In this document: positions 1-64,000 of the stretch, one piece after another
How the letters are laid out: each line of letters begins with the position of its first letter
Position numbering within the stretch: the first letter of the stretch is position 1
Origin: Planctomycetales bacterium 10988
GTDB taxonomy: Bacteria; Planctomycetota; Planctomycetia; Pirellulales; Pb10988
Reading direction: 5' to 3'
Assembly (NCBI GenBank): GCA_009664345.1
Contig: CP043547.1
Location: 5,050,709-5,114,708 of the forward strand
DNA: 64,000 nt
The notes under the pieces: model-generated
Seen by the model: the letters and a program-made list of their open reading frames with translations, nothing else
Told to the model about the DNA's origin: nothing
Databases searched by the model: none
Translations under genes and position numbers: made by a program

Positions 1-2
1 AA

Positions 3-2015
3 GACAAACAAGAAAATGTATTGGATACCTATCACCATACACTTGGACATTTTAAGTGGTCTCTGGAATCGATTGATGGAGTCATTGGCGGGCTGCCCGA
101 ACAAACCGCTCCTTTTCTATTTACCGATAACGTCACTAATCAAGCAAAATTATATAATGTTAAAAACTTTAATCCTTATGTCAAAGATGCCTTCCATCGT
201 TATATCATTCATCAAGAAAAAGGGGCCGTCAATCCAAGAGGTTTAGGGACAAAGGTTACCGTTCCTTATCGTTTTGAAATTCCATCCGGGGAACAAATTC
301 AACTTCGTTTCCGACTCTTTCATGAAGACGAACAACCAAAAAGCACTTTTGGAGTAGAATTTGAAAATACTTTAAAAAGTAGAATTAAAGAGCTAGAAAC
401 CTTTTACGATCTTCGTTGTGAAAAAAAGTTAACTAAGCAAGAACATATGGTCATGCGGCAATCGCAAGCCGGATTGTTATGGACGAAACAATTTTATCAT
501 TACTCGGTCGCGGACTGGCTCAAAGGGGATGAAGATCAAGTCAAACCCCCGGAATCTCGCGAAACGGGACGCAACAGCCATTGGCAACACCTCTTCGCTC
601 GCGATGTAATTTCAATGCCCGACAAGTGGGAATACCCTTGGTTTGCCGCGTGGGACACCGCCTTTCATATGATCCCCTTTGCCAAGATCGATGCGGAGTT
701 TGCCAAAGAGCAAATGATCCTTTTTCTGCGTGAATGGTACATGGACCCGAATGGGCAAATCCCTGCGTATGAGTGGGATTTCGGCGATGTGAACCCTCCG
801 GTGCATGCCTGGGCGGTTTGGCGGATTTACAAAATGACCGGACCTCGCGGCAAACGTGACCGGTTGTTTCTAGCCCGCTGCTTCCAAAAACTACTTTTGA
901 ATTTTACCTGGTGGGCAAACCGGAAAGATATTGAAGGCCACCATATCTTCGAAGGGGGATTTCTTGGACTTGATAACATCGGAGTCTTCGACCGTTCGCA
1001 ACCGCTTCCAACAGGCGGTCATTTGCGACAAGCCGATGGGACCGCTTGGATGGCTTTTTATTGTTCCACCATGCTTGCCATCGCGTTGGAATTAGCCAAA
1101 GAAGACCGAGCCTATGGAGATATGGCAAGTAAATTCTTTGAACACTTTGTTACTATCGCCGATGCAATCAATGAACTAGGTGGTAGCGGTTTGTGGAATG
1201 AAGAAGATGGCTTTTATTATGACTATTTAAATTTAAATGGAGAAGCCATTCCTTTAAAAGTTCGTTCTTTAGTAGGTTTGTCGCCACTCTTTGCGGTTGA
1301 AATTTTAGACAACGAACTGATTCGACAACTACCCGGTTTTAGTAAACGTTTAGATTGGTTTTTAAAGTATCGTACCGACCTCGCGAAGTATGTCAGTTAT
1401 TGTGAACTTGACCAAGCGGAAGAAACACACAAAGCCCGCCGCCTGCTGGCGATTCCTTCACAAAAACGTTTAAAGAGTATTTTGCGTTATTTATTTGACG
1501 AAAAAGAATTTTTATCTCCTTATGGCATTCGTTCCCTATCAAAAGTTCATGCCGAACAGCCTTACGTTTTCCATACGAAGGGCCGCGAATATCGTGTTGA
1601 TTATCAGCCCGGCGAATCGCAATCCGGCATGTTCGGCGGGAACTCCAACTGGCGAGGCCCGATTTGGTTCCCCATGAACTTTTTATTGATCGAAGCTTTG
1701 GAACGTTTTCATCACTTTTATGGAGATAGTTTTAAAGTGGAATACCCAACCGGATCGGGGAACTTTATTACGCTGAAAGCCGCCGCCCATGACATTACCC
1801 AACGGTTGATCTCCCTCTTTCTTCCCAATAAAGAAGGAGCCCGACCTTGTCACGGAGAAGAGAATCGTTACCGCGACAAACACGATTGGAAAGATTTAGT
1901 TCTCTTTTATGAATACTTTCATGCCGAATCCGGCCGCGGTCTGGGTGCAAGTCATCAAACCGGGTGGACCGCCCTCGTTGGTTCCCTCCTCGATAAACAT
2001 CATCGGGAATTGTAG
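3..2015 (+). CDS. MGH1-like/GH63-type glucosidase, 5' partial
   Basis: This is the C-terminal 670 residues of a large glycoside hydrolase; the reading frame is open to the left edge, so the true start lies outside the window. An internal TTG at 21 is not a credible start. The (alpha/alpha)6-barrel signature is clear: a block around residues 190-280 with HWQHLFARD, YPWFAAWDTAFH, the acidic WD pair and IPAYEWDFGDVNPPVHAWA, then a C-terminal block with NSNWRGPIWFP, HGEENRYRDKHDW and TGWTALV that carries the second acidic position. These belong to bacterial proteins annotated as glucosidase in the MGH1/GH63 group (relatives of processing alpha-glucosidase I and YgjK). The substrate, probably an alpha-glucoside or trehalose-like sugar, cannot be told. 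No signal peptide can be judged because the N-terminus is missing. Confidence 0.85.
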   Translation, partial: DKQENVLDTYHHTLGHFKWSLESIDGVIGGLPEQTAPFLFTDNVTNQAKLYNVKNFNPYVKDAFHRYIIHQEKGAVNPRGLGTKVTVPYRFEIPSGEQIQLRFRLFHEDEQPKSTFGVEFENTLKSRIKELETFYDLRCEKKLTKQEHMVMRQSQAGLLWTKQFYHYSVADWLKGDEDQVKPPESRETGRNSHWQHLFARDVISMPDKWEYPWFAAWDTAFHMIPFAKIDAEFAKEQMILFLREWYMDPNGQIPAYEWDFGDVNPPVHAWAVWRIYKMTGPRGKRDRLFLARCFQKLLLNFTWWANRKDIEGHHIFEGGFLGLDNIGVFDRSQPLPTGGHLRQADGTAWMAFYCSTMLAIALELAKEDRAYGDMASKFFEHFVTIADAINELGGSGLWNEEDGFYYDYLNLNGEAIPLKVRSLVGLSPLFAVEILDNELIRQLPGFSKRLDWFLKYRTDLAKYVSYCELDQAEETHKARRLLAIPSQKRLKSILRYLFDEKEFLSPYGIRSLSKVHAEQPYVFHTKGREYRVDYQPGESQSGMFGGNSNWRGPIWFPMNFLLIEALERFHHFYGDSFKVEYPTGSGNFITLKAAAHDITQRLISLFLPNKEGARPCHGEENRYRDKHDWKDLVLFYEYFHAESGRGLGASHQTGWTALVGSLLDKHHREL

Positions 2016-2099
2016 GGAAAAAAGAGGCGAGTGGTGAGGGCCGAGGGGCGAGAACTCTTTAGAATGCGCTTTAAAAAACCAATGATTTAAGAGTTTCAG

Positions 2100-2456
2100 A
2101 TGTTTGAGAAAGATGGAGTTCTATCCCTTTGGCTATTCTTAAACAAGCCGGCAAAGGAATATCATGACACTCTCTTTAAGTCAGAATTTGGGATTGAATC
2201 GTTTGATGGCGACATGCTTGAGGTGGGTGGTTCGGATGAATGGGATCGGATTTCTCTTGCACTGGCTTTTAAAGAAATGTCTTATGGAGATTCATGGAGT
2301 GAAGCCGCTACCGCTCCAGCAAAAAGTGTCGGCATAGATCAATGTCGTCGCTGCTTCATGATTCTCAATTTTGCATACAATCCACAAGAAGTTATAATTA
2401 AACTCCCTGTTGATCCGTACTTCCTTGGTGTCTTTAAATATCAGGAAGAAGAGTAG
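2100..2456 (+). CDS. Imm22-like immunity protein
   Basis: A 118-residue acidic protein without signal peptide or membrane segment. It begins with a KDGVLSLWL-type strand, followed by FGIESFDGDMLE, SYGDSW and a C-terminal FLGVFKY. The same order of motifs occurs in the gene at 10661-11035, so the two are paralogues. The pattern fits the Immunity protein 22 family (PF14112), small cytoplasmic proteins thought to neutralise polymorphic toxins. No toxin gene lies nearby. There is no clear Shine-Dalgarno before the ATG. The family call rests on remembered motif similarity; the protein role is inferred. Confidence 0.6.
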   Translation: MFEKDGVLSLWLFLNKPAKEYHDTLFKSEFGIESFDGDMLEVGGSDEWDRISLALAFKEMSYGDSWSEAATAPAKSVGIDQCRRCFMILNFAYNPQEVIIKLPVDPYFLGVFKYQEEE

Positions 2457-2492
2457 ATACTCTCGAAGCTTTTAAAATTACCAAAACTTTTT

Positions 2493-4415
2493 CTAATACC
2501 AGAAGTTGGCGGTGCCGTCGGCGGGATCGTTGGGATTGGAAAGGTATTCGGTACTGTTAATGAGTTGGGTTTGAATGGAGCGGTGAGTGGCTCCACTTAA
2601 CAATTGATTGATGTAGAGATCGCGTTCGGTGCCATTGGGCAATCGATATAAATATTGTCCAAACCAGCCATCCACCAAGATGCCATACTTTTCGGCACTT
2701 TGTTCAAAACCTAACACCACACTTTCGCGGGTGGCTTGGCCGGTATCAAGCAAGTTCGTCCAGAAGTCGAGGCCGGCATTATCATAGCCTCGTTGCAACA
2801 AACGATTATACACTTCGGTGACCCAAAGACGATTCGTCCCACCTGCCGATTGGAAGAACTCCGGCGAAGAAACGATGCCTGACACGACCGGATCGCTACT
2901 TCCATTCGATTGCCAAATCCCCCTCCAATAGGCGATTCCGGAAGCGTCCGGCTCTCGCAACAGATACGTTCGATAATAATCGGCAATGATCGGATCAAGG
3001 CGTTCGGCACTATGGAAAATCCCAGCGGCAATGTCTCCCACGGTCGCACTTCCGGCGGAGATGTTTCGCGACCAATATTCCCAACCACCGCCTTCCGGCC
3101 CGCGACCTAACACTTGATTGTAAAGCTTTTCCACAAGAGCGGCAGCGTGCGAGTAGAGGGTGACTTGAACGACTTGGCTATTGTTCACCCCATCCGATGC
3201 GAAATAGGTAAAGGAATCGAGGCCCCAGAAATTCGCATTCGCGGTGTATTGAAAGATGCCGTTTTCGAAGAGAGTAAGCGTGCCGTTTTGTGGTCCACTG
3301 ACTAGCTGTGCCCGCATGGGATCGCCGTCGGCATCGGAATCATTGGCCAAAACACTGACGGTCGCCGTGAAGGAAGAAGTATCGGAAGTGATAAAAGTAT
3401 CCGCCACGGCTATCGGAGCGGCGGCACCAGGGGGATCGTTGAGGACCACGCCTCCCGGTGGAAGTGGGTCCATCCCCGGAGCGGTGAGCAATTGAAAGAT
3501 TTCCCCGGCGTCGTAGAAACCGTTGCCGTTAGTGTCATTGAAGGAAATATCGATATACTGCCCAACGCGTTCGGCATCGCTCAAGGTATGAGCAAAGCGG
3601 TGCGTTGTCACATACATTTCTCGAACGCCATCGATGGCCTCATAACCTGGCGATTCATAAAAGGATTGATCAATTCCTAGCGAATCGAAATTCGAAAAGC
3701 CCCCGCCACCGGGTCGAGCCAAGAGGTTCCGCAAGTGGCCCAGGCTGGGGATTCCGATATCCAACACAAATGAGATCATCGTATCGGCATAGGCCAAGCG
3801 TTGATAAAAGCCGTCGAGGGTAATTTGCCCATTGTTATAAGCGGACTTGGTATTCTGTAAGAGACCGGCACCCCAGGAGATATTTTCTCCGGCAACAAAG
3901 CCATAGAGCGAACCGTTGTGATCGTAGGCGTCCGCGGAAGCAGCGGGATTATTGGTGAAACCTGGGCCAGGAATGGAACTTCCTTGATTGGAGGCACCCG
4001 TGTGAGCAAAGCCGTGCTGGGACATCCAAACGACGTGATTGTAGGCTTCTTGCGATATATCCGCCTGTAAATAGAGCGGATCAAGCGACGGCTGAGCGGC
4101 CAGGAAATTCAGCATGTCATTGAAAGTCCAGCCATTGTTGCCATTCCCAAGATTAATTCGTTCACGGATATCGGTCCAAACCGGGTCGCTGCCGGCATAG
4201 CCGTGGGCATTCGTAGCGGTGCCATTGTAGAGGGCGACCAATTCATTCGCAAAGCGGTTCGGGTCTTCCCGCATATAGTTGATGACTTGCCAAGAGTGAA
4301 TTTCATATTCCGAAAGACCAGGGCTGGGCGGAGCCGAGAGGGCGAGACGAGGCTCTAAAGCTTCGAGTGCCAGGGTTTCTTCTTGACTCTTCGAGTGCGA
4401 GGGCCTGCGGACCAT
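2493..4415 (-). CDS. Secreted CAP-domain protein with Ig/cadherin-like and DUF4214 domains
   Basis: A 640-residue modular exported protein. Residues 16-28 carry the planctomycete motif LEALEPRLALSA instead of an ordinary signal peptide. A CAP/SCP-PR1 domain (PF00188) spans about 36-300, with EIHSWQVINYMREDP, HNGSLYGFVAGENISWG and YVTTHRFAH. A tandem beta domain of the cadherin/Ig type spans about 335-425 (SVLANDSDADGD, GIFQYTANANFWG, DSFTYFASDG). The C-terminus, about 425-620, reads as two DUF4214 modules with LYNQVLGRGPE-GGGWEYW and VYNRLLQRGYDNAGLDFW. CAP domains bind sterols or peptides or act as proteases, and DUF4214 is often found in surface-layer-type proteins. Surface location is likely, function unknown. 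The start at 4415 is supported by AGGA about 9 bases upstream. Confidence 0.85.
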   Translation of the reverse strand: MVRRPSHSKSQEETLALEALEPRLALSAPPSPGLSEYEIHSWQVINYMREDPNRFANELVALYNGTATNAHGYAGSDPVWTDIRERINLGNGNNGWTFNDMLNFLAAQPSLDPLYLQADISQEAYNHVVWMSQHGFAHTGASNQGSSIPGPGFTNNPAASADAYDHNGSLYGFVAGENISWGAGLLQNTKSAYNNGQITLDGFYQRLAYADTMISFVLDIGIPSLGHLRNLLARPGGGGFSNFDSLGIDQSFYESPGYEAIDGVREMYVTTHRFAHTLSDAERVGQYIDISFNDTNGNGFYDAGEIFQLLTAPGMDPLPPGGVVLNDPPGAAAPIAVADTFITSDTSSFTATVSVLANDSDADGDPMRAQLVSGPQNGTLTLFENGIFQYTANANFWGLDSFTYFASDGVNNSQVVQVTLYSHAAALVEKLYNQVLGRGPEGGGWEYWSRNISAGSATVGDIAAGIFHSAERLDPIIADYYRTYLLREPDASGIAYWRGIWQSNGSSDPVVSGIVSSPEFFQSAGGTNRLWVTEVYNRLLQRGYDNAGLDFWTNLLDTGQATRESVVLGFEQSAEKYGILVDGWFGQYLYRLPNGTERDLYINQLLSGATHRSIQTQLINSTEYLSNPNDPADGTANFWY

Positions 4416-4793
4416 GAGCAGTCATCCTGAGCATTGCGGCGAATGGCAGAGAAATACAAGCAGGGCGAAAAGAGAAGAGAGGGATCACCCTTTTGAGAGA
4501 ACTTGTCTCTTTCGAAGTACAGTCGAGTACGGGTCGTAGAAAAGAATAGTCTAACACAGCCGGATTTTGTTTGCTCTAAAATTACGAAACGCAAACCCGT
4601 AGAGCAAACCAAGGGCAAATCTACATTTTTGGATAATACGCTCTGAAGCGAAAAAAGGATCAATCAAAGCGGGCATCTTTTTCAGATTCCGGCAAATTAC
4701 TAAGGGGAATACTCGTCACCATCGGGCGGATCTGGTAACGTGTGAGTTTCGGGTTTGGGTCTAAACGTGGGTTGCTCTCTAGAAAGGGTTGCT
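4416..4793. other. Divergent intergenic region, no gene seen
   Basis: This 378-base stretch separates the minus-strand CAP gene from the plus-strand Ldh_2 gene and must hold both promoters. Open frames here are short, lack recognisable motifs and have no supporting ribosome site. No convincing inverted repeat or terminator was seen. Confidence 0.5.
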
Positions 4794-5849
4794 ATGTCGA
4801 TCAGTATTCCATCGGAAGGCTTGCTGGAATTTAGTACGGCATTGCTGGAGGCGGCAGGTGTTCCGTTCGAAGAGGCAACCATTGTGGCCAAGAGCTTGGT
4901 TGAAGCCAACTTACGAGGACACGATTCCCACGGAGTGATGCGGATCGCTCAGTATATTCAGCTCCTCGAAAAGAAGGAGATCCTTCCCGAGGCACCCTTC
5001 ACGATCCAAACCGAAGGGGCAAGTCGCCTCGTCGCGGATGGACATTGGGGCTTTGGGCAAGTCCAAGCCAAGCGTCTCACCGACCATCTCATTGAAAAGA
5101 CGAATACCCAAGGCCTGGCGGTAGGGACGTTGATTCGGTCGGCTCATATTGGTCGATTGGGAGAGTATTGCGAGATGGCCGCCGAAGCAGGTTTGGTTTC
5201 GATCTTGATGGTGAATACCCATGGGAATGCCCGACGCGTGGCCCCGGTTGGCGGGATTCGTCCACGGCTCGGAACCAACCCGATTGCGATGGGAGTCCCC
5301 AATCAAGATCGACCTTTGATTCTCGATATCGGTACTAGCGCGACGGCAGAGGGCAAGGTTCGCGTCAAGCAATTGGCTGGTCAAAGTTGCCCTCCTGGTT
5401 GGCTGATTGATTCCAATGGTGCCCCTTCCACGGATCCGAATGACCTCTACGGAGACCCACCCGGCTGTATTCTCCCGATGGGCGGAACCCAGGCGTATAA
5501 AGGTTTCGGCTTGGCCTTGATGGTCGAAATCTTCGCTGGTGCCCTCTCTGGAGGCGTTTGTATTCGCGAAGTTCCTATCAATCAAAATGGGAACTGTGTC
5601 TTTATGATGGTTCTCAATCCGGCGTTTTTTGGGGGAAAAGATCATTTCCAAACGGAAGTCGCTCAGCTCGATGCATTTATTCGCGAATGTCCTCGTGCGG
5701 AAGATTGCGAAAAGATCACGTTGCCCGGCGATCCTGAACGGGATTCTTTTGAGAAACGTTCGGTGGAAGGCATCCCCTTTGATGAAGGAAATTGGGCGGC
5801 CTTGACCAAGCTTGCCCAGACGCTCCAAGTTCCTGTTCCATCTGTTTAA
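4794..5849 (+). CDS. Malate/L-lactate dehydrogenase family (Ldh_2) oxidoreductase
   Basis: A 351-residue cytoplasmic NAD(P)-dependent oxidoreductase of the Ldh_2/MDH2 family (PF02615), which reduces 2-oxo acids such as oxaloacetate, pyruvate or 2,3-diketo-gulonate. Visible family blocks are RGHDSHG at residues 41-47 (conserved His and Asp of the active site), SAHIGRLGEY, NTHGNARRVAPVGG, LGTNPIA and the C-terminal GTQAYKGFGLALMVEI. Length matches the family. An upstream ATG at 4755 is in frame, but the ATG at 4794 is preferred because GAAAGGG sits about 6 bases before it and family members begin with this segment. The exact substrate cannot be told. It appears to be a single-gene unit. Confidence 0.88.
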   Translation: MSISIPSEGLLEFSTALLEAAGVPFEEATIVAKSLVEANLRGHDSHGVMRIAQYIQLLEKKEILPEAPFTIQTEGASRLVADGHWGFGQVQAKRLTDHLIEKTNTQGLAVGTLIRSAHIGRLGEYCEMAAEAGLVSILMVNTHGNARRVAPVGGIRPRLGTNPIAMGVPNQDRPLILDIGTSATAEGKVRVKQLAGQSCPPGWLIDSNGAPSTDPNDLYGDPPGCILPMGGTQAYKGFGLALMVEIFAGALSGGVCIREVPINQNGNCVFMMVLNPAFFGGKDHFQTEVAQLDAFIRECPRAEDCEKITLPGDPERDSFEKRSVEGIPFDEGNWAALTKLAQTLQVPVPSV

Positions 5850-6162
5850 GTGGAATGAATCAGACGATTTAGGGTGTGAATAGCTCGAAGAAAAAAGACC
5901 TGGATAACCACTTTTCCGACATTGAATTTGGTCGAGTGAAGGGCTTCCAGTTTGGCTTTCGACCTACCATCAATATGGATCGATTTTCGATCCAGGAGGA
6001 AGCGACCACGGTTTGTTCTTCCTGGGGTTTTCTGTTACGAGAAACTGGCCGGGGAGCCCCCGCAAATATCTTCCTTTCTGTTAAAGTTCTTCAAATTGGC
6101 ATCTCAATTGCAGTTTTAGGGACTCAACTTTTGAGCACGGAGCTCAAATTTTGAGGTATTCT
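5850..6162. other. Intergenic, no supported gene
   Basis: No recognisable gene. A 92-codon frame starting with GTG at 5876 shows no family motif and no ribosome site and is probably chance. Between 6126 and 6155 there is a short run of imperfect symmetry (TTTTGAGC and GCTCAAAATTTT-like). Confidence 0.45.
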
Positions 6163-6246
6163 TAGAGTGTGTGGTTTGCAGTTCCTTGAGAGCAACATTC
6201 AACAAGTGTTTCTCCATATCTGCTCGGTTTTGGCCACTCGCTCTTA
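6163..6246. repeat. Possible decayed MITE copy
   Basis: The left edge reads TAGAGTGTGTGGTTT and the right edge, read on the opposite strand, reads TAAGAGCGAGTGGCCAAAA. Both are degraded versions of the ends seen at 6350-6407, 36512-36598 and 56143-56224. Similarity is weak and this copy is tentative. Confidence 0.35.
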
Positions 6247-6349
6247 GCTGGGGATAAAGAAGGGTCCGATTCAGGTCACTTTGAAATATTCCTTGATCCT
6301 CTACAAAATTTTCTTTCTTTCCTATTCCCTCTCGCCTTATAACGACTTT

Positions 6350-6407
6350 TAGAGTTTGTGGTCAAAAGTGCCTATCGGTTTCTGTTAGGTTTTGACCCCT
6401 GGCTCTT
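6350..6407. repeat. Short MITE-like element (copy 1)
   Basis: A 58-base element with imperfect terminal inverted repeats: AGAGTTTGTGGTCAAAA on the left and, on the opposite strand from the right, AAGAGCCAGGGGTCAAAA. These match the ends of the IS5-family element at 51331-52219 (AGAGCCTGTGGTCAAAACT). There is no coding capacity. It is shorter than the copies at 36512 and 56143, so its interior may have been deleted. Confidence 0.6.
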
Positions 6408-6543
6408 TTGAAGTTGTAAGGTCCCATGTGGCTGCCCGAGCCGTTAGCCGTTGTTTGTTCCAAAGGTTCAAACGTAGCGACGACGGTTCGTGTTGCTCCT
6501 AAAAGAAAAATCAAACCAGACTCAACAACAAGAAGGTATCACC

Positions 6544-8721
6544 ATGAAACGACAGGCATTTATAGTACTTCTAGGAAGTGCTATCGCTTGCAGTTGGACC
6601 GTTTCTTCCGTCCAGGCCGATCCGCCGATTGAACAGCAAATTCAGAAACGGTTGGAACAGGCTCGAAAATTCGCTGAACAACAACGTGGACGGTTCGATC
6701 GAGATCGTGACGACGACGATGATCGTGAAGACCGCCGCGAAGAATACCGCGAACGAATGGAAGAAGCCCGCGAGCGTGACGAAGAATATCGCCGAGATCG
6801 CGAAGAAGAGTACCGCGAGCGTGCGGAAGAATATCGTGAACGCCGTGAAGACGAATATCGCGAACGTCGCGAAGATGAACGTGACCGCCAAGAGGACTAT
6901 GCCGAATGGCTCGAACGCAATCGACGTGAGCAAGCCGAACGTTATGGCCAGTGGCAAGAAGAACGCCGGGAAGCTTATTCAAAATGGCGTTATGAACGTC
7001 CTGAGGAAGCCGACCGATTCCGTCAATCTTCACAATCCCGCGTGATTGAACTGGAAAACATCGGCATTCCTTCCGGGGATTACAAAATCGACTTGCCGTT
7101 TGATTACCAAGTTCAAGTCCGTGTCAAAGGGGATTCCCAGCGAGGTCATCAAGATTGGGACCGTCATTCTTACGGCGAAGTCAATCATTTTGCCTCGACG
7201 ATCTATCGTTCCTTGGAACCGGTGGAAACGCGATTCTATCGCACCGGAAAAGAGGAAATGTATGATTATGTGCGAGAATGCCGCCATGAAATTCGCCAGT
7301 TGCAAGAACTCGCCGAACGCAATGCCAGCGTTGAGACCATGCAACAACACTATCGTCAATTTGATCAAAAATTTAACGTTTTGATGGCGCAATTGGAGCG
7401 AAATCGCGACATTGAACTTTCTTTAAAACGCGAATTGTCGCAAATTCGTGACATGGATCAGTCGCTTCATCAAATTTTCTACATCTCGAAAGCCCCGGCT
7501 TATGATCTCCCTCGAACCGCGGCTTTGAGTACACAACTGGTGGAATATTGCCGTCAGTTGAATCGAGAAATGGATGGTCGTCTTGGTCGTTCGCGTTCGG
7601 CTCGAACGGTTTATCAAGCTTTGACGGAGTTGGAACGACGTGCTCAAGATTTCTCGCAAGCCGTCTTGCAACGTGCCCAATTTGCTCAAGTTCGGGACGA
7701 ATACCGACAGTTCGATGAACTCTGGCATGAAGTGTTGGAACAAGGTCGGCAAATGCCCGAAACCAGTTCCGCCATGTTGGAAATTGGTCGACGAATCCAC
7801 ATGATTGATCAAGAATTGCATGCGACCTTGTATCTTGATCTGCCAACTGCGAACTCTGCCGATCAACAAGTTGCCTTGATTCACTCGATTGAAGAAGCCG
7901 CCAATTGGTTGGCTTACGAATTGCAATCGACCCGGGATCCTTCCTTCCAATCGATCCGACAACCGGTGACCGTCTTCGCTTCGGAAGCCCACGGTTTTGC
8001 GGACTGGGTCAATCGCGATGGGGAATGGTCGGAAGCTTCTCCGCGTTTGGAAAAGCTCCGTTCCGAATGGCAACCGGTTTGGCAAACGATTTCACAACGC
8101 CAAGATCGCATGCCGGATGGACTTTATCAAACCGCCTCTCGCATCAATTCGCACTTTGATCGCCTGAACCAATATCGAACGGGTCCTTACAATGCGTATC
8201 GACCGGATTATGCCGATACCTATCGACCGGCCCCTGGTTACCAACGCCCGCGTCCTGATCCCAGTAGTTCGCCCTCGCAACGCTGGCGTGATCTGCATAC
8301 GCATGGTTGGAACCTGATGAAGAGTGGTCAAAACGAAGAAGCGATTCGCGTTCTGTCGCAATGTATCCGTATGCGTCCAGAACAAGCGGATCAGTACACC
8401 GCTCGTGGGATGGCGTACTTAAACCTTAACGATTCGCGTCGTGCCTTACAGGATTTCGAAACCCGACGCCGTCTCGGTCAGTTGGATGCGGACATTCCCT
8501 TCCACATGGCGTTGGCTCATTTGCAATTGAATGAAGCTCGTAAAGCGTTGGAAGCCTTGGACGAATCGCTTTCGCTCCGACCGCGATATGATCTTCAAGT
8601 CAAGATCTATCAACGTCGTGCGGATGCCTTCGAGCAACTCGGCGATACCCGTCGTGCTCGCGAAGCCCGAGCCCAAGCCCAGGACATTGAACGTCGTGGT
8701 CCGCGACCGGGTAACTATTAA
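6544..8721 (+). CDS. Secreted Arg/Glu-rich coiled-coil protein with C-terminal TPRs
   Basis: A 725-residue protein. The start at 6544 is chosen because AGAAGG lies 7 bases upstream and a signal peptide follows directly (residues 1-25, ending near VQADPP); an earlier in-frame ATG at 6490 has neither. Residues about 40-150 are extremely charged, with many repeats of EEYRER/EDRRE form, probably a long single helix or coiled coil. The middle (about 160-560) is predicted mostly helical without a known family. Residues about 590-720 form TPR motifs (GWNLMKSGQNEEAIRVL, ARGMAYLNLNDSRRAL). A periplasmic or surface-associated scaffold is likely; no enzymatic motif is seen. A terminator follows at 8788. 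Confidence 0.75.
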   Translation: MKRQAFIVLLGSAIACSWTVSSVQADPPIEQQIQKRLEQARKFAEQQRGRFDRDRDDDDDREDRREEYRERMEEARERDEEYRRDREEEYRERAEEYRERREDEYRERREDERDRQEDYAEWLERNRREQAERYGQWQEERREAYSKWRYERPEEADRFRQSSQSRVIELENIGIPSGDYKIDLPFDYQVQVRVKGDSQRGHQDWDRHSYGEVNHFASTIYRSLEPVETRFYRTGKEEMYDYVRECRHEIRQLQELAERNASVETMQQHYRQFDQKFNVLMAQLERNRDIELSLKRELSQIRDMDQSLHQIFYISKAPAYDLPRTAALSTQLVEYCRQLNREMDGRLGRSRSARTVYQALTELERRAQDFSQAVLQRAQFAQVRDEYRQFDELWHEVLEQGRQMPETSSAMLEIGRRIHMIDQELHATLYLDLPTANSADQQVALIHSIEEAANWLAYELQSTRDPSFQSIRQPVTVFASEAHGFADWVNRDGEWSEASPRLEKLRSEWQPVWQTISQRQDRMPDGLYQTASRINSHFDRLNQYRTGPYNAYRPDYADTYRPAPGYQRPRPDPSSSPSQRWRDLHTHGWNLMKSGQNEEAIRVLSQCIRMRPEQADQYTARGMAYLNLNDSRRALQDFETRRRLGQLDADIPFHMALAHLQLNEARKALEALDESLSLRPRYDLQVKIYQRRADAFEQLGDTRRAREARAQAQDIERRGPRPGNY

Positions 8722-8787
8722 TCGAACGCTCTCTTCGCTTCCTTGAATAGAAGAAATCGTAGAGAACCTTACATCATTGTTAGCACA

Positions 8788-8824
8788 GGCCAAGTGTTCC
8801 TTCGGGAATGCTTGGTCTTTTTTA
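8788..8824 (+). terminator. Rho-independent terminator
   Basis: A 13-pair stem (GGCCAAGTGTTCC with GGAATGCTTGGTC, several G-T pairs) closed by a TTCG tetraloop and followed by seven T residues. It ends the Arg/Glu-rich TPR gene. Confidence 0.85.
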
Positions 8825-9012
8825 TTGATACCAAGAGATATTCATAGATGAAACCTGCTGTTAATCTTTTCCGTTTGAAGCGGTCGTCGTCATTATTCTG
8901 AGCGTATCGACGTTCGCGAATTTCACCAATCTTTCTGAGTCCTCCGTCGATACACTTACTATTCCAGGTAAAATCCTTTTAAGTCGGCCCTTTCGCAGAG
9001 ACCGAGAAATCG

Positions 9013-9807
9013 ATGAAATCATCACTCCCGCAGTCTTCGAAGTATTGGAATTGTATGGCTTCCTCCCAATCTTTCGTATGGATGGTAGCTCTCTCACTCG
9101 GGCTTGGGTTCCATTGCTTGGGCTGTCAGAGTTCTCCTCTAACTTCCGGATTTCGGCAAGCATCCAACGATTCAATCCGCGAACCTTCCCAAAGCCAATT
9201 TGAACCCACAAGTATCGCCGAGTTATTTGAGGCGGCCGAAGAAGCAGAACGGCAAGCAAACTATAAACAAGCAATTCAATATTATCACTCCATCGAGGGG
9301 AAAGACCCGGCATTCGCCGGTTCGGTTCAATTTTCCCTTGCTCAGCTTTACGATGAAATTGGAGCCCATCAATCCGCCTGGGATGCCTATCAAAAAGCAT
9401 TTGCGATGGAGCCAAACCGCGTCGATCTCTTGACCGCGATTAGCCATCATTATTATCGCCGGGGGGACTTTATCTCCGCGGAATGCTGGTCGGAGAGGGC
9501 GTTATCGCTGGACCCTCAAAACGAAGATGCCAAAGAACGTCTGGCCTGGGCTTTGGCTCAACAGGGCGAATATGATCGCTCCCTCGAGCTCTTTGAGACG
9601 ATCCTCCCCCCGGCGGATGCCAATGCCCGCATGGGGTCGATTTTGGCAAGCCATGGACGACCACGGGCGGCGGAGCAAGCCTTCCAAGTCGCTCTTAAAC
9701 TCGACCAAAATCAACCACAAGCCCAACGCTACTTGGCAAGCTGGCAGGGAGTCTCTCCAAAAACACCGACTCAACTGGCTCAGCAATCGATCACTGCCAA
9801 TCGCTAG
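9013..9807 (+). CDS. TPR lipoprotein
   Basis: A 264-residue protein with an N-terminal hydrophobic segment (VWMVALSLGLGF) ending in CLGCQSS, which resembles a lipobox with Cys at about residue 38. An alternative start is the ATG at 9055, which would give a more ordinary signal length. Four to five TPR motifs cover residues about 68-240 (AEEAERQANYKQAIQYY, AQLYDEIGAHQSAWDAY, SHHYYRRGDFISAECW, AWALAQQGEYDRSLELF). TPR lipoproteins usually act as assembly or interaction adaptors at the membrane. It has no clear operon partner: the next gene is separated by a large inverted repeat. Confidence 0.72.
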   Translation: MKSSLPQSSKYWNCMASSQSFVWMVALSLGLGFHCLGCQSSPLTSGFRQASNDSIREPSQSQFEPTSIAELFEAAEEAERQANYKQAIQYYHSIEGKDPAFAGSVQFSLAQLYDEIGAHQSAWDAYQKAFAMEPNRVDLLTAISHHYYRRGDFISAECWSERALSLDPQNEDAKERLAWALAQQGEYDRSLELFETILPPADANARMGSILASHGRPRAAEQAFQVALKLDQNQPQAQRYLASWQGVSPKTPTQLAQQSITANR

Positions 9808-9838
9808 GATCGGTAAACTCCGTCTCCTCTAGAAAATG

Positions 9839-9904
9839 GAAGTTCTACGCATTAAAATTGTCCGATGTGTTTACATTGCTCCACACCAATTTGCGTAGAA
9901 CTTC
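9839..9904. repeat. 13-bp perfect inverted repeat upstream of DUF1080 gene
   Basis: GAAGTTCTACGCA at 9839-9851 is exactly inverted at 9892-9904 (TGCGTAGAACTTC), with 40 bases between; an inner AAATTG/CAATTT pairing extends the stem. It ends 18 bases before the next ATG. There is no T run, so it is not a standard terminator. It may be an operator or an mRNA structure in the leader of the DUF1080 gene. Confidence 0.6.
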
Positions 9905-9922
9905 ACAAGTATAGAGGAACTG

Positions 9923-10561
9923 ATGAAACGAATGCTCGCTAGCCTGCTTCTAGTAGGTTGTTTACTGCTTGGTGCGAATCCTTTACAAGCGGAAGAAGGA
10001 TTTATCTCGCTCTTTAACGGCACGGATTTGACCGGCTGGAAAGTCAGTGAACATCCTGAAAGTGTCAAAGTTCAAGACGGGGTCATGATCTGTCATGGCG
10101 AACGTGCCCATGCATTTTATACAGGTCCGGTCCACAATGCCGATTTTAAAAACTTTGAATTGAAGGCTGAATTTAAAACGTTTCCGAATGCGAACTCGGG
10201 AATTTATTTTCACACCATCTATCAAGAAGAAGGTTGGCCCGATAAAGGTTTCGAAGCCCAAGTCAATAATTCTAACCAAAAAGAAAAGAGAAAAACCGGC
10301 AGCCTTTATCAAATGGTTGACCTTCCCGAGTCACCTGCGAAAGACTTTGAGTGGAATGAATATCATATCATAGTCAAAGAGAAACAGATCACTTTAAAAG
10401 TGAATGGCGAAACGGTTGTGGAGTTTGAAGAACCGACTCCGCCCGTCGCCCATCCCAAACGTCCCGGGCGTGTTCTCGATCATGGCACGATCGCCTTACA
10501 AGCCCACGATCCCGGCAGTGAAGTTCACTTCCGCAACATTCGCATTAAACCACTCGATTAA
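9923..10561 (+). CDS. DUF1080 (3-keto-disaccharide hydrolase-like) protein
   Basis: A 212-residue exported protein. A signal peptide covers about residues 1-24 (MLASLLLVGCLLLGANPLQAEE). The rest is a single concanavalin-like beta sandwich of the DUF1080/PF06439 family: FISLFNGTDLTGWKV, GVMICHGE, FELKAEFKTFPNANSGIYF, FEAQVNN, WNEYHIIVKEKQITLKVNG and the C-terminal GTIALQAHDPGSEVHFRNIRIKPL. The family is hugely expanded in Planctomycetes, and some members hydrolyse 3-keto-glycosides or bind polysaccharide; the substrate is unknown here. AGAGGA lies about 5 bases before the ATG. Confidence 0.88.
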   Translation: MKRMLASLLLVGCLLLGANPLQAEEGFISLFNGTDLTGWKVSEHPESVKVQDGVMICHGERAHAFYTGPVHNADFKNFELKAEFKTFPNANSGIYFHTIYQEEGWPDKGFEAQVNNSNQKEKRKTGSLYQMVDLPESPAKDFEWNEYHIIVKEKQITLKVNGETVVEFEEPTPPVAHPKRPGRVLDHGTIALQAHDPGSEVHFRNIRIKPLD

Positions 10562-10605
10562 ACATTCGCATTTCTAAATACTTTAGGTTGCTAAATATTA
10601 ACAGG

Positions 10606-10643
10606 ATAGCCATCGAACGATTTTCGTTTGATGGCTATTTTTT
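10606..10643 (+). terminator. Rho-independent terminator
   Basis: A 14-pair stem (ATAGCCATCGAACG and CGTTTGATGGCTAT, mostly paired) with a short loop, followed by a run of T. It ends the DUF1080 gene and lies between convergent genes. Confidence 0.85.
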
Positions 10644-10660
10644 ACACTTCAACAAGTGAA

Positions 10661-11035
10661 TTAACTTTCATCATCAAACCAATCGAAAGCCCCAATATAT
10701 AGAAAATCTGAATGACTGGAACGGGCTATCATTTCTGGCTTATAAGCAAAATCATAAAGAGCGATGACAAGATAAATCTTCTTGATATTCAATGAGGAAC
10801 ATGTTTCAGCGGCCTTATTGAGAAAAGTATCTCCATAAGAAAGTTGATTGATTGCTTCTTGTACAGGGATTGGCTTCTCTAGATTTCCTGCTATTTCGTG
10901 ATTATCATGATCGTAGTATTCAATCCCGAAGTCTGTCTTTAAAGGATCAATATCAAGGTTTTCGGGTTTTGAAGTTGTAAGCCAAAGCGATACTTTTCCA
11001 TCTTCTCTAAAGTCCATCTCTTGATTTTCCATCAT
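10661..11035 (-). CDS. Imm22-like immunity protein (second copy)
   Basis: A 124-residue acidic soluble protein, paralogous to the gene at 2100-2456. It shares REDGKVSLWL, DFGIEYYDHDNHEI, LSYGDTF and the C-terminal FLYIGAFDWF. The order and spacing fit Immunity protein 22 (PF14112). The start could be either of the two adjacent ATG codons at 11035 or 11032; AGGGAAAG precedes them. No cognate toxin is visible. It is A+T-richer than the flanking metF gene, as is usual for small accessory genes, and probably has its own promoter in the 11036-11149 gap. Confidence 0.62.
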   Translation of the reverse strand: MMENQEMDFREDGKVSLWLTTSKPENLDIDPLKTDFGIEYYDHDNHEIAGNLEKPIPVQEAINQLSYGDTFLNKAAETCSSLNIKKIYLVIALYDFAYKPEMIARSSHSDFLYIGAFDWFDDES

Positions 11036-11059
11036 CGCTTTCCCTTACCTTCCTATAAA

Positions 11060-11101
11060 CAAAAAGGCCACCGAGAAGAATGATGCTTTCTCGGTGGCCT
11101 T
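11060..11101 (-). terminator. Rho-independent terminator of metF
   Basis: Perfect 14-pair stem AAGGCCACCGAGAA / TTCTCGGTGGCCTT with a 10-base loop; on the minus strand it is followed by TTTTTGTTT. It lies 49 bases past the metF stop codon. Confidence 0.88.
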
Positions 11102-11149
11102 ATCTATAGATAAACTGTTTCAACTTTTAATCTGACATAAAGACAAAAG

Positions 11150-12043
11150 TTAACCAGCGAGCTTTCGCAAGCGTTGGGGAAGTGAGAGGGCATCTAACAC
11201 TTCCGCGGTAGCCTTCGATTTATTTAAGACATAAAAATGCATGCCGGGAACGCCTTGATCGACAAGTTCTTGAACTTGCTTGGTTGCAAATTCGACCCCG
11301 ACTTTAAATTGTCCTTCGGGATCGTCGGCATACTTTTCTAAACTTGTTAACAACTCTGGTGGTAAATAGGCCCCACAAAGGGAAGCGATTCGTTTAATCT
11401 GAGCCAAGTTCGTAATCGGCAAGATTCCCGGAATAAGCGGAGCCTTAATTCCACAAGCTTCATAACGATCGCGGAATTCAAAGAAGTTTTCATTTTTGTA
11501 GAAAAGTTGAGTTACCACGGCATCGGCACCGGCTCCAACCTTTCGCTTCAAATTATCAAGGTCAATCTCCGCGGACGGGGCTTCGCGATGCGGTTCGGGA
11601 TAACCAGCCACGGCAATGCCGAACTCCGGAAATTCTTCCCGAATTAGGGCGACCAATTCATTGGCATATCGTAAACCATTGGCAGTCGCCTTGAATTCCG
11701 TTTCGCCTTGGGGTGGATCGCCCCGCAAAGCAACAATGTTCTCAATCCCTCGCTTCGAGGCTTCCTTCAAGTACTCCCGCAAGTCATCGACCGTGGCACA
11801 AACACACGTCAAATGCGACGCGGTCGGGCAACCGAGGCGTTTTTTGACCTCGCTGATGATGTCAAGCGTCTTCTCTCGGGTCGATCCGCCTGCTCCATAG
11901 GTGCAGGTAACGAAATCCGGGCGGAAGCCGGCCAGCTTCTCCAGCTGTTGATAGAGGTCTTTTTCTGATTTCGCGGTTTTGGGGGGATATAGCTCAAACG
12001 AAAGCCCCCACTTTCCCGGACCGTATGCTTCTGAAATTTTCAT
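11150..12043 (-). CDS. metF: Methylenetetrahydrofolate reductase
   Basis: A 297-residue flavoprotein that reduces 5,10-methylene-THF to 5-methyl-THF for methionine synthesis. Family motifs are present in order: LSFELYPPKT near the N-terminus, VTCTYGAGGST, HLTCVCA, IVALRGDPP, GAGADAVVTQLFY, PGILPI and the C-terminal GVPGMHFYVLNKS. Length fits bacterial MetF, which lacks the regulatory domain of the eukaryotic enzyme. The frame is open 27 codons further upstream (to 12124), but the ATG at 12043 is preferred: AGGTG lies about 9 bases upstream and the family starts just before the SFEL strand. It is a single gene, closed by a strong terminator. Confidence 0.92.
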   Translation of the reverse strand: MKISEAYGPGKWGLSFELYPPKTAKSEKDLYQQLEKLAGFRPDFVTCTYGAGGSTREKTLDIISEVKKRLGCPTASHLTCVCATVDDLREYLKEASKRGIENIVALRGDPPQGETEFKATANGLRYANELVALIREEFPEFGIAVAGYPEPHREAPSAEIDLDNLKRKVGAGADAVVTQLFYKNENFFEFRDRYEACGIKAPLIPGILPITNLAQIKRIASLCGAYLPPELLTSLEKYADDPEGQFKVGVEFATKQVQELVDQGVPGMHFYVLNKSKATAEVLDALSLPQRLRKLAG

Positions 12044-12335
12044 AATGACTGCACCTGCAGACCGAAATTGTTGTTTGATGGCTGATCGCAAAGCCGCCTG
12101 ATTCGTCTCATCGAGCCCCAGCATGCCAACGAATGGAAGTAGCTAGGAGCCTTCCAATTTAGGCCATCTAGACCGTTCTGGCTATGCCACTTCTGCCGAC
12201 CGGAAGGAAAAGTCGGGTCCATCTTTCCATTCGAAAGAGTTCCAACTTCTCCCTTTTGCTTCGTTCAGCTTGGGTTAGAATACATGGTATACCATTTCTT
12301 CAGCGGAATCCAAAGGACGATTGGAGAGCGTGCGG

Positions 12336-13253
12336 ATGGCGGAACCTCATCCCTTATTGGGCGAAATCATGAATTCTCCTCTGGAAGATGGCCCTCGCCT
12401 GATCTATGCCGATTGGCTGGAAGAACAGGGCGATGAGGCCAGAGCGGATTTTATTCGCCTTCAGTGTGAACGTGCCGCGCTTCCTCCATATCATCCTCAG
12501 CGTCAAATCTTGGAAGATCGCGAGCGAGAACTCTTGGAAAAGCATGAATTTCGCTGGCGGGCGGCTTTGGATGCGTTAACAAGTGTGGAATCCGTCCGCT
12601 TTCATCGAGGGTGGATCGATGAAATTGCTCTGGAATGCAGGGGCTATTTGAAAGAATCTTGGCAACTTTTTCAGGTTTGTCCGCTGCTGCGTGGAATTCG
12701 TCCGACCGGAATTTCACTACGATGGAGAGAGTTTTTAGAATTTGAACACCCCTTTGAATTGACCGCGTTGAACCTTCAGAATCAATATCTGGATGGAAAT
12801 GCCGCCAAGTCGCTGATTCAATCACCGCTCATGATTCAATTGGAGTCGCTTGATTTACGCAACAATCTTATCGGTTCGCCAGGGCTTCGGGCGTTTTCTG
12901 AAAGCGATGCTACTCAAAACCTTCAGTCACTCGGCATGGGTTACAATCAGGTCGATCTTGCCGGGGCACAAGCCCTCGCCACTTCGCCTTCCATTCAATC
13001 GTTGACTTCTCTTGATCTTCGCCACAATCGCCTTGGCGATAAAAGTATCGAAGCCCTTGCTGCCTCTCCGAATCTTCAACATTTAAAACATTGGATTTTA
13101 GAAGGGAATCAAATCGGCGAAGATGGAGCACGGGCCTTAGTCAAAAGTCCTTATTTAAAAAATCTGACACTTCTCGACGTGCGAGCAAATCTCATCTCTA
13201 AACCTGGCGTCTACGCGTTAAAAGAACGCTTTGGAGACCAGGTGTTAATTTAG
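12336..13253 (+). CDS. TIGR02996 repeat-companion domain protein with leucine-rich repeats
   Basis: A 305-residue soluble protein. Residues about 4-50 are the planctomycete repeat-companion domain (TIGR02996): PLLGEIMNSPLEDGPRLIYADW, LEEQGDEARADFIRLQ. Residues about 140-300 hold five ribonuclease-inhibitor-like leucine-rich repeats (LTALNLQNQYLDGNAAKSL, LESLDLRNNLIGSPGLRA, LTSLDLRHNRLGDKSIEAL, LKHWILEGNQIGEDGARAL, LTLLDVRANLISKPGVYAL). The domain pair is common in Gemmata-type genomes and its role is unknown; protein-protein interaction is the reasonable guess. The ATG at 12336 has GGAG 9 bases upstream; an in-frame TTG at 12321 is less likely. Confidence 0.85.
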   Translation: MAEPHPLLGEIMNSPLEDGPRLIYADWLEEQGDEARADFIRLQCERAALPPYHPQRQILEDRERELLEKHEFRWRAALDALTSVESVRFHRGWIDEIALECRGYLKESWQLFQVCPLLRGIRPTGISLRWREFLEFEHPFELTALNLQNQYLDGNAAKSLIQSPLMIQLESLDLRNNLIGSPGLRAFSESDATQNLQSLGMGYNQVDLAGAQALATSPSIQSLTSLDLRHNRLGDKSIEALAASPNLQHLKHWILEGNQIGEDGARALVKSPYLKNLTLLDVRANLISKPGVYALKERFGDQVLI

Positions 13254-13303
13254 TTTTTTTACTCAAACAATGGACTATTAGCTTTCAATTTTAGCATCAC
13301 GAC

Positions 13304-13780
13304 CTAGAGTTCTCTTGTAAAGTCTAATCCTATAAAATTTTGATTTTCTATTCTCTTCGCCAAACTTTCCTTTACATATATCCATTGATAGCTAACATAA
13401 GGATTTTCATTTCTGACATTCGAAGTAAAGAAAGTATTGTCTAAGTCAGGGATCTTTAACGAACGAGGTAGCGGACCAACTACCCTTTCTTTATAACGGT
13501 GACATCGACTGCATTCAGATGTATTTTCAAAGCCTGCAAGATTCAAATCGGTTTCAACAAGATGATGACACCAAAGCACGTAATAATTAGGTTCACATAA
13601 CGGAATGAATGTTAATCCTTCTAACTCCTTCTGAAGATAAAACTCGCGAAAACGCTGTGAAACAAAGGTCCAATCTTCACCCGAGTTAAGTATATCTGCT
13701 TGATAAGGAAGTTTGAGTTTCGGACAAATTCCTCTGGCTAACGCGATTTCCTCATCGAACTTTTTACATAGTGGGCAGAC
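13304..13780 (-). pseudogene. Double-CXXCG-motif family (SitI6/TIGR02264-like) gene, 5' end lost at IS
   Basis: The minus-strand frame runs from the IS boundary at 13780 to a stop at 13304 and encodes about 158 residues. It opens with VCPLCKKFDEE and later has SECSRCHRY, then IPDLDNTFF and the end IGLDFTREL. Two CxxC pairs plus the terminal GLDxxREL-like strand match the myxobacterial/planctomycete double-CXXCG family, some members of which are immunity proteins. No start codon fits before the first CxxC, so the N-terminus was removed by insertion of the element at 13784. Nothing similar continues beyond the right end of the element, so a rearrangement or deletion probably accompanied it. An ATG at 13579 inside the frame is not a natural start. 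Confidence 0.65.
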
Positions 13781-13783
13781 TAG

Positions 13784-14721
13784 GCTCTGTCTGAAAAGGT
13801 ACTTGCATCTCTGTTCGCACTTTCTCAGACTGGAAGGAACTCGTTTCTTTCGCCAAGGAGGTTCTTATGCCACGCCATCAACTGACCGACGATCAGTGGG
13901 AATGTATCCACGATCTGTTCCCCCAACCCCAACGGACCGGGCGGCCGCCGAAGGATCGACGTCAGGTGATCAACGCCATTTTGTGGGTCTTGCGGACCGG
14001 GTCTCCTTGGCGAGACCTCCCCGCGGAGTACGGCCCGTGGCAGACGATTTATCACCGCTTCAATGCCTGGAATGCCGACGGGACGCTCGACCAGATTCTC
14101 GATCGGTTGCGAGCGGCCTACCTCGATACCGGGGCGATCGAGGGCGAACTGTGGTGCGTCGACGGGACCTCCGTCCGAGCCCATCGCTGTGCGGCAGGCG
14201 GCGGCAAAAAAGCGACCCGCACGAGCCAAGCGACCACGCCTTAGGCCGTTCTCGCGGAGGTTTTTCCACGAAAATCCACCTCCTGTGCGACGGGCAGGGA
14301 CATCCGCTGGCCTTCCATCTCACTGCCGGACAAGCCCATGAGAGCACCGCGCTGGAGCCGTTGCTCGAACGTGCCGAGGAGGAGTTGATCGACTCGTGCG
14401 GCCAACCGCTGGCCTGGCCGATGCGGCTAGCGGGCGATAAAGCCTACCGAGCAGATTGGATCGACGAGCTCCTGGAGTCGCTGGAAATCACTCCGGTAAT
14501 CCCCTCCAAGTCGAGCGAACGAAACCGGCGAGCGGCCGAGTTCGATCAAGACCAATACCGCCGCCGCAACCTCATCGAGCGCGTCATCGGCTGGCTGAAA
14601 GAATGCCGCCGTGTCTTCGCACGCTTCGAGAAAACCGCCCTCAACTATGCCGGCATGCTCAAACTGGCGATCATTCAACGCTACTTGAAATTAATCATCG
14701 CCTGACCTTTTCAGACAAAGC
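13784..14721 (+). mobile_element. IS5-family insertion sequence (IS427-like) with CTAG duplication
   Basis: A 938-base element. The ends are imperfect inverted repeats (GCTCTGTCTGAAAAGGT on the left; GCTTTGTCTGAAAAGGT read inward from the right). CTAG at 13780-13783 is repeated at 14722-14725, a 4-base target duplication typical of the IS427 subgroup. It is clearly GC-richer than the DNA to its left. It carries a two-frame transposase and looks recently active: ends, duplication and frames are intact. Confidence 0.9.
13867..14705 (+). CDS. IS5-family transposase, made by -1 frameshifting
   Basis: Frame A (13867-14244, 125 residues) starts RHQLTDDQWECIHDLFP and holds the DUF4096-type N-terminus with GRPPKDRRQVINAILWVLRTG and WRDLP, ending soon after WCVDGTSVRAHRC. 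Frame B continues as GRSRGGFSTKIHLLCDGQGHP through the DDE catalytic core to LKLAIIQRYLKL at 14705. The two overlap at six A plus G (14206-14212), the classical slippery site for -1 frameshifting in IS elements, so the product is a fused transposase of about 280 residues. AAGGAGG lies 5 bases before the frame A start. Catalytic Asp residues are in CVDGT and AGDKAY, and Glu is in NLIERVIGWLKE. Confidence 0.9.
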
Positions 14722-14730
14722 CTAGTTCCC

Positions 14731-15255
14731 ATGGCGAGTAGCCTCTTGCCAGGTCCTCCGGAAGAGCATTTCGACTTGATCGAGAAGCGGGCGGCCCTTT
14801 GTAAACCACGGCAGGCGGGAAGTGTCTATCTCGTGAACGCGCAGCTTGTGGTCCCCCCTGAATGGGTCCAATGGATCCAAGTGGAGCCTGGTGATTCTCT
14901 GATCATCGAGAGTGACAAACAGATCTGGCAAAAATCCCCGCTGTATCTACACAACAAAATTTGTGTTTATCGATCCCCATCCGAGGAGGGCTACCACTTG
15001 GGACTCAGGGTGCTGAAGGTCGAGGATGCTGGAATTAAGCCGAAGCTAACGATCAAGTCGGTCGCCGAATCGACGCGTGACTTCCAACGTCAATCGAGTG
15101 CTTCTGATAGGTCGGAGACACCAAGAATGCTCCGGATTCAGGATTTACCTGAAAGATCAAAGCCTCTCCCTGCAAGCACGCCCGGCGAGGAAATTGTGGA
15201 GATTGGAGAGATCGTAGGGGTCATCTTAGCGCTCTACCGAGAAGTAAAGACGTAA
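14731..15255 (+). CDS. Unknown protein at IS right flank, possibly truncated
   Basis: A 174-residue soluble protein that I do not recognise. Residues about 30-58 (GSVYLVNAQLVVPPEW, then a PGDSLIIES turn) look faintly like an AbrB/SpoVT swapped-hairpin (strand, PxE, PGD turn), but this is weak. The C-terminal third is Ser/Glu-rich and probably disordered. The ATG is only 6 bases past the CTAG duplication of the neighbouring IS, with no ribosome site of its own, so the real N-terminus and promoter may have been removed. Base composition is GC-rich like the 15-18 kb block and unlike the DNA left of the IS. Confidence 0.5.
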   Translation: MASSLLPGPPEEHFDLIEKRAALCKPRQAGSVYLVNAQLVVPPEWVQWIQVEPGDSLIIESDKQIWQKSPLYLHNKICVYRSPSEEGYHLGLRVLKVEDAGIKPKLTIKSVAESTRDFQRQSSASDRSETPRMLRIQDLPERSKPLPASTPGEEIVEIGEIVGVILALYREVKT

Positions 15256-15976
15256 CTTGACCCTCTACCTGAATGGTGATCGCCAAGGGAATCCTCCACC
15301 CGCGAAGAGGCAGGTGGAGAACGAACCTAATCATAGCCGTTCGGGAAGGCTTTCTCGGTGAGAATTCAAGTCTGGAATGGGGACGCTGGATGAGTGGTTG
15401 GTGAAAAAGGGGAGGGCACCCTAGACCCCTTCCGAAAGAAAACCACTCTTACTCCGCGCGGGTCTAAGTACTTTTTTTCGGTCACCCAGGCGACGATAAA
15501 TTGAAAAAAGGAGGGACCGTTGGCCCAATATTGCCCGACACTCCGTGTCCGGAAACAATTTTTCACTCTGCTCTGTCCATGAAGTGGGATGACCTCTGGT
15601 TGGGCTTCTATGGACGTCGATATGTGCTCCTCACTTCGGGGAACCGGCTCCTCCAACACCCTTCTTTCTGCAAAAACCCCTTAAAACCAGGGAAAAAGTG
15701 ATGGTCTGTTACTCTTCCTCGTAGACCGGACTCAAGAATCAGGCTCTGACCAAGTCGTTTTCTACTCGTTCGTGGACACTCTGCGTATGCTACCGGGGCT
15801 CGAAATGTCGAGATATCGACCGTTTGTTTTCGCTTACTCTTGCGAACTTTCCACCAGGGTAGATGTGACCCCGCCCGGCCAAGGGAGCCCGAAGCGATCT
15901 TGTCCCCTCCAATCCGGTCCGTCCCATCGATTTTCGTTTGCTTTTGTGAGAGTCTCCCTCGCACCTTCTGATAGCT
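15256..15976. other. GC-rich intergenic stretch, no supported gene
   Basis: About 720 bases without a credible gene. Frames of 60-146 codons exist on both strands but they overlap each other, lack family motifs and have poor composition for coding. It may be the remains of genes lost from the GC-rich block. Confidence 0.45.
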
Positions 15977-16008
15977 AAAAAATACCCAAGAGGCTCCACC
16001 CGAGCCTC
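15977..16008 (-). terminator. Probable terminator of the sigma-like gene
   Basis: On the minus strand a 6-pair stem (GAGGCT at 15990-15995 with AGCCTC at 16003-16008) is followed after a few bases by six T. It lies about 40 bases past the stop of the gene at 16049. The stem is short, so strength is uncertain. Confidence 0.55.
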
Positions 16009-16048
16009 CCAGGTGTCGATCAAAGCAGCGAAAGGAAGGGTGCCCCAT

Positions 16049-16729
16049 TCAGGCAGGAGCCACCGCCGACTTCGCAGGATAGGCAGAGACTTCGCCTCCG
16101 AGCTCTCCTTGAAAGGCCTTCCAGGAGCGTTCGAGTTCTCGGCGGATTTGGCTGATGCGGCCCTTCGAAAGTCGGAACCGGCGAGCGACTTCCTCGGTGG
16201 TACGACCAAGGCTCAGCTGGACGGCGATCCGGCGGATACGTCGACTCAAGCTTTTGAGCCAGGCCGAGAAATCCAGTCGGCTGGCGGCGATCTCCGACGG
16301 AGGAGCTTTTTTGTCTTCCACCAGCATCTCCCTCCAGCAAGACCCCTCGCGTTCTTCTTCGACAGCCAAGCTTCGCAGCCGGACACCCTTCCGCTGTTGG
16401 CAATGGGGAGAAGACACATCACGGACATTCAGCGAAGTCCCGACCCGGCGACCCGTCCGGAATTGGGCCACGGCGTACTTGGCCAGCGTGCTCCAGATGG
16501 CCGAGCCTGCCTTGCCCCGCTCGACCAACCGAGCAAAGGCCGAGCAGCAATGACAAAGGACCTCTTGGATCGCTTCTTCGCGGTCGTCGCCCTGGAGGTA
16601 CCGAAACGCGATCCGGGCGTGATTCTCGATCTTCGGCAGCATGGCGAGAAACTCGGGATGCCAGCAGGGAGTGGAATTTTGAAGGGCAGAACGAGTCGAA
16701 GTCTCAGCAGTACAAGTCAAGGTGTTCAT
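16049..16729 (-). CDS. Sigma-70-like RNA polymerase sigma factor
   Basis: A 226-residue soluble protein. Residues about 38-95 resemble sigma region 2 (RIAFRYLQGDDREEAIQEVL, then WSTLAKYAVAQFRTGRR). Residues about 165-205 form a region-4-type helix-turn-helix, TTEEVARRFRLSKGRISQIR, followed by RELERSW. The linker is long and the promoter -10 recognition residues are not canonical, so this is a divergent ECF-like factor of the sort seen in planctomycete accessory DNA, or a sigma-derived DNA-binding regulator. GAGG lies 6 bases before the ATG. It follows the 16936-18072 gene on the same strand with a 206-base gap, and the two may be co-transcribed. Confidence 0.68.
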   Translation of the reverse strand: MNTLTCTAETSTRSALQNSTPCWHPEFLAMLPKIENHARIAFRYLQGDDREEAIQEVLCHCCSAFARLVERGKAGSAIWSTLAKYAVAQFRTGRRVGTSLNVRDVSSPHCQQRKGVRLRSLAVEEEREGSCWREMLVEDKKAPPSEIAASRLDFSAWLKSLSRRIRRIAVQLSLGRTTEEVARRFRLSKGRISQIRRELERSWKAFQGELGGEVSAYPAKSAVAPA

Positions 16730-16935
16730 GGTGAACCTCGCAGGCTAGGCCGCCACGAAGGCGGCTGCGAAAGAAACACAACCGCCCCCGCTCGTGCGAG
16801 GACACTGGCAAAACCTTCTCATCGAAAAGGTTCCTGTCGGCGGGGCACCACGGATGGGTAACCCAACGCCAACACCTTACTTGACGCGTTTTCTGGCCAG
16901 AATTAGCAGACGAGGAGGTGTGAGCGAGACACGCT

Positions 16936-18072
16936 CTAAATCGAGGAATATCGAGCATCGAGATAGGCGGCGAGGCTTTGATAGAGCATCTGGTCACCCT
17001 GGCTATACGTCCTCGCACAGGCGATCAAGGCATGCAGCCCGTTCGAGGCACTCTGTTGATAGGCCGAAGAAGTCTGCCTTCCGGCAATCCTGTCACCCGC
17101 CCGAATCAACTCAATCAGTTTCTTTATTTCAGGGCTGGATGCGGATACGTGCCTTCCCACCAGACTGGTGGCACACTCCTCATCGGGGCTGAAAGTCAGC
17201 CTGTGATTGGAATCGAAGTGTTTCCGCCGAGGATCAAAAACCTTCCCCACCTCGATCAAGGCATGATAATTTTCGAACTTTCGAGAGCTCAGACTCCTCG
17301 ACACGAACTCGACAAGACAGGGGGTGGAGAACGACGAAGTACGCTGGATAAGCCACGTCGCCACCAATGCGTCGGCATCGGGTCGCTTCTGCGTCGCGAT
17401 CTTCACCGGAGGGAGGAGCGAAAGGCCCCAAGCTTTGAAGTGCGTGGCATACTCCTTCCCGATCCCCCAGGGATCAGCCTCGCGGTAGTCGATGTTGGGG
17501 TGAGGACTCCGAAATTCCAGCACCGCCCGGAGCACCTTCAGCCCCTGCGAAAGCCGGGTGATCTCGACCAAAACCTGAGCAGCCACCGCAACGCTCGGGC
17601 CTGCTGTATTCTCCCCATCCGAGAGCAACCAGCTTTCCCGAGCCTCCTTCCATCTCATGCATACAAGCTCCAAACATTGGACCACCTGCCAAGCCGACAC
17701 CACAAACGGCTCGAACTCAAACTCAGGGCTCCCGCATGCAAGTCGCTCCCTAGCATCACGATTTATAGGCAAAAACGAAGCCCGAGCCAACACTTCCACC
17801 CAGAGTTGTGCCTCATTGAGAAGCCGCTGAGCACCCTTCAAGATCGCCTCTATTTCCTCCACTCTGAACTCCAAGCAATCCCTTCCCGCCACCAGACTCG
17901 TGATCATCGGCAGAACCTCCTCTCGCCCCCTCCTCACTTGATCAAGCAGCAACCCCCAAGCTTTTTCAGTGACATCCCCATCATCCTCAGCCCCCTCTGA
18001 AATCCCGGAAATCCCCACATCTGGCACTCGCTCTGGGTACTTCCCCACCAAATCTATTCGTTGCTGAGTCAT
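16936..18072 (-). CDS. Unknown protein with distant DHH/MYG1-like C-terminal region
   Basis: A 378-residue soluble protein. The ATG at 18072 is chosen because GAAGGAG lies 6 bases upstream; the frame opens 18 codons earlier. The first half is helical and unknown. The second half contains KRPDADALVATWLIQR, then ALIEVGKVFDPRRKHFDSN, an ATSLVGRH helix and SNGLHALIACARTYS. This order (DAD, then a VG..hDP....FDHx block) recalls DHH/MYG1-like phosphoesterases, but DVG is EVG and the FDHH/FDHK position reads FDSN, so metal ligands are missing. It may be an inactive binder or a different family altogether. It has an extended -10 promoter (18137-18142) and precedes the sigma-like gene. Confidence 0.5.
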   Translation of the reverse strand: MTQQRIDLVGKYPERVPDVGISGISEGAEDDGDVTEKAWGLLLDQVRRGREEVLPMITSLVAGRDCLEFRVEEIEAILKGAQRLLNEAQLWVEVLARASFLPINRDARERLACGSPEFEFEPFVVSAWQVVQCLELVCMRWKEARESWLLSDGENTAGPSVAVAAQVLVEITRLSQGLKVLRAVLEFRSPHPNIDYREADPWGIGKEYATHFKAWGLSLLPPVKIATQKRPDADALVATWLIQRTSSFSTPCLVEFVSRSLSSRKFENYHALIEVGKVFDPRRKHFDSNHRLTFSPDEECATSLVGRHVSASSPEIKKLIELIRAGDRIAGRQTSSAYQQSASNGLHALIACARTYSQGDQMLYQSLAAYLDARYSSI

Positions 18073-18136
18073 GAAAGCTCCTTCTTTCAAAGAGATGGTT
18101 CCCTGCAATCTGCAAGCGCGATCCACGGCTAAAGCT

Positions 18137-18145
18137 ATTATACCA
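18137..18145 (-). promoter_or_regulatory. Extended -10 promoter for the 16-18 kb unit
   Basis: On the minus strand TGGTATAAT is a perfect extended -10 (TGnTATAAT), about 65 bases before the ATG at 18072. No good -35 lies 17 bases upstream, consistent with an extended -10 type. Confidence 0.6.
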
Positions 18146-18321
18146 GCTCTACGATGGTTGCGTTCCTGCTTTACTCCCCGGCGAGTGCTGTTCTAAGACC
18201 TGTCAGGGGTTGGCCTGCGTCGAGTAAATAGAATGATATGATCATCGCTAAATATTTTCCGAATATAGACTTATGAAAATATTTTCTAACCTACACTAAC
18301 TCAGGACTGTTAAGAATCCAC

Positions 18322-18350
18322 TTTACCAACTAGTCGTTTTAGAGTATACT
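18322..18350 (+). promoter_or_regulatory. Promoter of ELWxxDGT gene 1
   Basis: TTTACC (18322-18327), a 17-base spacer and TATACT (18345-18350). The same arrangement, with the -10 box ending the same 64 bases before the ATG, occurs at 24854-24882 and 29594-29622. Confidence 0.75.
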
Positions 18351-18374
18351 CAACAGCTAATCCAGACACTCCTT

Positions 18375-18414
18375 CTCTCAATACTATCCTTTCTTCGGGG
18401 CAAGAATCGAACTC
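18375..18414 (+). repeat. Conserved 40-base leader of the ELWxxDGT genes
   Basis: A 40-base untranslated leader starting CTCTCAATACTATCC is identical here, at 24907-24946 and at 29647-29686; the identity continues into the coding region. It lacks a standard Shine-Dalgarno (only GGGGC about 14 bases before the ATG). It may be retained by recent duplication or be functional. Confidence 0.75.
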
Positions 18415-21400
18415 ATGGCATGGCTCTCCTTCTTTTCACACCGTAACGAACGTCACCGACAAGCACTTCTCAAGCAACAAAAAGAGACCCCGCTTCAGCT
18501 CGAATCACTGGAAAGCCGTCATTTATTGGACTCAACTCCATTCTTAATTGACCTGAACCCAATAGCTGAGTTTGATATAAACCTTACCCTATTTACGGGC
18601 GAAAATAACACGGCTTTCTTTAGATTCAATGATGGTTCGACGGGTGCTGAACTTTGGAGAAGTGATGGAACCGAGTTAGGGACCCAACTCGTCAAAGATC
18701 TTTTCCCAGGCCCTCTAAGTTCTGGTCCTTCGAATTTAACACATGTGAATGGGACTCAGTTCTTCTCAGCCTCCGACGGCTCGACGGGCTCTGAGCTTTG
18801 GATGACTGATGGAACTTCTATAGGTACTGCCCTTGTGAAAGATATTCATCCGAATATGTACACCGGTTATTTTTCTGATATTCCCCGAGGTTCTCGTCCA
18901 GAACAGCTTACGAATGTAAACGGAACCCTTTTTTTTACTGCAAATAATGGTACTTCAGGTACGGAACTCTGGATGAGCGATGGAACCGAGGCCGGTACCC
19001 AACTCGTGAGGGATATTAAATCAGGTAGCGATAGCTCCGGCCCCGACAACTTAACGAATGTAAACGGAACCCTTTGTTTTACCGCAAATGATGGTTCCTC
19101 AGGTACGGAAGTCTGGATGAGCGATGGAACCGAGGCCGGTACCCAACTCGTGAGAGATATTAAATCAGGTAGCGATAGCTCCGGCCCCGACAACTTAACG
19201 AATGTAAACGGAACCCTTTATTTTACCGCAAATGATGGTTCCTCAGGTACGGAAGTCTGGATGAGCGATGGAACCGAGGCCGGTACCCAACTCGTGAGAG
19301 ATATTAAATCAGGTAGCGATAGCTCCGGCCCCGACAACTTAACGAATGTAAACGGAACCCTTTATTTTACCGCAAATGATGGTTCCTCAGGTACGGAAGT
19401 CTGGATGAGCGATGGAACCGAGGCCGGTACCCAACTCGTGAGAGATAATAAATCAGGTAGCGATAGCTCCGGCCCCGACAACTTAACGAATGTAAACGGA
19501 ACCCTTTATTTTACCGCAAATGATGGTTCCTCAGGTACGGAAGTCTGGATGAGCGATGGAACGGAGGTCGGTACTCAAATCGTGAGGGATATCCATCAAG
19601 GTGGTATCAGTTCTTTCCCCAGTTATCTAACAAATGTGGATGGAATCCTCTTCTTCCGGGCAATTGATGGCGTGGCGGGTCCTGAAATCTGGATGAGCGA
19701 CGGAACGGAGGTCGGTACCCGATTAGTCAAAGATATTAGGAAAGGCGCTCTAGGCTCCGCCGCCATATTTCTAACGAATGTAAACGGGACCCTTTTCTTC
19801 CGGGCAAATAATGGAATCACTGGTTATGAGCTCTGGAAAAGCGATGGTACCGAGACCGGTACCCAACTCGTCAAGGACCTTCAGCCAAGAACAAAGAATT
19901 CTGGTTCTGAAGAGTTTACCGATGTTAATGGCACGATGTATTTTAGTGCTAGCGATGGAATAAGTGGTAAGGAGCTCTGGAAGAGCAATGGGACCAAAGC
20001 CGGTACCCAGCTAATCAAGGATATTAATATCGATGGAAGTTCTTCTCCCCGCTTTCTAACGAATGTGAATGGGACCTTGTTTTTCGTGGCTGTGGATGGA
20101 AGCATGGGCAGAGAACTCTGGATGAGCGACGGAACGGAGGCCGGTACCCAACTCGTCAAGGACATTCGAGCAGGTAAAGATAGCTCCTTTCCTAGATTTT
20201 TGATCAATGTGAACGGAACCCTCTTCTTCGAGGCTAATAATGGCTCGACAGGGCCTGAACTCTGGATAAGTGATGGGACGGAGGCCGGTACCCAACTCGT
20301 CAAGGACATTCGAGCAGGTAGAGATAGCTCCTCTCCTATTTTTTTTACCAATGTGAACGGAACACTCTTTTTTACCGCAAATGAGGGCGGCTATGGAGCT
20401 GAACTCTGGATGAGCGATGGAACAAGCGAAGGGACTCAACTCGTCAAGGATCTTCTACCAGGCCCTCATGGCTCCGCACCAACCTCACTGATCAATGTGA
20501 ATGGGACCCTCTTCTTCGAAGGTCGTGATAGGTTTACGGTCAACGAGCTTTGGAAGAGCGATGGTACCGAGACCGGTACCCAGCTCGTCAAGGATATTCG
20601 ACCAGGTGAAGGTCAATCTACTCCCCAAGCTCGTGCTGTAGTCAATGGGACCCTCTTTTTTACTGCAAATGATGGATCAACAGGCACGGAATTTTGGAAG
20701 AGTGATGGAACAAGCGAGGGGACGCAACTCATCAAAGATATCCAGGTAGGTATTGGTAGTTCTTTTTCATTTACTACTAACAACTCGTCTTCCAATGTGA
20801 ATGGGACTTTCTTTTTTACCGCAAATGATGGTATCACAGGCACGGAAGTCTGGATGAGCGATGGAACAAGCGGAGGGACCCATCTCGTCAAGGATATTAA
20901 ACCAGGTAGTGATAGTTCCGGTTCCGGGAGGTTTACCAATGTGAATGGGACTCTCTTTTTTACTGCAAATGATGGTTCATTAGGCACGGAACTCTGGATG
21001 AGCGATGGAACAAGCGAAGGGACTCAACTTGTTAAAGATATCCAAGTAGGGAGCAATGGTTCCACTCCTTCTTTTCTTACTAATGTAGATGGAACTCTGT
21101 TCTTCACAGCAAATGATGGCGTCCATGGGTCTGAATTTTGGGTACTCGAATTCGATCCCCCAACGCTTAATATTACTCCCACCAATGTTTTAACGAATGA
21201 CAATGCAATCTCTTTCACCTTTAATTTCTCAGAAGCGATCTTCGAATTTGTTGAAGGTGACATTGAAATCATCGGGGGAATGGGTAGCAACTTCACGATG
21301 GTCGATAGCAACACCTATACTATCGACGTGACTCCATTCTCCGATGGAGCTATTACCGTGAGTGTCGCAGATGAGTTGGCTGAGGATGCATCTACCAATC

Positions 21401-24400
21401 TGCTGATAGGAGATAGTGCAACGATCGAATACGATGGAACTCCTCCCAGCTTGGAAATCTCCCCTGATAGTAGAGCCACAAATGAAGAGGTTCTTCTCTT
21501 TACCTTTGAATTTTCCGAGGATGTCACGGGCTTCGCTACCGATGATGTTGTCGTGGCCAATGGGGCTAAGGGCCTCTTCAGTATGACGGATGGCAATACT
21601 TATACCCTGACAGTGATGCCGTCCAGCGAAGGAGATTTGACCGTCAGTGTTGCTTTTGCAGTTGCCCAAGATGCCGCTGGTAATACCAGCATAGGAGATT
21701 CGGCAACAATCACCCATGATACGACGCCTCCGACGTTGGAAATTACGCCGGATGGCATCGTGACCAATCAGGGATCAACGATCTTCACCTTTCAATTTTC
21801 CGAAGAGGTCACGGGGTTCACGATCGGGGATATTTCCGTCACCAATGGTTTTAAAGGAGATTTCACGGCAGTTGATGGGGATACTTACGAACTGGAAGTC
21901 TTTTCTCCCTGCTCCAGTGGCGATCTGATCGTCACGGTTGCGGATGACGCCGCTTTCGATGGGGCCAGCAATGGCAATCTCGGTGATTCCGCCAAGATTA
22001 CCTATGATAACATCGCCCCGACCTTGGAAATCACGCCGGATGGAACCTCGACGAATGCGAGTTCGACGATCTTTACTTTCCAATTTTCTGAAGCGGTCAC
22101 CGGCTTCACGATCGACGATTTGGTCCTGATGAGCATTGGTCCGAACATAAGCTCTGGTACCTTTACCGCCGTTGATGAAGATACTTATACGTTGGAAGTC
22201 TTTCACTCTAATGGGAACGGCGATGTGATTGTCTCGGTGGGCGATGATGCCGCCTTCGACGAGGCAACCAACGGCAATACCGGTGATTCGGCGACGGTTA
22301 CCTATGACACGATCGGGCCGACCTTGGAAATCACGCCCGATGGGACGATTACCAACCAGGGATCAACGATCTTCACCTTTCAGTTTTCCGAAGGAGTCAC
22401 CGACTTTACGGCCGATGATATGACCTTTGGTGGGGATGTCAATACCAATGGTTTTGTCAGCAAAGGAACCTTCACCGCGGTTGATGAAGATACCTACACC
22501 CTGGAAGTTTTCTACTCCAATGCTAATGGCGAACTAATCGTCACGGTTGCGGATGACGCCGCTTTCGATGAAGCCACCAACGGCAATACCGGCGATTCGG
22601 CCACCATTGAATACGATAGTGTCGCCCCGACGGTTGGGGTCTCGCCGGATAATCAATTGACCAACGTGGCCACGACGGTCTTCACTTTCCAGTTCTCCGA
22701 AGAGGTCTTTGACTTCACCGCCGATGATGTCATGGTAACCAATGGAACGAAGGGCACCTTCACGGCCGTCGATGGCGATACCTATACGCTCGAAGTCACC
22801 GCGATGGCCGATGGCGATGTGATTGTCAACGCTTTGGCCGATGGGGCGATGGACACCGCCGGCAATGGCAATCAGATCGAAAGTGCCACGGTCACCTATG
22901 ACGGCACCGCTCCGACGTTGATCATTACTCCTGATAGCGGCATCACCAACGACGATCCCATCACCTTTACCTTTGAGTTCTCCGAAGAAATCTTTGAGTT
23001 TGTCGAAGGCGATATCGAGATCACCGGCGGAACAGGTGGGAACTTCACCATGGTCGATGGCGATACCTATACCATCGACGTCACGCCGGATGCCGATGGC
23101 GAGATCACCGTCACTGTGGCCGATGAAGGTGCCGAGGATGAAGCCGGGAATTTACTCGTCGGGGATCTGGCTACCATCGAGTACGATGGTACCGCTCCGA
23201 CCTTGGAAATCACGCCTGATAGTGGGGAAAGTAATGACGATCCGATCCTTTTTACGTTCCTCTTTTCCGAAGATGTCACTGGCTTCGATGCTAATGACAT
23301 CATGGTAATGGGTGGAACGGCGGGAACCTTTACGACGATAGATGGGAGTACCTGCACCCTCGAAGTCACGCCAGACGAAGAAGATGGTGATGTGACGGTG
23401 ACGGTCGCCGATGGCGTTGCTCAAGACGCGGCCATGAATGATAACGTCGGCGATTCCGCAACGGTTACTTTCAATGCAACTGAGCCGACTCCCCTGATTG
23501 TCACCGGGACCGATGCCGGAGGACCTGCTACGGTCCGAGTTTTTGATTCTTCAGGCAATGAACTTTTGAGTTTTATGCCGTATGGTGCCTTTACCGGCGG
23601 GGTTCGTGTCGCCACAGGGGATATCAACGGCGATGGGATTCTCGATATCATCACGGCTGCCGGACCAGGCGGCGGGCCGCATGTGCAAGTCTTCGATAGC
23701 CGGACCGGCGAACATATTACAGGCGGACTGAATAATATTTATGCCTATGCCCCCAATGTCACTACCGGGGTCTTTGTCGCTTCAGGGGATGTCAACGGCG
23801 ATGGCTTTGACGATATCATCACGGCTCCCGATGCCGGTGGAGGTCCGCACCTCAAGGTTTATAACGGGCTGACTGGTGACGTGATTACTGAGTTTTATGC
23901 TTATGCCCCCAATGTCACCGTCGGCGTTCGCATCGCCACCGGTGATATCAACGGCGATGGCTTCGCTGAAATCATCACCACTCCCGGACCCGGTGGAGGT
24001 CCCCATGTCCGCGTGATCAACGGCATGACCGGGGAACAGATGCCCGGCCCGGTGACCAACTTTTATGCTTATGCTCCGAACGTGTTAACCGGTCTTTACG
24101 TTGCTTCGGGTGATGTGAATGGTGACGGCTTCGATGACATCATCACTTCCCCCGGTGCCGGTGGCGGTCCTCATGTGCAAGCCTTTAGCTCCGCCGATGG
24201 ATCGACACTTCAGAACTTTTACGCCTATCACCCCAACTTCCTCGGCGGCGTTCGGGTGGGAAGTGCTGACCTCAACCAAGACGGCTTCGCCGACATCATC
24301 ACCGTGCCTGGTTCTTCAGGCGGTCCTCACACCCGAGCTTTCAGCGGCGTCGATCTTTCTGATCTTTCCAACTTCTTCTCCGGACCGCCGACCAACACCG

Positions 24401-24624
24401 ACGGTCTCTTCATCGCGGGAGGAATTAGCTATATTCCGATCGAAGACCCCGCTCCAACCTCGGCACCTTTCACCAGTCCCATGATCGCAGCCAATTCCGA
24501 AACCCCGCAAGATATCACACTCGACGCGCTGGCGAAGAAAAAATCTTGGCAAGACGATGCCGACGAGTTCTTCCAATCCGCCGAAGAGATCGACAAACTC
24601 TTCAGTGGCTTAGGGATTGAGTAG
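18415..24624 (+). CDS. Giant surface protein 1: ELWxxDGT repeats, Ig-like stalk, FG-GAP repeats
   Basis: A 2069-residue modular protein. N-terminus: MAWLSFFSHRNERHRQA then LESLESRHLLD, the planctomycete export-type motif. Residues about 77-907 hold 17 full ELWxxDGT units (TIGR04534; about 48 residues each, NVNGTLFFTANDGSTGTELW type) plus a terminal half unit (EFWVLEF). Residues about 908-1681 are 8 Ig-like domains of the PTLEITPDG...FTFQFSE type. Residues about 1690-2000 hold 5 FG-GAP/VCBS-like units with Ca-binding-type DxNxDG loops (GDINGDGILDIIT). The tail KKKSWQDDADEFFQSAEEID with KLFSGLG ends the protein. No LPXTG or PEP-CTERM is present. Role is likely adhesion or cell surface; ligand unknown. 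Units 4-7 are nearly identical at DNA level. Confidence 0.9.
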   Translation: MAWLSFFSHRNERHRQALLKQQKETPLQLESLESRHLLDSTPFLIDLNPIAEFDINLTLFTGENNTAFFRFNDGSTGAELWRSDGTELGTQLVKDLFPGPLSSGPSNLTHVNGTQFFSASDGSTGSELWMTDGTSIGTALVKDIHPNMYTGYFSDIPRGSRPEQLTNVNGTLFFTANNGTSGTELWMSDGTEAGTQLVRDIKSGSDSSGPDNLTNVNGTLCFTANDGSSGTEVWMSDGTEAGTQLVRDIKSGSDSSGPDNLTNVNGTLYFTANDGSSGTEVWMSDGTEAGTQLVRDIKSGSDSSGPDNLTNVNGTLYFTANDGSSGTEVWMSDGTEAGTQLVRDNKSGSDSSGPDNLTNVNGTLYFTANDGSSGTEVWMSDGTEVGTQIVRDIHQGGISSFPSYLTNVDGILFFRAIDGVAGPEIWMSDGTEVGTRLVKDIRKGALGSAAIFLTNVNGTLFFRANNGITGYELWKSDGTETGTQLVKDLQPRTKNSGSEEFTDVNGTMYFSASDGISGKELWKSNGTKAGTQLIKDINIDGSSSPRFLTNVNGTLFFVAVDGSMGRELWMSDGTEAGTQLVKDIRAGKDSSFPRFLINVNGTLFFEANNGSTGPELWISDGTEAGTQLVKDIRAGRDSSSPIFFTNVNGTLFFTANEGGYGAELWMSDGTSEGTQLVKDLLPGPHGSAPTSLINVNGTLFFEGRDRFTVNELWKSDGTETGTQLVKDIRPGEGQSTPQARAVVNGTLFFTANDGSTGTEFWKSDGTSEGTQLIKDIQVGIGSSFSFTTNNSSSNVNGTFFFTANDGITGTEVWMSDGTSGGTHLVKDIKPGSDSSGSGRFTNVNGTLFFTANDGSLGTELWMSDGTSEGTQLVKDIQVGSNGSTPSFLTNVDGTLFFTANDGVHGSEFWVLEFDPPTLNITPTNVLTNDNAISFTFNFSEAIFEFVEGDIEIIGGMGSNFTMVDSNTYTIDVTPFSDGAITVSVADELAEDASTNLLIGDSATIEYDGTPPSLEISPDSRATNEEVLLFTFEFSEDVTGFATDDVVVANGAKGLFSMTDGNTYTLTVMPSSEGDLTVSVAFAVAQDAAGNTSIGDSATITHDTTPPTLEITPDGIVTNQGSTIFTFQFSEEVTGFTIGDISVTNGFKGDFTAVDGDTYELEVFSPCSSGDLIVTVADDAAFDGASNGNLGDSAKITYDNIAPTLEITPDGTSTNASSTIFTFQFSEAVTGFTIDDLVLMSIGPNISSGTFTAVDEDTYTLEVFHSNGNGDVIVSVGDDAAFDEATNGNTGDSATVTYDTIGPTLEITPDGTITNQGSTIFTFQFSEGVTDFTADDMTFGGDVNTNGFVSKGTFTAVDEDTYTLEVFYSNANGELIVTVADDAAFDEATNGNTGDSATIEYDSVAPTVGVSPDNQLTNVATTVFTFQFSEEVFDFTADDVMVTNGTKGTFTAVDGDTYTLEVTAMADGDVIVNALADGAMDTAGNGNQIESATVTYDGTAPTLIITPDSGITNDDPITFTFEFSEEIFEFVEGDIEITGGTGGNFTMVDGDTYTIDVTPDADGEITVTVADEGAEDEAGNLLVGDLATIEYDGTAPTLEITPDSGESNDDPILFTFLFSEDVTGFDANDIMVMGGTAGTFTTIDGSTCTLEVTPDEEDGDVTVTVADGVAQDAAMNDNVGDSATVTFNATEPTPLIVTGTDAGGPATVRVFDSSGNELLSFMPYGAFTGGVRVATGDINGDGILDIITAAGPGGGPHVQVFDSRTGEHITGGLNNIYAYAPNVTTGVFVASGDVNGDGFDDIITAPDAGGGPHLKVYNGLTGDVITEFYAYAPNVTVGVRIATGDINGDGFAEIITTPGPGGGPHVRVINGMTGEQMPGPVTNFYAYAPNVLTGLYVASGDVNGDGFDDIITSPGAGGGPHVQAFSSADGSTLQNFYAYHPNFLGGVRVGSADLNQDGFADIITVPGSSGGPHTRAFSGVDLSDLSNFFSGPPTNTDGLFIAGGISYIPIEDPAPTSAPFTSPMIAANSETPQDITLDALAKKKSWQDDADEFFQSAEEIDKLFSGLGIE
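18959..19570 (+). repeat. 144-bp tandem repeats within gene 1
   Basis: Nearly identical units spaced exactly 144 bases (48 codons) apart; the landmark GATAGCTCCGG falls at 19030, 19174, 19318 and 19462. They encode successive ELWxxDGT units. One unit has a single change turning RDIKSG into RDNKSG. This is a recent tandem amplification. Confidence 0.88.
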
Positions 24625-24853
24625 AAAAGCTCAAAAGCTGACACTTTCAACAAGATTCGAGCAAGGTCCTTCTCTGATAGGGAGGGGCCTTGCTTTTGAT
24701 TGGCACGTTCCCTTCCTTCTCTAGTTCAGCTCCATGACAGGCAAAGTGGCTCTGAGTCTGGGGTAGTTCAGAAGCCCTAAAGTGTAAGCTATATATCCAC
24801 TTATCCAATCAGTTAAATTTGGATAGAATTTAATACCTTTATAAACATAATGC
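24625..24853. other. Spacer between ELWxxDGT genes 1 and 2
   Basis: No gene. A probable terminator for gene 1 lies at about 24660-24697: AAGGTCCTTCTC, a short loop, then GGAGGGGCCTTGCTTTTGATT, an imperfect G+C stem followed by T-rich sequence. The remainder leads into the promoter at 24854. Confidence 0.5.
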
Positions 24854-24882
24854 TTTACCTGCTAGGCATTTTTGGGTATAGA
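24854..24882 (+). promoter_or_regulatory. Promoter of ELWxxDGT gene 2
   Basis: TTTACC (24854-24859), 17-base spacer, TATAGA (24877-24882), followed 64 bases later by the ATG, as for genes 1 and 3. The spacer sequence differs more than between genes 1 and 3. Confidence 0.7.
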
Positions 24883-24946
24883 AAAGAGGTAATTTAGATA
24901 CCCGCTCTCTCAATACTATCCTTTCTTCGGGGCAAGAATCGAACTC

Positions 24947-27900
24947 ATGGCATGGCTCTCCTTCTTTTCACACCGTAACGAACGTCACCGACAAGCTCGT
25001 CTCCACCAGCAAAAAGAGACACCGCTACAGCTTGAATCACTGGAACAACGTCATCTTTTAACTGCACAACCTTTCCTCATTGACATCAACCAATCTGGGT
25101 TTTCGTCCAGTATCAATGAGGTAACAGAAATCGACGGGTCGCTTTTCTTTGGGGCAAACGATGGCTCGGCGGGTTCTGAGCTTTGGATAAGCGATGGCAC
25201 AAGCGCCGGAACCCAACTCCTTAAGGATATTTATCCTGGCTTGCGAGGTTCCTATCTCAGATATCTTACGAATGTGAATGGGAGCTTGTTTTTTATCGCT
25301 AACGATAGTTCGACCGGCCATGAGCTTTGGATGACTGATAGAACAGAGGTAGGGACTCAACTCGTCAAGGATATCGCCCCCGGCTCTGAAAGTGCTTTTC
25401 CATTTGGGCTAAACCTTAGACCAACCAATTTGAATGGGACCCTGTTTTTTAGTGCGAATGATGGCTTGACAGGTAACGAGCTTTGGAGAAGTGATGGGAC
25501 AGAAGTAGGGACTCAACTTGTTAAGGACCTCCGTTCAGGTGCCAGTGGTTCTTATCCCAAAAATTTAACGAATGTAAATGGAACTTTGTTTTTCCAATCT
25601 GGGGATAGCTCGACGGGTTATGAGCTTTGGAGAAGTGACGGGACCGAGGGCGGCACTCAACTTGTCAAAGATATTCTCCCCGGCTCCAGTCATTCCTATC
25701 CCCAATATTTAACCAATGTGAACGGGACGTTGTTTTTTAGTGCGAATGATGGCTCGACCGGCATCGAGCTTTGGATGAGTGATGGCTCCGAGGCCGGAAC
25801 CCAACTTGTCAAGGATATCTACACAGGATCCAATGGTGCTTCTCCTGAAGAGCTGGAAAATTTGAATGGGACGTTGTTTTTTAGTGCGAATGATGGCTCG
25901 ACCGGCATCGAGCTCTGGATGAGTGATGGGACCGAGGCCAGAACCCAACTTGTCAAGGATATTCTCTCTGGTTCTGGCAACGCTTCTCCCAAGTATTTAA
26001 CTAATTTAAATGGCACCCTCTTCTTCAGTGCCGATAATGGTTCGACCGGCTCTGAGTTTTGGAGGAGTAACGGAACCGAGGCCGGGACACAACTTATTAA
26101 AGATATCCGTCCTGGCTCTGGTGGTTCTTCTATCAAATATCTAACGGACGTAGACGGAACGGTGTTTTTCCGAGCCGGAGATGGCTCGACGGGGTATGAA
26201 CTTTGGAAAAGTAACGGTGCCGGGGCTGGCACGCAACTCGTCAAGAATCTTCGCCATGGCTCTATTAGTTCCTTTCCTAGCCTGCTAACGAATTTGAATG
26301 GAACACTCTTCTTTAGTGCAAATGATGGTTCGACGGGTTTTGAACTTTGGGAGAGTGATGGGACCGATGTCGGAACCCAACTCGTTAGGAACATTCACAC
26401 TGGTACTACAAATTCTAATCCATCTCAATTGACCGATGTGGATGGAATCTTGTTTTTCGTCGCCTATAATTTCTCCACGGGCCGGGAGCTTTGGAGAAGT
26501 AATGGAACCGAGGCCGGAACCCATCTCGTCAGGGATATTTTCACTGGTACTGGTGCTTCTACTCCCGAGGGTTTGACCAATGTGGATGGAACATTGTTTT
26601 TCGTCGCCTATGACTATTTTAACTTAACAGGCAGGGAGCTTTGGAGAAGTGACGGGACCGAGGCCGGAACCCAACTTGTCAAGGATATTCTTCCCGGCTT
26701 TAGCGATTCTTCTCCCTTTGAGCTGACGAATGTGAGCGGAACCTTATTCTTCGGCGCGAATGACGGCTCTGCAGGTAATGAGCTTTGGATGAGTGATGGG
26801 ACCGAGGCCGGCACGCAGCTTGTCAAGGATCTCTTCATCGGTTCCAACCATGCCTATCCCCAATATTTAACGAACTTGAATGGAACACTCTTCTTCCGTG
26901 CCAATGATGGCTCGACAGGTGACGAGCTTTGGATGAGTGATGGGACAGAAGTAGGGACACAACTTGTTAAGGACATCCGTTCAGGTACCAATGGTTCTTA
27001 TCCCAAAAATTTAACGAATGTAAATGGAACTTTGTTTTTCCAATCTGGGGATAGCTCGACGGGTTATGAGCTTTGGAGAAGTGACGGGACCGAGGGCGGC
27101 ACTCAACTTGTCAAAGATATTCTCCCCGGCTCCAGTCATTCCTATCCCCAATATTTAACCAATGTGAACGGGACGTTGTTTTTCCGTGCGAACGATGGCT
27201 CAACACGTAACGAGCTTTGGATGAGTGATGGGACAGAAGCAGGCACCCAACTCGTCAAGAATCTCCGCTTCAGTTCCAGCGATGCTTCCCCCCAGGAGCT
27301 AACGAACTTGAATGGGACCTTATTCTTCAGTGCCAATGGTGACTCGACGGGAGAAGAGCTTTGGATGAGTAACGGAACGGAAGCAGGCACCCAACTCGTC
27401 AAAGATATCCGCCCTGGCTTCAGAGGCTCCAATCCCTATGGATTGAAGAATTTGAATGGAACATTATTCTTCCGTGCCAATGATGGCTCGACAAGTGACG
27501 AGCTTTGGATGAGTGACGGAACGGAAGCAGGCACCCAACTCGTTAAGGACATCCGCCCTGGCTCCAGCAGTTCCGTTCCTCGGCTGTTGACAAACGTAAA
27601 CGGTACGCTTTTCTTTCGTGCCAATGATGGCTTCTATGGGCACGAGCTTTGGGCGCTGGAATTCGATCCTCCTATCTTAGAAATCACGCCCGATGGCGGC
27701 ATCACCAATGACGATCCGATCACCTTCACCTTGGAGTTCTCAGAAGAGATTTTTGAGTTCATCGAAGGCGATATCATGATCACCGGCGGGGTCGGCAGTA
27801 ATTTCACCATGGTCGATGGCGATACTTATACGATCGATGTCACGCCGGATGCCGATGGCGATATCACCGTCAGCGTTGCCGACGATGCCGCCGAGGACGA

Positions 27901-29404
27901 GGCCGGGAATCTCCTCATCGGCGACAGTGCAACCATCGAATACGACGGAACCGCCCCGATGCTGGACATCACGCCAGATGGTGGGGAAAGTAATGATGAT
28001 CCGATCACGTTTACCTTTGTCTTTTCCGAGGATGTGACTGGTTTTGATGCCGGCGACATCATGGTGACCGGAGGAACGTCAGGAACCTTTACGACGATAG
28101 ATGGGAGTACCTACACCCTGGAAGTCATGCCCAACGCCGAAGAAACCGATGTGACCGTGACAGTTGCTGATGGAGCCGCTCAAGACGCGGCCATGAATGA
28201 CAATCTCGGCGATTCGGCAACGGTTACCTACAACACCATTGATGAAACCCCATTAATCGTCACCGCGACCGCTGCCATCACGGACCCTGAAGAGTTCTCC
28301 GTTGTGCGGGTCTTCGATCTAGACGGCAATGAGCTTCTCAATTTTGCCCCCTATTCGGAGAGCTATCAAGGAGCGATTCGCATCGCCACCGGGGATATCA
28401 ATGGCGATGGCATCCTTGAAATCGTGACGGCTGCCGGCCCTGGCGGAGGTCCCCACGTCAAAGTCTATGACAGCCAAACCGGTGAGCTGATAACGGGCCC
28501 AGTTACTGAATTCTATGCTTATCATCCGGACTTTGCCGGAGGGGTCTTTGTGACCGTCGGCGATGTGAATAACGACGGCTACGACGATATTATCACCGGG
28601 GCCGATGCCGGAGGAGGGCCGCATGTGCGGGTCTTCAGTGGGCAAGATGGAACCATGCTGGGCGAATTTTATGCCTATGATGTGGACTTCAGTGGCGGCG
28701 TTCGAGTGGCTGCCGGCGACATCAACGATGACGGCATGGCCGAAGTCATCACCGGGGCCGGAGCCGGCGGCGGACCGCATATTCGGGTCTTTGATGGAAA
28801 CGTTTCCAACAGCTTCCCGATCCTGGGAGTAGCGACCGACTTCTACGCCTACGATTTCATGTTCCTCGGCGGAGTCTTTGTGGCTTCGGGCGATGTGAAT
28901 GACGATGGCCACGCCGATATTATCACTGCTCCCGATGCCAGTGGTGGTCCGCACGTCAAGGTCTTTAGCTCCGAGGATGGTTCACTTTTACATAACTTCT
29001 ATGCCTATGACGAAGCCTTCCTCGAAGGCGTTCGCATCGCTTCCGCCGACCTCAATCAAGATGGCTTTGCCGACATCCTGACGGCTCCCGGCACGTTTGG
29101 CGGTCCCCACATACGGGCCTTCAGTGGAACCGATCTTTCCGACATCGCCAACTTCTTCTCCGGTTCTCCAACCGATAACGGTGGCCTCTTCATCGCCGGA
29201 GGAATTAGCTACCTCCCCGTGGAAGACCCCGTTCCTACCTCGGCACCTCTCTCTAGTCCGGTCATTGCTTCAAACCCTGATAACCCAGAAGACATCACAC
29301 TCGATAACTTGCAAAAGAAAAAATCCTGGCAAGACGATGCCGAGGAATTCTTCCAATCCGCCGAAGAAATCGACAAGCTCTTCAGTGGGTTGGGTATGAA
29401 GTAG
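24947..29404 (+). CDS. Giant surface protein 2: ELWxxDGT repeats, short Ig-like stalk, FG-GAP repeats
   Basis: A 1485-residue paralogue of the genes at 18415 and 29687, with the same N-terminal segment and LESLEQRHLLT motif. Residues about 75-900 contain 17 full ELWxxDGT units plus a terminal half unit (HELWALEF). Only two Ig-like domains follow (about 902-1095: PILEITPDGGITND and PMLDITPDGGESND), against eight in the other two proteins. Five FG-GAP-like units (GDINGDGILEIVT, GDVNNDGYDDIIT and so on) cover about 1100-1430. It ends with KKKSWQDDAEEFFQSAEEID and KLFSGLG. The length difference from its paralogues therefore lies almost wholly in the stalk. A 189-base segment is exactly duplicated inside it. 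Probably exported and surface-attached. Confidence 0.9.
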   Translation: MAWLSFFSHRNERHRQARLHQQKETPLQLESLEQRHLLTAQPFLIDINQSGFSSSINEVTEIDGSLFFGANDGSAGSELWISDGTSAGTQLLKDIYPGLRGSYLRYLTNVNGSLFFIANDSSTGHELWMTDRTEVGTQLVKDIAPGSESAFPFGLNLRPTNLNGTLFFSANDGLTGNELWRSDGTEVGTQLVKDLRSGASGSYPKNLTNVNGTLFFQSGDSSTGYELWRSDGTEGGTQLVKDILPGSSHSYPQYLTNVNGTLFFSANDGSTGIELWMSDGSEAGTQLVKDIYTGSNGASPEELENLNGTLFFSANDGSTGIELWMSDGTEARTQLVKDILSGSGNASPKYLTNLNGTLFFSADNGSTGSEFWRSNGTEAGTQLIKDIRPGSGGSSIKYLTDVDGTVFFRAGDGSTGYELWKSNGAGAGTQLVKNLRHGSISSFPSLLTNLNGTLFFSANDGSTGFELWESDGTDVGTQLVRNIHTGTTNSNPSQLTDVDGILFFVAYNFSTGRELWRSNGTEAGTHLVRDIFTGTGASTPEGLTNVDGTLFFVAYDYFNLTGRELWRSDGTEAGTQLVKDILPGFSDSSPFELTNVSGTLFFGANDGSAGNELWMSDGTEAGTQLVKDLFIGSNHAYPQYLTNLNGTLFFRANDGSTGDELWMSDGTEVGTQLVKDIRSGTNGSYPKNLTNVNGTLFFQSGDSSTGYELWRSDGTEGGTQLVKDILPGSSHSYPQYLTNVNGTLFFRANDGSTRNELWMSDGTEAGTQLVKNLRFSSSDASPQELTNLNGTLFFSANGDSTGEELWMSNGTEAGTQLVKDIRPGFRGSNPYGLKNLNGTLFFRANDGSTSDELWMSDGTEAGTQLVKDIRPGSSSSVPRLLTNVNGTLFFRANDGFYGHELWALEFDPPILEITPDGGITNDDPITFTLEFSEEIFEFIEGDIMITGGVGSNFTMVDGDTYTIDVTPDADGDITVSVADDAAEDEAGNLLIGDSATIEYDGTAPMLDITPDGGESNDDPITFTFVFSEDVTGFDAGDIMVTGGTSGTFTTIDGSTYTLEVMPNAEETDVTVTVADGAAQDAAMNDNLGDSATVTYNTIDETPLIVTATAAITDPEEFSVVRVFDLDGNELLNFAPYSESYQGAIRIATGDINGDGILEIVTAAGPGGGPHVKVYDSQTGELITGPVTEFYAYHPDFAGGVFVTVGDVNNDGYDDIITGADAGGGPHVRVFSGQDGTMLGEFYAYDVDFSGGVRVAAGDINDDGMAEVITGAGAGGGPHIRVFDGNVSNSFPILGVATDFYAYDFMFLGGVFVASGDVNDDGHADIITAPDASGGPHVKVFSSEDGSLLHNFYAYDEAFLEGVRIASADLNQDGFADILTAPGTFGGPHIRAFSGTDLSDIANFFSGSPTDNGGLFIAGGISYLPVEDPVPTSAPLSSPVIASNPDNPEDITLDNLQKKKSWQDDAEEFFQSAEEIDKLFSGLGMK
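25547..25735 (+). repeat. 189-base internal duplication in gene 2 (copy a)
   Basis: Identical by eye to 26993-27181, offset 1446 bases (482 codons), encoding the unit with FQSGDSSTGYELWRSDGTEG. It keeps the reading frame and repeat phase. Confidence 0.85.
26993..27181 (+). repeat. 189-base internal duplication in gene 2 (copy b)
   Basis: Second copy of 25547-25735. Flanking units differ, so this looks like a segmental copy or gene conversion and not simple tandem expansion. Confidence 0.85.
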
Positions 29405-29593
29405 GCTCTCTTTGTATGATTTTCTAATTTATGGAGTCGTCTAAAGCCCCCTTTCGGACCAAGAGGCTCCACTTACCTTCTTTGTTACCGAGTTGGGTTT
29501 ATACGGAACTCCCCATTAGAGGTGTCTGGATAACCACTTAAATCCTGGTAGTTATCGATAGTATTCACAAGACTACTTCACTTAAAAACCTGC

Positions 29594-29622
29594 TTTACCA
29601 ACTAGTTGTTTTAGGGTATACT
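29594..29622 (+). promoter_or_regulatory. Promoter of ELWxxDGT gene 3
   Basis: TTTACC (29594-29599), 17-base spacer, TATACT (29617-29622). The spacer is nearly the same as that of gene 1 (AACTAGTYGTTTTAGRG), and the distance to the ATG is the same. Confidence 0.75.
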
Positions 29623-29686
29623 GAACTTCTAATCCAGACACTCCTCCTCTCAATACTATCCTTTCTTCGGGGCAAGAATCGAACTC

Positions 29687-32600
29687 ATGGCATGGCTCTC
29701 CTTCTTTTCACACCGTAACGAACGTCACCAACAAGCACTTCTCAAGCAACTAAAAGAGACCCCACTTCAGCTCGAATCATTAGAACAACGCTGCTTGTTG
29801 ACTTCCGATCCTTTCATAATCGATATCAATCAAATCGGGAGTCCCTCCGAGATTGAGGAGCTAACGGAGGTCAATGGAACACTCTTCTTTTCAGCCAATG
29901 ATGGAACTTATGGAAGAGAACTCTGGAAAAGCGATGGGACAAGTGCGGGAACTCAGATAGTTAAGATTTTCAGCCCAGCGAATGATACTACTAATTTGAG
30001 AAGATTGACGAATGTTAATGGAACTCTATTCTTTAGTGCCAATGATGGAGTTCATGGCAGTGAATTGTGGATGAGCAACGGTTTCAGTGAAGGCACCGTG
30101 CTTGTGAAGGACATAGATCCTGCGATAGAAGTTGGATTTGGTCCTCAGCAATTGACGAATGTGAACGGAACTCTGTTTTTTACTATTTCAGATGGCGTAT
30201 CAGGGCATGAACTATGGATGAGCGACGGAACGAGTACCGGAACCCAACTTGTCAATGATACTACACCTGGAAGGGGTGGTTCACCCCACTTTGAGTTCAC
30301 GAATGTGAATGGTTCGTTGTTCTTTGTAACAAACGATGGCTCGGTAGGATACGAGCTTTGGGTTAGCGATGGGACTAGCTCTGGGACTCAACTTGTGAAA
30401 GATATCTATCCTGGGAAAGCGTTCTCTTCTGTTGAAAACCTGGCAAACGTCAACGGCACACTTTTCTTCACTGCAGATGATGGATCGACCGGAGAAGAGC
30501 TTTGGATAAGCGATGGAACAAGTTATGGAACTCAATTGGTCAGAGATATTCGGGCTGGTAATTCAAACGCTTCACCTGCTAATCTTTTTAATTTGAACGG
30601 AACACTATTTTTCAGTGCATATGATGACGAACATGGTCGTGAACTTTGGATAAGCGATGGGACAAGTACTGGTACTCAACTCGTCAAAAATATTGATTAT
30701 ACTAGTGCTAGCTCTTCTCCTAGATATCTGACAAATGTAAATGGCATTTTATATTTTAATGGAAGAGAACAACTTTGGAAAAGTGATGGAACAAGTGAGG
30801 GGACTCAGCTTGTTACAGACATTCGATCAACGATTTATCCTCCTCCTTTCAATAGCCCCCTCAGCCCCAAGCACCTTACCGAAGTTAATGGGACATTATT
30901 CTTTCAGGCAAATGGCGGAACAACGGGTGTTGAACTATGGATGAGCGATGGGACGTCTACCGGAACTGTGCTTGTCAAAGATATCTTCAGTGGAGAGCAT
31001 GGATCAAATCCATTTCGACTTACGAATGTCAATGGGAATCTATTTTTTCGGGCAAACAATCGCACCTCCGAAGAAGAACTATGGAGAAGTGATGGAACAA
31101 GTGACGGAACAAATCTTGTCAGAGATATCAATATAACCGGTACGATAGGTTCAAATCCCAAAAAGTTTATAGAAGTTGGCAGTTTGAGTTACTTCATTGC
31201 ATCTACGACTGATGCCGGGGAAGAGTTATGGGTAAGTGATGGAACACAGGGCGGAACCCGACTTGTCAAGGATATCCGTCCTGGATCAGTTGGCTCTTCA
31301 CCAAGAGATCTTACGAATGTAGAAGGGACATTATTTTTTCAAGCTCGCGATAGATCTCACGGCTATGAATTATGGATGAGCGATGGAACATTAGAGGGAA
31401 CCCAACTTGTCAAAGAAATTCTTCCAAGTAGTAACTCGTTACTCAGCTCTTTCACGGAAGTCAGTGGGAATCTGTTCTTTTTAGCAAATGACGGGTCGAC
31501 TGGTACCGAATTGTGGATAAGTAATGGAACCGAAAATGGCACAATACTCGTTAAAGACTTACATGCTGGTAGAGTTGGAGGATACCCCCAATTTCTGACC
31601 AATGTAAACGGGACACTATTCTTCGTTGCATCCGATGGTTCATCAGGTACCGAAGTCTGGAAGAGCGATGGAACAAGTGTCGGTACCCAGCTTCTCAAAG
31701 ATCTTGAGTTTGGTATCCTGAGTTCTAACCCTGAATATCTGGTCAATGTGAATGGAACCTTATTTTTCGAAGCATTTGAAGAATTATGGATTAGTGACGG
31801 AACCAGTGAAGGTACGAATTTTCTCAAGGATATAGAAATTGGCAGTTTCTCTCCAAGGTATTTAACAAACGTAAATGGCACGTTGTTTTTCTCTGCCTAT
31901 AAGTCTGGTGAGGGACGCGAACTTTGGATGAGTGACAGTACTAGCGCTGGCACCCAACCCGTCAAAGATATCCGCCTAGGTAGTAGTAGTTCCTCCCCTC
32001 GGGAGCTTATGAATGTAAATGGCACATTGTTTTTCTGGGCTAGTATAGATAGAGATGATGATGACCTCTGGATGAGCGATGGTACCAGTGCGGGCACTCA
32101 ACGTTTCACTGATTTTTTAGGAAATAGATTCTCCAATCCCACAGAAGTAAAGAATGTAAATAGGACGTTATTTTTCCGAGCGAGTGATGGCTCGAATGGC
32201 GAAGAACTTTGGATGAGTAACGGAACCGAGGCCGGAACTCAACTTGTTAAAGATATTCGCCTTGGCTCTAGTTCAAACCCAAAATATCTGACCAATGCGA
32301 ATGGAACCTTGTTCTTCCAAGCCAATGATGGCTTGCATGGTACGGAAGTTTGGGTTTTGGAAGATACGGAAGCCCCGACGCTGGAGATTACCCCGGATGG
32401 TGGGGCCACCAACGGCAGTCCGATTACGTTTACTTTCCAGTTCTCGGAGTTTGTGTTTAACTTCGAGGATTTTGATATTATAGTCACTGGGGGAGCCAAG
32501 GGGTCCTTTACCACCATCGATCAAGATACCTTTACACTTGGAGTTCTCCCACTCACTGAAGGGTTGATCACGGTTAGTGTGGCTGACGATGCCGCCGAGG

Positions 32601-35600
32601 ATTTTGTCGGTAATCTCAGTGCCTCTGCGATGGCCTCCATCGAATACGACACGACGGCTCCGACTCCGACGGTCACGCCGGATAATTTGTTGACGAATAA
32701 CCCTTCGATCCTCTTTACCATTCAATTCGACGAAGAGGTTTTTGATTTTGCCGCCAATGATGTGATGGTCATCAATGGCAGCAAGGGCACCTTCACGGCG
32801 GTTGATGGCGATACCTATACCCTGCAAGTCACCGCCGGGGTCGATGGGGATGTGATCGTGAATGTCGCGGCCAATGGGGCGATGGACGCCGCCGGCAATG
32901 GCAATGCAGCCAGCAGTGCCACGGTCACCTATGACGGGACCGCTCCGACTTTGGACATTACCCCCGATGCAATCGCGACCAATGACAACCCGATCACATT
33001 TACGTTCGAGTTCTCCGAAGACGTTGTCGGTTTCACGATCGACGACATTGCGGTGATCGGCGGATCAAAAGGAACACTGATGATGATCGATGGCAACACC
33101 TACACCCTCGATGTCACCCCGAGTGGGGAGGGAAATCTTATTGTCGCGGTGGAGGATGGGTTTGCCGCTGATGCCGCCGGGAATTCTTTGGTCGGTGACG
33201 GGGTGATCGTCGAATATGACAGCATCGCGCCGACGTTAACGATCACGCCCGATGGACTCGTGACGAATCTCAACTCGACGATCTTTACGTTCCAGTTCTC
33301 CGAAGCGGTCACGGGGTTCACCATCGATGATGTTTTCCTCTCGAATGGTACGAAAGGGGTCTTTACTCCGGTCGATGGCGACACGTACGAACTCGAGGTC
33401 TTCTCGCCTTGCTCCAGCGACGACATCATTATTGCGGTGTTGGATGATGCGGCTGACGATGCGGCTGGAAATGGAAACATCGGCGATTCGGCAACCATCA
33501 CCTTTGATAATATCGCCCCAACTCTGGAAATAACGCCGGATGGGATCGCGACCAATCAGGGAATGACAACCTTTACGTTCCAGTTCTCCGAAGGGGTCAC
33601 GGGTTTCACCGCTGATGATGTGACCTTTGGTGGGGACGTCAATACTTTTGGGTTTGTCAGCAAAGGAACCTTCACTGCGGTCGATGAAGATACCTACACC
33701 CTGGAAGTTTTCTATTCCAATGCCAATGGCGACTTGATTATCGAGGTCGCCGATGATGCGGCTGTCGATGAGGCCACCAACGGGAATACCGGCGATTCCG
33801 CAACCATCACTTATGATAATGTCGCCCCAACTCTTGAAATCACGCCCGATGGCACCGCGACCAATCAAGGTTCGACGGTCTTTACTTTCCAGTTCTCCGA
33901 AGGGGTTACCGGCTTCATGATCGACGATGTGGACCTGATGAGTAGTGGTCCGAATATAAGCACCGGCACTTTAACCGCCGTCGATGAAGATACTTATACC
34001 TTGGAAGTTTTTCACTCCAATGGGAACGGCGATGTAATCGTCTCGGTCTCCGCTGACGAGGCTTTCGATGCGGCGGGCAATGGGAATACCAGCGATTCGG
34101 CCACCATTACTTTTGATGACATCGCCCCGACCTTGATGATCACCCCAGAAAATATTTCCACCAACGAGAATCCGATCACCTTTACCTTTGAATTCTCCGA
34201 AGAAATCTTCGAGTTTGTCGAAGGCGATATCGTGATCACCGGCGGGGTTAGCAGTAATTTCACCATGGTCGATGGCGATACTTATACGATCGATGTCACA
34301 CCGGATGCCGATGGCGATATCACGGTCACTGTCGCCGACGATGCCGCCGAGGACGAGGCCGGGAATTTACTCCTCGGAGATATGGCGACCATCGAGTATG
34401 ACGGCACCGCTCCGACCTTGGAAATCACGCCCGATGGTGGAGAAAGCAACAACGATCCGATTATCTTTACGTTCCTCTTTTCTGAAGATGTCACCGGTTT
34501 TGATTCCAGCGATATTATGGTAGTAGGGGGAACGGCAGGAACCTTTACAACCGTCGATGACCACCTCTACACCCTGGAAGTCACTCCAGACGAAGAAGAT
34601 GGTGATGTGACGGTGACGGTGGCTGATGGCGTGGCTCAAGACGCGGCCATGAATGATAACGTCGGCGATTCCGCAACGGTTACTTTCAATGCCACCGAAC
34701 CAACGCCGCTCATTGTCACCGGGACCGATGCCGGAGGCCCTGCTACGGTTAGGGTCTTTGATCCTTCCGGCAATGAACTTTTGAGTTTCATGCCTTATGG
34801 AGCTTTTACGGGCGGGGTTCGTGTCGCCACCGGGGACATCAACGGAGATGGTATTCTCGATATCATTACGGCTGCCGGACCAGGCGGAGGCCCGCATGTT
34901 CAGGTCTTCGATAGCGAAACCGGCCAGCTTATTACCGGCGGTCTCAACAACTTTTATGCCTATGCACCGAATGTCACCACCGGGGTCTTCGTCGCGGTGG
35001 GCGATGTTAATAACGATGGGTACGACGACATCATCACTGCTCCCGATGCTGGCGGAGGTCCGCACTTAAAAGTCTATGACGGGCTGACCGGCGATGTGAT
35101 TACCGAGTTCTACGCCTACGCCCCCAATGTCACCGTCGGCGTTCGTATCGCCACCGGAGATATCAACGGCGATGGTTTCGCTGAAATCATCACGACTCCT
35201 GGTCCCGGTGGCGGCCCGCATGTCCGCGTGATCAACGGCATGACCGGCGAGCAGATGCCCGGCCCGGTGACCAACTTTTATGCTTATGCACCGAATGTTT
35301 TGACTGGCCTTTACGTTGCATCGGGCGATGTGAATGGCGATGGCTTCGACGACATCATCACCTCACCCGGTGCCGGTGGTGGCCCGCATGTGCAAGCCTT
35401 TAGTTCCGCGGATGGTTCAACGCTTCAGAACTTTTACGCCTATCACCCTGCCTTCGTCGGTGGTGTTCGTGTCGGAAGTGCGGACTTAAACCAAGATGGC
35501 TTTGAAGATATCATTACCGTCCCAGGCTCTTCCGGCGGTCCTCACACCCGTGCTTTCAGCGGCGTGGATCTCGCGGACCTTTCCAACTTCTTTTCTGGTT

Positions 35601-35884
35601 CGCCGACCAATACCGACGGCCTCTTAATCGCGGGAGGAATAAGTTTTCTTCCAGTAGAAGACCCCTTTACGATGACAGCGCAATTTTCTAGACAATTAAC
35701 ATCTGACAGTGTCGACAATTTAAACACTTTAAAATCTGACACTTCTGACACTATAGAAAATGTCAATGCTGACACATTCAAACCAAAGAAAAGTTGGTAT
35801 GACGAAGTCGATGAATTTTATCAATCCTCAGAAAAAATTGATAAATTGTTTAGCGGTTTGGGCATTGATTCAGCAGTTTCCTGA
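29687..35884 (+). CDS. Giant surface protein 3: ELWxxDGT repeats, Ig-like stalk, FG-GAP repeats
   Basis: A 2065-residue paralogue with the same N-terminal segment and LESLEQRCLLT. Residues about 75-890 contain 17 full ELWxxDGT units plus a terminal half unit (TEVWVLED); these units are more divergent from each other than those of genes 1 and 2. Residues about 890-1670 are 8 Ig-like domains, and 1675-1990 hold 5 FG-GAP-like units. From the last Ig-like domains to the FG-GAP end it is almost the same as gene 1 at both DNA and protein level. The end differs: a Ser/Thr/Asp-rich insertion (SDSVDNLNTLKSDTSDT) precedes the shared tail (KKSWYDEVDEFYQSSEKIDK, LFSGLG) and five extra residues follow. 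Probable exported surface protein; ligand unknown. Confidence 0.9.
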   Translation: MAWLSFFSHRNERHQQALLKQLKETPLQLESLEQRCLLTSDPFIIDINQIGSPSEIEELTEVNGTLFFSANDGTYGRELWKSDGTSAGTQIVKIFSPANDTTNLRRLTNVNGTLFFSANDGVHGSELWMSNGFSEGTVLVKDIDPAIEVGFGPQQLTNVNGTLFFTISDGVSGHELWMSDGTSTGTQLVNDTTPGRGGSPHFEFTNVNGSLFFVTNDGSVGYELWVSDGTSSGTQLVKDIYPGKAFSSVENLANVNGTLFFTADDGSTGEELWISDGTSYGTQLVRDIRAGNSNASPANLFNLNGTLFFSAYDDEHGRELWISDGTSTGTQLVKNIDYTSASSSPRYLTNVNGILYFNGREQLWKSDGTSEGTQLVTDIRSTIYPPPFNSPLSPKHLTEVNGTLFFQANGGTTGVELWMSDGTSTGTVLVKDIFSGEHGSNPFRLTNVNGNLFFRANNRTSEEELWRSDGTSDGTNLVRDINITGTIGSNPKKFIEVGSLSYFIASTTDAGEELWVSDGTQGGTRLVKDIRPGSVGSSPRDLTNVEGTLFFQARDRSHGYELWMSDGTLEGTQLVKEILPSSNSLLSSFTEVSGNLFFLANDGSTGTELWISNGTENGTILVKDLHAGRVGGYPQFLTNVNGTLFFVASDGSSGTEVWKSDGTSVGTQLLKDLEFGILSSNPEYLVNVNGTLFFEAFEELWISDGTSEGTNFLKDIEIGSFSPRYLTNVNGTLFFSAYKSGEGRELWMSDSTSAGTQPVKDIRLGSSSSSPRELMNVNGTLFFWASIDRDDDDLWMSDGTSAGTQRFTDFLGNRFSNPTEVKNVNRTLFFRASDGSNGEELWMSNGTEAGTQLVKDIRLGSSSNPKYLTNANGTLFFQANDGLHGTEVWVLEDTEAPTLEITPDGGATNGSPITFTFQFSEFVFNFEDFDIIVTGGAKGSFTTIDQDTFTLGVLPLTEGLITVSVADDAAEDFVGNLSASAMASIEYDTTAPTPTVTPDNLLTNNPSILFTIQFDEEVFDFAANDVMVINGSKGTFTAVDGDTYTLQVTAGVDGDVIVNVAANGAMDAAGNGNAASSATVTYDGTAPTLDITPDAIATNDNPITFTFEFSEDVVGFTIDDIAVIGGSKGTLMMIDGNTYTLDVTPSGEGNLIVAVEDGFAADAAGNSLVGDGVIVEYDSIAPTLTITPDGLVTNLNSTIFTFQFSEAVTGFTIDDVFLSNGTKGVFTPVDGDTYELEVFSPCSSDDIIIAVLDDAADDAAGNGNIGDSATITFDNIAPTLEITPDGIATNQGMTTFTFQFSEGVTGFTADDVTFGGDVNTFGFVSKGTFTAVDEDTYTLEVFYSNANGDLIIEVADDAAVDEATNGNTGDSATITYDNVAPTLEITPDGTATNQGSTVFTFQFSEGVTGFMIDDVDLMSSGPNISTGTLTAVDEDTYTLEVFHSNGNGDVIVSVSADEAFDAAGNGNTSDSATITFDDIAPTLMITPENISTNENPITFTFEFSEEIFEFVEGDIVITGGVSSNFTMVDGDTYTIDVTPDADGDITVTVADDAAEDEAGNLLLGDMATIEYDGTAPTLEITPDGGESNNDPIIFTFLFSEDVTGFDSSDIMVVGGTAGTFTTVDDHLYTLEVTPDEEDGDVTVTVADGVAQDAAMNDNVGDSATVTFNATEPTPLIVTGTDAGGPATVRVFDPSGNELLSFMPYGAFTGGVRVATGDINGDGILDIITAAGPGGGPHVQVFDSETGQLITGGLNNFYAYAPNVTTGVFVAVGDVNNDGYDDIITAPDAGGGPHLKVYDGLTGDVITEFYAYAPNVTVGVRIATGDINGDGFAEIITTPGPGGGPHVRVINGMTGEQMPGPVTNFYAYAPNVLTGLYVASGDVNGDGFDDIITSPGAGGGPHVQAFSSADGSTLQNFYAYHPAFVGGVRVGSADLNQDGFEDIITVPGSSGGPHTRAFSGVDLADLSNFFSGSPTNTDGLLIAGGISFLPVEDPFTMTAQFSRQLTSDSVDNLNTLKSDTSDTIENVNADTFKPKKSWYDEVDEFYQSSEKIDKLFSGLGIDSAVS

Positions 35885-36056
35885 AGGAAGAACCGTCCGC
35901 TTAACTCCATCCCACTGTACAATACTTAACAATCACCCAATCATTGTTGTTTGGAGTAGCGACTGTAATTCAAAGTACTAACCTAACCTCCTGAATCGAG
36001 TCCAGCCTGTGGTAGAATCAACCCAGGTTTTGGAGATTCTTTGAAGGAGGCAACCG
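35885..36056. other. Spacer after ELWxxDGT gene 3
   Basis: No gene or clear terminator seen. It leads directly into fragments of dead insertion sequences. Confidence 0.4.
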
Positions 36057-36304
36057 ATGCCCATCAAGCGACATTCTCTCAAGAAAATTATTACGAAATT
36101 CCGCGAATCGGAGGTCCATTTGGCCCAAGGCTTGTCCGTGGCACAGGCTTATAAGAGTTAGAAAACCACGAAAAAAACTAATTAAAATAACGGTATTTGC
36201 ACGATGGTATTCGCACCGATCAGGCCAAACGGCTCAATGAGTTGGAAAAAGAAAAAGCCCGTCTCAAGAAACTCTCGGCTGGGTCGCAGCCGCCGGTTGA
36301 GTAA
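36057..36304 (+). pseudogene. IS3-family orfA remnant
   Basis: The frame MPIKRHSLKKIITKFRES, LAQGLSVAQAYKS stops at 36159-36161 (TAG). After a degraded A-rich stretch the same protein resumes as DGIRTDQAKRLNELEKEKAR and LKKL. Together these match the helix-turn-helix OrfA of IS3-family elements, which has a xKRxxxExIxxKLRE start and a RxDQxKRLKxLExENxRLKK leucine-zipper part. The middle, where TxYRWR is expected, is gone. AAGGAGG lies before the ATG. No OrfB core is seen. Confidence 0.72.
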
Positions 36305-36398
36305 AGATTATGAACGCGAACCTTCCACCAGTGAAGCGATGATTCAAAACGGCATGATCCACTTGATGCTCAAACGCATAAACCGCACAAATAGCTGA
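36294..36398 (+). pseudogene. C-terminal fragment of an IS5-family transposase
   Basis: The frame RRLSKDYEREPSTSEAMIQN followed by GMIHLMLKRI matches the usual end of IS5-family transposases (tYERLPxTSEAMIxIAMIRLMLRRL). Nothing upstream in this frame belongs to a transposase, and it abuts the IS3 remnant, so this is a fused scrap of two dead elements. Confidence 0.7.
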
Positions 36399-36511
36399 GC
36401 TTTAGCAATTCACAATCATGCTCAAAGAGTAAAAGCGCAACTACTTACCTCTTTGCCCGACCTCGCCTGTCAACAGTTTGCCGCATCGATCCTCTTGCTA
36501 CGAATCTTTTT

Positions 36512-36598
36512 AGAGTTAGTTTGAGGTCAAAAGTAAATTAGGAGTCACCTTTTCGAGGTATTTACCTGCTTCTGAATGGTATTGATCACTGGCTCTTA
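36512..36598. repeat. MITE-like element (copy 2)
   Basis: An 87-base element with left end AGAGTTAGTTTGAGGTCAAA and right end that reads, on the opposite strand, TAAGAGCCAGTGATCAA. Its interior (AAGTAAATT, CACCTTTTCGAGGTA, CCTG) is closely related to copy 3 at 56143-56224. The ends resemble those of the IS at 51331-52219. No coding capacity. Confidence 0.65.
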
Positions 36599-36744
36599 AG
36601 AACTTGCTGACATTTTGGCCTTCTATAAAGTAAGCACTTTATGGCTCATTTAGTTAAAGATTTTTGGCTCATAGAAGTAGCGTGATGCGATTGTTTCTTG
36701 GAAAAACAAGTCAAATATTTATTTCATATAAATTAACTCTTCGA

Positions 36745-36774
36745 TTGCCCAAATTAGGTCTTTTCTGGTATACT
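36745..36774 (+). promoter_or_regulatory. Promoter of truncated ELWxxDGT gene 4
   Basis: TTGCCC (36745-36750), 18-base spacer, TATACT (36769-36774). The -10 and its distance to the ATG (66 bases) resemble genes 1-3, but the leader sequence is different. Confidence 0.55.
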
Positions 36775-36840
36775 TGAGTAGTCCTTTTAGCGTCCTTCTC
36801 TTCCCGGTCTCCCCCAATCTCTGCAACCCCTTAGGCGATT

Positions 36841-37306
36841 ATGACTTGGTACAACTCCCTTTCCCGGCGTTCTCAGTCCAAATCTTTTCCCCCACAAGAA
36901 ACTCGCTTGCAGCTTGAGCAACTCGAAACCCGTCACCTGCTCTCGGCAGAACCGGTCTTATTGAACGTCAATGTTGGCGAATTTTCAGATCGACTTGATT
37001 TAGACTTAGGGGGACATTCAGATCCGGCGCAGTTGACCGAAGTGAATGGAATCACGTTTTTTACGGCAAATGATGAAACTACCGGTGTGGAACTTTGGAA
37101 GAGTGATGGGACCTCCGAAGGAACGGTTCTTGTGCGAGATATCGTACCTGGCTCAGGAAGCCCTTCAATTTCTCAGTTAACGAATGTGAATGGCACTCTG
37201 CTTTTCACAGCCATTGATGGCGTCCATGGTCGAGAGCTTTGGAAATCCGACGGAACTTCTGCTGGTACGACGATCGTCAAAGACATCGTTGATGAAGACC
37301 TGTTTA
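36841..37306 (+). pseudogene. Truncated fourth ELWxxDGT gene
   Basis: The first 155 codons of a further paralogue: MTWYNSLSRRSQ, then LEQLETRHLLSAEPV, then two ELWxxDGT units (VELWKSDGTSEGT, RELWKSDGTSAGT). The frame reaches the IS5-family element at 37307 and stops at 37309-37311 inside it. Joining the two flanks without the element gives a stop (DLFTG then TAG) only a few codons later, so the gene had already lost the rest before, or together with, the insertion. Compared with its siblings about nine tenths is missing. The N-terminus is more distant from genes 1-3 than those are from each other. Confidence 0.85.
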
Positions 37307-38852
37307 CTTAGTCGTCCCTGAAAAAAGGTCTTTTTTTCTCGCTTTTATCAAGCGAGGAGGGGAGTGCGGGTTCGGGGGGGAGCCATTGCTGGGCAGGTAA
37401 ACGCTTCTTTGAGGAGCTTGAGGAGCAGGGCGAGCTGTTGCCACGGCCAACCAATCCGCGCAGGCCCGAAAGCCAAAAGTAGTTTTCGGATGTTCGCCGC
37501 CGCTCCAGCCAAGACCGCGTTGATCGCGTCACCGGCCAAGCCCTTGAGAAAGCAACGTCCCAGAAGGTGGTCCGACTTGAGGTGGCCGATCTTTGGCTCG
37601 ATCGCGTTGCGGCGTCGGCGGCGTTTTTTCTGGGTCCGACTCAGGCCTCGCGTGCTGCTGCCGGCCAAGTGAACCCTCGCTGGACCACGGTAATCATGGC
37701 CGCGATATCCCTTGTCAACGAAGGCGTCGCTCACCGCTTGGCCGGTCGTCGACTCGACCGTTTGCAGCGTCGCGGCGAGGGTGTGGCCGTCGTACGGATT
37801 GCCCTCGCACAGCCGCACGCCGACGACCCAATTGCCGCGATTGCTCGTCGCGAGGGCGATCTTTTGCCCGAATTCGTACCGCCGGTGGGCCTTGCCTTTG
37901 CTGATGCAAACCACCTCCGGCTCGTGGAGGCTGTAGAGTTTTTGCTTATCATGCGGCTGCTGCCGGTGGACGCGTTCGCACAAGAACAGCAGTTTTTCCA
38001 GGGAAAAATCGGGCTTCGGCTGCTTGCGGCGGACGTCGCGGATCACCCGACCGAGGCAAGTGCGGAGCTTTTTGAGGCGGCGTCGCATCCGCTTGAACTG
38101 CTTGGCGTGGGCATAACGACTCGCTTGCAGGGCGGCCTGCTTGGCGACGTTGACATACGATTGCCGCAGGCGAATGCCCCGCGTTTTGGCCGCCTTGCCG
38201 AGTTTGTGGATCGCCTTCAGCAGCAACTTCGAGTCGGCGGCGTGATATTTTTCTCCTGCACGGTCGTGTCGACGGTGACCTGCCGCAGCTCTTGAGGCCG
38301 GACTTGCTTGCTACGAACGGCCAGAGCGAGGGTCTCTTCCAGCAGCTGTTGCAGCCGTTCGGCCCCGACGCGTTGCCGCCATTTGATGAGCGCGGTGGGA
38401 TGAATCGGCGGCACATGTTGCATCGTCGTGAAGCCGCAAAAGCACTGCCAGTACGGGTTTTCCACCCAACGATCCAGCAGCGATTCGTCCGACTCGCCGA
38501 AGGCGTGCTTGAGATAATGCAGCCCGACCATCAGCCGGGTGGCCTTCGCCGGAGCCCCGAAGTCGGCGGCATAACAGCCCTCGAACGCCGCCTCAAACCG
38601 CCGCCAATCGATCCGCTCGGCGAGACGAACAAGCGGATGCTCGGGGTTGAGAATCTGCTCGAACGACGCCCGAAACAGGTCCTGCTGGTTCGACTCTGGG
38701 TTCAAAGGCGGCTTCATCACCGTTCTCCGTTTGCAAGGTTTGCAAGGTCAAGGCCGAAAATCCTGGCAAAGTTTACCCTACCCTTCGCCGGTGTTAAAGC
38801 TATCATACCCAGGAAAAATTGAATTTTTAAGACTTTTTCAGGGAGGACTAAG
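37307..38852 (-). mobile_element. IS5-family insertion sequence with TA duplication
   Basis: A 1546-base element bounded by CTTAGTCGTCCCTGAAAAA on the left and its near-exact inverse on the right (CTTAGTCCTCCCTGAAAAA read inward), with TA at 37305-37306 and 38853-38854. It is markedly GC-rich compared with both flanks, suggesting recent arrival. It inserted at the broken end of ELWxxDGT gene 4. Confidence 0.85.
37348..38720 (-). pseudogene. IS5-family transposase, frameshifted
   Basis: Two overlapping minus-strand frames form one transposase. The N-terminal part (38720-38217, 167 residues) has NPEHPLVRLAERIDWRRFE, then TRLMVGLHYLKHAFGESDES and ends at VDTTVQEKNITPPT before an early stop. The C-terminal part (38226-37348) continues LLKAIHKLGKAAKTRGIRLR, YSLHEPEVVCISKGKAHRRY, DAFVDKGYRGHDY and NAIEPKIGHLKSD, including the remaining catalytic residues. 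The frames are offset by -1 near 38225-38240, where no A6G-type slippery run exists, so a one-base deletion is likelier than programmed frameshifting. The last part, near 37348-37440, reads through a Pro/Arg-rich end. Confidence 0.8.
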
Positions 38853-38889
38853 TACTGGGTAGAAGGAAACTTTATCAGCGTTCCCTATA

Positions 38890-38928
38890 AATAAAAATTG
38901 CTTCCCTTGAAGACTCAAGAGAAGCAAT
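38890..38928 (-). terminator. Rho-independent terminator of trxB
   Basis: A 13-pair stem (ATTGCTTCCCTTG 38897-38909 with CAAGAGAAGCAAT 38916-38928, one mismatch), followed on the minus strand by TTTTTAT. It lies about 30 bases past the trxB stop. Confidence 0.85.
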
Positions 38929-38959
38929 TGATCACTTTAAATTATAAAATTCTCGACTC

Positions 38960-40018
38960 TTAATCTAGATACCCTTTTTCGGCGAGCCAGCGTTCGGCGT
39001 CGAGGGCGGACATGCAGCCAGAGCCGGCAGCGGTAATGGCTTGACGATAGTAATCATCGAAGACATCGCCGGCGGCAAAGACCCCTTCCACACTTGTATA
39101 AGTACGGCCAGGTTGCTTCAGTTTAATATAACCTTTGTCCGTAGTTTCCAAAGCTCCGTTGAGGAACTTCGTATTCGGGGTATGCCCGATAGCGAGAAAC
39201 AGCCCGCCGGCTTCGATCTCGGAAGTTTTGTCCTCTTTACTATCGTGGACTTTGACGCCATTGACGCCGCCATCTTCCGTTCCGAGGACTTCCACCACTT
39301 CGCTATTCCAAACGAAGTCGATCTTCGGATGATCGAGGGCACGCTGCCCCATGATCTTGGAAGCCCGCAAGGATTCGCGGCGGTGAACGACTTTCACCTC
39401 ACTGGCGAACTTGGCTAAGTAAGTCGCTTCTTCCATGGCACTATCGCCACCACCGACGACAATCAAGGTTTGATTGCGGAAGCGTGGCAAGGCTCCATCA
39501 CAGACCGCACAGGCACTCACGCCGCGGTTTTTATAGGCATGTTCGCTGTCGAGACCCAGGTAATTCGCCCTGGCTCCAGTGGCAACAATCACGGAAAGGG
39601 CCTCGATTTCTTTTCCCTCGAGCGATTTTAATTTGAAGGGATGCGTATCGAAATCGACTTCGACAATATCATCGGTGATGATGCGGGTTTCGAAGTTTTT
39701 CGCTTGTTGCCGCATCAATTCCATCAACTCCGGACCGCTGACCCCTTCGCCGGAGTGCGGGGCCATGATCGAACGAATCTTCTTGGGCAAGGCACTATCG
39801 AGATAGCCGCTCAGGTCGCCATGCGGGAAACCTGCAAAGTTCTCGACTTCCGTGGTGAGGTTCAATTGCCCCAGCGGCAGGGTCCCGTTTTGTTGATTTT
39901 CGTTGGTTTGTGCCCCTTCGAAGACGAGCGGACTTAGCTCAGCGCGGGCGGCATAAATCGCGGCGGACCAGCCGGCGGGGCCGCTTCCGATGATGACTAC
40001 TTTTTCAACGTCAGACAT
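38960..40018 (-). CDS. trxB: Thioredoxin reductase
   Basis: A 352-residue cytoplasmic FAD/NADPH enzyme that reduces thioredoxin. FAD-binding GSGPAG is at residues 11-16, the redox-active CAVC at 170-173, the NADPH-binding GGGDSA at 189-194, and the C-terminal FAD site ([21 protein letters not shown], in two halves) at about 310-335. It is longer than the usual 310-320 residues because of two insertions: about 10 residues at 38-50 ([13 protein letters not shown]) and about 25 residues at 67-94, between NFAGFP and GPELM. The order of domains is otherwise standard. It is a single gene with its own terminator, divergent from cstA. Confidence 0.93.
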
Positions 40019-40310
40019 GAAATTGATTCTTTCTTTTCTTTGGAAACCTAAAGTTTTAGCTTGTTTTGTGTCTCGCTCTGAATCGCCGCGAGGGCGAATG
40101 GACGGTTTGTAGCTGTTCTAACAAGGAATTATAAACAAAGGTTCGCCGGGGTCTACGGTCTTGGGTTGTGAAGCCCTGAAGCCGAAGGTATCCTAAAAGG
40201 TCTGATTTGGTTTATCTACTTGCAATCACTTTAGTTATCGATCTTTGGTTTGTTTTTCGGCCACGCAATAGGGTTGTTTCCGCTAGCCAAAGATAAGGGA
40301 GTATAGGGCC

Positions 40311-42215
40311 ATGTGGCAAAATGCCGCACTTGTGACACTTCTTTCGTTCGTGGCATTAGGCGTTGCCTATCTAACGTATGGGCGTTTTTTGGCTCGCCGA
40401 GTTTTCAAGCTCGACCCTGATCGAGAAACTCCGGCCCATACGTTTCAAGATGGAATCGATTATGTCCCAACGAAGGTTCCCGTGCTGTTTGGGCATCATT
40501 TTGCTTCGATTGCGGGACTTGGCCCGATTCTCGGCCCGGCGGTGGCGGTCTATTGGGGCTGGTTGCCGGCAGTTCTGTGGGTGGTGATTGGTTGTATTTT
40601 TCTCGGAGCGGTCCACGACTTGGGGGCGATTACCACGAGCCTTCGCTTTCAAGGAAGGTCGATTGGGGACCTTTGCCGGGAGTTGGCAGGCGGTCGCGCT
40701 CGACTTATCTTTCTAATCATCATCTTCTTTTTGATGTCCCTGGCGATGGGGGCATTTGTGAATGCGATTGCGGCCCTGTTTGTTGAATTTCGCCCTGATG
40801 CCATTATTCCTTCTTTTGGTTTGATTGTGGTGGCGATTGGAATCGGGCTTTCAACGTATTTACTGAAAGCCGGCTTGGGACCGGTCACGATGCTAGGCTT
40901 GCTTTTGTTTGGTAGCTTGATTGTCGTCGGGGTCAATCAGCCCGTGCCGTCGCATACTTGGTTTCTATCTGATTCGACAGCTGAAGTTTTAATGGCCGAA
41001 CGGAGTGCCGAAGATACTGAACTCATTGCCCCCTATGGAGCGAGTCAAGCAAGAGCCTATTTGGCAACGCTGCCGAATGCCGAACAACTCACCACCGATC
41101 TGAATGAAGCGTCCCGCTCTGCTCAGGTCTCTTGGATTTGGATTCTGCTGGCGTATGCCTTTGTCGCTTCGGTTTTGCCAGTGTGGCTGCTGCTGCAACC
41201 TCGTGATTATTTAAACAGTTTTCAGCTTTATTTTGCTTTGGCATTGCTGGCTGGCGGTCTTTTATTGGCGGCGGTCATGGGTTCAGAGGTTGCCCAGATT
41301 CAAGCGGAGCCGATTCGTAAAGTTGTCGATGAAAATGCCCCGCCGATGCTACCGTTCCTCTTCGTGACGATTGCTTGCGGGGCGATCAGCGGTTTTCATA
41401 GTTTGGTTTCGAGCGGAACGACGGTTCGTCAACTCAATAAAGAAACCGATGCCTTGCCGATTGGCTATGGGGCGATGCTCACCGAAGGGGCCTTGGCGAT
41501 TCTGGTGATCATGGCCTGCGTGGCGGGGTTGGGAGCGGCGGCTTGGGAACCTGCTGGGGCTTATGGTTCTTGGAGTGGAATTAAAGGAGGCGGCCTCGGG
41601 GTGCAGCTCAATGCCGTGGTGGTGGGCGGGGCAAACTTTCTCAATCAAGTCGGACTTCCTTTGATTTATGGAAAAGCCTTCCTGGCGGTGACGATCGTTG
41701 CTTTTGCGATGACTACCTTGGATTCGGCAACGCGATTACTTCGTTTCAATGTGGAAGAAATCGGCAAGAGTATCGGTTGGAAGTTCTTGGTCAATCCGTA
41801 TCTGGCTTCTTTCCTCGCTATTCTTGGGATCGCCAGCTTCGGCCTCGTGAAACAGGCGAAAACCCTTTTCCTTCTGTTTGGTACGACCAATCAACTCCTC
41901 GCCGGGCTAACACTCTTTACGGTCACGCTGTTCCTTTACCGAACGCGGCGGCCGATTCTATATACCTTGATTCCTACTCTCTTTATGCTCGTCGTCACCA
42001 CCGTGGCGATGGGGTATACCTTCCTCGATCAATGGGCGACCGAAGCGGATCAAAAACCGTGGCTGCTGATTATTGTCTCCGTGGTGGTTTTCCTCATGAC
42101 CGTGTGGCTCATCATCGAAGGCATCATGGCCTTCGCCAAAGGTCCGGAACCGATCGAGGAAACTGCCGCCTCTTCGGAACCTTCTCAAGTCGAAGAAACT
42201 GTTGAAGTAGAGTGA
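40311..42215 (+). CDS. cstA: CstA-family carbon starvation/peptide transporter
   Basis: A 634-residue polytopic inner-membrane protein of the CstA family (PF02554), which takes up peptides or pyruvate when carbon is scarce. The N-terminus has AYLTYGRFLARRVFKLDP, DGIDYVPTKVPVLFGHHFAS and IAGLGPILGPAVA, all characteristic. Many hydrophobic segments follow (about 15). A later FHSLVSSGTTVRQL and MTTLDSATRLLRF match the C-terminal CstA region. The last 20 residues are acidic (EETAASSEPSQVEETVEVE). Energy is presumably from a proton gradient. It is transcribed divergently from trxB across a 292-base gap that must hold both promoters; the next gene starts 44 bases downstream. Confidence 0.93.
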   Translation: MWQNAALVTLLSFVALGVAYLTYGRFLARRVFKLDPDRETPAHTFQDGIDYVPTKVPVLFGHHFASIAGLGPILGPAVAVYWGWLPAVLWVVIGCIFLGAVHDLGAITTSLRFQGRSIGDLCRELAGGRARLIFLIIIFFLMSLAMGAFVNAIAALFVEFRPDAIIPSFGLIVVAIGIGLSTYLLKAGLGPVTMLGLLLFGSLIVVGVNQPVPSHTWFLSDSTAEVLMAERSAEDTELIAPYGASQARAYLATLPNAEQLTTDLNEASRSAQVSWIWILLAYAFVASVLPVWLLLQPRDYLNSFQLYFALALLAGGLLLAAVMGSEVAQIQAEPIRKVVDENAPPMLPFLFVTIACGAISGFHSLVSSGTTVRQLNKETDALPIGYGAMLTEGALAILVIMACVAGLGAAAWEPAGAYGSWSGIKGGGLGVQLNAVVVGGANFLNQVGLPLIYGKAFLAVTIVAFAMTTLDSATRLLRFNVEEIGKSIGWKFLVNPYLASFLAILGIASFGLVKQAKTLFLLFGTTNQLLAGLTLFTVTLFLYRTRRPILYTLIPTLFMLVVTTVAMGYTFLDQWATEADQKPWLLIIVSVVVFLMTVWLIIEGIMAFAKGPEPIEETAASSEPSQVEETVEVE

Positions 42216-42245
42216 GGAGTGGGCGGTGGAGTGTGGGGAGTTTTA
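42214..42245 (+). repeat. Purine-rich repeat left of the S23 gene
   Basis: GTGAGGAGTGGGCGGTGGAG and the following GTGTGGGGAG are imperfectly inverted at 42645-42685, so the S23 gene sits between inverted purine-rich tracts. Confidence 0.5.
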
Positions 42246-42259
42246 GAAAGGAGAAAGTT

Positions 42260-42625
42260 TTGGCCCTGCAAACATATCGGGAATTGGAGGTTTGGCAGAG
42301 AGCAATGGACTTAGCCGTTGACTGTTATGAAAAGACAAAAAACTTTCCTAAAGAAGAGATGTTTGGGCTAACAAGTCAGATCAGGCGAGCTGCGAGTTCC
42401 ATTCCATCCAACCTCGCGGAAGGTCAAGGAAGACAATCGACGAAGGAATTTTTAAATTTTATTTCAATTGCACGCGGATCGTTGAAAGAACTTGAAACTC
42501 ACCTGATACTCAGTCATCGGATCGGCTATCTTGATGAAGAAAATTTACAAGCTTTCCTAGCCAAGACCGAGCCGATCAGTCGGATGTTAACCGGTCTCCG
42601 CAAAGCACTTGAGAAGCGTCTCTAG
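42260..42625 (+). CDS. Four-helix-bundle protein (23S rRNA intervening-sequence family)
   Basis: A 121-residue soluble helical protein of the S23/IVP family (PF05635). Diagnostic blocks are YRELEVWQRAMDLAVDCYE, FGLTSQIRRAASSIPSNLAE with GQGRQS, EFLNFISIARGSLKELETHL and GYLDEENLQAF. The start is TTG at 42260, supported by AAAGGAG 7 bases upstream; an in-frame ATG at 42212 lies inside the end of cstA and would read through the purine-rich repeat. Family members occur inside 23S rRNA intervening sequences and as free genes, and their function is unknown. Inverted purine-rich tracts flank the gene, suggesting a mobile cassette. Confidence 0.9.
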   Translation: MALQTYRELEVWQRAMDLAVDCYEKTKNFPKEEMFGLTSQIRRAASSIPSNLAEGQGRQSTKEFLNFISIARGSLKELETHLILSHRIGYLDEENLQAFLAKTEPISRMLTGLRKALEKRL

Positions 42626-42949
42626 ACCTGTTTTTACTCAACATTCCACCCCCCACTCCCCACTCTCCACCCCTCACTCAATCCCTTCCTTTCAAAAGGA
42701 ACGGAAAAATCGGTACAGAACATTTGCCAGGTGGTCGATGGAATGTAATACGGAAGTGTTTCGACCGGGAAAGCGAGCTGCTTCGGCAGGCTGAGGGTTT
42801 TGGGACCTTTTTCTCGATGCGATCACTTCATGAAATTCCTATTGCCGACTGCATGAGAAAAACCTTCGCGGGAGAAGTGGAGGTTTTGGCAGTCCCCCCC
42901 GAGACGGTTTTCGGCACCCCTCCCCGATTACCCCCCGAAGAGGATAACC
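42626..42949. other. Intergenic region with pyrimidine-rich repeat
   Basis: 324 bases without a supported gene. The pyrimidine-rich tract at 42645-42685 (CCACCCCCCACTCCCCACTC type) is the partner of the purine-rich tract at 42214. The rest is the leader of the next gene, with AGAGGA about 6 bases before its ATG. Confidence 0.5.
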
Positions 42950-44587
42950 ATGCGCGTTCCGCTGATCCATCGAAGTTGCCGTTGGCTGACCGCAGCGATG
43001 CACCTTGCCTTTTGGTCGGTTGCGGTTAGCTCCGCCAGTTTTGCGGCGGAACCCTTCCAGATTCCTGCCCCGCAAGCCGGACCGGGATTTGGCACGATGA
43101 TGCCACCCCAAGGACCACCGATGTCCGCCATGCCGCCGGCAATGATGGGCGGCCCGATGCAAGGTCCGATGGGGCCTGGTATGCCGGGGATGATGCCACC
43201 GCAATCGATGCGTATTCCGGCCGGTCCCATGATGGGGGGAATGCCTCCGATGGGCGGACCGGTGCAACCCGTCTCTTACAACACCACGGGGTATCCGGCA
43301 GGCTTTGAAGTTGCCGGGCCAAGCTATCCCGCACCTTGTACTTCCTGCCTTTCCGATTGCGGATTGGAAAGTGTTGGTTGCGATGAATGCTCCTCGTGCG
43401 GAAATCTTTGTGGACCTGACGGCTGCTGCAATCATTGCAAAGGCTGTGGAACGGATTGTCTGCTCGGGCTGCTGTTTGGCCCTGGAGTCATCGATCCTCA
43501 TACGTTGTTGGTCCCGAATATGTTGGGCGGCTTCACCATGGGGAACTCGTTCAGCGGTCGTCCCTTTATCGCTCCGAATGGTTTTATTCCGTTGCCTCCG
43601 AATGTCAATCCGGCTGGACCTTTACCGGTGTTTCCACCGCAACAGGTGTTGACCGATAGTGGCAATATCGCGGTTGCGTATCCTTTCAAAACTTATAAGG
43701 CGGCGGAAAATCAATCGCCTTTCCCCCGGAATCGGATTTATGGCGAAGGCTTGTACGCGGACGAAGTGAACGGAACCGATGAGTTTTCAAAAGCACTTTT
43801 TGGATTCGAATCGACCTTGCTCGGGGGCTGTGCCTCGATCGGTTTTCAACTTCCTTACTACAGCATTGATACAGCGGCTTCGCCGGCCATTGTGGATTCC
43901 CTGGGTCAACCCGTTGGTGGATTTGGCCTGAATCCTGGGGAAGCCAGCGATATCGGTGACTTGACGATGATTCTCAAGTACTCGCCATTTTATGATCGTC
44001 AGAACGGGAATATCTTCACTTTGGGACTTTCGACCACCTTCGCAACGGGGCCCGATTTGTATGGGGATGTGCTGCCGATTTACGAAGTGCAAGATGTGAA
44101 GCATTCCGGCTCGATTCAACCTTGGGTGGCGTTTAACCGCTTCCTTTGTCCGCAGTTCTGTGGTCCCTCAGGTTGGTACGTGCAAGGCTTCGCCGCGGTG
44201 GATGCTCCCTTCGATGGTGACGATGCCACATATTTCTACGGGGATATCGGAATTGGAAACTACATCCAACAGTCCAACCATTGCTTTATTACAGCGATTA
44301 CTCCGCTGTTCGAAGTCCACTTAAATACTCCGCTTCGCAACGAAGAGCAGTTCCTTGTACCTTCGCCGGGCTTAGCTCCGACGCTCAATGCCCCGAATGT
44401 CGTCATCACGAATCCCTTGGTGGAATACCATACCCAAGTCGATTTGACTGCGGGTTTCAGCGTGGAGATTCTGCAAAAGACGACTTTCTCCTGCGGGGTC
44501 TCTTTCCCGATGGTCGGTCCGCTGCCTTATGACTATCAAGTCCAAGCCCAGTTGAATATTTATCCGGGCGGATTTGGAGGGCAATAG
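42950..44587 (+). CDS. Secreted Met/Pro- and Cys-rich protein with barrel-like domain
   Basis: A 545-residue exported protein; a signal peptide covers about 1-33 (LAFWSVAVSSASFAAEP). Residues about 40-105 are rich in Met, Pro and Gly (MMGGPMQGPMGPGMPGMMPP). Residues about 125-170 form a dense Cys cluster (CTSCLSDC, CDECSSCGNLC, CCNHCKGC). Residues about 225-545 alternate beta strands with aromatic and polar residues (FEVHLNTPLRN, VDLTAGFSVEIL, YDYQVQAQLNIYP) and end in YPGGFGGQ, like planctomycete outer-membrane transporter-type barrels (BBP/phenol-porin-like). An outer-membrane location is inferred. The Cys cluster may bind metal or form disulfides. Confidence 0.65.
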   Translation: MRVPLIHRSCRWLTAAMHLAFWSVAVSSASFAAEPFQIPAPQAGPGFGTMMPPQGPPMSAMPPAMMGGPMQGPMGPGMPGMMPPQSMRIPAGPMMGGMPPMGGPVQPVSYNTTGYPAGFEVAGPSYPAPCTSCLSDCGLESVGCDECSSCGNLCGPDGCCNHCKGCGTDCLLGLLFGPGVIDPHTLLVPNMLGGFTMGNSFSGRPFIAPNGFIPLPPNVNPAGPLPVFPPQQVLTDSGNIAVAYPFKTYKAAENQSPFPRNRIYGEGLYADEVNGTDEFSKALFGFESTLLGGCASIGFQLPYYSIDTAASPAIVDSLGQPVGGFGLNPGEASDIGDLTMILKYSPFYDRQNGNIFTLGLSTTFATGPDLYGDVLPIYEVQDVKHSGSIQPWVAFNRFLCPQFCGPSGWYVQGFAAVDAPFDGDDATYFYGDIGIGNYIQQSNHCFITAITPLFEVHLNTPLRNEEQFLVPSPGLAPTLNAPNVVITNPLVEYHTQVDLTAGFSVEILQKTTFSCGVSFPMVGPLPYDYQVQAQLNIYPGGFGGQ

Positions 44588-44641
44588 TGAGGGCGGGGAA
44601 ACCCTACCTCATGGGGTGACATGGCTACCAGGGAAATGATT

Positions 44642-44808
44642 CGTGTTCGGTTTTCAGTGTTCGGTGTTCGGTACACGCACTGAAAACCGAAACGCTGGTG
44701 CTGGTCGGCCACTCGCGAAAAGTACTTTTTAAGAGGTGTTTCTGCCGGTTGGGGTTCATCTGATCGTCAAAGGTGCCATCGAGTACCGAACACTGAAAAC
44801 CGAACACG
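44642..44808. repeat. Element bounded by 24-bp perfect inverted repeats
   Basis: The 24 bases at 44642-44665 (CGTGTTCGGTTTTCAGTG and following) are exactly inverted at 44785-44808. A partial third copy in reverse orientation (CACTGAAAACCGAA) lies at 44679-44692 and a partial direct copy (GTTCGGT) at 44666-44672. The 167-base unit has no gene. It could be a MITE, a palindromic unit or a strong RNA hairpin between the convergent genes. Confidence 0.7.
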
Positions 44809-44868
44809 ATCCGTCACCCTGTCTCACGCGGGAGCCTGCCAAGGAATTTACTCCTGCCCTCAACTCCC

Positions 44869-45828
44869 TCATATCCAAAGTTTCAAGCTCCATAAAACGG
44901 TCAAGACCCAGCCGACGCAACAGACTTGCAGGCCGATCGATCGCTTGAGGACATCAATGGGGGAACCGCCGGTGCCTTCCACCTGAGCAAGGCGGAGGTA
45001 ATCTAATACGGCATACGCGGCAAAAGGGATCGTAGCCAGCTTCCGACCCTCCGCAAACACTTCCGCTTCGCGGCTATACAAGGCATAAGACAGCAGCGCG
45101 ATCCCCGCCGAGATCGCCAGTGCTTGGTCGAGAAACGAAACACTATAGCCTGCGAGACTTGGCCGATGCTGAGCATCCATTCCCGCCACCAAGTCAGCCC
45201 GGCGTTTGGCAAAAGCGAGAAAGAGAGCGAGCGTTCCGGAGCAAAAGAGGAGCCACTCCGAGGGCGTCACAGCGACCAAGGCACATCCGACCAGCACGCG
45301 AATCACGAAGCCGGAGGAAATCAAAAACACATCCAACAAGGTCAAGTGCTTCGCACCGAGGCAATACAGGCAGTTGGTCAGCAGATAGATTAAGCCCAGG
45401 ATCAGCACCACTAACCGCCCATGTAGCGTGCAATAAGAGAAGAGAGCCATCGCGGTGCTTACCAGCAGGAGACTCTCGATCGAGGCCAGCCAGACCGGAA
45501 CTCGCCCGGAAGCGATTGGACGAAAGCGTTTCTTGGGGTGGAGTCGATCTGCCTCCGCGTCCCAAATATCATTCAAGATGTAAATTGAAGAACTCAAGAA
45601 ACAAAAGCCGAACAGCCCCGCCAGAAAAACCAATGGTTCAAAGTGAGCATCCACACTTCGATCCGCTAAGGCAAACGGAACCGGAGCCAGGATAAACAGG
45701 CTCTTGACCCAATCCAGTGGCCGGGCCAATTTAATCATGCTACGGATCAACCCGCGTTGCGGGGGTGCCTGAATGGCATCGGTGGAAGAAGGGCTTTCAA
45801 CTTGCGAGTCGGGAGTTCCGGTCGACAT
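44869..45828 (-). CDS. UbiA-family prenyltransferase, decaprenyl-phosphate phosphoribosyltransferase-like
   Basis: A 319-residue polytopic inner-membrane enzyme with about 8 hydrophobic segments. Signature motifs are LARPLDWVKSLFILAP, the first Asp-rich motif NDIWDAEADRLHPKKRFRPI followed by ASGRV, and the second motif region AKRRADLVAGM. The HPxKrxRPIASG form fits the UbiA branch that transfers phosphoribose to decaprenyl phosphate (DprE pathway entry); other polyprenyl acceptors are possible. The N-terminal 25 residues are Ser/Pro-rich. The start codon lies 3 bases after the stop of the 69-residue gene upstream, and AAGGATCG in that gene can serve as the ribosome site, so the two are co-translated. 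Confidence 0.82.
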   Translation of the reverse strand: MSTGTPDSQVESPSSTDAIQAPPQRGLIRSMIKLARPLDWVKSLFILAPVPFALADRSVDAHFEPLVFLAGLFGFCFLSSSIYILNDIWDAEADRLHPKKRFRPIASGRVPVWLASIESLLLVSTAMALFSYCTLHGRLVVLILGLIYLLTNCLYCLGAKHLTLLDVFLISSGFVIRVLVGCALVAVTPSEWLLFCSGTLALFLAFAKRRADLVAGMDAQHRPSLAGYSVSFLDQALAISAGIALLSYALYSREAEVFAEGRKLATIPFAAYAVLDYLRLAQVEGTGGSPIDVLKRSIGLQVCCVGWVLTVLWSLKLWI

Positions 45829-45831
45829 AAA

Positions 45832-46041
45832 TTACGATCCTTGAATTGAACGATCACGTAAACGGAGCCAATCGCTGAAATCCTCGCTGGCCTCAAGCTC
45901 TGCGATCTGATCGCAAAGGATTCCTAAAGGGTCTTCGTTGAGTTGTTCACTGAGGAATTCAGCCAAGAGAAGAATCTGCTCTTCCGCGTCCAAATCTTGC
46001 TTGGCGGCATACGCTTGTAATGATTCAGCAGGAGTGCCCAT
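45832..46041 (-). CDS. Small conserved-looking protein of unknown function
   Basis: A 69-residue acidic helical protein (AESLQAYAAKQDLDAEEQIL, LLAEFLSEQLNEDPLGILCD). No family recognised. It ends 3 bases before the prenyltransferase start and begins about 55 bases after the CpaF-like gene on the same strand, so it is likely a real operon member. The ribosome site is weak (AAAGAG). Confidence 0.5.
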   Translation of the reverse strand: MGTPAESLQAYAAKQDLDAEEQILLLAEFLSEQLNEDPLGILCDQIAELEASEDFSDWLRLRDRSIQGS

Positions 46042-46097
46042 CGCTCTTTTTCTCTCGAATGTCTGGTCTTGTGAAAGGTCAAAAGACTCACACCGCT

Positions 46098-47207
46098 CTA
46101 CACGGTGAAAAGGTCTTTCGTCAATTGGACATGTTCTTCCAGGCCCATTTCAAGCGGCTCCGCGGCGAAGGAAGGCTTGTAGCCCGTATGCTCCAGCGTC
46201 CCTTGGATTTTTCCCTCCGCATCTCGTCCGGTAGCCTTGAATTGAAAAATATCCTTGAAAACGTAGTTCTCTTTTTCATCCATTCCCAGGGCCTCACTAA
46301 TCGTCTGCACACGCCGGGAGCCATCGGAATACCGGGCGATCTGAATGACTAAATGCAAGGCGGAAGCGACTTGGGCCCTCGCCACGTACACCGGCAAAGA
46401 AACTTCACTCATCAGGCACAGCGTTTCCAGCCGCACTGCCGAGTCTCGCGGAGTATTGGCATGCACCGTAGTCAGCGATCCGGCATGACCGGAGATCATC
46501 GATTGGATCAAGTCCAAGGCTTCACCCCGGCGAACTTCCCCGACCACAATCCGATCTGGTCGCATCCGCAAACTATCGACAAACAGATCACGAATCGTAA
46601 CTTGCCCTTTGCCATCGGGCCGCGCGGGCTGGGCTTCTAAATAAACGGTATGTTCCTGGTGAAGTTGCAACTCGGAGCTATCTTCAATCACGATAATTCG
46701 TTCATGCGAAGGAATCGCGGAAGAGAGGGCATTGAGCATCGAGGTCTTCCCCGTGCCGGTTCCTCCCGAAATCACAGTATTCTTATGTAGCATGACGCAG
46801 AGTTTGAGAAACTCCGCGGCTTGGCTCGTCATGCTTCCCCACTCGACGAGCTTTTCCAGGCTGAAAGTCGATTTTTGAAACTTTCGAATGGTGATGCAAA
46901 GGCCCACTCGGGAGCTGGGTGGCAAGATCGCATGCACCCGAGAACCATCCGGCAGGCGAGCATCCATACTATGGTGGTCACGGTCGAGCCGACGATTGAC
47001 ATACTCGGCGATATTCTGAGCGGCTGCCATCAAGGAGCCTTCATCGGGAAAGCGGCATTCAGAGAGTTGAATGATCCCTTTGCGTTCGAAATAGATCGTT
47101 TCTGGTCCGATGATCATGATTTCCGAAACGCTTGGGTCGTCGAGCAAAGGGCGAATCGGGGCCAAGAAATGTCGGGTGGAAGCCTCATAAATCTGCTTCG
47201 GCAACAT
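46098..47207 (-). CDS. CpaF/TadA-type secretion ATPase
   Basis: A 369-residue cytoplasmic hexameric ATPase of the type II/IV secretion superfamily, which powers tight-adherence (Flp) pili or related assembly. Motifs: N-terminal PLLDDPSVSEIMIIGPETIY and RVHAILPP; Walker A GGTGTGKTS at residues 148-156; Asp box VIEDSSELQL; His box GHAGSLTTVHAN; Walker B RIVVGEVRRGEALDLIQSM. The ATG at 47207 is preferred over 47291 because GGGGAG precedes it at a suitable distance. The frame continues past the usual end with about 60 residues. No pilin, TadB/C or secretin gene is nearby, so the partners lie elsewhere. Confidence 0.88.
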   Translation of the reverse strand: MLPKQIYEASTRHFLAPIRPLLDDPSVSEIMIIGPETIYFERKGIIQLSECRFPDEGSLMAAAQNIAEYVNRRLDRDHHSMDARLPDGSRVHAILPPSSRVGLCITIRKFQKSTFSLEKLVEWGSMTSQAAEFLKLCVMLHKNTVISGGTGTGKTSMLNALSSAIPSHERIIVIEDSSELQLHQEHTVYLEAQPARPDGKGQVTIRDLFVDSLRMRPDRIVVGEVRRGEALDLIQSMISGHAGSLTTVHANTPRDSAVRLETLCLMSEVSLPVYVARAQVASALHLVIQIARYSDGSRRVQTISEALGMDEKENYVFKDIFQFKATGRDAEGKIQGTLEHTGYKPSFAAEPLEMGLEEHVQLTKDLFTV

Positions 47208-47428
47208 AACGCTCTTCTCCCCTTTAACTGTCGCCCATTCTTGTGGAACCCAATCAGATGCTTTGCGAAAAGCTAAACCCGTTACAAACATTCTCCCTTT
47301 GCGAAGGGGAATGCCTTCTGGTTCCTATTCGACCGCCCAAGGATGGCGACGTCAACGCCTCGAAGTGGAGAAATTCTCAGGAAAGAAAATTAGACAGGGA
47401 TCGACTATTGCAGAAGTCGCTTCTTTCT

Positions 47429-48766
47429 TTAGATCTGCTTTCGCTTGGTTCCGAAATACCCACACCAGGCGAGGTCGAGATACTCATCGTTGAGGTCCAT
47501 CGCTTCTCTGCGGAGCAGGCAGATATCATGCACCCGCTCGATCAGGTCACGCGGTTCGCACGCCCTTAGCTCCCGGCTTTCGCGTTTATAACGGTCCAAA
47601 AGCCGCTCCAGCAGCGGTTGAGGAGGGGTAAGGTCGTAGTTCTCTTTCGCATAGCGAATGAAAATTTCGCGATATCGCTCGATCGTCGGGGTTTGAATTT
47701 CAATACGATAACCCATCCGACGCAAGAACGCCGGGTCCATTACCCGGTTTGGATCAAGGTTGGTCGCCACAATCAAGAGTTGCCGGAATGGCACTTGCAC
47801 CTTCAGCCCGGTATGCAACGTCATATAATCGATGCGGTGTTCCAACGGAATAATCCACCGGTTGAGCAAATCCGAAGGTGCAACCCGCTGACGGCCAAAG
47901 TCGTCAATCACGAAGGTTCCGCCATTGGATTTGAAGTGCAGCGGAGCTTCATAAAATTTAAGTGCCGGGCTAAAAGATAGATCGAGGGCCTCAATCGTCA
48001 TTTCACCACCGGCCACGATCAAAGGCCGCTGAATCCGCACCCAGCGTTGATCGATCTTCCACGGTTGCGAAAGGTCCATCTCTGAGAGTTCATGACATTG
48101 AGGATCATAAACCCGAATCACATCATTCCCGATCCCGATACAAAAGGGAATCCATAAATCTCCATAGACCGCATCATGAAGCAACCGAGCAATCGACGTT
48201 TTTCCATTTCCCGGAGGGCCAGAAAGGAAGAGACTTCGACCACTCATCGCTGCTAAACCAGCGGTATAGAGGTCTTCCTCGGGAACCACCAAAGGCTCGA
48301 GCGCATCGCGAACCATCTGCAAATTGATGCGAGGAAACTGCGAAATTTGCCAATCCAGCATCGAAGTGTATTGATCAATGGAAACTGGCGCTGGCCCGAT
48401 ATAGCCACAGACTTCCAACAGACGGCGTGCCCGTTCGCGACCGCGTTCGGTAATCGCATAACGATGATTGAAAGGCCCGAGCTGCCCCAGCACTTCGACC
48501 AATTGTTCGATCTTCATCTGCTGCAGCAAGTCATCCACAAGCGGCATCTGAAGATGAAGTTGCCCCGCCACCCATTCTGAAGTGCATTGAGGAACGGTAT
48601 ACGCGGCTTTCAGACAAATATCGCTAATAACCGAGGCCGAAATCCCCGTGGCATAGACGTCGGACGGAGCCTCTGGACAGATAATGCCATCCTGTTCGAT
48701 CAATCGTGGTAGATGAGGAAAAGGCATCCCCCCGTTGATATCTGGCAAGGCGGACCTCCGATTCAT
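47429..48766 (-). CDS. AAA+ ATPase with N-terminal winged-helix-like region
   Basis: A 445-residue cytoplasmic protein. The N-terminal 130 residues look like winged-helix modules (CTSEWVAGQLHLQMPLVDDL, YAITERGRERARRLLE). The AAA+ core has Walker A SGPPGNGKTS at about 182-191, Walker B GGTFVIDDFGR at about 285-295, and QLLIVATNLDP with FLRRMGYRIEI for sensor and arginine-finger regions. It resembles MoxR/RavA-like ATPases that planctomycetes and deltaproteobacteria often carry beside CpaF-like genes. A 221-base gap separates it from the CpaF-like gene, and both are likely in one transcript from the promoter at 48874-48902. Confidence 0.82.
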   Translation of the reverse strand: MNRRSALPDINGGMPFPHLPRLIEQDGIICPEAPSDVYATGISASVISDICLKAAYTVPQCTSEWVAGQLHLQMPLVDDLLQQMKIEQLVEVLGQLGPFNHRYAITERGRERARRLLEVCGYIGPAPVSIDQYTSMLDWQISQFPRINLQMVRDALEPLVVPEEDLYTAGLAAMSGRSLFLSGPPGNGKTSIARLLHDAVYGDLWIPFCIGIGNDVIRVYDPQCHELSEMDLSQPWKIDQRWVRIQRPLIVAGGEMTIEALDLSFSPALKFYEAPLHFKSNGGTFVIDDFGRQRVAPSDLLNRWIIPLEHRIDYMTLHTGLKVQVPFRQLLIVATNLDPNRVMDPAFLRRMGYRIEIQTPTIERYREIFIRYAKENYDLTPPQPLLERLLDRYKRESRELRACEPRDLIERVHDICLLRREAMDLNDEYLDLAWCGYFGTKRKQI

Positions 48767-48873
48767 CCGAGCAAATCCCTAAGGGAGAAAAGAAAGGCGA
48801 CGTCAACAAGTAGCCCAAAAAACTTGCCAAGGCCCACTTGTTAACGGGGAACAAACAATCCCGTCAGGGTATT
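48767..48873. other. Leader of the AAA+/CpaF unit
   Basis: Untranslated leader on the minus strand, about 107 bases. AGGGAT lies about 9 bases before the ATG at 48766. Between the promoter and tRNA-Arg (48903-49118) no gene is seen. Confidence 0.45.
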
Positions 48874-48902
48874 ATGCTAAAGTGGACATCTTGCCCTGTC
48901 AA
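48874..48902 (-). promoter_or_regulatory. Sigma-70-like promoter of the AAA+/CpaF/prenyltransferase unit
   Basis: On the minus strand TTGACA, a 17-base spacer and TAGCAT; a CATAAT 3 bases further is an alternative -10. The consensus -35 and its position upstream of the AAA+ gene support the call. Confidence 0.6.
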
Positions 48903-49118
48903 GAATCCTACTCAGTAGGTCAGGTTTCCTTCTAGTAAGAAAGTGAACCTTTTCCTACCGTTTTTCTCTTTGTTTAATGCAATTCTTCTCACCAACTAAC
49001 ACAGACACGCATTCGCCTCCTACCAGCTCAGAGGGTTTGCAAAACTTCAGTCGCTTCTTAAAATGACGTAGCTTCGGGAAACAGGAAGCTACGATCCACC
49101 TCCTCTTTCCAATCATTC

Positions 49119-49224
<106 letters not shown>

Positions 49225-49469
49225 CAAGCATTAAAGAATAGGCAAAACGAGATCAGCTAGAAAATTACGTTCCCGACAAAGGGTCTGAGAACTTTAGAAA
49301 ATTAAAACAATAAATATGATTGTACTATAATTCCCCCCCTGGATTTTGGGATCAGGAAGAAAAGTAAATAGAAATTGCTTGTATCATTCCTCGACAAGTC
49401 TCAACGGTTTGACTGATCATGAAACTTCGTTGACTGGGAAAACTTTTCTATACCGCTCGAGAATATCCT

Positions 49470-49955
49470 ATGCCGAAGGACAGCAATTTCTTTGAAGAAG
49501 CGATGACACTTTGTCAAGATAGTGATCCACATGTTTCACACATCACAGAAATCCTTTATTACACGATGCTGGAAGAATACCAGCAATATTCCTTATCTCC
49601 TCAAGAGTGCTTCAACATTCTTTACTTCTTTCAAGCGGCCATTCGTGCTTGGCAAGCCGAACATCCAGACATTGTATTGAATCAAAATATAGGTTTCCCA
49701 CAAGACTGTGAAGCAATCAATGGTGTGAATTGGCCTGTTCGATCGAATTCTAAAAATTTAATAGCTCAACAATTTACAAAGTTAGTAAAAGACGATTCGG
49801 TACCAACCGGTGATGAACTCGATGTAACCTATTCCGTAAAAATTATCGAACAAGTCTTTAGTGATGGAGGCGAGATTCGATGCCGACCTACGAGGGACAA
49901 CTCTGTTAATGAATATGACGCTTGGCTTTCAGGTTTTAATAACAAACAGCCCTAG
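49470..49955 (+). CDS. Unknown small acidic protein
   Basis: A 161-residue soluble protein that I do not recognise (EILYYTMLEEYQQYSLSPQE, FQAAIRAWQAEHPDI). It has no signal peptide or membrane segment, is A+T-rich and acidic, and lies 36 bases before another small gene on the same strand. In size, composition and setting it resembles immunity-type genes, but that is inference only. Confidence 0.55.
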   Translation: MPKDSNFFEEAMTLCQDSDPHVSHITEILYYTMLEEYQQYSLSPQECFNILYFFQAAIRAWQAEHPDIVLNQNIGFPQDCEAINGVNWPVRSNSKNLIAQQFTKLVKDDSVPTGDELDVTYSVKIIEQVFSDGGEIRCRPTRDNSVNEYDAWLSGFNNKQP

Positions 49956-49991
49956 CAAAACACATTTTCAGCAAGCAGTGTGTAACAACAG

Positions 49992-50345
49992 ATGATTAAA
50001 CTTTCTGAGGAACATCCAATTGCGGCTGGCGTCTCCTTTGCCATTGAGTGGCTTGGCGAGATCGCTCGGCATGATTTTGAAAAAGCCGAAGCGATGATTG
50101 ATGAAAATACCTCTGGACAGCCTTTCGAATCTTGGTTTCCAAATCCTGACGATTTTACTTACCGCCACCCTGATCAGTTCGAGACGTGGACGGTAAATCT
50201 TTTGGCTGTCTCAAAACAGAAGTTCTCGTTGAATTTTGAACTTCCTTTTAAAGAAATCGAATACTACCCGATGAAAGTAATGTTCACTTTCGTACATCAG
50301 GGGAATCATCTACTTGTTGAATTTACAGGGTTGATGCCAAGTTAA
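49992..50345 (+). CDS. Unknown small protein, possibly DUF7668/immunity-like
   Basis: A 117-residue acidic soluble protein. Visible blocks are AIEWLGEIARHDFEKAEAMI, ESWFPNPDDFTYRHPDQFE and a C-terminal strand pair (VMFTFVHQGNHLLVEFTGL). The helix-helix-sheet layout suggests an NTF2-like or SMI-like small fold. I associate it loosely with DUF7668-type proteins found among immunity genes; low certainty. It sits between two other small genes on the same strand. Confidence 0.5.
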   Translation: MIKLSEEHPIAAGVSFAIEWLGEIARHDFEKAEAMIDENTSGQPFESWFPNPDDFTYRHPDQFETWTVNLLAVSKQKFSLNFELPFKEIEYYPMKVMFTFVHQGNHLLVEFTGLMPS

Positions 50346-50374
50346 CTGGATTTTTAGGATAGTGAGCAAATAAA

Positions 50375-51007
50375 ATGACGGCGAAAACCTTTCATGGAAT
50401 TTCTGCGAAGTCGCCCGAGGAGGCTTTCATCATTGCTGCTGCAAATTCTCAAGTGCCTGTGATGAAAAAGCTCTTGGCGGAAGGGGTTGCTATTGATCAT
50501 CAACAAGCCAATGGTGATACCGCTCTTCATACTGCGGCGGAGCTGGGATTGTTGAAATCGCTCCGGTTTCTAATTCAACAAAAAGCGAAACTTAATTTAA
50601 TAGGAAACTATGAACTGACACCGCTTATGATCGCCTGCAATCTTGGAAAAAAGAAAGGAAGTAACGCTGCTTTATTACTCATCAATGCCGGGGCAGATGT
50701 GACGTTTGTGCGAGAAAGTGATGGTATGACCGCCCTCAAGTTCGCTGCTCAAGAATGCACCCCGGAGGTGATCCAAGCCTTGATCGACCATGGAGCGGAC
50801 GTCGATGGGCCTCAAGGAACCGATCAAACGGCGTTAATGTTGGCGGCTCGCTCCAATCATGTCACAGCCTTGGAAGTACTGATCGCCAACGGTGCCGATC
50901 CCAAACGGAAGTGTGGTCTTCCTTGGGCAGTGGGGCAAACGGCTCAAGAACTTGCTGAAATGGAAGAGTGTAAAAAAGCTTTTAAATATTTAAGCGGATT
51001 GAAATAG
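50375..51007 (+). CDS. Ankyrin-repeat protein
   Basis: A 210-residue soluble protein with five ankyrin repeats across residues about 15-200: EEAFIIAAANSQVPVMKKLL, NGDTALHTAAELGLLKSLRF, LTPLMIACNLGKKKGSNAAL, GMTALKFAAQECTPEVIQAL, DQTALMLAARSNHVTALEVL. Ankyrin repeats bind partner proteins. The gene lies 29 bases after the previous small gene on the same strand, probably one transcript. Ankyrin proteins in such clusters can act as immunity proteins, but no partner is visible. Confidence 0.82.
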   Translation: MTAKTFHGISAKSPEEAFIIAAANSQVPVMKKLLAEGVAIDHQQANGDTALHTAAELGLLKSLRFLIQQKAKLNLIGNYELTPLMIACNLGKKKGSNAALLLINAGADVTFVRESDGMTALKFAAQECTPEVIQALIDHGADVDGPQGTDQTALMLAARSNHVTALEVLIANGADPKRKCGLPWAVGQTAQELAEMEECKKAFKYLSGLK

Positions 51008-51095
51008 ATCGTACCTTTTAACATTTATTTCCTGTTGCTTCATACGATCGTAGTCCTAATAGAGATCGATATAACTTTAATTACCTGAGTAATCT

Positions 51096-51330
51096 ATGAA
51101 TCCAGATGGTCCAGAGATTATTGTTGTCTTGAAATACCACAGGAAATTCCAATGGTATTTGAGTGAGAATGAATACTGGATTCTCGACCATGTTAAGTGG
51201 GAAAAAGATTTTCGAAATGCCGGTTATGAAGACCCTTCGGAACCGAAAGATTCAAGATTTGGAATACCAATTGTAAATGAACAAAGACTTCATGTTTTCC
51301 TGACATACATGAGAGATTTGAAATTTTTTA
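51096..51330 (+). pseudogene. 5' part of an unknown gene split by an IS
   Basis: The first 78 codons of an unknown protein (VVLKYHRKFQWYLSENEYWI, RLHVFLTYMRDLKFF) run into the IS at 51331. The 3' part is at 52222-52719. Removing the element plus one TA leaves the two parts one base out of register, so a small indel accompanied or followed insertion. Function unknown. Confidence 0.75.
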
Positions 51331-52219
51331 AGAGCCTGTGGTCAAAACTGCTTTTTGAGTTGTTTATAGGTGATCATGGCGCATGCGAGCGTGACAAAAA
51401 CTTCGTACATCGAGGCTCGGCGTTCCCGGCGGGTGCCGACGCGGCGATACTGTTTCAGCCACGAAATCGTCCGTTCCACCGGCCAGCGTTGTCGCCCCAG
51501 GCCGGTCTCCGATGCTTGGCCGCGTTGCGGTATTTCTGCTTCGATGCCACAGCCTTCCAGCAAATTCAACAACGCCCTAGAGGTGTAACCGGCATCCGCT
51601 CGAACCCGCTTGGGCTTGGCCGGTGGGTGACCTGCCACGCCGCCGAGGCGAGGAAAATGCACAAGCGAAAGCGGCAGCAAAAAGCTGATATCGTGTTCGT
51701 TCGCCGCCGAAACTTGGACCGCCAAGGGGACGCCTTGAGAGTCCGTCATGACATTCAATTTGCTGCCACTGCGGCCTCGGTCGGTCGGGTTGGGGCCGCA
51801 TTTTCGCCTCCGCAAGAGGCTTTGACGAGCCCGCCGTCGATCAGCACTTCGGCCAGATCGAGGCCTCCGGCAGCCCGGAGTCGGGTGAGCAGTCGATGAG
51901 CGATCGCCTCGAACAGTCCGAGGGCCTTCCATTCGTTCAGCCGTCGGCGGACCGTCTTCTCGCTGGCCCCCAGTTCGGTGGGAAGCTCCCGCCAGCCGAT
52001 GCCGGTCTTGCACAGAAAGAGGACGCAGGTGAAGACCGTGCGGTTGTCCACCGGAGGCCGCCCTCCCTTGTGAGAACGTCGATAGGTCGGAAAGAGGGGT
52101 CCGATCTGAGTCCATAGTTCGTCTGTCAGCAAGCGACCAGCCATGATTCCCTCCGTGGAAAAAAGGTCATTCTCCACATTCGGAGAAATTCGCAAAGATC
52201 AGTTTTGACCACAGGTTCT
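51331..52219 (-). mobile_element. IS5-family insertion sequence whose ends match the MITE copies
   Basis: An 889-base element. The left end AGAGCCTGTGGTCAAAACT and the right end read inward AGAACCTGTGGTCAAAACT differ at one position. TA at 51329-51330 and 52220-52221 is the probable target duplication (TTAA/TTAC if four bases are counted). It is GC-rich against A+T-rich flanks, hence recent. The terminal repeats resemble those of the small elements at 6350, 36512 and 56143. Confidence 0.88.
51342..52144 (-). CDS. IS5-family transposase in two frames
   Basis: Frame A (52144 to 51755) starts AGRLLTDELWTQIGPLFP, with GGRPPVDNRTVFTCVLFLCK and GWRELP, and leads to VLIDGGLVKASCGGEN. Frame B continues CGPNPTDRGRSGSKLNVMTD, then NEHDISFLLPLSLV, RVRADAGYTSRALLNLL and WPVERTISWLKQYRRV to the end at 51342. 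The passage is a -1 step near 51799-51808 (GCGAAAATG on the minus strand). GGAGGG lies 4 bases before the ATG. Catalytic residues are in VLIDGG, RADAGY and VERTISWLK. The fused product would be about 265 residues. Whether the shift is programmed or a mutation is uncertain, as the slippery run is short. Confidence 0.82.
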
Positions 52220-52221
52220 TA

Positions 52222-52719
52222 CAAGTATGGGACCTGCGTGAAGGCTGGACGGACGAAGGCTATCTTGTTTCTAACGAGAAGACATTTCAAGAAATAGCCG
52301 AGCTGCTTAAGAAATCGATCTCAACAATATACAGTCAATATCGATCTGCCTTTGAATGGATTGTTGGTCACGAATTTACACCTAGTTTATGGTGGAAACT
52401 CCTTGGTCCTTTAAAATTTAGCACCCTGTTGGGCAACCCCTCCAATACGCTTTCTGCTCAAACCCGTCACTTCCTCCAATCACCTGCAAAAAGGCAAGTT
52501 TCAGAGACAGGGCTTAGGTTGCCACCAGGGGTGCGAATGGAAAGTCCATCAATGGGAGAGACAAGGTTTAAATCACCCGAAGAAGTCGATCTCATCATCG
52601 ACTTAAACGAGTTAATAGAGAAAGGACACGATGATCAGTCGATTGCGGCTCGGCTAGAGATTGAAGAAGAGACCGTATCAATCTTTAGAAAACGAAAAAG
52701 GGACTTTGACGAGATGTAA
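52222..52719 (+). pseudogene. 3' part of the unknown gene split by an IS
   Basis: About 165 codons in frame from the IS edge: QVWDLREGWTDEGYLVSNEK, then EIAELLKKSISTIYSQYRSA and the C-terminal KSPEEVDLIIDLNELIEKGH, SIAARLEIEEETVSIFRKRK. The middle and end both look like small helix-turn-helix units, so the whole protein may have bound DNA. No family recognised. A strong terminator follows. Confidence 0.7.
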
Positions 52720-52747
52720 ACAAATACAGTAATAACACTGCCCTCTC

Positions 52748-52795
52748 AAATCCCGACCCTTGAAGTTTCAACTTTCAAGGGTCGGGATTTTTTTT
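52748..52795 (+). terminator. Strong Rho-independent terminator
   Basis: A stem of about 20 pairs (AATCCCGACCCTTGAA with TTCAAGGGTCGGGATT at its core) followed by eight T. It closes the split gene. Confidence 0.9.
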
Positions 52796-52908
52796 GTTTA
52801 CGGCTCCAAATATGTGGATCCGTTATTTCGCAAAAAGAAGAAGACGAGGGCTGGCACACGGATTCTCCGGCCCTTGCTTATCTCCGACGAGCTTGAGGTC
52901 GGCTATCC

Positions 52909-53211
52909 ATGACTGGATTTCTTATGACGACAACATCATCGCAACATCTTTCCCCAAAAGAATTTGCCACAATTACCGGGCTGGGAATTGCTACTGTCTA
53001 TCGATACTTACGCCAGGGCAAAATTCCTTCAATTCAACCTTTTGGGCGTAAGGGACGTCACCTAATTCCTAAGGATGCCCTGCAGAAAATTAGAAAGGAG
53101 AAAAAGGAAGAGATGCACATTGAAGGCTCAACTAAAGACACGCAGGAAGCCTCAGAGACGAATACCGCCAGACTCGCTGGCCCGATTCCAAAGTGGATGG
53201 CAAAAAAATAA
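52909..53211 (+). CDS. Small helix-turn-helix (excisionase-like) DNA-binding protein
   Basis: A 100-residue basic protein. Residues about 14-62 are a MerR/HTH_17-type winged helix: LSPKEFATITGLGIATVYRY, LRQGKIPSIQPFGRKGRHLI, then PKDAL. The C-terminus is charged and probably flexible. GAGG lies 10 bases before the first ATG; a second ATG at 52924 is possible. It precedes the integrase by 27 bases, the usual position for an excisionase (directionality factor), although such proteins can also be regulators. Confidence 0.82.
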   Translation: MTGFLMTTTSSQHLSPKEFATITGLGIATVYRYLRQGKIPSIQPFGRKGRHLIPKDALQKIRKEKKEEMHIEGSTKDTQEASETNTARLAGPIPKWMAKK

Positions 53212-53238
53212 ACCGCTACCTCATTATCTTGAAAGGAA

Positions 53239-54465
53239 ATGATGGCTAATCAAAGAACAAATGAAAAAGTCTCTGCACAGTACTTTACTTGGGGGTTACG
53301 GAAGCGAAACGGCGTTTTCTTCGCCGATGGGAGAGCATGTACTCCAAATTTAGGACGTCACTCTCTTGCAACGCGGGATCGAGAGATGGCGTTAAAAAAC
53401 CTAACTGAGCTTGATCGGTTAAAAGCGGTCGAACATGGCTTGGCAGATCCATCGATTCTTGAAGCTAACCTTGACTCTGACTTACCACTAGAGAATGGTC
53501 GCCAACTATACATGGAATATGCCCAGCGGCCTCGCGTGGTAGGGGGAATCCGACCTAGCTCCGCGAAACGGTATCGAGCGGTATTTGATAAATTTATCGA
53601 TTTTGCACAGAACCGCGGAATCCATTCCTGGAACCAAGTGAATACGCGATCGCTTCAGCATTACGCCAAATACCTTGAAACGGTAGGGTATGCCTATAGG
53701 ACTCAGTATCTTGAACTCACAACTTTGAAACAGGTCGTATCCTGGTTGGTAAAAAACAAGTATCTGCCCACGGATCATCTTCTCGAGTTGCCCCTCTCGA
53801 AGCCAGATGGAACTGATACTTATTGCTGGAAGCAAGCTGAACTCATGGCGATTCTTGAGCATTGCAAAAGGCAGGAAGAGTTGAATTGGCTTGGGCATCT
53901 TCTCCTGACCCTTACTGTGACTGGCCTTCGAATCTCTGAACTCAGAAATCTTCGCTGGAAAGATATCGACTTCGAGAAGCAGATGATACATTTATCCGAC
54001 GAAACGAGTAGCGGCCGAGCCAAGAAAAAAGCCGCCAAACGAACGCTCAAAGGGGGACGAGGGCGCAATTTTCCAATTCACGATAAGTTGCTTCCTATAC
54101 TAAGCTCCATGAAACAAGCCCACGATGGCTATGTTTTCCACGGACCCGCTGGTGGTAGAATTAAAGCAGATACAGTTCGCAGAATTCTAATTCGCGATGT
54201 GCTGAAACCGTTAGACAGCCGGTTCCCAAGCGCAGAAGACGAGGTAGGATTTAAGGATGGAAGGTTACACTCCTTCCGGCACTTTTTCTGCTCTTGGTGT
54301 GCGAACCAAGGAATTTCTCAACAAGTCGTGATGCAGTGGCTTGGCCACCGTGAAAGCAAGATGGTACAGCATTACTATCATTTACATGATGAGGAAGCTC
54401 GCCGTCAAATGCAACGACTCAAACTATTCGATGATCTTGATGGCGATCAAACGATCAGCCATTAA
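53239..54465 (+). CDS. Tyrosine-type site-specific integrase
   Basis: A 408-residue DNA recombinase. An SAM-like core-binding domain spans about 85-180 ([20 protein letters not shown]). The catalytic domain has [17 protein letters not shown] with the first Arg, a beta-hairpin Lys region, [10 protein letters not shown] (HxxR), WLGHRESK with His, and the nucleophile in VQHYYHLHD. All key residues are present. A second ATG at 53242 has better spacing to AAAGG. The gene ends 156 bases before the 3' end of tRNA-Ser(GCU), which suggests that tRNA as integration target. It forms a pair with the HTH gene upstream. Confidence 0.92.
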
Positions 54466-54526
54466 CTTTTATTCATTCCTGATGCCGGGAAGTTCGGAAG
54501 AAAATGAGCAATGAAGTGATGAGAAT

Positions 54527-54609
54527 TTGGCACAGTCTTGGCACAGTTGAGTGTGCCAAAGAAAAAGGCTTGTCCTAAAGCACTGCCGGACAGCAGTTTA
54601 GGACGAGCC
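54527..54609. other. Palindrome cluster between integrase and tRNA-Ser, possible attachment region
   Basis: TTGGCACAGT occurs twice directly (54527-54536, 54538-54547); the second copy also starts a perfect palindrome, TTGGCACA gttgag TGTGCCAA (54538-54559). A second hairpin follows: GGCTTGTCCTAAA (54567-54579) and TTTAGGACGAGCC (54597-54609). Recombinase or excisionase binding sites commonly look like this; a terminator for the integrase is another reading. No matching second attachment site was found. Confidence 0.5.
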
Positions 54610-54621
54610 ATTCATTCAGAG

Positions 54622-54710
54622 CGGAGAGGACAGGATTCGAACCTGCGGACCCGCGTTAGCAGATCACCGAATTAGCAATCCGGCGCTTTCGACCACTCAG
54701 CCACCTCTCC
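54622..54710 (-). tRNA. tRNA-Ser(GCU)
   Basis: A class II tRNA with long variable arm. Acceptor GGAGAGG/CCTCTCC, D-arm TGGCTGAGTGGTCGAAAGCG, anticodon loop ATTGCTAAT (anticodon GCT), variable arm TGCTAACGCGGGTCCGC, T-arm CAGGTTCGAATCCTG. The 3' end faces the integrase gene. CCA is not encoded. Confidence 0.95.
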
Positions 54711-55000
54711 GAAGATTCGACTAATATATCGTGAACGGGCCTGGAAAGTCAACGGCCCCCGGAAGGACAATTTTGCCAGTCAATCAGAAATTTCTCTTCC
54801 GCATTTCTCTCTTCTCACTTGTGACTTTCTCAAGGCGATCTTGATGCAGAATCTCCAGCCAACGGTACCTTGGTGAGTTCGGGGTAAGTCCGAGCACCTT
54901 CCTTTCGTCGGGTGCAATTTAATCAAGTGCAATCGATTGGAACCTTTTCTAGAGACATAGAGAATCTAAGAACGGTTCAGGTTCGGTCCGGGAGATTGCT

Positions 55001-56122
55001 TTATGACTCCCCTAGGAATTGCAAATGTCGGGGGAGGGTCGTCAGGCTTTCACTGCCGGTTTCGGTGATAAGAAGGTCGTCTTCGATGCGGATGCCGCCG
55101 AGGTCGGGAATGTACACACCGGGTTCCACAGTGAAGGTTGTACCTGGAAGAAGTGGACTTTCTTCTCCTTCTTTAATGTCGGGTTCCTCATGTTCTTCGA
55201 GTCCCAGCCCATGCCCGGTGCGGTGAATGAAGTATTCTCCAAAACCCGCTGCTTCGATCGTTTGTCGGGCGGCTCGATCGATCGATTGTCCGGTTGGAGA
55301 AGTCTCACAAGCTTTCCGCCCGGCGGCATTACCATTCTCGACCGCTTGGTAGGCATTCACCAATCGGCTTGGCAACTCCTTCCCGGCGATCGCGAAAGTG
55401 CGCGTGAGATCGGAACAGTAGCCTTCGTAGCGGGCACCCCAATCGATGGTGACAAGTTTCCCCGGTTCGAGTGGTTTCTCACTGGCGGAAGCATGCGGCT
55501 TTGCTCCATTGGTGCCACTGGCGATGATTGGGAAAAAGGGCAAATCCGGGTCGGAACCCGCCCGGAAGAGCTGGCGGACGAGTTCGGCTTGAACCTCTCG
55601 TTCGGTCTTGCCAGGGGAAATGAAAGGGAGGGTTGCTGTCAACGCGGATTCGGCGATTTGAACGGCGGTTCGCATCGAGCTAAGTTCTTCCTCATCTTTT
55701 CGCATTCGCAACTCGGCAAAGAGGGCATCCGCAGCTTTCAATTGCAAGGAGGGAGTTGCTTGGGCGAGATGTTGAGATTCCAAGAAACGCAATCGACGGG
55801 CCTCGACTCCACAGTTTTTGATTCCAGTAAGTCGGGCAATTGCACCAGCAAAAGCTTTCGATGGCCCCTCATTATCGGTATAGCCAAAGATGCATTCAGT
55901 CGGTGAAATCTCGGAAACTTTCTCCGCCTCGAAGCTAGGAACGATCCAGACTATCGGCTGCTCAGGTTGAAGGAACCCCAGCACGGGTCGTTCACTGAGG
56001 TGTAAATGAATCCCGGTGAGATAAACCAAATTCGGCCCCGGCATGATCGCGAGGGAATCGTATCCTTTGCTTGGGAGCAATTGGGCCAGTTTTTGGATTC
56101 GCGGCGAGTCAGTCGGGTGCAT
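55001..56122 (-). CDS. M24-family Xaa-Pro peptidase
   Basis: A 373-residue cytoplasmic metallopeptidase of the creatinase/aminopeptidase P-like fold, cleaving N-terminal residues before proline. An N-terminal creatinase domain spans about 1-135. The pita-bread catalytic domain has all five metal ligands: Asp in VTIDWGA, Asp in YCSDLTRT, His in HRTGHGLGLEEHEEP, Glu in FTVEPGVYI and Glu in GGIRIEDDL. Length fits the short Xaa-Pro dipeptidase/aminopeptidase group (PepQ/YqhT type). It is a single gene. The MITE-like element at 56143-56224 lies directly before its start and may influence its promoter. Confidence 0.9.
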   Translation of the reverse strand: MHPTDSPRIQKLAQLLPSKGYDSLAIMPGPNLVYLTGIHLHLSERPVLGFLQPEQPIVWIVPSFEAEKVSEISPTECIFGYTDNEGPSKAFAGAIARLTGIKNCGVEARRLRFLESQHLAQATPSLQLKAADALFAELRMRKDEEELSSMRTAVQIAESALTATLPFISPGKTEREVQAELVRQLFRAGSDPDLPFFPIIASGTNGAKPHASASEKPLEPGKLVTIDWGARYEGYCSDLTRTFAIAGKELPSRLVNAYQAVENGNAAGRKACETSPTGQSIDRAARQTIEAAGFGEYFIHRTGHGLGLEEHEEPDIKEGEESPLLPGTTFTVEPGVYIPDLGGIRIEDDLLITETGSESLTTLPRHLQFLGES

Positions 56123-56142
56123 TGGTCATATCCTACTTACTG

Positions 56143-56224
56143 AGAGTTTGTGGTCAAAAGTAAATTCGAAGTTACCTTTTCAAGGTAGTTGCCTGATTTT
56201 GAAAAGATTTGACCTGTGGTTCTT
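56143..56224. repeat. MITE-like element (copy 3)
   Basis: An 82-base element. The left end is AGAGTTTGTGGTCAAAAG and the right end, read inward, AAGAACCACAGGTCAAA; both match the ends of the IS at 51331-52219. The interior (TAAATTCGAAGTTACCTTTT, CAAGGTAGTTGCCTG) aligns along its length with copy 2 at 36512-36598. No coding capacity. Confidence 0.68.
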
Positions 56225-56524
56225 GGTCCGAAGGTGGATGGAATTCGTTCAGCATCTTAGCAGGAAAATCTCCAAGAACAGAGCCCTTGACCAGTGGAAG
56301 ATAAAATAGGAAAGGTCTTAAGGAAACAGGGGTATTCGCCGGGAAAATTCTAGGAGAAAGTCATCTGTTGAGTGGTAAGCTGCCCAGGGATGAGGTAAAC
56401 TAAAGATGGTAAAAACGAGGACAAACGCGAAGTACGATTTTCGGCTGAGCTTTGGAATCCCCTGCTTAACTCCCGACGGAATAGACGATTTAGAGCCATT
56501 ACGCGAGAGGGAATCGTATCTCCG
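56225..56524. other. Intergenic region before the HEAT gene
   Basis: About 300 bases with no supported gene; it should carry the promoter of the plus-strand cluster. No clear -10/-35 pair stands out. Confidence 0.4.
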
Positions 56525-58759
56525 ATGAGTGATCAAAACGCCTCCAAAACGAAAATTACCTGTGAGAGCTGTGGAGAATCTTTTACCGCTCGGTGGAAGA
56601 TATGCCCTGTCTGTGGAGCGGAAATGCCCACGGGAAAGGCTTCCTCTGGAGGTAATTCCGGTTCTGCTCCTCAGCAAGATTGGGATTGGGAGCAGCTGGC
56701 CTCTGCCGATTTAAGCCGAACCAAATCACCGAGTGATGATACTTCCTCTTCTGCGTCGGGTGGTGGCGATCCGTCCAATTCTTCCTCATTGCTCAATAAT
56801 TTATATTCGCAAAATAATCCTTTTTCCGCTTCGAACCCGTATGCCAAGAAGAAACCGGGGGAGCAAAAGCAGCCTCCCGCTGAGTCTACCTCCAGTAAAC
56901 CTGCGAAGAATCCCTATGCTTCGCCTGGGGAAGAAGATGAACTGGAACTGTTGAACCAGCTATCTTCGTTTGGCGGAGAGAGTCCTTCCAGTCCGCCCCA
57001 AGAACCTCCTGCTCCCAAACAGGAGTTCGGTTCGCAGGCCACTTCTCCTTATTCTCATCAAAGTGGAAACCAAGAACCTCCTGCTGAACAGTACGACGAC
57101 TATTCCGACGCTGGGGAAAACTACCAAGAAGAGGATCCTCAAGAAGATCAATACGCACAGCAAGGCTACGATCAGTACCAAGAAGGAAATGACCAGCAAT
57201 ATTACGAGGACCAAAAATACTACGATGAAGCGGACGAGTATGCTCAGCAAGGGTATTCAGGGCAAGAAGGGTATCACGATCCTCAGCAGTATGAAGAAAG
57301 TGGACACTATCAAGACTATCCCCAGGAATCGGGAGGACAGGAGTACCAAGATACTTATCCATCTCCCGCGGAACCGGCAGTAGGATACAACGAACAAACA
57401 AATTATCCACAACAGAATGCCGATTCGGAAAATGTCTATGCCAGCCATTCGCCTGCCCCGACGAATCCCGCTTCCGCGGATGATGACCCTTATGCCCCGC
57501 ATCCATCAGGCTTGAAACCAACTCGACCTCCCCGCGAACGGCGTCCTCGAAAAGGAAAGAAGAAACAGAGCGGCGGTGGAAATGTTGGGCTGATTGTCGC
57601 TGTGCTTCTCATCCTCATGATTAGTATCGGTGGAAGCGCGGTGATGGTACTTCGTCAGTCGGATACTCCGCTTCCTTCCTTTGATAATCTAATAGGAGGG
57701 AAAAATGAGGAGCCAGGGACCGAACCGCTCCCTTCGGATGATCCTGCTACATTGGTCGTGAATTCCGATTCGAAAAATAATCCTCCCAAGACTCCGAGGG
57801 GCCTCGATACCGAACGCTTGGTGACGGATATGCGGTCCAGAGACGAAGGGATCCGCCTAGCTGCCCAAGAAGACCTGGCAAAGCTCGGACCTAAAGCCAT
57901 TCCGGTCATCAGGGAATTACTTGATGATCAAGACCCGGTCATCCGGGCGGTCACTCTGGGGAGCATTCAACAAATGGGCCCGGAAGCCGAAGTGTTGATC
58001 CCCGAAGTCGTGGAAATGTACGAGGATAAGGAAACGTACGTGGTCAAAGTCGTCAGCGAAACGCTGGTTCGTTTTGGCGAACGGAGCGTGGAGGAAGTCA
58101 AAGCAGCGGTCAAAAGCGATAATCCTCAAGTTCGATTAGCGGCCACGATGACGATTGCCCGGATGGCGGACTTGCCGGAATCGCAGGATATTATTCCGAC
58201 TTTGATCGAACATCTCGAAGATAGTTCGAACTCTTTCCAGCAGCAGACCACGGCTACTGCCCTGGTCGAATTTCTCCCGGAAGCGACCCCGATGTTGATT
58301 CCGCTTACTGATCCAAGTCAACCCACTCCATTGCGTGCCTTGACGATGCGCATTCTAGCATCCAAAGTGATTGAGCCTACCTCAGAAATTCTGTCCAATC
58401 TGGAAGAGGCCTTTTTCAGTGATCAAAGCAGACTTCGGTCTGCCGGCTTGATCGCTCTGAAGAAAGTCGGCCCTGAAGCTGCTCCTATTTTTATGAAGGC
58501 CTTTGCTCTCGAAGATGATTCCCTCAGCGAAGAGGCTCAAAGCGGTTTGAAGTCTCTTAAGGATCAAGCCATTCCTTATCTGGTTGAGGGGCTCAAGAGC
58601 CAGAGTTCCACCGTACGAATCTATTCCGCCACGACGCTCGGCGAGATGTCCCCGTCCAACCCCGATGAAGTGGTCGATGCCCTGCGGGAAGCCTACCGTG
58701 ACTCCAGTCAACAGGTCCGTTACTATCTGACCAAGGCGATCAACAACCTAAATAATTGA
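56525..58759 (+). CDS. Zinc-ribbon, low-complexity, membrane and HEAT-repeat protein
   Basis: A 744-residue protein. Residues about 13-33 are a zinc ribbon (CESCGESFTARWKICPVCG). Residues about 36-345 are disordered and rich in Gln, Tyr, Glu, Ser and Pro (YAQQGYDQYQEG-type stretches), ending in a basic patch (RPPRERRPRKGKKK). One membrane helix follows at about 354-376 (VGLIVAVLLILMISIGGSA). Residues about 425-744 are HEAT repeats (RLAAQEDLAKLGPKAIPVIR and six or more similar units). Topology places the ribbon in the cytoplasm and HEAT repeats outside it. It is probably a scaffold. It is followed after 9 bases by a glycosyltransferase gene, suggesting one transcript. Confidence 0.75.
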   Translation: MSDQNASKTKITCESCGESFTARWKICPVCGAEMPTGKASSGGNSGSAPQQDWDWEQLASADLSRTKSPSDDTSSSASGGGDPSNSSSLLNNLYSQNNPFSASNPYAKKKPGEQKQPPAESTSSKPAKNPYASPGEEDELELLNQLSSFGGESPSSPPQEPPAPKQEFGSQATSPYSHQSGNQEPPAEQYDDYSDAGENYQEEDPQEDQYAQQGYDQYQEGNDQQYYEDQKYYDEADEYAQQGYSGQEGYHDPQQYEESGHYQDYPQESGGQEYQDTYPSPAEPAVGYNEQTNYPQQNADSENVYASHSPAPTNPASADDDPYAPHPSGLKPTRPPRERRPRKGKKKQSGGGNVGLIVAVLLILMISIGGSAVMVLRQSDTPLPSFDNLIGGKNEEPGTEPLPSDDPATLVVNSDSKNNPPKTPRGLDTERLVTDMRSRDEGIRLAAQEDLAKLGPKAIPVIRELLDDQDPVIRAVTLGSIQQMGPEAEVLIPEVVEMYEDKETYVVKVVSETLVRFGERSVEEVKAAVKSDNPQVRLAATMTIARMADLPESQDIIPTLIEHLEDSSNSFQQQTTATALVEFLPEATPMLIPLTDPSQPTPLRALTMRILASKVIEPTSEILSNLEEAFFSDQSRLRSAGLIALKKVGPEAAPIFMKAFALEDDSLSEEAQSGLKSLKDQAIPYLVEGLKSQSSTVRIYSATTLGEMSPSNPDEVVDALREAYRDSSQQVRYYLTKAINNLNN

Positions 58760-58768
58760 TCTTTATCC

Positions 58769-59500
58769 ATGTCCGAGTTTGATGCCTCGGTGAAGCCCCC
58801 TGATCTCGAAGACCGCTCAGCGAACGATTCCATTTGGGTCCTCATCCCGGCCTATAATGAATGTGAGTCCCTCGCCGCTACCCTAGAATCGGTCTGTGCG
58901 CAGTATCCTCATGTGGTGGTTATCGACGACGGTTCGACCGATGGAACTGCTCAAATCGCACGGCAATACCCTGTTTGGGTCTTGCGGCATGCCCTTAATT
59001 GTGGGCAAGGGGCGGCCTTACAAACGGGGTTCGGTTTTGTGTTGCGACAACCACCGCGCGAAGTCGTGGTCACTTTCGATGCCGATGGGCAGCACTGTGT
59101 GGAAGATATCCCTTCACTGACCCAACCGATCCTCCAAGGGGAAGTCGATCTTTGTCTTGGCTCGCGCTTCTTGGGAAAGGCAGAAGGAATCCCTTGGACA
59201 CGTCGGCTTCTCCTCAAGCTTGCCGTGTTGTTTACTCGTTGGACGAGTGGGCTGAAGCTGACGGATACGCATAACGGTTTACGTGCGATTCGCCTTGAAG
59301 CCCTGCGAGAGTGGAAGCTCACCCAACGGAAAATGGCTCACGCTTCCGAGATTTTAGAACTGGCGGCAAGGAACAAGCTTCGCTATCGAGAAGTGCCGGT
59401 CACGATCAAATATACCCCGGAGAGCCTGCGAAGAGGGCAACGCTCCTGGGAAGCCCTCCGCATCTTGGGGCAACTTTTGCTGGGGAAATTAGAGCGATGA
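58769..59500 (+). CDS. Family 2 glycosyltransferase
   Basis: A 243-residue GT-A fold glycosyltransferase of the DPM1/dolichol-phosphate-mannose-synthase-like group. Motifs: VLIPAYNECESLAATLESV, VVIDDGSTDGTA, CGQGAALQTGFGF, FDADGQH (DxD-type metal site) and DTHNGLRAIR. The second half has YREVPVTIKYTPESLRRGQR, as usual for this group. It likely transfers a sugar from a nucleotide sugar to a polyprenyl phosphate. Its stop overlaps the next start by ATGA, and the partner is DUF2304, a common pair, so the two probably work together at the membrane. Confidence 0.9.
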   Translation: MSEFDASVKPPDLEDRSANDSIWVLIPAYNECESLAATLESVCAQYPHVVVIDDGSTDGTAQIARQYPVWVLRHALNCGQGAALQTGFGFVLRQPPREVVVTFDADGQHCVEDIPSLTQPILQGEVDLCLGSRFLGKAEGIPWTRRLLLKLAVLFTRWTSGLKLTDTHNGLRAIRLEALREWKLTQRKMAHASEILELAARNKLRYREVPVTIKYTPESLRRGQRSWEALRILGQLLLGKLER

Positions 59501-59898
59501 ATGGGTTCCAATGGATTGTTCTGATCTCGCTTCTTTTGCTCATCTGCTGGGAAATCCGGCAAGGCTCGCAAGGACGTCTCCGCTGGAAGACCGTTCTACT
59601 CCGAATCGCCATTTGGTTCGTCGTTAGTGTGGGGATTGGCCTGCCGCAAGTACCTCAACGAGTTTCGGAATGGGTGGGCATTGATCGGGCAGCGGACCTT
59701 GTCTCTTATCTCTTCGTGCTGTTCTTTTTGGCGGGCAGTTTGCACTTTCACACCCGTTGTATTCAGCTTCAAGAACAAATCGATACCCTGGTGCGAGAGC
59801 TGGCGATCCTTCAGGCAAAGAAAGGCCCTCAACCGAAAGCACGCCCTGGCTCAGACGTGCCACAGGTTTCCGTTGACCCCAATTCAGATCCCTCCTAA
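59497..59898 (+). CDS. DUF2304 membrane protein, partner of GT2
   Basis: A 133-residue protein with about three membrane helices (WIVLISLLLLICWEI, VLLRIAIWFVVSVGIGLP, LVSYLFVLFFLAGSLHFH), then a helical cytoplasmic tail (QLQEQIDTLVRELAI) and a Pro-rich end. This is the DUF2304 (PF10066) pattern; these proteins are found beside DPM1-like glycosyltransferases and are thought to anchor or assist them. The start at 59497 overlaps the GT2 stop (ATGA), a translational coupling signal. Confidence 0.85.
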   Translation: MNGFQWIVLISLLLLICWEIRQGSQGRLRWKTVLLRIAIWFVVSVGIGLPQVPQRVSEWVGIDRAADLVSYLFVLFFLAGSLHFHTRCIQLQEQIDTLVRELAILQAKKGPQPKARPGSDVPQVSVDPNSDPS

Positions 59899-59986
59899 AA
59901 TGCAATAATCTTCCGATTTTTTTAATGACAACGCCTTTGCGGCAGGCGACGTTCTTCCCATTCCTTATACACAGAAGGGAGACCCG

Positions 59987-60958
59987 ATGGCCATCTCACT
60001 CTCCCGACTGAAAACCGCTTCTAGATCGATTCCGAGTTGGGCACTTTCCTTGGTGATTCATTTGCTGATTCTTTGCCTGCTCGCGATCGGACTCGGTTCC
60101 ACGAGGCAACCGCCAGGCGCCGAAGCTGACCGCCCCGCGAGTATTGTGTTGGCTCAGCGCAATCCAGACGGGGAAGAGACCTTTTTGGATGAAGAAGCGG
60201 TTTCGGCGGCCTCCGGCTCGACGGCTTCAGAGCAAACCGCGACCGAATTACAACAACAGATTTGGGAGGACCTGCCAGGGCTTGCCTTTGAAAATGCCCT
60301 GCCTAGCGACCTGCCCCCGCTGACCGGTTCCCCGACGCAAGGCACCGGCGTCGGGTCTGCAGTCGGTGAATTCTTGGAAGGAAGCGGACCCGGAAAAAGT
60401 ACTGAATCAGGTAAAGGCTCGACGCAGGTCTTCGGCGTGACTGGCACTGGCTCCTCTTTTGTTTATGTCTTCGATCGCTCAGGAAGCATGGGCGGAAGTG
60501 GCCGAAATGCCTTAGCAGCGGCCAAGAACGAATTAATCGGGAGTCTGGCATCGCTGGAGCCGCATCATCAATTTCAGATCATTTTCTACAATCAAACCCC
60601 GTTGATTTTTAACCCTGCCGGACAAGGTCGCCTGGCTTGGGCCAATGAATCCTCGAAAGAGCTTGCTCGACGATTTGTCAGTGGCGTGCCTGCGGATGGC
60701 TTTACCGATCATATGGCGGCGTTGAAAATGGCCCTGAACCTACAACCGGACTCCATCTTCTTTCTCACCGATGCGGACCTCCCCCGGCTTTCGCCCCCGG
60801 AGTTGATCGAAGTGCAACGCCGCAATGGGGGGAGAACCTCGATTCATGTCATTGAATTTGGCCGCGGGCCGGCTACCGGAGAAGATAATTTCCTTCGTCA
60901 GTTAGCTCGGCAAAATAGTGGCCAATACGGTTATGTCGATATCTTTCAACTTCCTTAG
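59987..60958 (+). CDS. Membrane-anchored von Willebrand factor A domain protein
   Basis: A 323-residue protein. A membrane segment covers about 17-38 (WALSLVIHLLILCLLAIGLG). A Gly/Ser/Thr-rich linker follows. The VWA domain spans about 143-320 and holds the MIDAS motif DRSGSMGG with the later Thr in GFTDHMAAL and Asp in FFLTDADLP. It binds a divalent metal and a protein ligand. GAAGGGAG precedes the ATG. The gene sits just before TPR and ExbB/ExbD genes, an arrangement seen in other planctomycetes and Bacteroidetes-like loci, so it may be part of a membrane-energised machine. Confidence 0.85.
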   Translation: MAISLSRLKTASRSIPSWALSLVIHLLILCLLAIGLGSTRQPPGAEADRPASIVLAQRNPDGEETFLDEEAVSAASGSTASEQTATELQQQIWEDLPGLAFENALPSDLPPLTGSPTQGTGVGSAVGEFLEGSGPGKSTESGKGSTQVFGVTGTGSSFVYVFDRSGSMGGSGRNALAAAKNELIGSLASLEPHHQFQIIFYNQTPLIFNPAGQGRLAWANESSKELARRFVSGVPADGFTDHMAALKMALNLQPDSIFFLTDADLPRLSPPELIEVQRRNGGRTSIHVIEFGRGPATGEDNFLRQLARQNSGQYGYVDIFQLP

Positions 60959-61003
60959 CTGGACGGCTAGAGCTACACAACCTTTGCTCGAAACGGATTT
61001 CGA

Positions 61004-62047
61004 ATGTGCTTCCCAAACTTGATTCCGAACAGGTTTTCTTTTCAAGGGAGAATCGCGCTGGGCTCTCTCCTCTTCATCCTTGTGCTGATGTTCCAGGGGA
61101 CTACCCTCGCCCAAGAGACGGTTCATCTGCGTTCGCCGACGAATGCCGGATCACTGGCGAAGATTCAAGGCACGGTCCTCGAATATAACGGCTCGACGAT
61201 CCAGATCGAACTTCCTACCGGACAAACGTTGCAATACCCGAGCGATCGGGTGGAGAAGATCGAAACCGAACACTCAACTGCCTATCTATCCGCACTCGAT
61301 TCATTAACCGGTGGAAACGAAGCGGCGGCACTGCGAGGTTTTCAAACAGCCCTCCAGCAAGAAACCCGTGGCTGGGTTCGTCGGGAAATCCTGGCCCATC
61401 AGGTGCAGTGTTACCAGCGATTGCAGCAACCGATCTCTGCGGCACATACTTTCCTTTTATTATGGGAAAGCGATCCGCAAACTCCTTACTTTGATAGGAT
61501 TCCCCTGCGATGGCACGCCGAGGAATTATCCCAGGCGGATGAACAGCAAGCCAAGCGATGGATGGAGAACCCCGAGAATCCCGCGGCCCAACTCCTGGGA
61601 GCGAGTTTCCTCTTGAACCGATATCCACAATCCGCCCAGGAAACCCTGCGGCGTCTCGAATCTACCTCTCGCCCTTATCTTCCCGCTCTGGCCAAGGCCC
61701 AAGGTTGGCGAGCCGAATTGGTAACGAACTCGGTACAGGTCCCCGCCTGGGATACCGCGCTGGAATCGATCCCCGAAGAACTCCGTGGCGGCCCGCTTCT
61801 TGTTGTTGGGCAGGCGTGGCTGCGGCAAAAAGAATACGAATCGGCAGCCCTGAGACTGATGGAAGCGGCGATCCTTTATCCTGAACAAACGCAAGTGGCC
61901 GCCCAAGCCTTGCACGATGCCGGTCTCGTGATGGCCGCGATGAATCAACCGGACGAGGCCGCCCGTTTATGGCAAGAATTGATAGAGCGTTTCCCCCAAC
62001 AAAACCGCCTAGTCCAACAGGCCCGACAGCGCTTGCAACAATTTTAG
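61004..62047 (+). CDS. Exported TPR-like protein upstream of the ExbB/ExbD genes
   Basis: A 347-residue protein with a signal peptide (LGSLLFILVLMFQGTTLAQE, cleavage near residue 37). Residues about 45-90 form a small beta unit (KIQGTVLEYNGSTIQIELPT). The rest is helical repeat, with TPR-like motifs LSALDSLTGGNEAAALRGFQ, AWLRQKEYESAALRLMEAAI and AGLVMAAMNQPDEAARLWQE at the C-terminus. This resembles CpoB/YbgF-type periplasmic TPR proteins that assist Tol machinery. The ribosome site is weak. It is likely co-transcribed with the VWA and ExbB genes. Confidence 0.72.
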   Translation: MCFPNLIPNRFSFQGRIALGSLLFILVLMFQGTTLAQETVHLRSPTNAGSLAKIQGTVLEYNGSTIQIELPTGQTLQYPSDRVEKIETEHSTAYLSALDSLTGGNEAAALRGFQTALQQETRGWVRREILAHQVQCYQRLQQPISAAHTFLLLWESDPQTPYFDRIPLRWHAEELSQADEQQAKRWMENPENPAAQLLGASFLLNRYPQSAQETLRRLESTSRPYLPALAKAQGWRAELVTNSVQVPAWDTALESIPEELRGGPLLVVGQAWLRQKEYESAALRLMEAAILYPEQTQVAAQALHDAGLVMAAMNQPDEAARLWQELIERFPQQNRLVQQARQRLQQF

Positions 62048-62119
62048 CTCGTTGACATCCAAAAACCATTTTTTGAATTTACGGTTCTTAGTCCGAAGCA
62101 ATTTACCTGAGAGAGTCCC

Positions 62120-62968
62120 TTGAGTCATCCAAATCCCCCTCAATTCAAAATGTACTTTTCATATTTTTCTTTGTTGCTCTGCCTTTGTTTGACGTTGTTC
62201 CTCTCAAGCACATTGTCGGCACAAAATGCTCCTTCGTCCGAGAGCCCTGCCGTCCCGATTTCCGTCCCTGAAACAACTTCTAGCACTGAGGAAAGTCCCT
62301 CCCTTGGGTTTGTGGAAATTATCTTGGCAGGGGGTTGGGTCGGGGCGGTGATCTTACTCCTTTCGATTGGGATGGTCGCTCTGTTCATCGAACATACTTT
62401 TCGCATCCGTGCCGCGGCGATCTCGCCACCGGGTCTGGCTGAATCGGTGCAGCAACACCTTTTGCAAGGACAGATTCAAGAAGCCGAGCAACAATGTTTC
62501 GCGCAGCCAAGCTTTCTCGGATCGGTGCTGAAGGCCGGGATCGATGAAGTCGATTGTGGATGGGCTTCCGTTGAAAAGGCGATGGAGGATGTTTCTCAAG
62601 AAGAAGCGGCACGTCTTTATCGTCGGGCGGAATATCTCTCGGTGATTGGGAATATTGCCCCGATGTTGGGACTGCTGGGGACCGTGATCGGGATGGTGAT
62701 GGCATTCAAGGAAGTCGCGGATACCCAAGGAGCGGCCCGGGCGGCGGACTTGGCCAATGGGATTTATCTCGCCTTGGTCACGACCGTCGAAGGTCTGGTT
62801 GTCGCTATTCCGGCGATGGCTGGCTTTGCCGTCATTCGCAATCGCATTGATGAGTTGGTCGCGGAAGCTTCCCATGCCGCGTTGGCGGTCTTCACTCCGT
62901 TGCGAAAAAATCGTCGTGCCCGCACCGGCCGCACACAAGCGAACGCCCCCACGCAGGAGTCCGTTTGA
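62120..62968 (+). CDS. ExbB/TolQ-type proton channel protein
   Basis: A 282-residue inner-membrane protein of the MotA/TolQ/ExbB family. The N-terminus has an extra export-type segment (FSLLLCLCLTLFLSSTLSAQ), then an acidic linker, and three membrane helices at about 70-95 (GGWVGAVILLLSIGMVALF), 174-195 and 218-240. The typical channel block IGNIAPMLGLLGTVIGMVMA and the last helix (LANGIYLALVTTVEGLVVAI) carry conserved Thr and Gly. The start is TTG at 62120, with GAGAGAG 5 bases upstream; an ATG at 62150 lacks a site. The stop overlaps the next ATG (TGATG). It uses proton flow to drive a partner ExbD/TolR. Confidence 0.9.
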   Translation: MSHPNPPQFKMYFSYFSLLLCLCLTLFLSSTLSAQNAPSSESPAVPISVPETTSSTEESPSLGFVEIILAGGWVGAVILLLSIGMVALFIEHTFRIRAAAISPPGLAESVQQHLLQGQIQEAEQQCFAQPSFLGSVLKAGIDEVDCGWASVEKAMEDVSQEEAARLYRRAEYLSVIGNIAPMLGLLGTVIGMVMAFKEVADTQGAARAADLANGIYLALVTTVEGLVVAIPAMAGFAVIRNRIDELVAEASHAALAVFTPLRKNRRARTGRTQANAPTQESV

Positions 62969-63393
62969 TGAGGGTGCCTACCAGTCGGCAATATCGTGGC
63001 GGAGGTGAACTTAACATGACGCCGATGATCGATGTGGTTTTGCAACTGATTGTTTTCTTCTTGGTATCCGGGCATCTGGCCCAACAAGAAGCACAAGTCA
63101 CGCTCGACTTGCCACTCGCGGAATCGAGCCAACAGTCCGTTGAATCGAAGCTGCGACGCGTCACGGTGAATATCTTGCTCGATGGATCGCTGGTTTTCTC
63201 GGGAAAAACGATGAATCAAGAAGAACTTCAACGCCGCTTGCTCTCGGAGCATGAGGAACATGGCAAAGAGTTAGAGGTTCGTATTCGGTCAGATCGTAAG
63301 GTGGAATATCGAAAAGTCGAACCCGTGTTGCTCGGTTGTGCTAAGGCCGGGATCTGGAATGTGACCCTTGCGGTGCAGCCGGGAGCCAAGTGA
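62968..63393 (+). CDS. ExbD/TolR family protein 1
   Basis: A 141-residue inner-membrane protein with one helix (MIDVVLQLIVFFLVSG, about 19-36) preceded by the conserved GELNMTPMIDVV, with the proton-carrying Asp in this motif. The periplasmic part has VTVNILLDGSLVF and VRIRSDRKVEYRKVEPVL, typical for ExbD. The start codon overlaps the ExbB stop by one base. It partners the channel protein upstream. Confidence 0.9.
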   Translation: MRVPTSRQYRGGGELNMTPMIDVVLQLIVFFLVSGHLAQQEAQVTLDLPLAESSQQSVESKLRRVTVNILLDGSLVFSGKTMNQEELQRRLLSEHEEHGKELEVRIRSDRKVEYRKVEPVLLGCAKAGIWNVTLAVQPGAK

Positions 63394-63397
63394 CATC

Positions 63398-63850
63398 ATG
63401 CGAGCCCCGACTTCCTTCCGTTCTGAACAACGCTCCCTTGAGCTAAAGATGACGCCGCTGATTGACGTCGTCTTTCTGCTTTTGATTTTCTTTGTTTGCA
63501 CGACCAGTTTTCAACCACCCGAGGAGATGCTTCCGACCCAACTCATGACTGCCGGGAGTCAAGCGGTGCTGGAATCGCTCGACATCCCTGAAGATGCCCA
63601 CGAACCGATTGTGATCAAACTTCATACCGGTCCCGAGCTGCCGGCCTGGGAAGTGCAAGGCCAAGGCGTGCAAGAGTTATGCCGATTACGCGAAATGCTG
63701 GCGGGCCTGGGGAGCATACGTGCTGACTTGCCTATTGTGCTCGATGCGGATGGGAATGTCCCGCTCGGCAACGTCGTGGAAGTCTACGATTTGTGTCGCT
63801 TGGTTGGCTTCTCGCAAATACAGTTCGCAGCCGATATTCAGGAAGAGTAA
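63398..63850 (+). CDS. ExbD/TolR family protein 2
   Basis: A 150-residue paralogue of the previous protein with one membrane helix (PLIDVVFLLLIFFVCTTSF) and the Asp in KMTPLIDVV. The periplasmic part is longer and different (IVIKLHTGPELPAW, DLPIVLDADGNVPLGNVVEV). The ATG at 63398 is preferred to an upstream codon at 63368, which would overlap the previous gene. Two different ExbD copies with one ExbB suggest a heteromeric complex. Confidence 0.88.
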   Translation: MRAPTSFRSEQRSLELKMTPLIDVVFLLLIFFVCTTSFQPPEEMLPTQLMTAGSQAVLESLDIPEDAHEPIVIKLHTGPELPAWEVQGQGVQELCRLREMLAGLGSIRADLPIVLDADGNVPLGNVVEVYDLCRLVGFSQIQFAADIQEE

Positions 63851-63851
63851 G

Positions 63852-64000
63852 ATGTTTGGCAACTCGGCTTTTATCAAAAAGTGCTTTTTACTTTATTGTG
63901 CGATCGCCGTACTTTTGGGAAGCGAGCCTTCGGCACGTGCCGCGGTGGACTTAGTCACTCCACATGCGCGCACGGCGAAGTATCTGCAGGGCTTGCGAGA
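63852..64000 (+). CDS. Exported protein, 3' truncated by window edge
   Basis: Only 49 codons are visible: a signal peptide (FIKKCFLLYCAIAVLLGSEP, cleavage near ARA-AVD) and DLVTPHARTAKYLQGLR. GGAAGAG lies 5 bases before the ATG, and the gene starts 1 base after the ExbD stop, so it belongs to the ExbB/ExbD operon. The family cannot be told from this fragment. Confidence 0.7.
   Translation, partial: MFGNSAFIKKCFLLYCAIAVLLGSEPSARAAVDLVTPHARTAKYLQGLR

Follow-up and report, generated by a model that had tools for sequence, protein, structure and literature searches.

The window, a stretch of 64,000 nucleotides from Planctomycetales bacterium 10988, carries three plus-strand open reading frames (18415-24624, 24947-29404 and 29687-35884), the translations of which were compared with Pfam and with the NCBIfam profile TIGR04534. 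The following features were located; the ring limits in gene 2 were taken from a predicted model of its ELW region, and those in genes 1 and 3 were transferred from that model:

18415..24624, + strand: gene 1 (P0001, 2069 aa; ORF, Pfam, TIGR04534), with two putative ELW rings, eight Big_12 domains, FG-GAP domain and C-terminal tail
18493..18528, + strand: gene 1, sub-threshold Pfam match to Planc_extracel (planctomycete extracellular motif) at residues 27-38
18535..19890, + strand: gene 1, N-terminal closing strand and ELW units 1-9 (putative ring 1; TIGR04534 and motif)
18903..19592, + strand: gene 1, recent 144-bp tandem amplification (DNA repeat and unit identity)
19891..21150, + strand: gene 1, ELW units 10-18 (putative ring 2), the last unit without its fourth strand
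21151..23478, + strand: gene 1, stalk of eight Big_12 Ig-like domains (Pfam)
23488..24486, + strand: gene 1, FG-GAP domain, five repeats (Pfam)
24535..24621, + strand: gene 1, conserved C-terminal tail
24947..29404, + strand: gene 2 (P0002, 1485 aa; ORF, Pfam, TIGR04534)
25067..26404, + strand: gene 2, N-terminal closing strand and putative ring 1 (ELW units 1-9; model residues 1-446)
26405..27661, + strand: gene 2, putative ring 2 (ELW units 10-18; model residues 447-865)
27662..28234, + strand: gene 2, stalk of two Big_12 domains (Pfam)
28247..29266, + strand: gene 2, FG-GAP domain, five repeats (Pfam and profile comparison)
29315..29401, + strand: gene 2, conserved C-terminal tail
29687..35884, + strand: gene 3 (P0003, 2065 aa; ORF, Pfam, TIGR04534)
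29804..31138, + strand: gene 3, N-terminal closing strand and putative ring 1 (ELW units 1-9; TIGR04534 and motif)
31139..32365, + strand: gene 3, putative ring 2 (ELW units 10-18; TIGR04534 and motif)
32366..34690, + strand: gene 3, stalk of eight Big_12 domains (Pfam)
34703..35716, + strand: gene 3, FG-GAP domain, five repeats (Pfam)
35777..35881, + strand: gene 3, conserved C-terminal tail
36841..37311, + strand: fourth, cut-short paralogue (156 aa) with the N-terminal motif, the closing strand, two ELW units and a stop

Domain counts and unit turnover in the three genes

The HMM comparison proposed in the initial annotation was run, and TIGR04534 gave an equal count of 18 stretches in each window protein (E values 0, 0 and 5.4e-289), with all three scores (1074, 1103 and 932 bits) over the curated cut-off of 65 bits. 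The ELW array was uninterrupted in all three proteins and, when read by motif, consisted of 17 complete ELWxxDGT units and a terminal half unit (EFWVLEF, ELWALEF and EVWVLED in genes 1, 2 and 3, respectively), in agreement with that annotation; because the N-terminal strand would supply the missing half unit, the array would amount to 18 blades. The Ig-like counts given there (8, 2 and 8) were reproduced with Pfam Big_12, as was the count of five FG-GAP repeats in each protein (Pfam scores 74.4, 69.6 and 75.8 bits, cut-off 22.1 bits); a purpose-built HMM counted 6, 5 and 5. Matches to Planc_extracel (PF07595) reached 11.7 bits in P0001 and 14.9 bits in P0002, against a Pfam cut-off of 25.5 bits; P0003 was without a listed match, yet its N-terminal sequence still reads LQLESLEQRCLL. 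Further Pfam names scattered over the ELW arrays (DUF5980, TBSV_P22, NorB and others) were discounted as chance repeat matches.

With the purpose-built HMM, 0 to 12 Ig domains were counted over at least 49 intact paralogues, which bears out the proposed length-variable stalk, and the ELW and FG-GAP parts were without such variation. By the same means, FG-GAP repeats numbered five or six in 47 of these (at least 49) paralogues and were absent from two. The count of the strict GDxNxDG motif in the FG-GAP part varies from 0 to 6; it is therefore the HMM counts, and not the motif, that support a steady FG-GAP number. The C-terminal FG-GAP profile matched integrin alpha-V (E value 5e-6); judged from its sequence, this part resembles integrin propellers, and it is classed here only as an FG-GAP repeat domain. 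No conclusion was drawn from a model of the C-terminal Ig/FG-GAP region, which was based on three alignment rows (pLDDT 42.9).

The recent tandem amplification described for gene 1 proved to be real (144 bp period, 4.8 copies, 96% match), units 3 to 6 sharing 97.9-100% of their DNA sequence with adjacent units. The three genes arose by tandem duplication and have nearly the same N-termini. Positional descent of the units was looked for and not found: between genes, units of the same index are hardly more alike than other units (same-index/other values 0.60/0.59, 0.54/0.53 and 0.55/0.52). By this sequence comparison the ELW units of the three genes are not positionally homologous, yet all three genes hold 18.

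Unit counts across paralogues and phyla

From the own genome, 53 array-bearing open reading frames with a minimum length of 200 aa were picked among the matches listed (further paralogues may exist), and four broken ones were removed (two frames of L050; L052; L057); the 156-aa fragment at 36841 fell under the length limit and is outside the count. The resulting intact arrays, at least 49 in number, had 8 (four arrays), 9 (20), 15 (one, L071, scored by reading; script 14), 16 (eight), 17 (five), 18 (ten) or 19 units (one). Among the matches listed, 24 of the 49 had 8-9 units, 25 had 15-19 units, and none had 10-14 units.

For genomes of the same order (loci L077-L096), eight degenerate arrays were excluded (five of L092, one of L094, two of L096), the second array of L079 was taken as 6 (script 7), a spurious first match was subtracted from L082 and L095, one gap was filled in L086, and L088 was completed by reading. 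The 20 clear arrays had 9 units (11 arrays), 18 units (five), or 6, 17, 26 and 27 units (one each).

The named loci, from 12 phyla, yielded 89 array pieces. Seven that were cut, broken or masked were dropped (two ORFs of L109, the second arrays of L120 and L126, L155, L165 and L167), which left 82 arrays in 75 of the 79 loci. Seven arrays were raised from 17 to 18 by reading (L103, L131, L145, L147, L169, L174 and L175), L140 was changed from 18 to 19 and L159 from 15 to 16, a spurious first match was subtracted from L138, and one gap was filled in L153; eight arrays with a linker were scored by their 18 detected units (the script adds one for a long gap). Eighteen was the commonest count (75 of the 82 intact arrays), and long arrays are favoured in this set because an 18-unit query was used to rank the 79 loci. 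In Pyxidicoccus fallax, ten ORFs among the single-unit matches listed had 18 (six), 9 (two) or an unclear number of units (two), and three further ORFs of Runella aurantiaca had 18, 9 and 18-19 units. Also obtained were L189 (18 units), L191 (9), L192 (18) and L193 (18); L187 and L188 were unclear, L195 was omitted as possibly cut, and two Runella arrays there repeat L163.

Outside the own genome, most counts thus lie at 9 or 18, and two arrays have 27 units. Off-pattern counts were 6 (second array of L079), 15 (L071), 22 (L133, in which one four-unit block is present twice) and 26 (L078), as well as 16, 17 and 19 (L061, L137, L140, L149 and L157). A fixed count, as first proposed, was thus found in the window proteins but not universally at 17.5; given the one-ring paralogues (8-9 units) and the 26-27-unit proteins elsewhere, the count is quantal. 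Relatives displayed no free variation in unit number, with 6, 15-17, 19, 22 and 26 as exceptions. The comparison of one- and two-ring proteins was based on a quick tree with many unresolved forks.

Blade number and ring closure

An AlphaFold2 model of the ELW region of P0002 (pLDDT 93.9) has four strands per unit; the alignment rows for the structure comprised 48 of 54 references found and the three window arrays. In VIA-align the model was matched to Cake10 and Cake9 (Z 23.5 and 22.5, rmsd 3.5, 335/360 and 333/359 residues), which superpose on model residues 12-432, that is, units 1-9. The 50 Foldseek matches listed for the two-ring model were mostly multi-propeller or large single-propeller proteins (query TM 0.15-0.29) and were not taken as evidence of kinship. 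A sequence search of the PDB gave no match for P0001, and the best E value for the ELW profile was 0.029, with no clear similarity to a solved structure. By prediction, the ELW unit is a four-stranded beta-propeller blade, the best structural matches being closed propellers.

In eight planctomycete proteins a linker of about 44 residues lies exactly after unit 9, and the chain then resumes with a strand resembling that at the N-terminus. Over 65 18-unit arrays from other genomes, identity between units shows a rise at offset 9; in 53 of the 65, the score of unit 9 was lower than the average of the remaining inner units (Wilcoxon 4.5e-9, relatedness not corrected). The offset-9 value was weak in the ten own-genome 18-unit arrays, below offsets 11-12, and in eight 16-unit arrays unit similarity rises at offset 8. 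Units 9, 18 and 27 are the three weakest of the 27-unit L080; L097, likewise with 27 units, does not show a weak unit 18. In the window proteins and in most arrays read, the N-terminal strand stands alone and the last unit is incomplete; the end-permuted arrays L118 and L081, with no lone N-terminal strand and a complete last unit, hold their number (18 and 9, respectively). Count quanta, linker position, period and the range covered by Cake9/10 make nine blades per ring most likely, and eight-bladed rings are also indicated.

We propose, with a probability of roughly 0.87, that nine 48-residue ELWxxDGT blades close a ring and that each window protein contains two such nine-bladed propellers in tandem. 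Each unit would be one blade, nine would close a ring, and the 18 units would form 9+9. From the alignment ranges of the model, the N-terminal FLIDIN-like strand would complete the last blade of ring 2, and ring 1, with nine complete blades, would sit between this strand and the remainder of ring 2. Eight-bladed rings, and some ten-bladed ones, seem to exist as well. Units could duplicate, get lost and be overwritten, yet most arrays would stay close to a whole number of rings (one, two or three) because a wrong blade number would close a ring badly; the Ig stalk would be free of this constraint. A protein could thus carry one, two or three closed nine-bladed rings, which would account for a repeat number that is held while the adjoining stalk varies. 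The earlier reading of a fixed count as a closed fold is supported as regards the propeller, with nine rather than 18 as the most likely closing number.

Two rings that each close on their own strand are a possible, if less likely, variant, to which the eight linker proteins lend support in that ring 2 restarts there with its own strand, similar to that at the N-terminus. However, of 56 18-unit arrays with no interruption, a fraction of 0.80 retain the ELWxxDG hairpin following unit 9, against 0.04 at unit 18, and six of the 50 VIA rows listed span the model from residue 1-2 to 865-870 while some 300 of these residues align to one propeller. Both results tell against separate closure, the alternative to it being the interlocked arrangement suggested by the alignment ranges. 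That the array is an open solenoid with a count inherited from a single ancestor would suit tandem duplicates with near-identical N-termini and related FG-GAP regions; it is improbable in view of the same-index comparison, the retention of 18 units in the freshly amplified gene 1, the recurrence of 9 and 18 in other phyla and the likeness of the predicted model to propellers. One giant ring of all 18 units, suggested earlier, would fit the uninterrupted window arrays and the predominance of 18 in the named loci, but 9-unit proteins and 26-27-unit arrays exist, linkers fall after unit 9, and model units 1-9 superpose on designed nine-bladed rings (rmsd 3.5); such a ring is very improbable, two nine-bladed rings being most likely instead. 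Another ring size, such as three six-bladed rings, hardly comes into question: 18 is divisible by six and one six-unit array occurs (L079), but the common counts 8, 9, 16 and 17 are not multiples of six, the eight linkers come after unit 9 and not 6 or 12, and units recur with a period of 9 (8 in arrays of 16).

Given two nine-bladed rings, the Ig-like domains, variable in number, would join them to the integrin-like FG-GAP domain and the conserved C-terminal tail, which may anchor or sort the protein. We give about even odds to these being exported surface binding proteins with the rings as putative ligand binders. Somewhat short of that, and tentatively, ELWxxDGT proteins might form a class of tandem nine-bladed propellers that is widespread, has an interlocked closure and holds a whole-ring count despite blade turnover, so that a genome could run some fifty surface receptors, differing in ring number and stalk length, on a common chassis.

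Comparison with known systems

The ELWxxDGT repeat is known so far by its motif only: a literature search returned no description of the ELWxxDGT repeat, ELW repeat or TIGR04534 and, among the titles listed, no nine-bladed propeller paper on it, and neither of two papers on FG-GAP in planctomycetes describes the repeat. TIGR04534, common to all 18 units of each window protein over its curated cut-off, covers a single repeat of 47 residues; rings of nine blades and quanta of 9, 18 and 27 are proposed here. If nine units form a ring, the sequence label would become a structural unit with clear construct boundaries, and 8, 9, 16-18 and 26-27 would be a natural series for studying the upkeep of blade number during amplification. 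The planctomycete family, in which some fifty intact members differ in ring number and stalk length, is a test bed for surface-protein diversification.

Among natural structures, the best matches (Z about 14-18) were S9 peptidase/DPP4 and BamB-type propellers, which usually have seven or eight blades and are enzymes or assembly factors. They are unrelated in sequence to the ELW repeat at the level tested; some ELW members gave weak Pfam matches to PQQ_2, Peptidase_S9_N and FAM234 propellers. Likeness to the integrin alpha-type propeller lies in the FG-GAP sequence common to both; that propeller has seven blades, according to PMC3192720, whereas five Pfam repeats and end strands were found in each window protein.

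The best structural matches overall, Cake9 and Cake10 (PDB 6tjh, 6tji; Z 22.5-23.5, 12-13% identity), are artificial, symmetric by design and composed of one ring, in contrast to the two proposed for each window protein. According to PMC8458387, the nine-bladed Cake9 can also fold eight-bladed from eight repeats, which is similar to the natural spread of 8 and 9 units here. How blade number is maintained has been raised as a question for propellers in general (PMC9218822): amplification involves no counting system, yet mature lineages have preferred blade numbers. In WRAP of Nostoc punctiforme (PDB 2YMU), 14 recently amplified blades form two propellers in one chain (PMC6805158); WRAP is a 7+7 protein of the WD40 family, whereas ELWxxDGT is another repeat family, with a proposed 9+9 arrangement and loci in 12 phyla.

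Domain composition of the three window proteins

The three giant open reading frames (ORFs) encode proteins P0001, P0002 and P0003, each of which ends in a conserved tail after the FG-GAP domain:

18415-24624, +, gene 1 ORF (P0001, 2069 aa)
24535-24621, +, conserved C-terminal tail of gene 1
24947-29404, +, gene 2 ORF (P0002, 1485 aa)
29315-29401, +, conserved C-terminal tail of gene 2
29687-35884, +, gene 3 ORF (P0003, 2065 aa)
35777-35881, +, conserved C-terminal tail of gene 3

The first residues are nearly alike in the three proteins, and a putative planctomycete extracellular motif was found at each N-terminus (two score below the Pfam cut-off, and Pfam does not list the third). By motif, 17 complete ELWxxDGT (ELW) units of 48 residues and a terminal half were counted in each protein. 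TIGR04534 (NCBIfam) gave 18 matches per protein, and Pfam gave 8, 2 and 8 Ig-like (Big_12) domains and 5, 5 and 5 FG-GAP repeats in genes 1, 2 and 3; the initial annotation, which had proposed equal ELW (17 plus a half) and FG-GAP counts with this varying number of Ig-like domains, was correct. A fourth paralogue, cut short (36841-37311, +), consists of the N-terminal motif, the closing strand and two ELW units, followed by a stop; downstream of it, as far as 39200, nothing else clearly matched ELW, Ig or FG-GAP. A DDE transposase (13713-14705, +) precedes the cluster by about 3.7 kb.

Proposed ring closure and the junction after unit 9

Our main reading, held at a probability of roughly 0.87, is that nine ELW blades close a ring and that each window protein carries two such rings in tandem (units 1-9 and 10-18). 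The window arrays open with a lone strand (FLIDL, FLIDI, FIIDI) similar to the LVKDI strand of an ELW unit, and their last units are without an LVKDI-like strand, so that the sum is 18 units per array. The ends are permuted in an 18-unit array from Sulfurovum (L118, 1118-3814) and a 9-unit array from the same order (L081, 5160-8306): both have no lone first strand and a complete last unit, with counts kept, which is what one expects if the array ends meet.

Residues 41-910 of P0002 were modelled by AlphaFold2 with a 51-row alignment (pLDDT 93.9, pTM 0.79, four strands per unit). The top two VIA-align matches to the model were the designed propellers Cake10 (PDB 6tji; Z 23.5, 335/360 residues aligned) and Cake9 (PDB 6tjh; Z 22.5, 333/359), with an rmsd of 3.5, followed by a match at Z 17.7. 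These two alignments cover model residues 12-432, corresponding to units 1-9, and further rows fall inside residues 447-866. Six of the 50 rows extend from residue 1-2 as far as 865-870 and align about 300 residues with just one propeller; from these rows the N-terminal strand would be placed in ring 2, so that ring 1 would consist of nine complete blades. In line with this placement, the hairpin is kept after unit 9 in a fraction of 0.80, versus 0.04 at unit 18 (56 uninterrupted arrays). Counts and prediction together show the ELW arrays as predicted rings of about nine blades, single or in tandem.

In eight planctomycete MAG proteins (seven of isolate BJ22, one of HKST-UBA31), 43-44 extra residues were found, without exception directly after unit 9. 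On reading, the end of unit 9 in these proteins closely resembles that of a terminal unit, and the strand after the linker resembles their own N-terminal strand; both rings seem to be closed by strands of their own. The mean score of unit 9 was 58, versus 67-74 for units 2-8 and 10-16 (56 uninterrupted 18-unit arrays), and in 53 of 65 18-unit arrays from other genomes, linker arrays included, unit 9 scored lower than the remaining inner units did on average (Wilcoxon 4.5e-9, kinship ignored). Unit-unit identity in these 65 arrays drops with distance and climbs again at offset 9; taken by themselves, the ten own-genome 18-unit arrays give a weak offset-9 value. Own-genome 16-unit arrays (n=8, two of them near-copies) show the rise at offset 8, with unit 8 as the weakest inner unit. 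Units 9, 18 and 27 are the three weakest of one 27-unit array (L080); in another (L097) units 9 and 27 are weak, unit 18 not. The latter result and those for strand D slightly lower confidence in the nine-blade, two-ring reading.

Unit counts and turnover

The genome (6.65 Mb, one contig) contains at least 239 matches to gene 2. Thirty-six stretches were translated in all frames, and units were counted by HMMs built in this analysis. The 49 intact arrays have 8 (4), 9 (20), 15 (1, counted by reading), 16 (8), 17 (5), 18 (10) or 19 (1) units, with no array of 10-14 units among them. One further paralogue (L050) is broken by a frameshift inside the array, with units in two overlapping frames. 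Twenty clear arrays of same-order genomes gave 9 (11), 18 (5) and 6, 17, 26 and 27 (one each), and three more gave 9, 18 and 18. In one 3212-aa frame (L079:5286-14921), a 9-unit array is followed, after a spacer, by another array with just six units.

A scan of named genomes retained the best 80 of 382 relatives (79 loci, 12 named phyla, two loci without phylum). The 82 intact arrays have 18 (75), 19 (4) or 16, 22 and 27 (one each) units. The set was ranked by match to an 18-unit query and so tells little about short arrays, but the ranking gives 18 no advantage over 20 or 24. To reduce this bias, ORFs from single-unit matches were listed in 12 of these genomes. Among the matches listed, ten Pyxidicoccus fallax ORFs have 18 (six, one via a filled gap), 9 (two, each via a filled gap) or an unclear number (two), and three further Runella aurantiaca ORFs have 18 (one filled gap), 9, and 18 or 19. 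The 22-unit array (L133:5893-10551, a Bacteroidetes MAG) contains a four-unit block twice with identical sequence, either a recent duplication or an assembly error. The quantum of the ELW count is nine.

A quick tree was built from 47 C-terminal regions of own-genome paralogues, and one-ring and two-ring proteins are intermixed on it. Parsimony gave 14 ring-number changes (shuffled labels: mean 15.8, 111 of 500 as low), at least five of them forced by well-supported branches, with 20 of 44 inner branches unresolved. The two size classes do not correspond to a pair of old clades; separate ring duplications are not proved by the tree, since paralogues may recombine.

In the three window gene pairs, only 1, 3 and 1 of 17 units have their best partner at the same index, and identity at the same index versus the rest is 0.60/0.59, 0.54/0.53 and 0.55/0.52. 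Gene 1 contains consecutive nearly identical units. Copying or overwriting of units has taken place since the three genes split, with the count still 18 in all. The strongest argument for selection on the count, as against a frozen number, is this turnover at constant number. A ring that closes well only with the right blade number would act as a filter on amplification.

Variable loops, stalk and FG-GAP domain

Mean entropy in the relatives' units was highest in strand A (2.71 bits), the da loop (2.66), strand D (2.57) and the bc loop (2.56), and lower in the ab loop (1.75), cd loop (1.88), strand B (1.92) and strand C (1.99); own-genome entropies are biased, as units were picked by motif. 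The bc and da loops of propellers share one face. Since both are variable, the units may have a more variable face for binding on the side away from the conserved DGTxxGT turns, but strands A and D are equally variable. The proteins would most likely, with about even chances, serve as receptors or adhesins at the surface, each with an Ig stalk. The family of ELWxxDGT repeats, propellers in tandem and rings of nine blades have each been known separately; a literature search found no paper joining them, a term search of PMC9218822 gave no hit for planctomycet, ELW or hyalin, and predicted-structure databases may already show the fold.

The C-terminal tail (about 28 residues, strongly conserved, with an LFSGLGI-like end) is possibly a sorting or anchoring signal. 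It is present also on ORFs without ELW units and, by eye, in 55 of 56 own-genome ORFs with an FG-GAP domain. In the exception (L055, G000:C1:437823-438833), the match to the C-terminal FG-GAP region lies inside a 7563-aa open frame. The C-terminal region was matched in 15 of 38 other same-order genomes at E 0.001, at best with E 1e-48 (residues 20-220 of 385) and 7e-42 (22-376).

The proposal of fixed ends around a variable stalk holds for the family: by HMMs built in this analysis, the 49 intact own-genome paralogues have 0-12 Ig-like domains, and 47 have 5 or 6 FG-GAP repeats (two have none). Counts of the strict GDxNxDG motif were less steady than those of the FG-GAP HMM. The FG-GAP profile matches integrin alpha-V (E 5e-6), the FG-GAP domain of which is described as seven-bladed in PMC3192720, whereas that of the window proteins comprises five Pfam repeats plus end strands.
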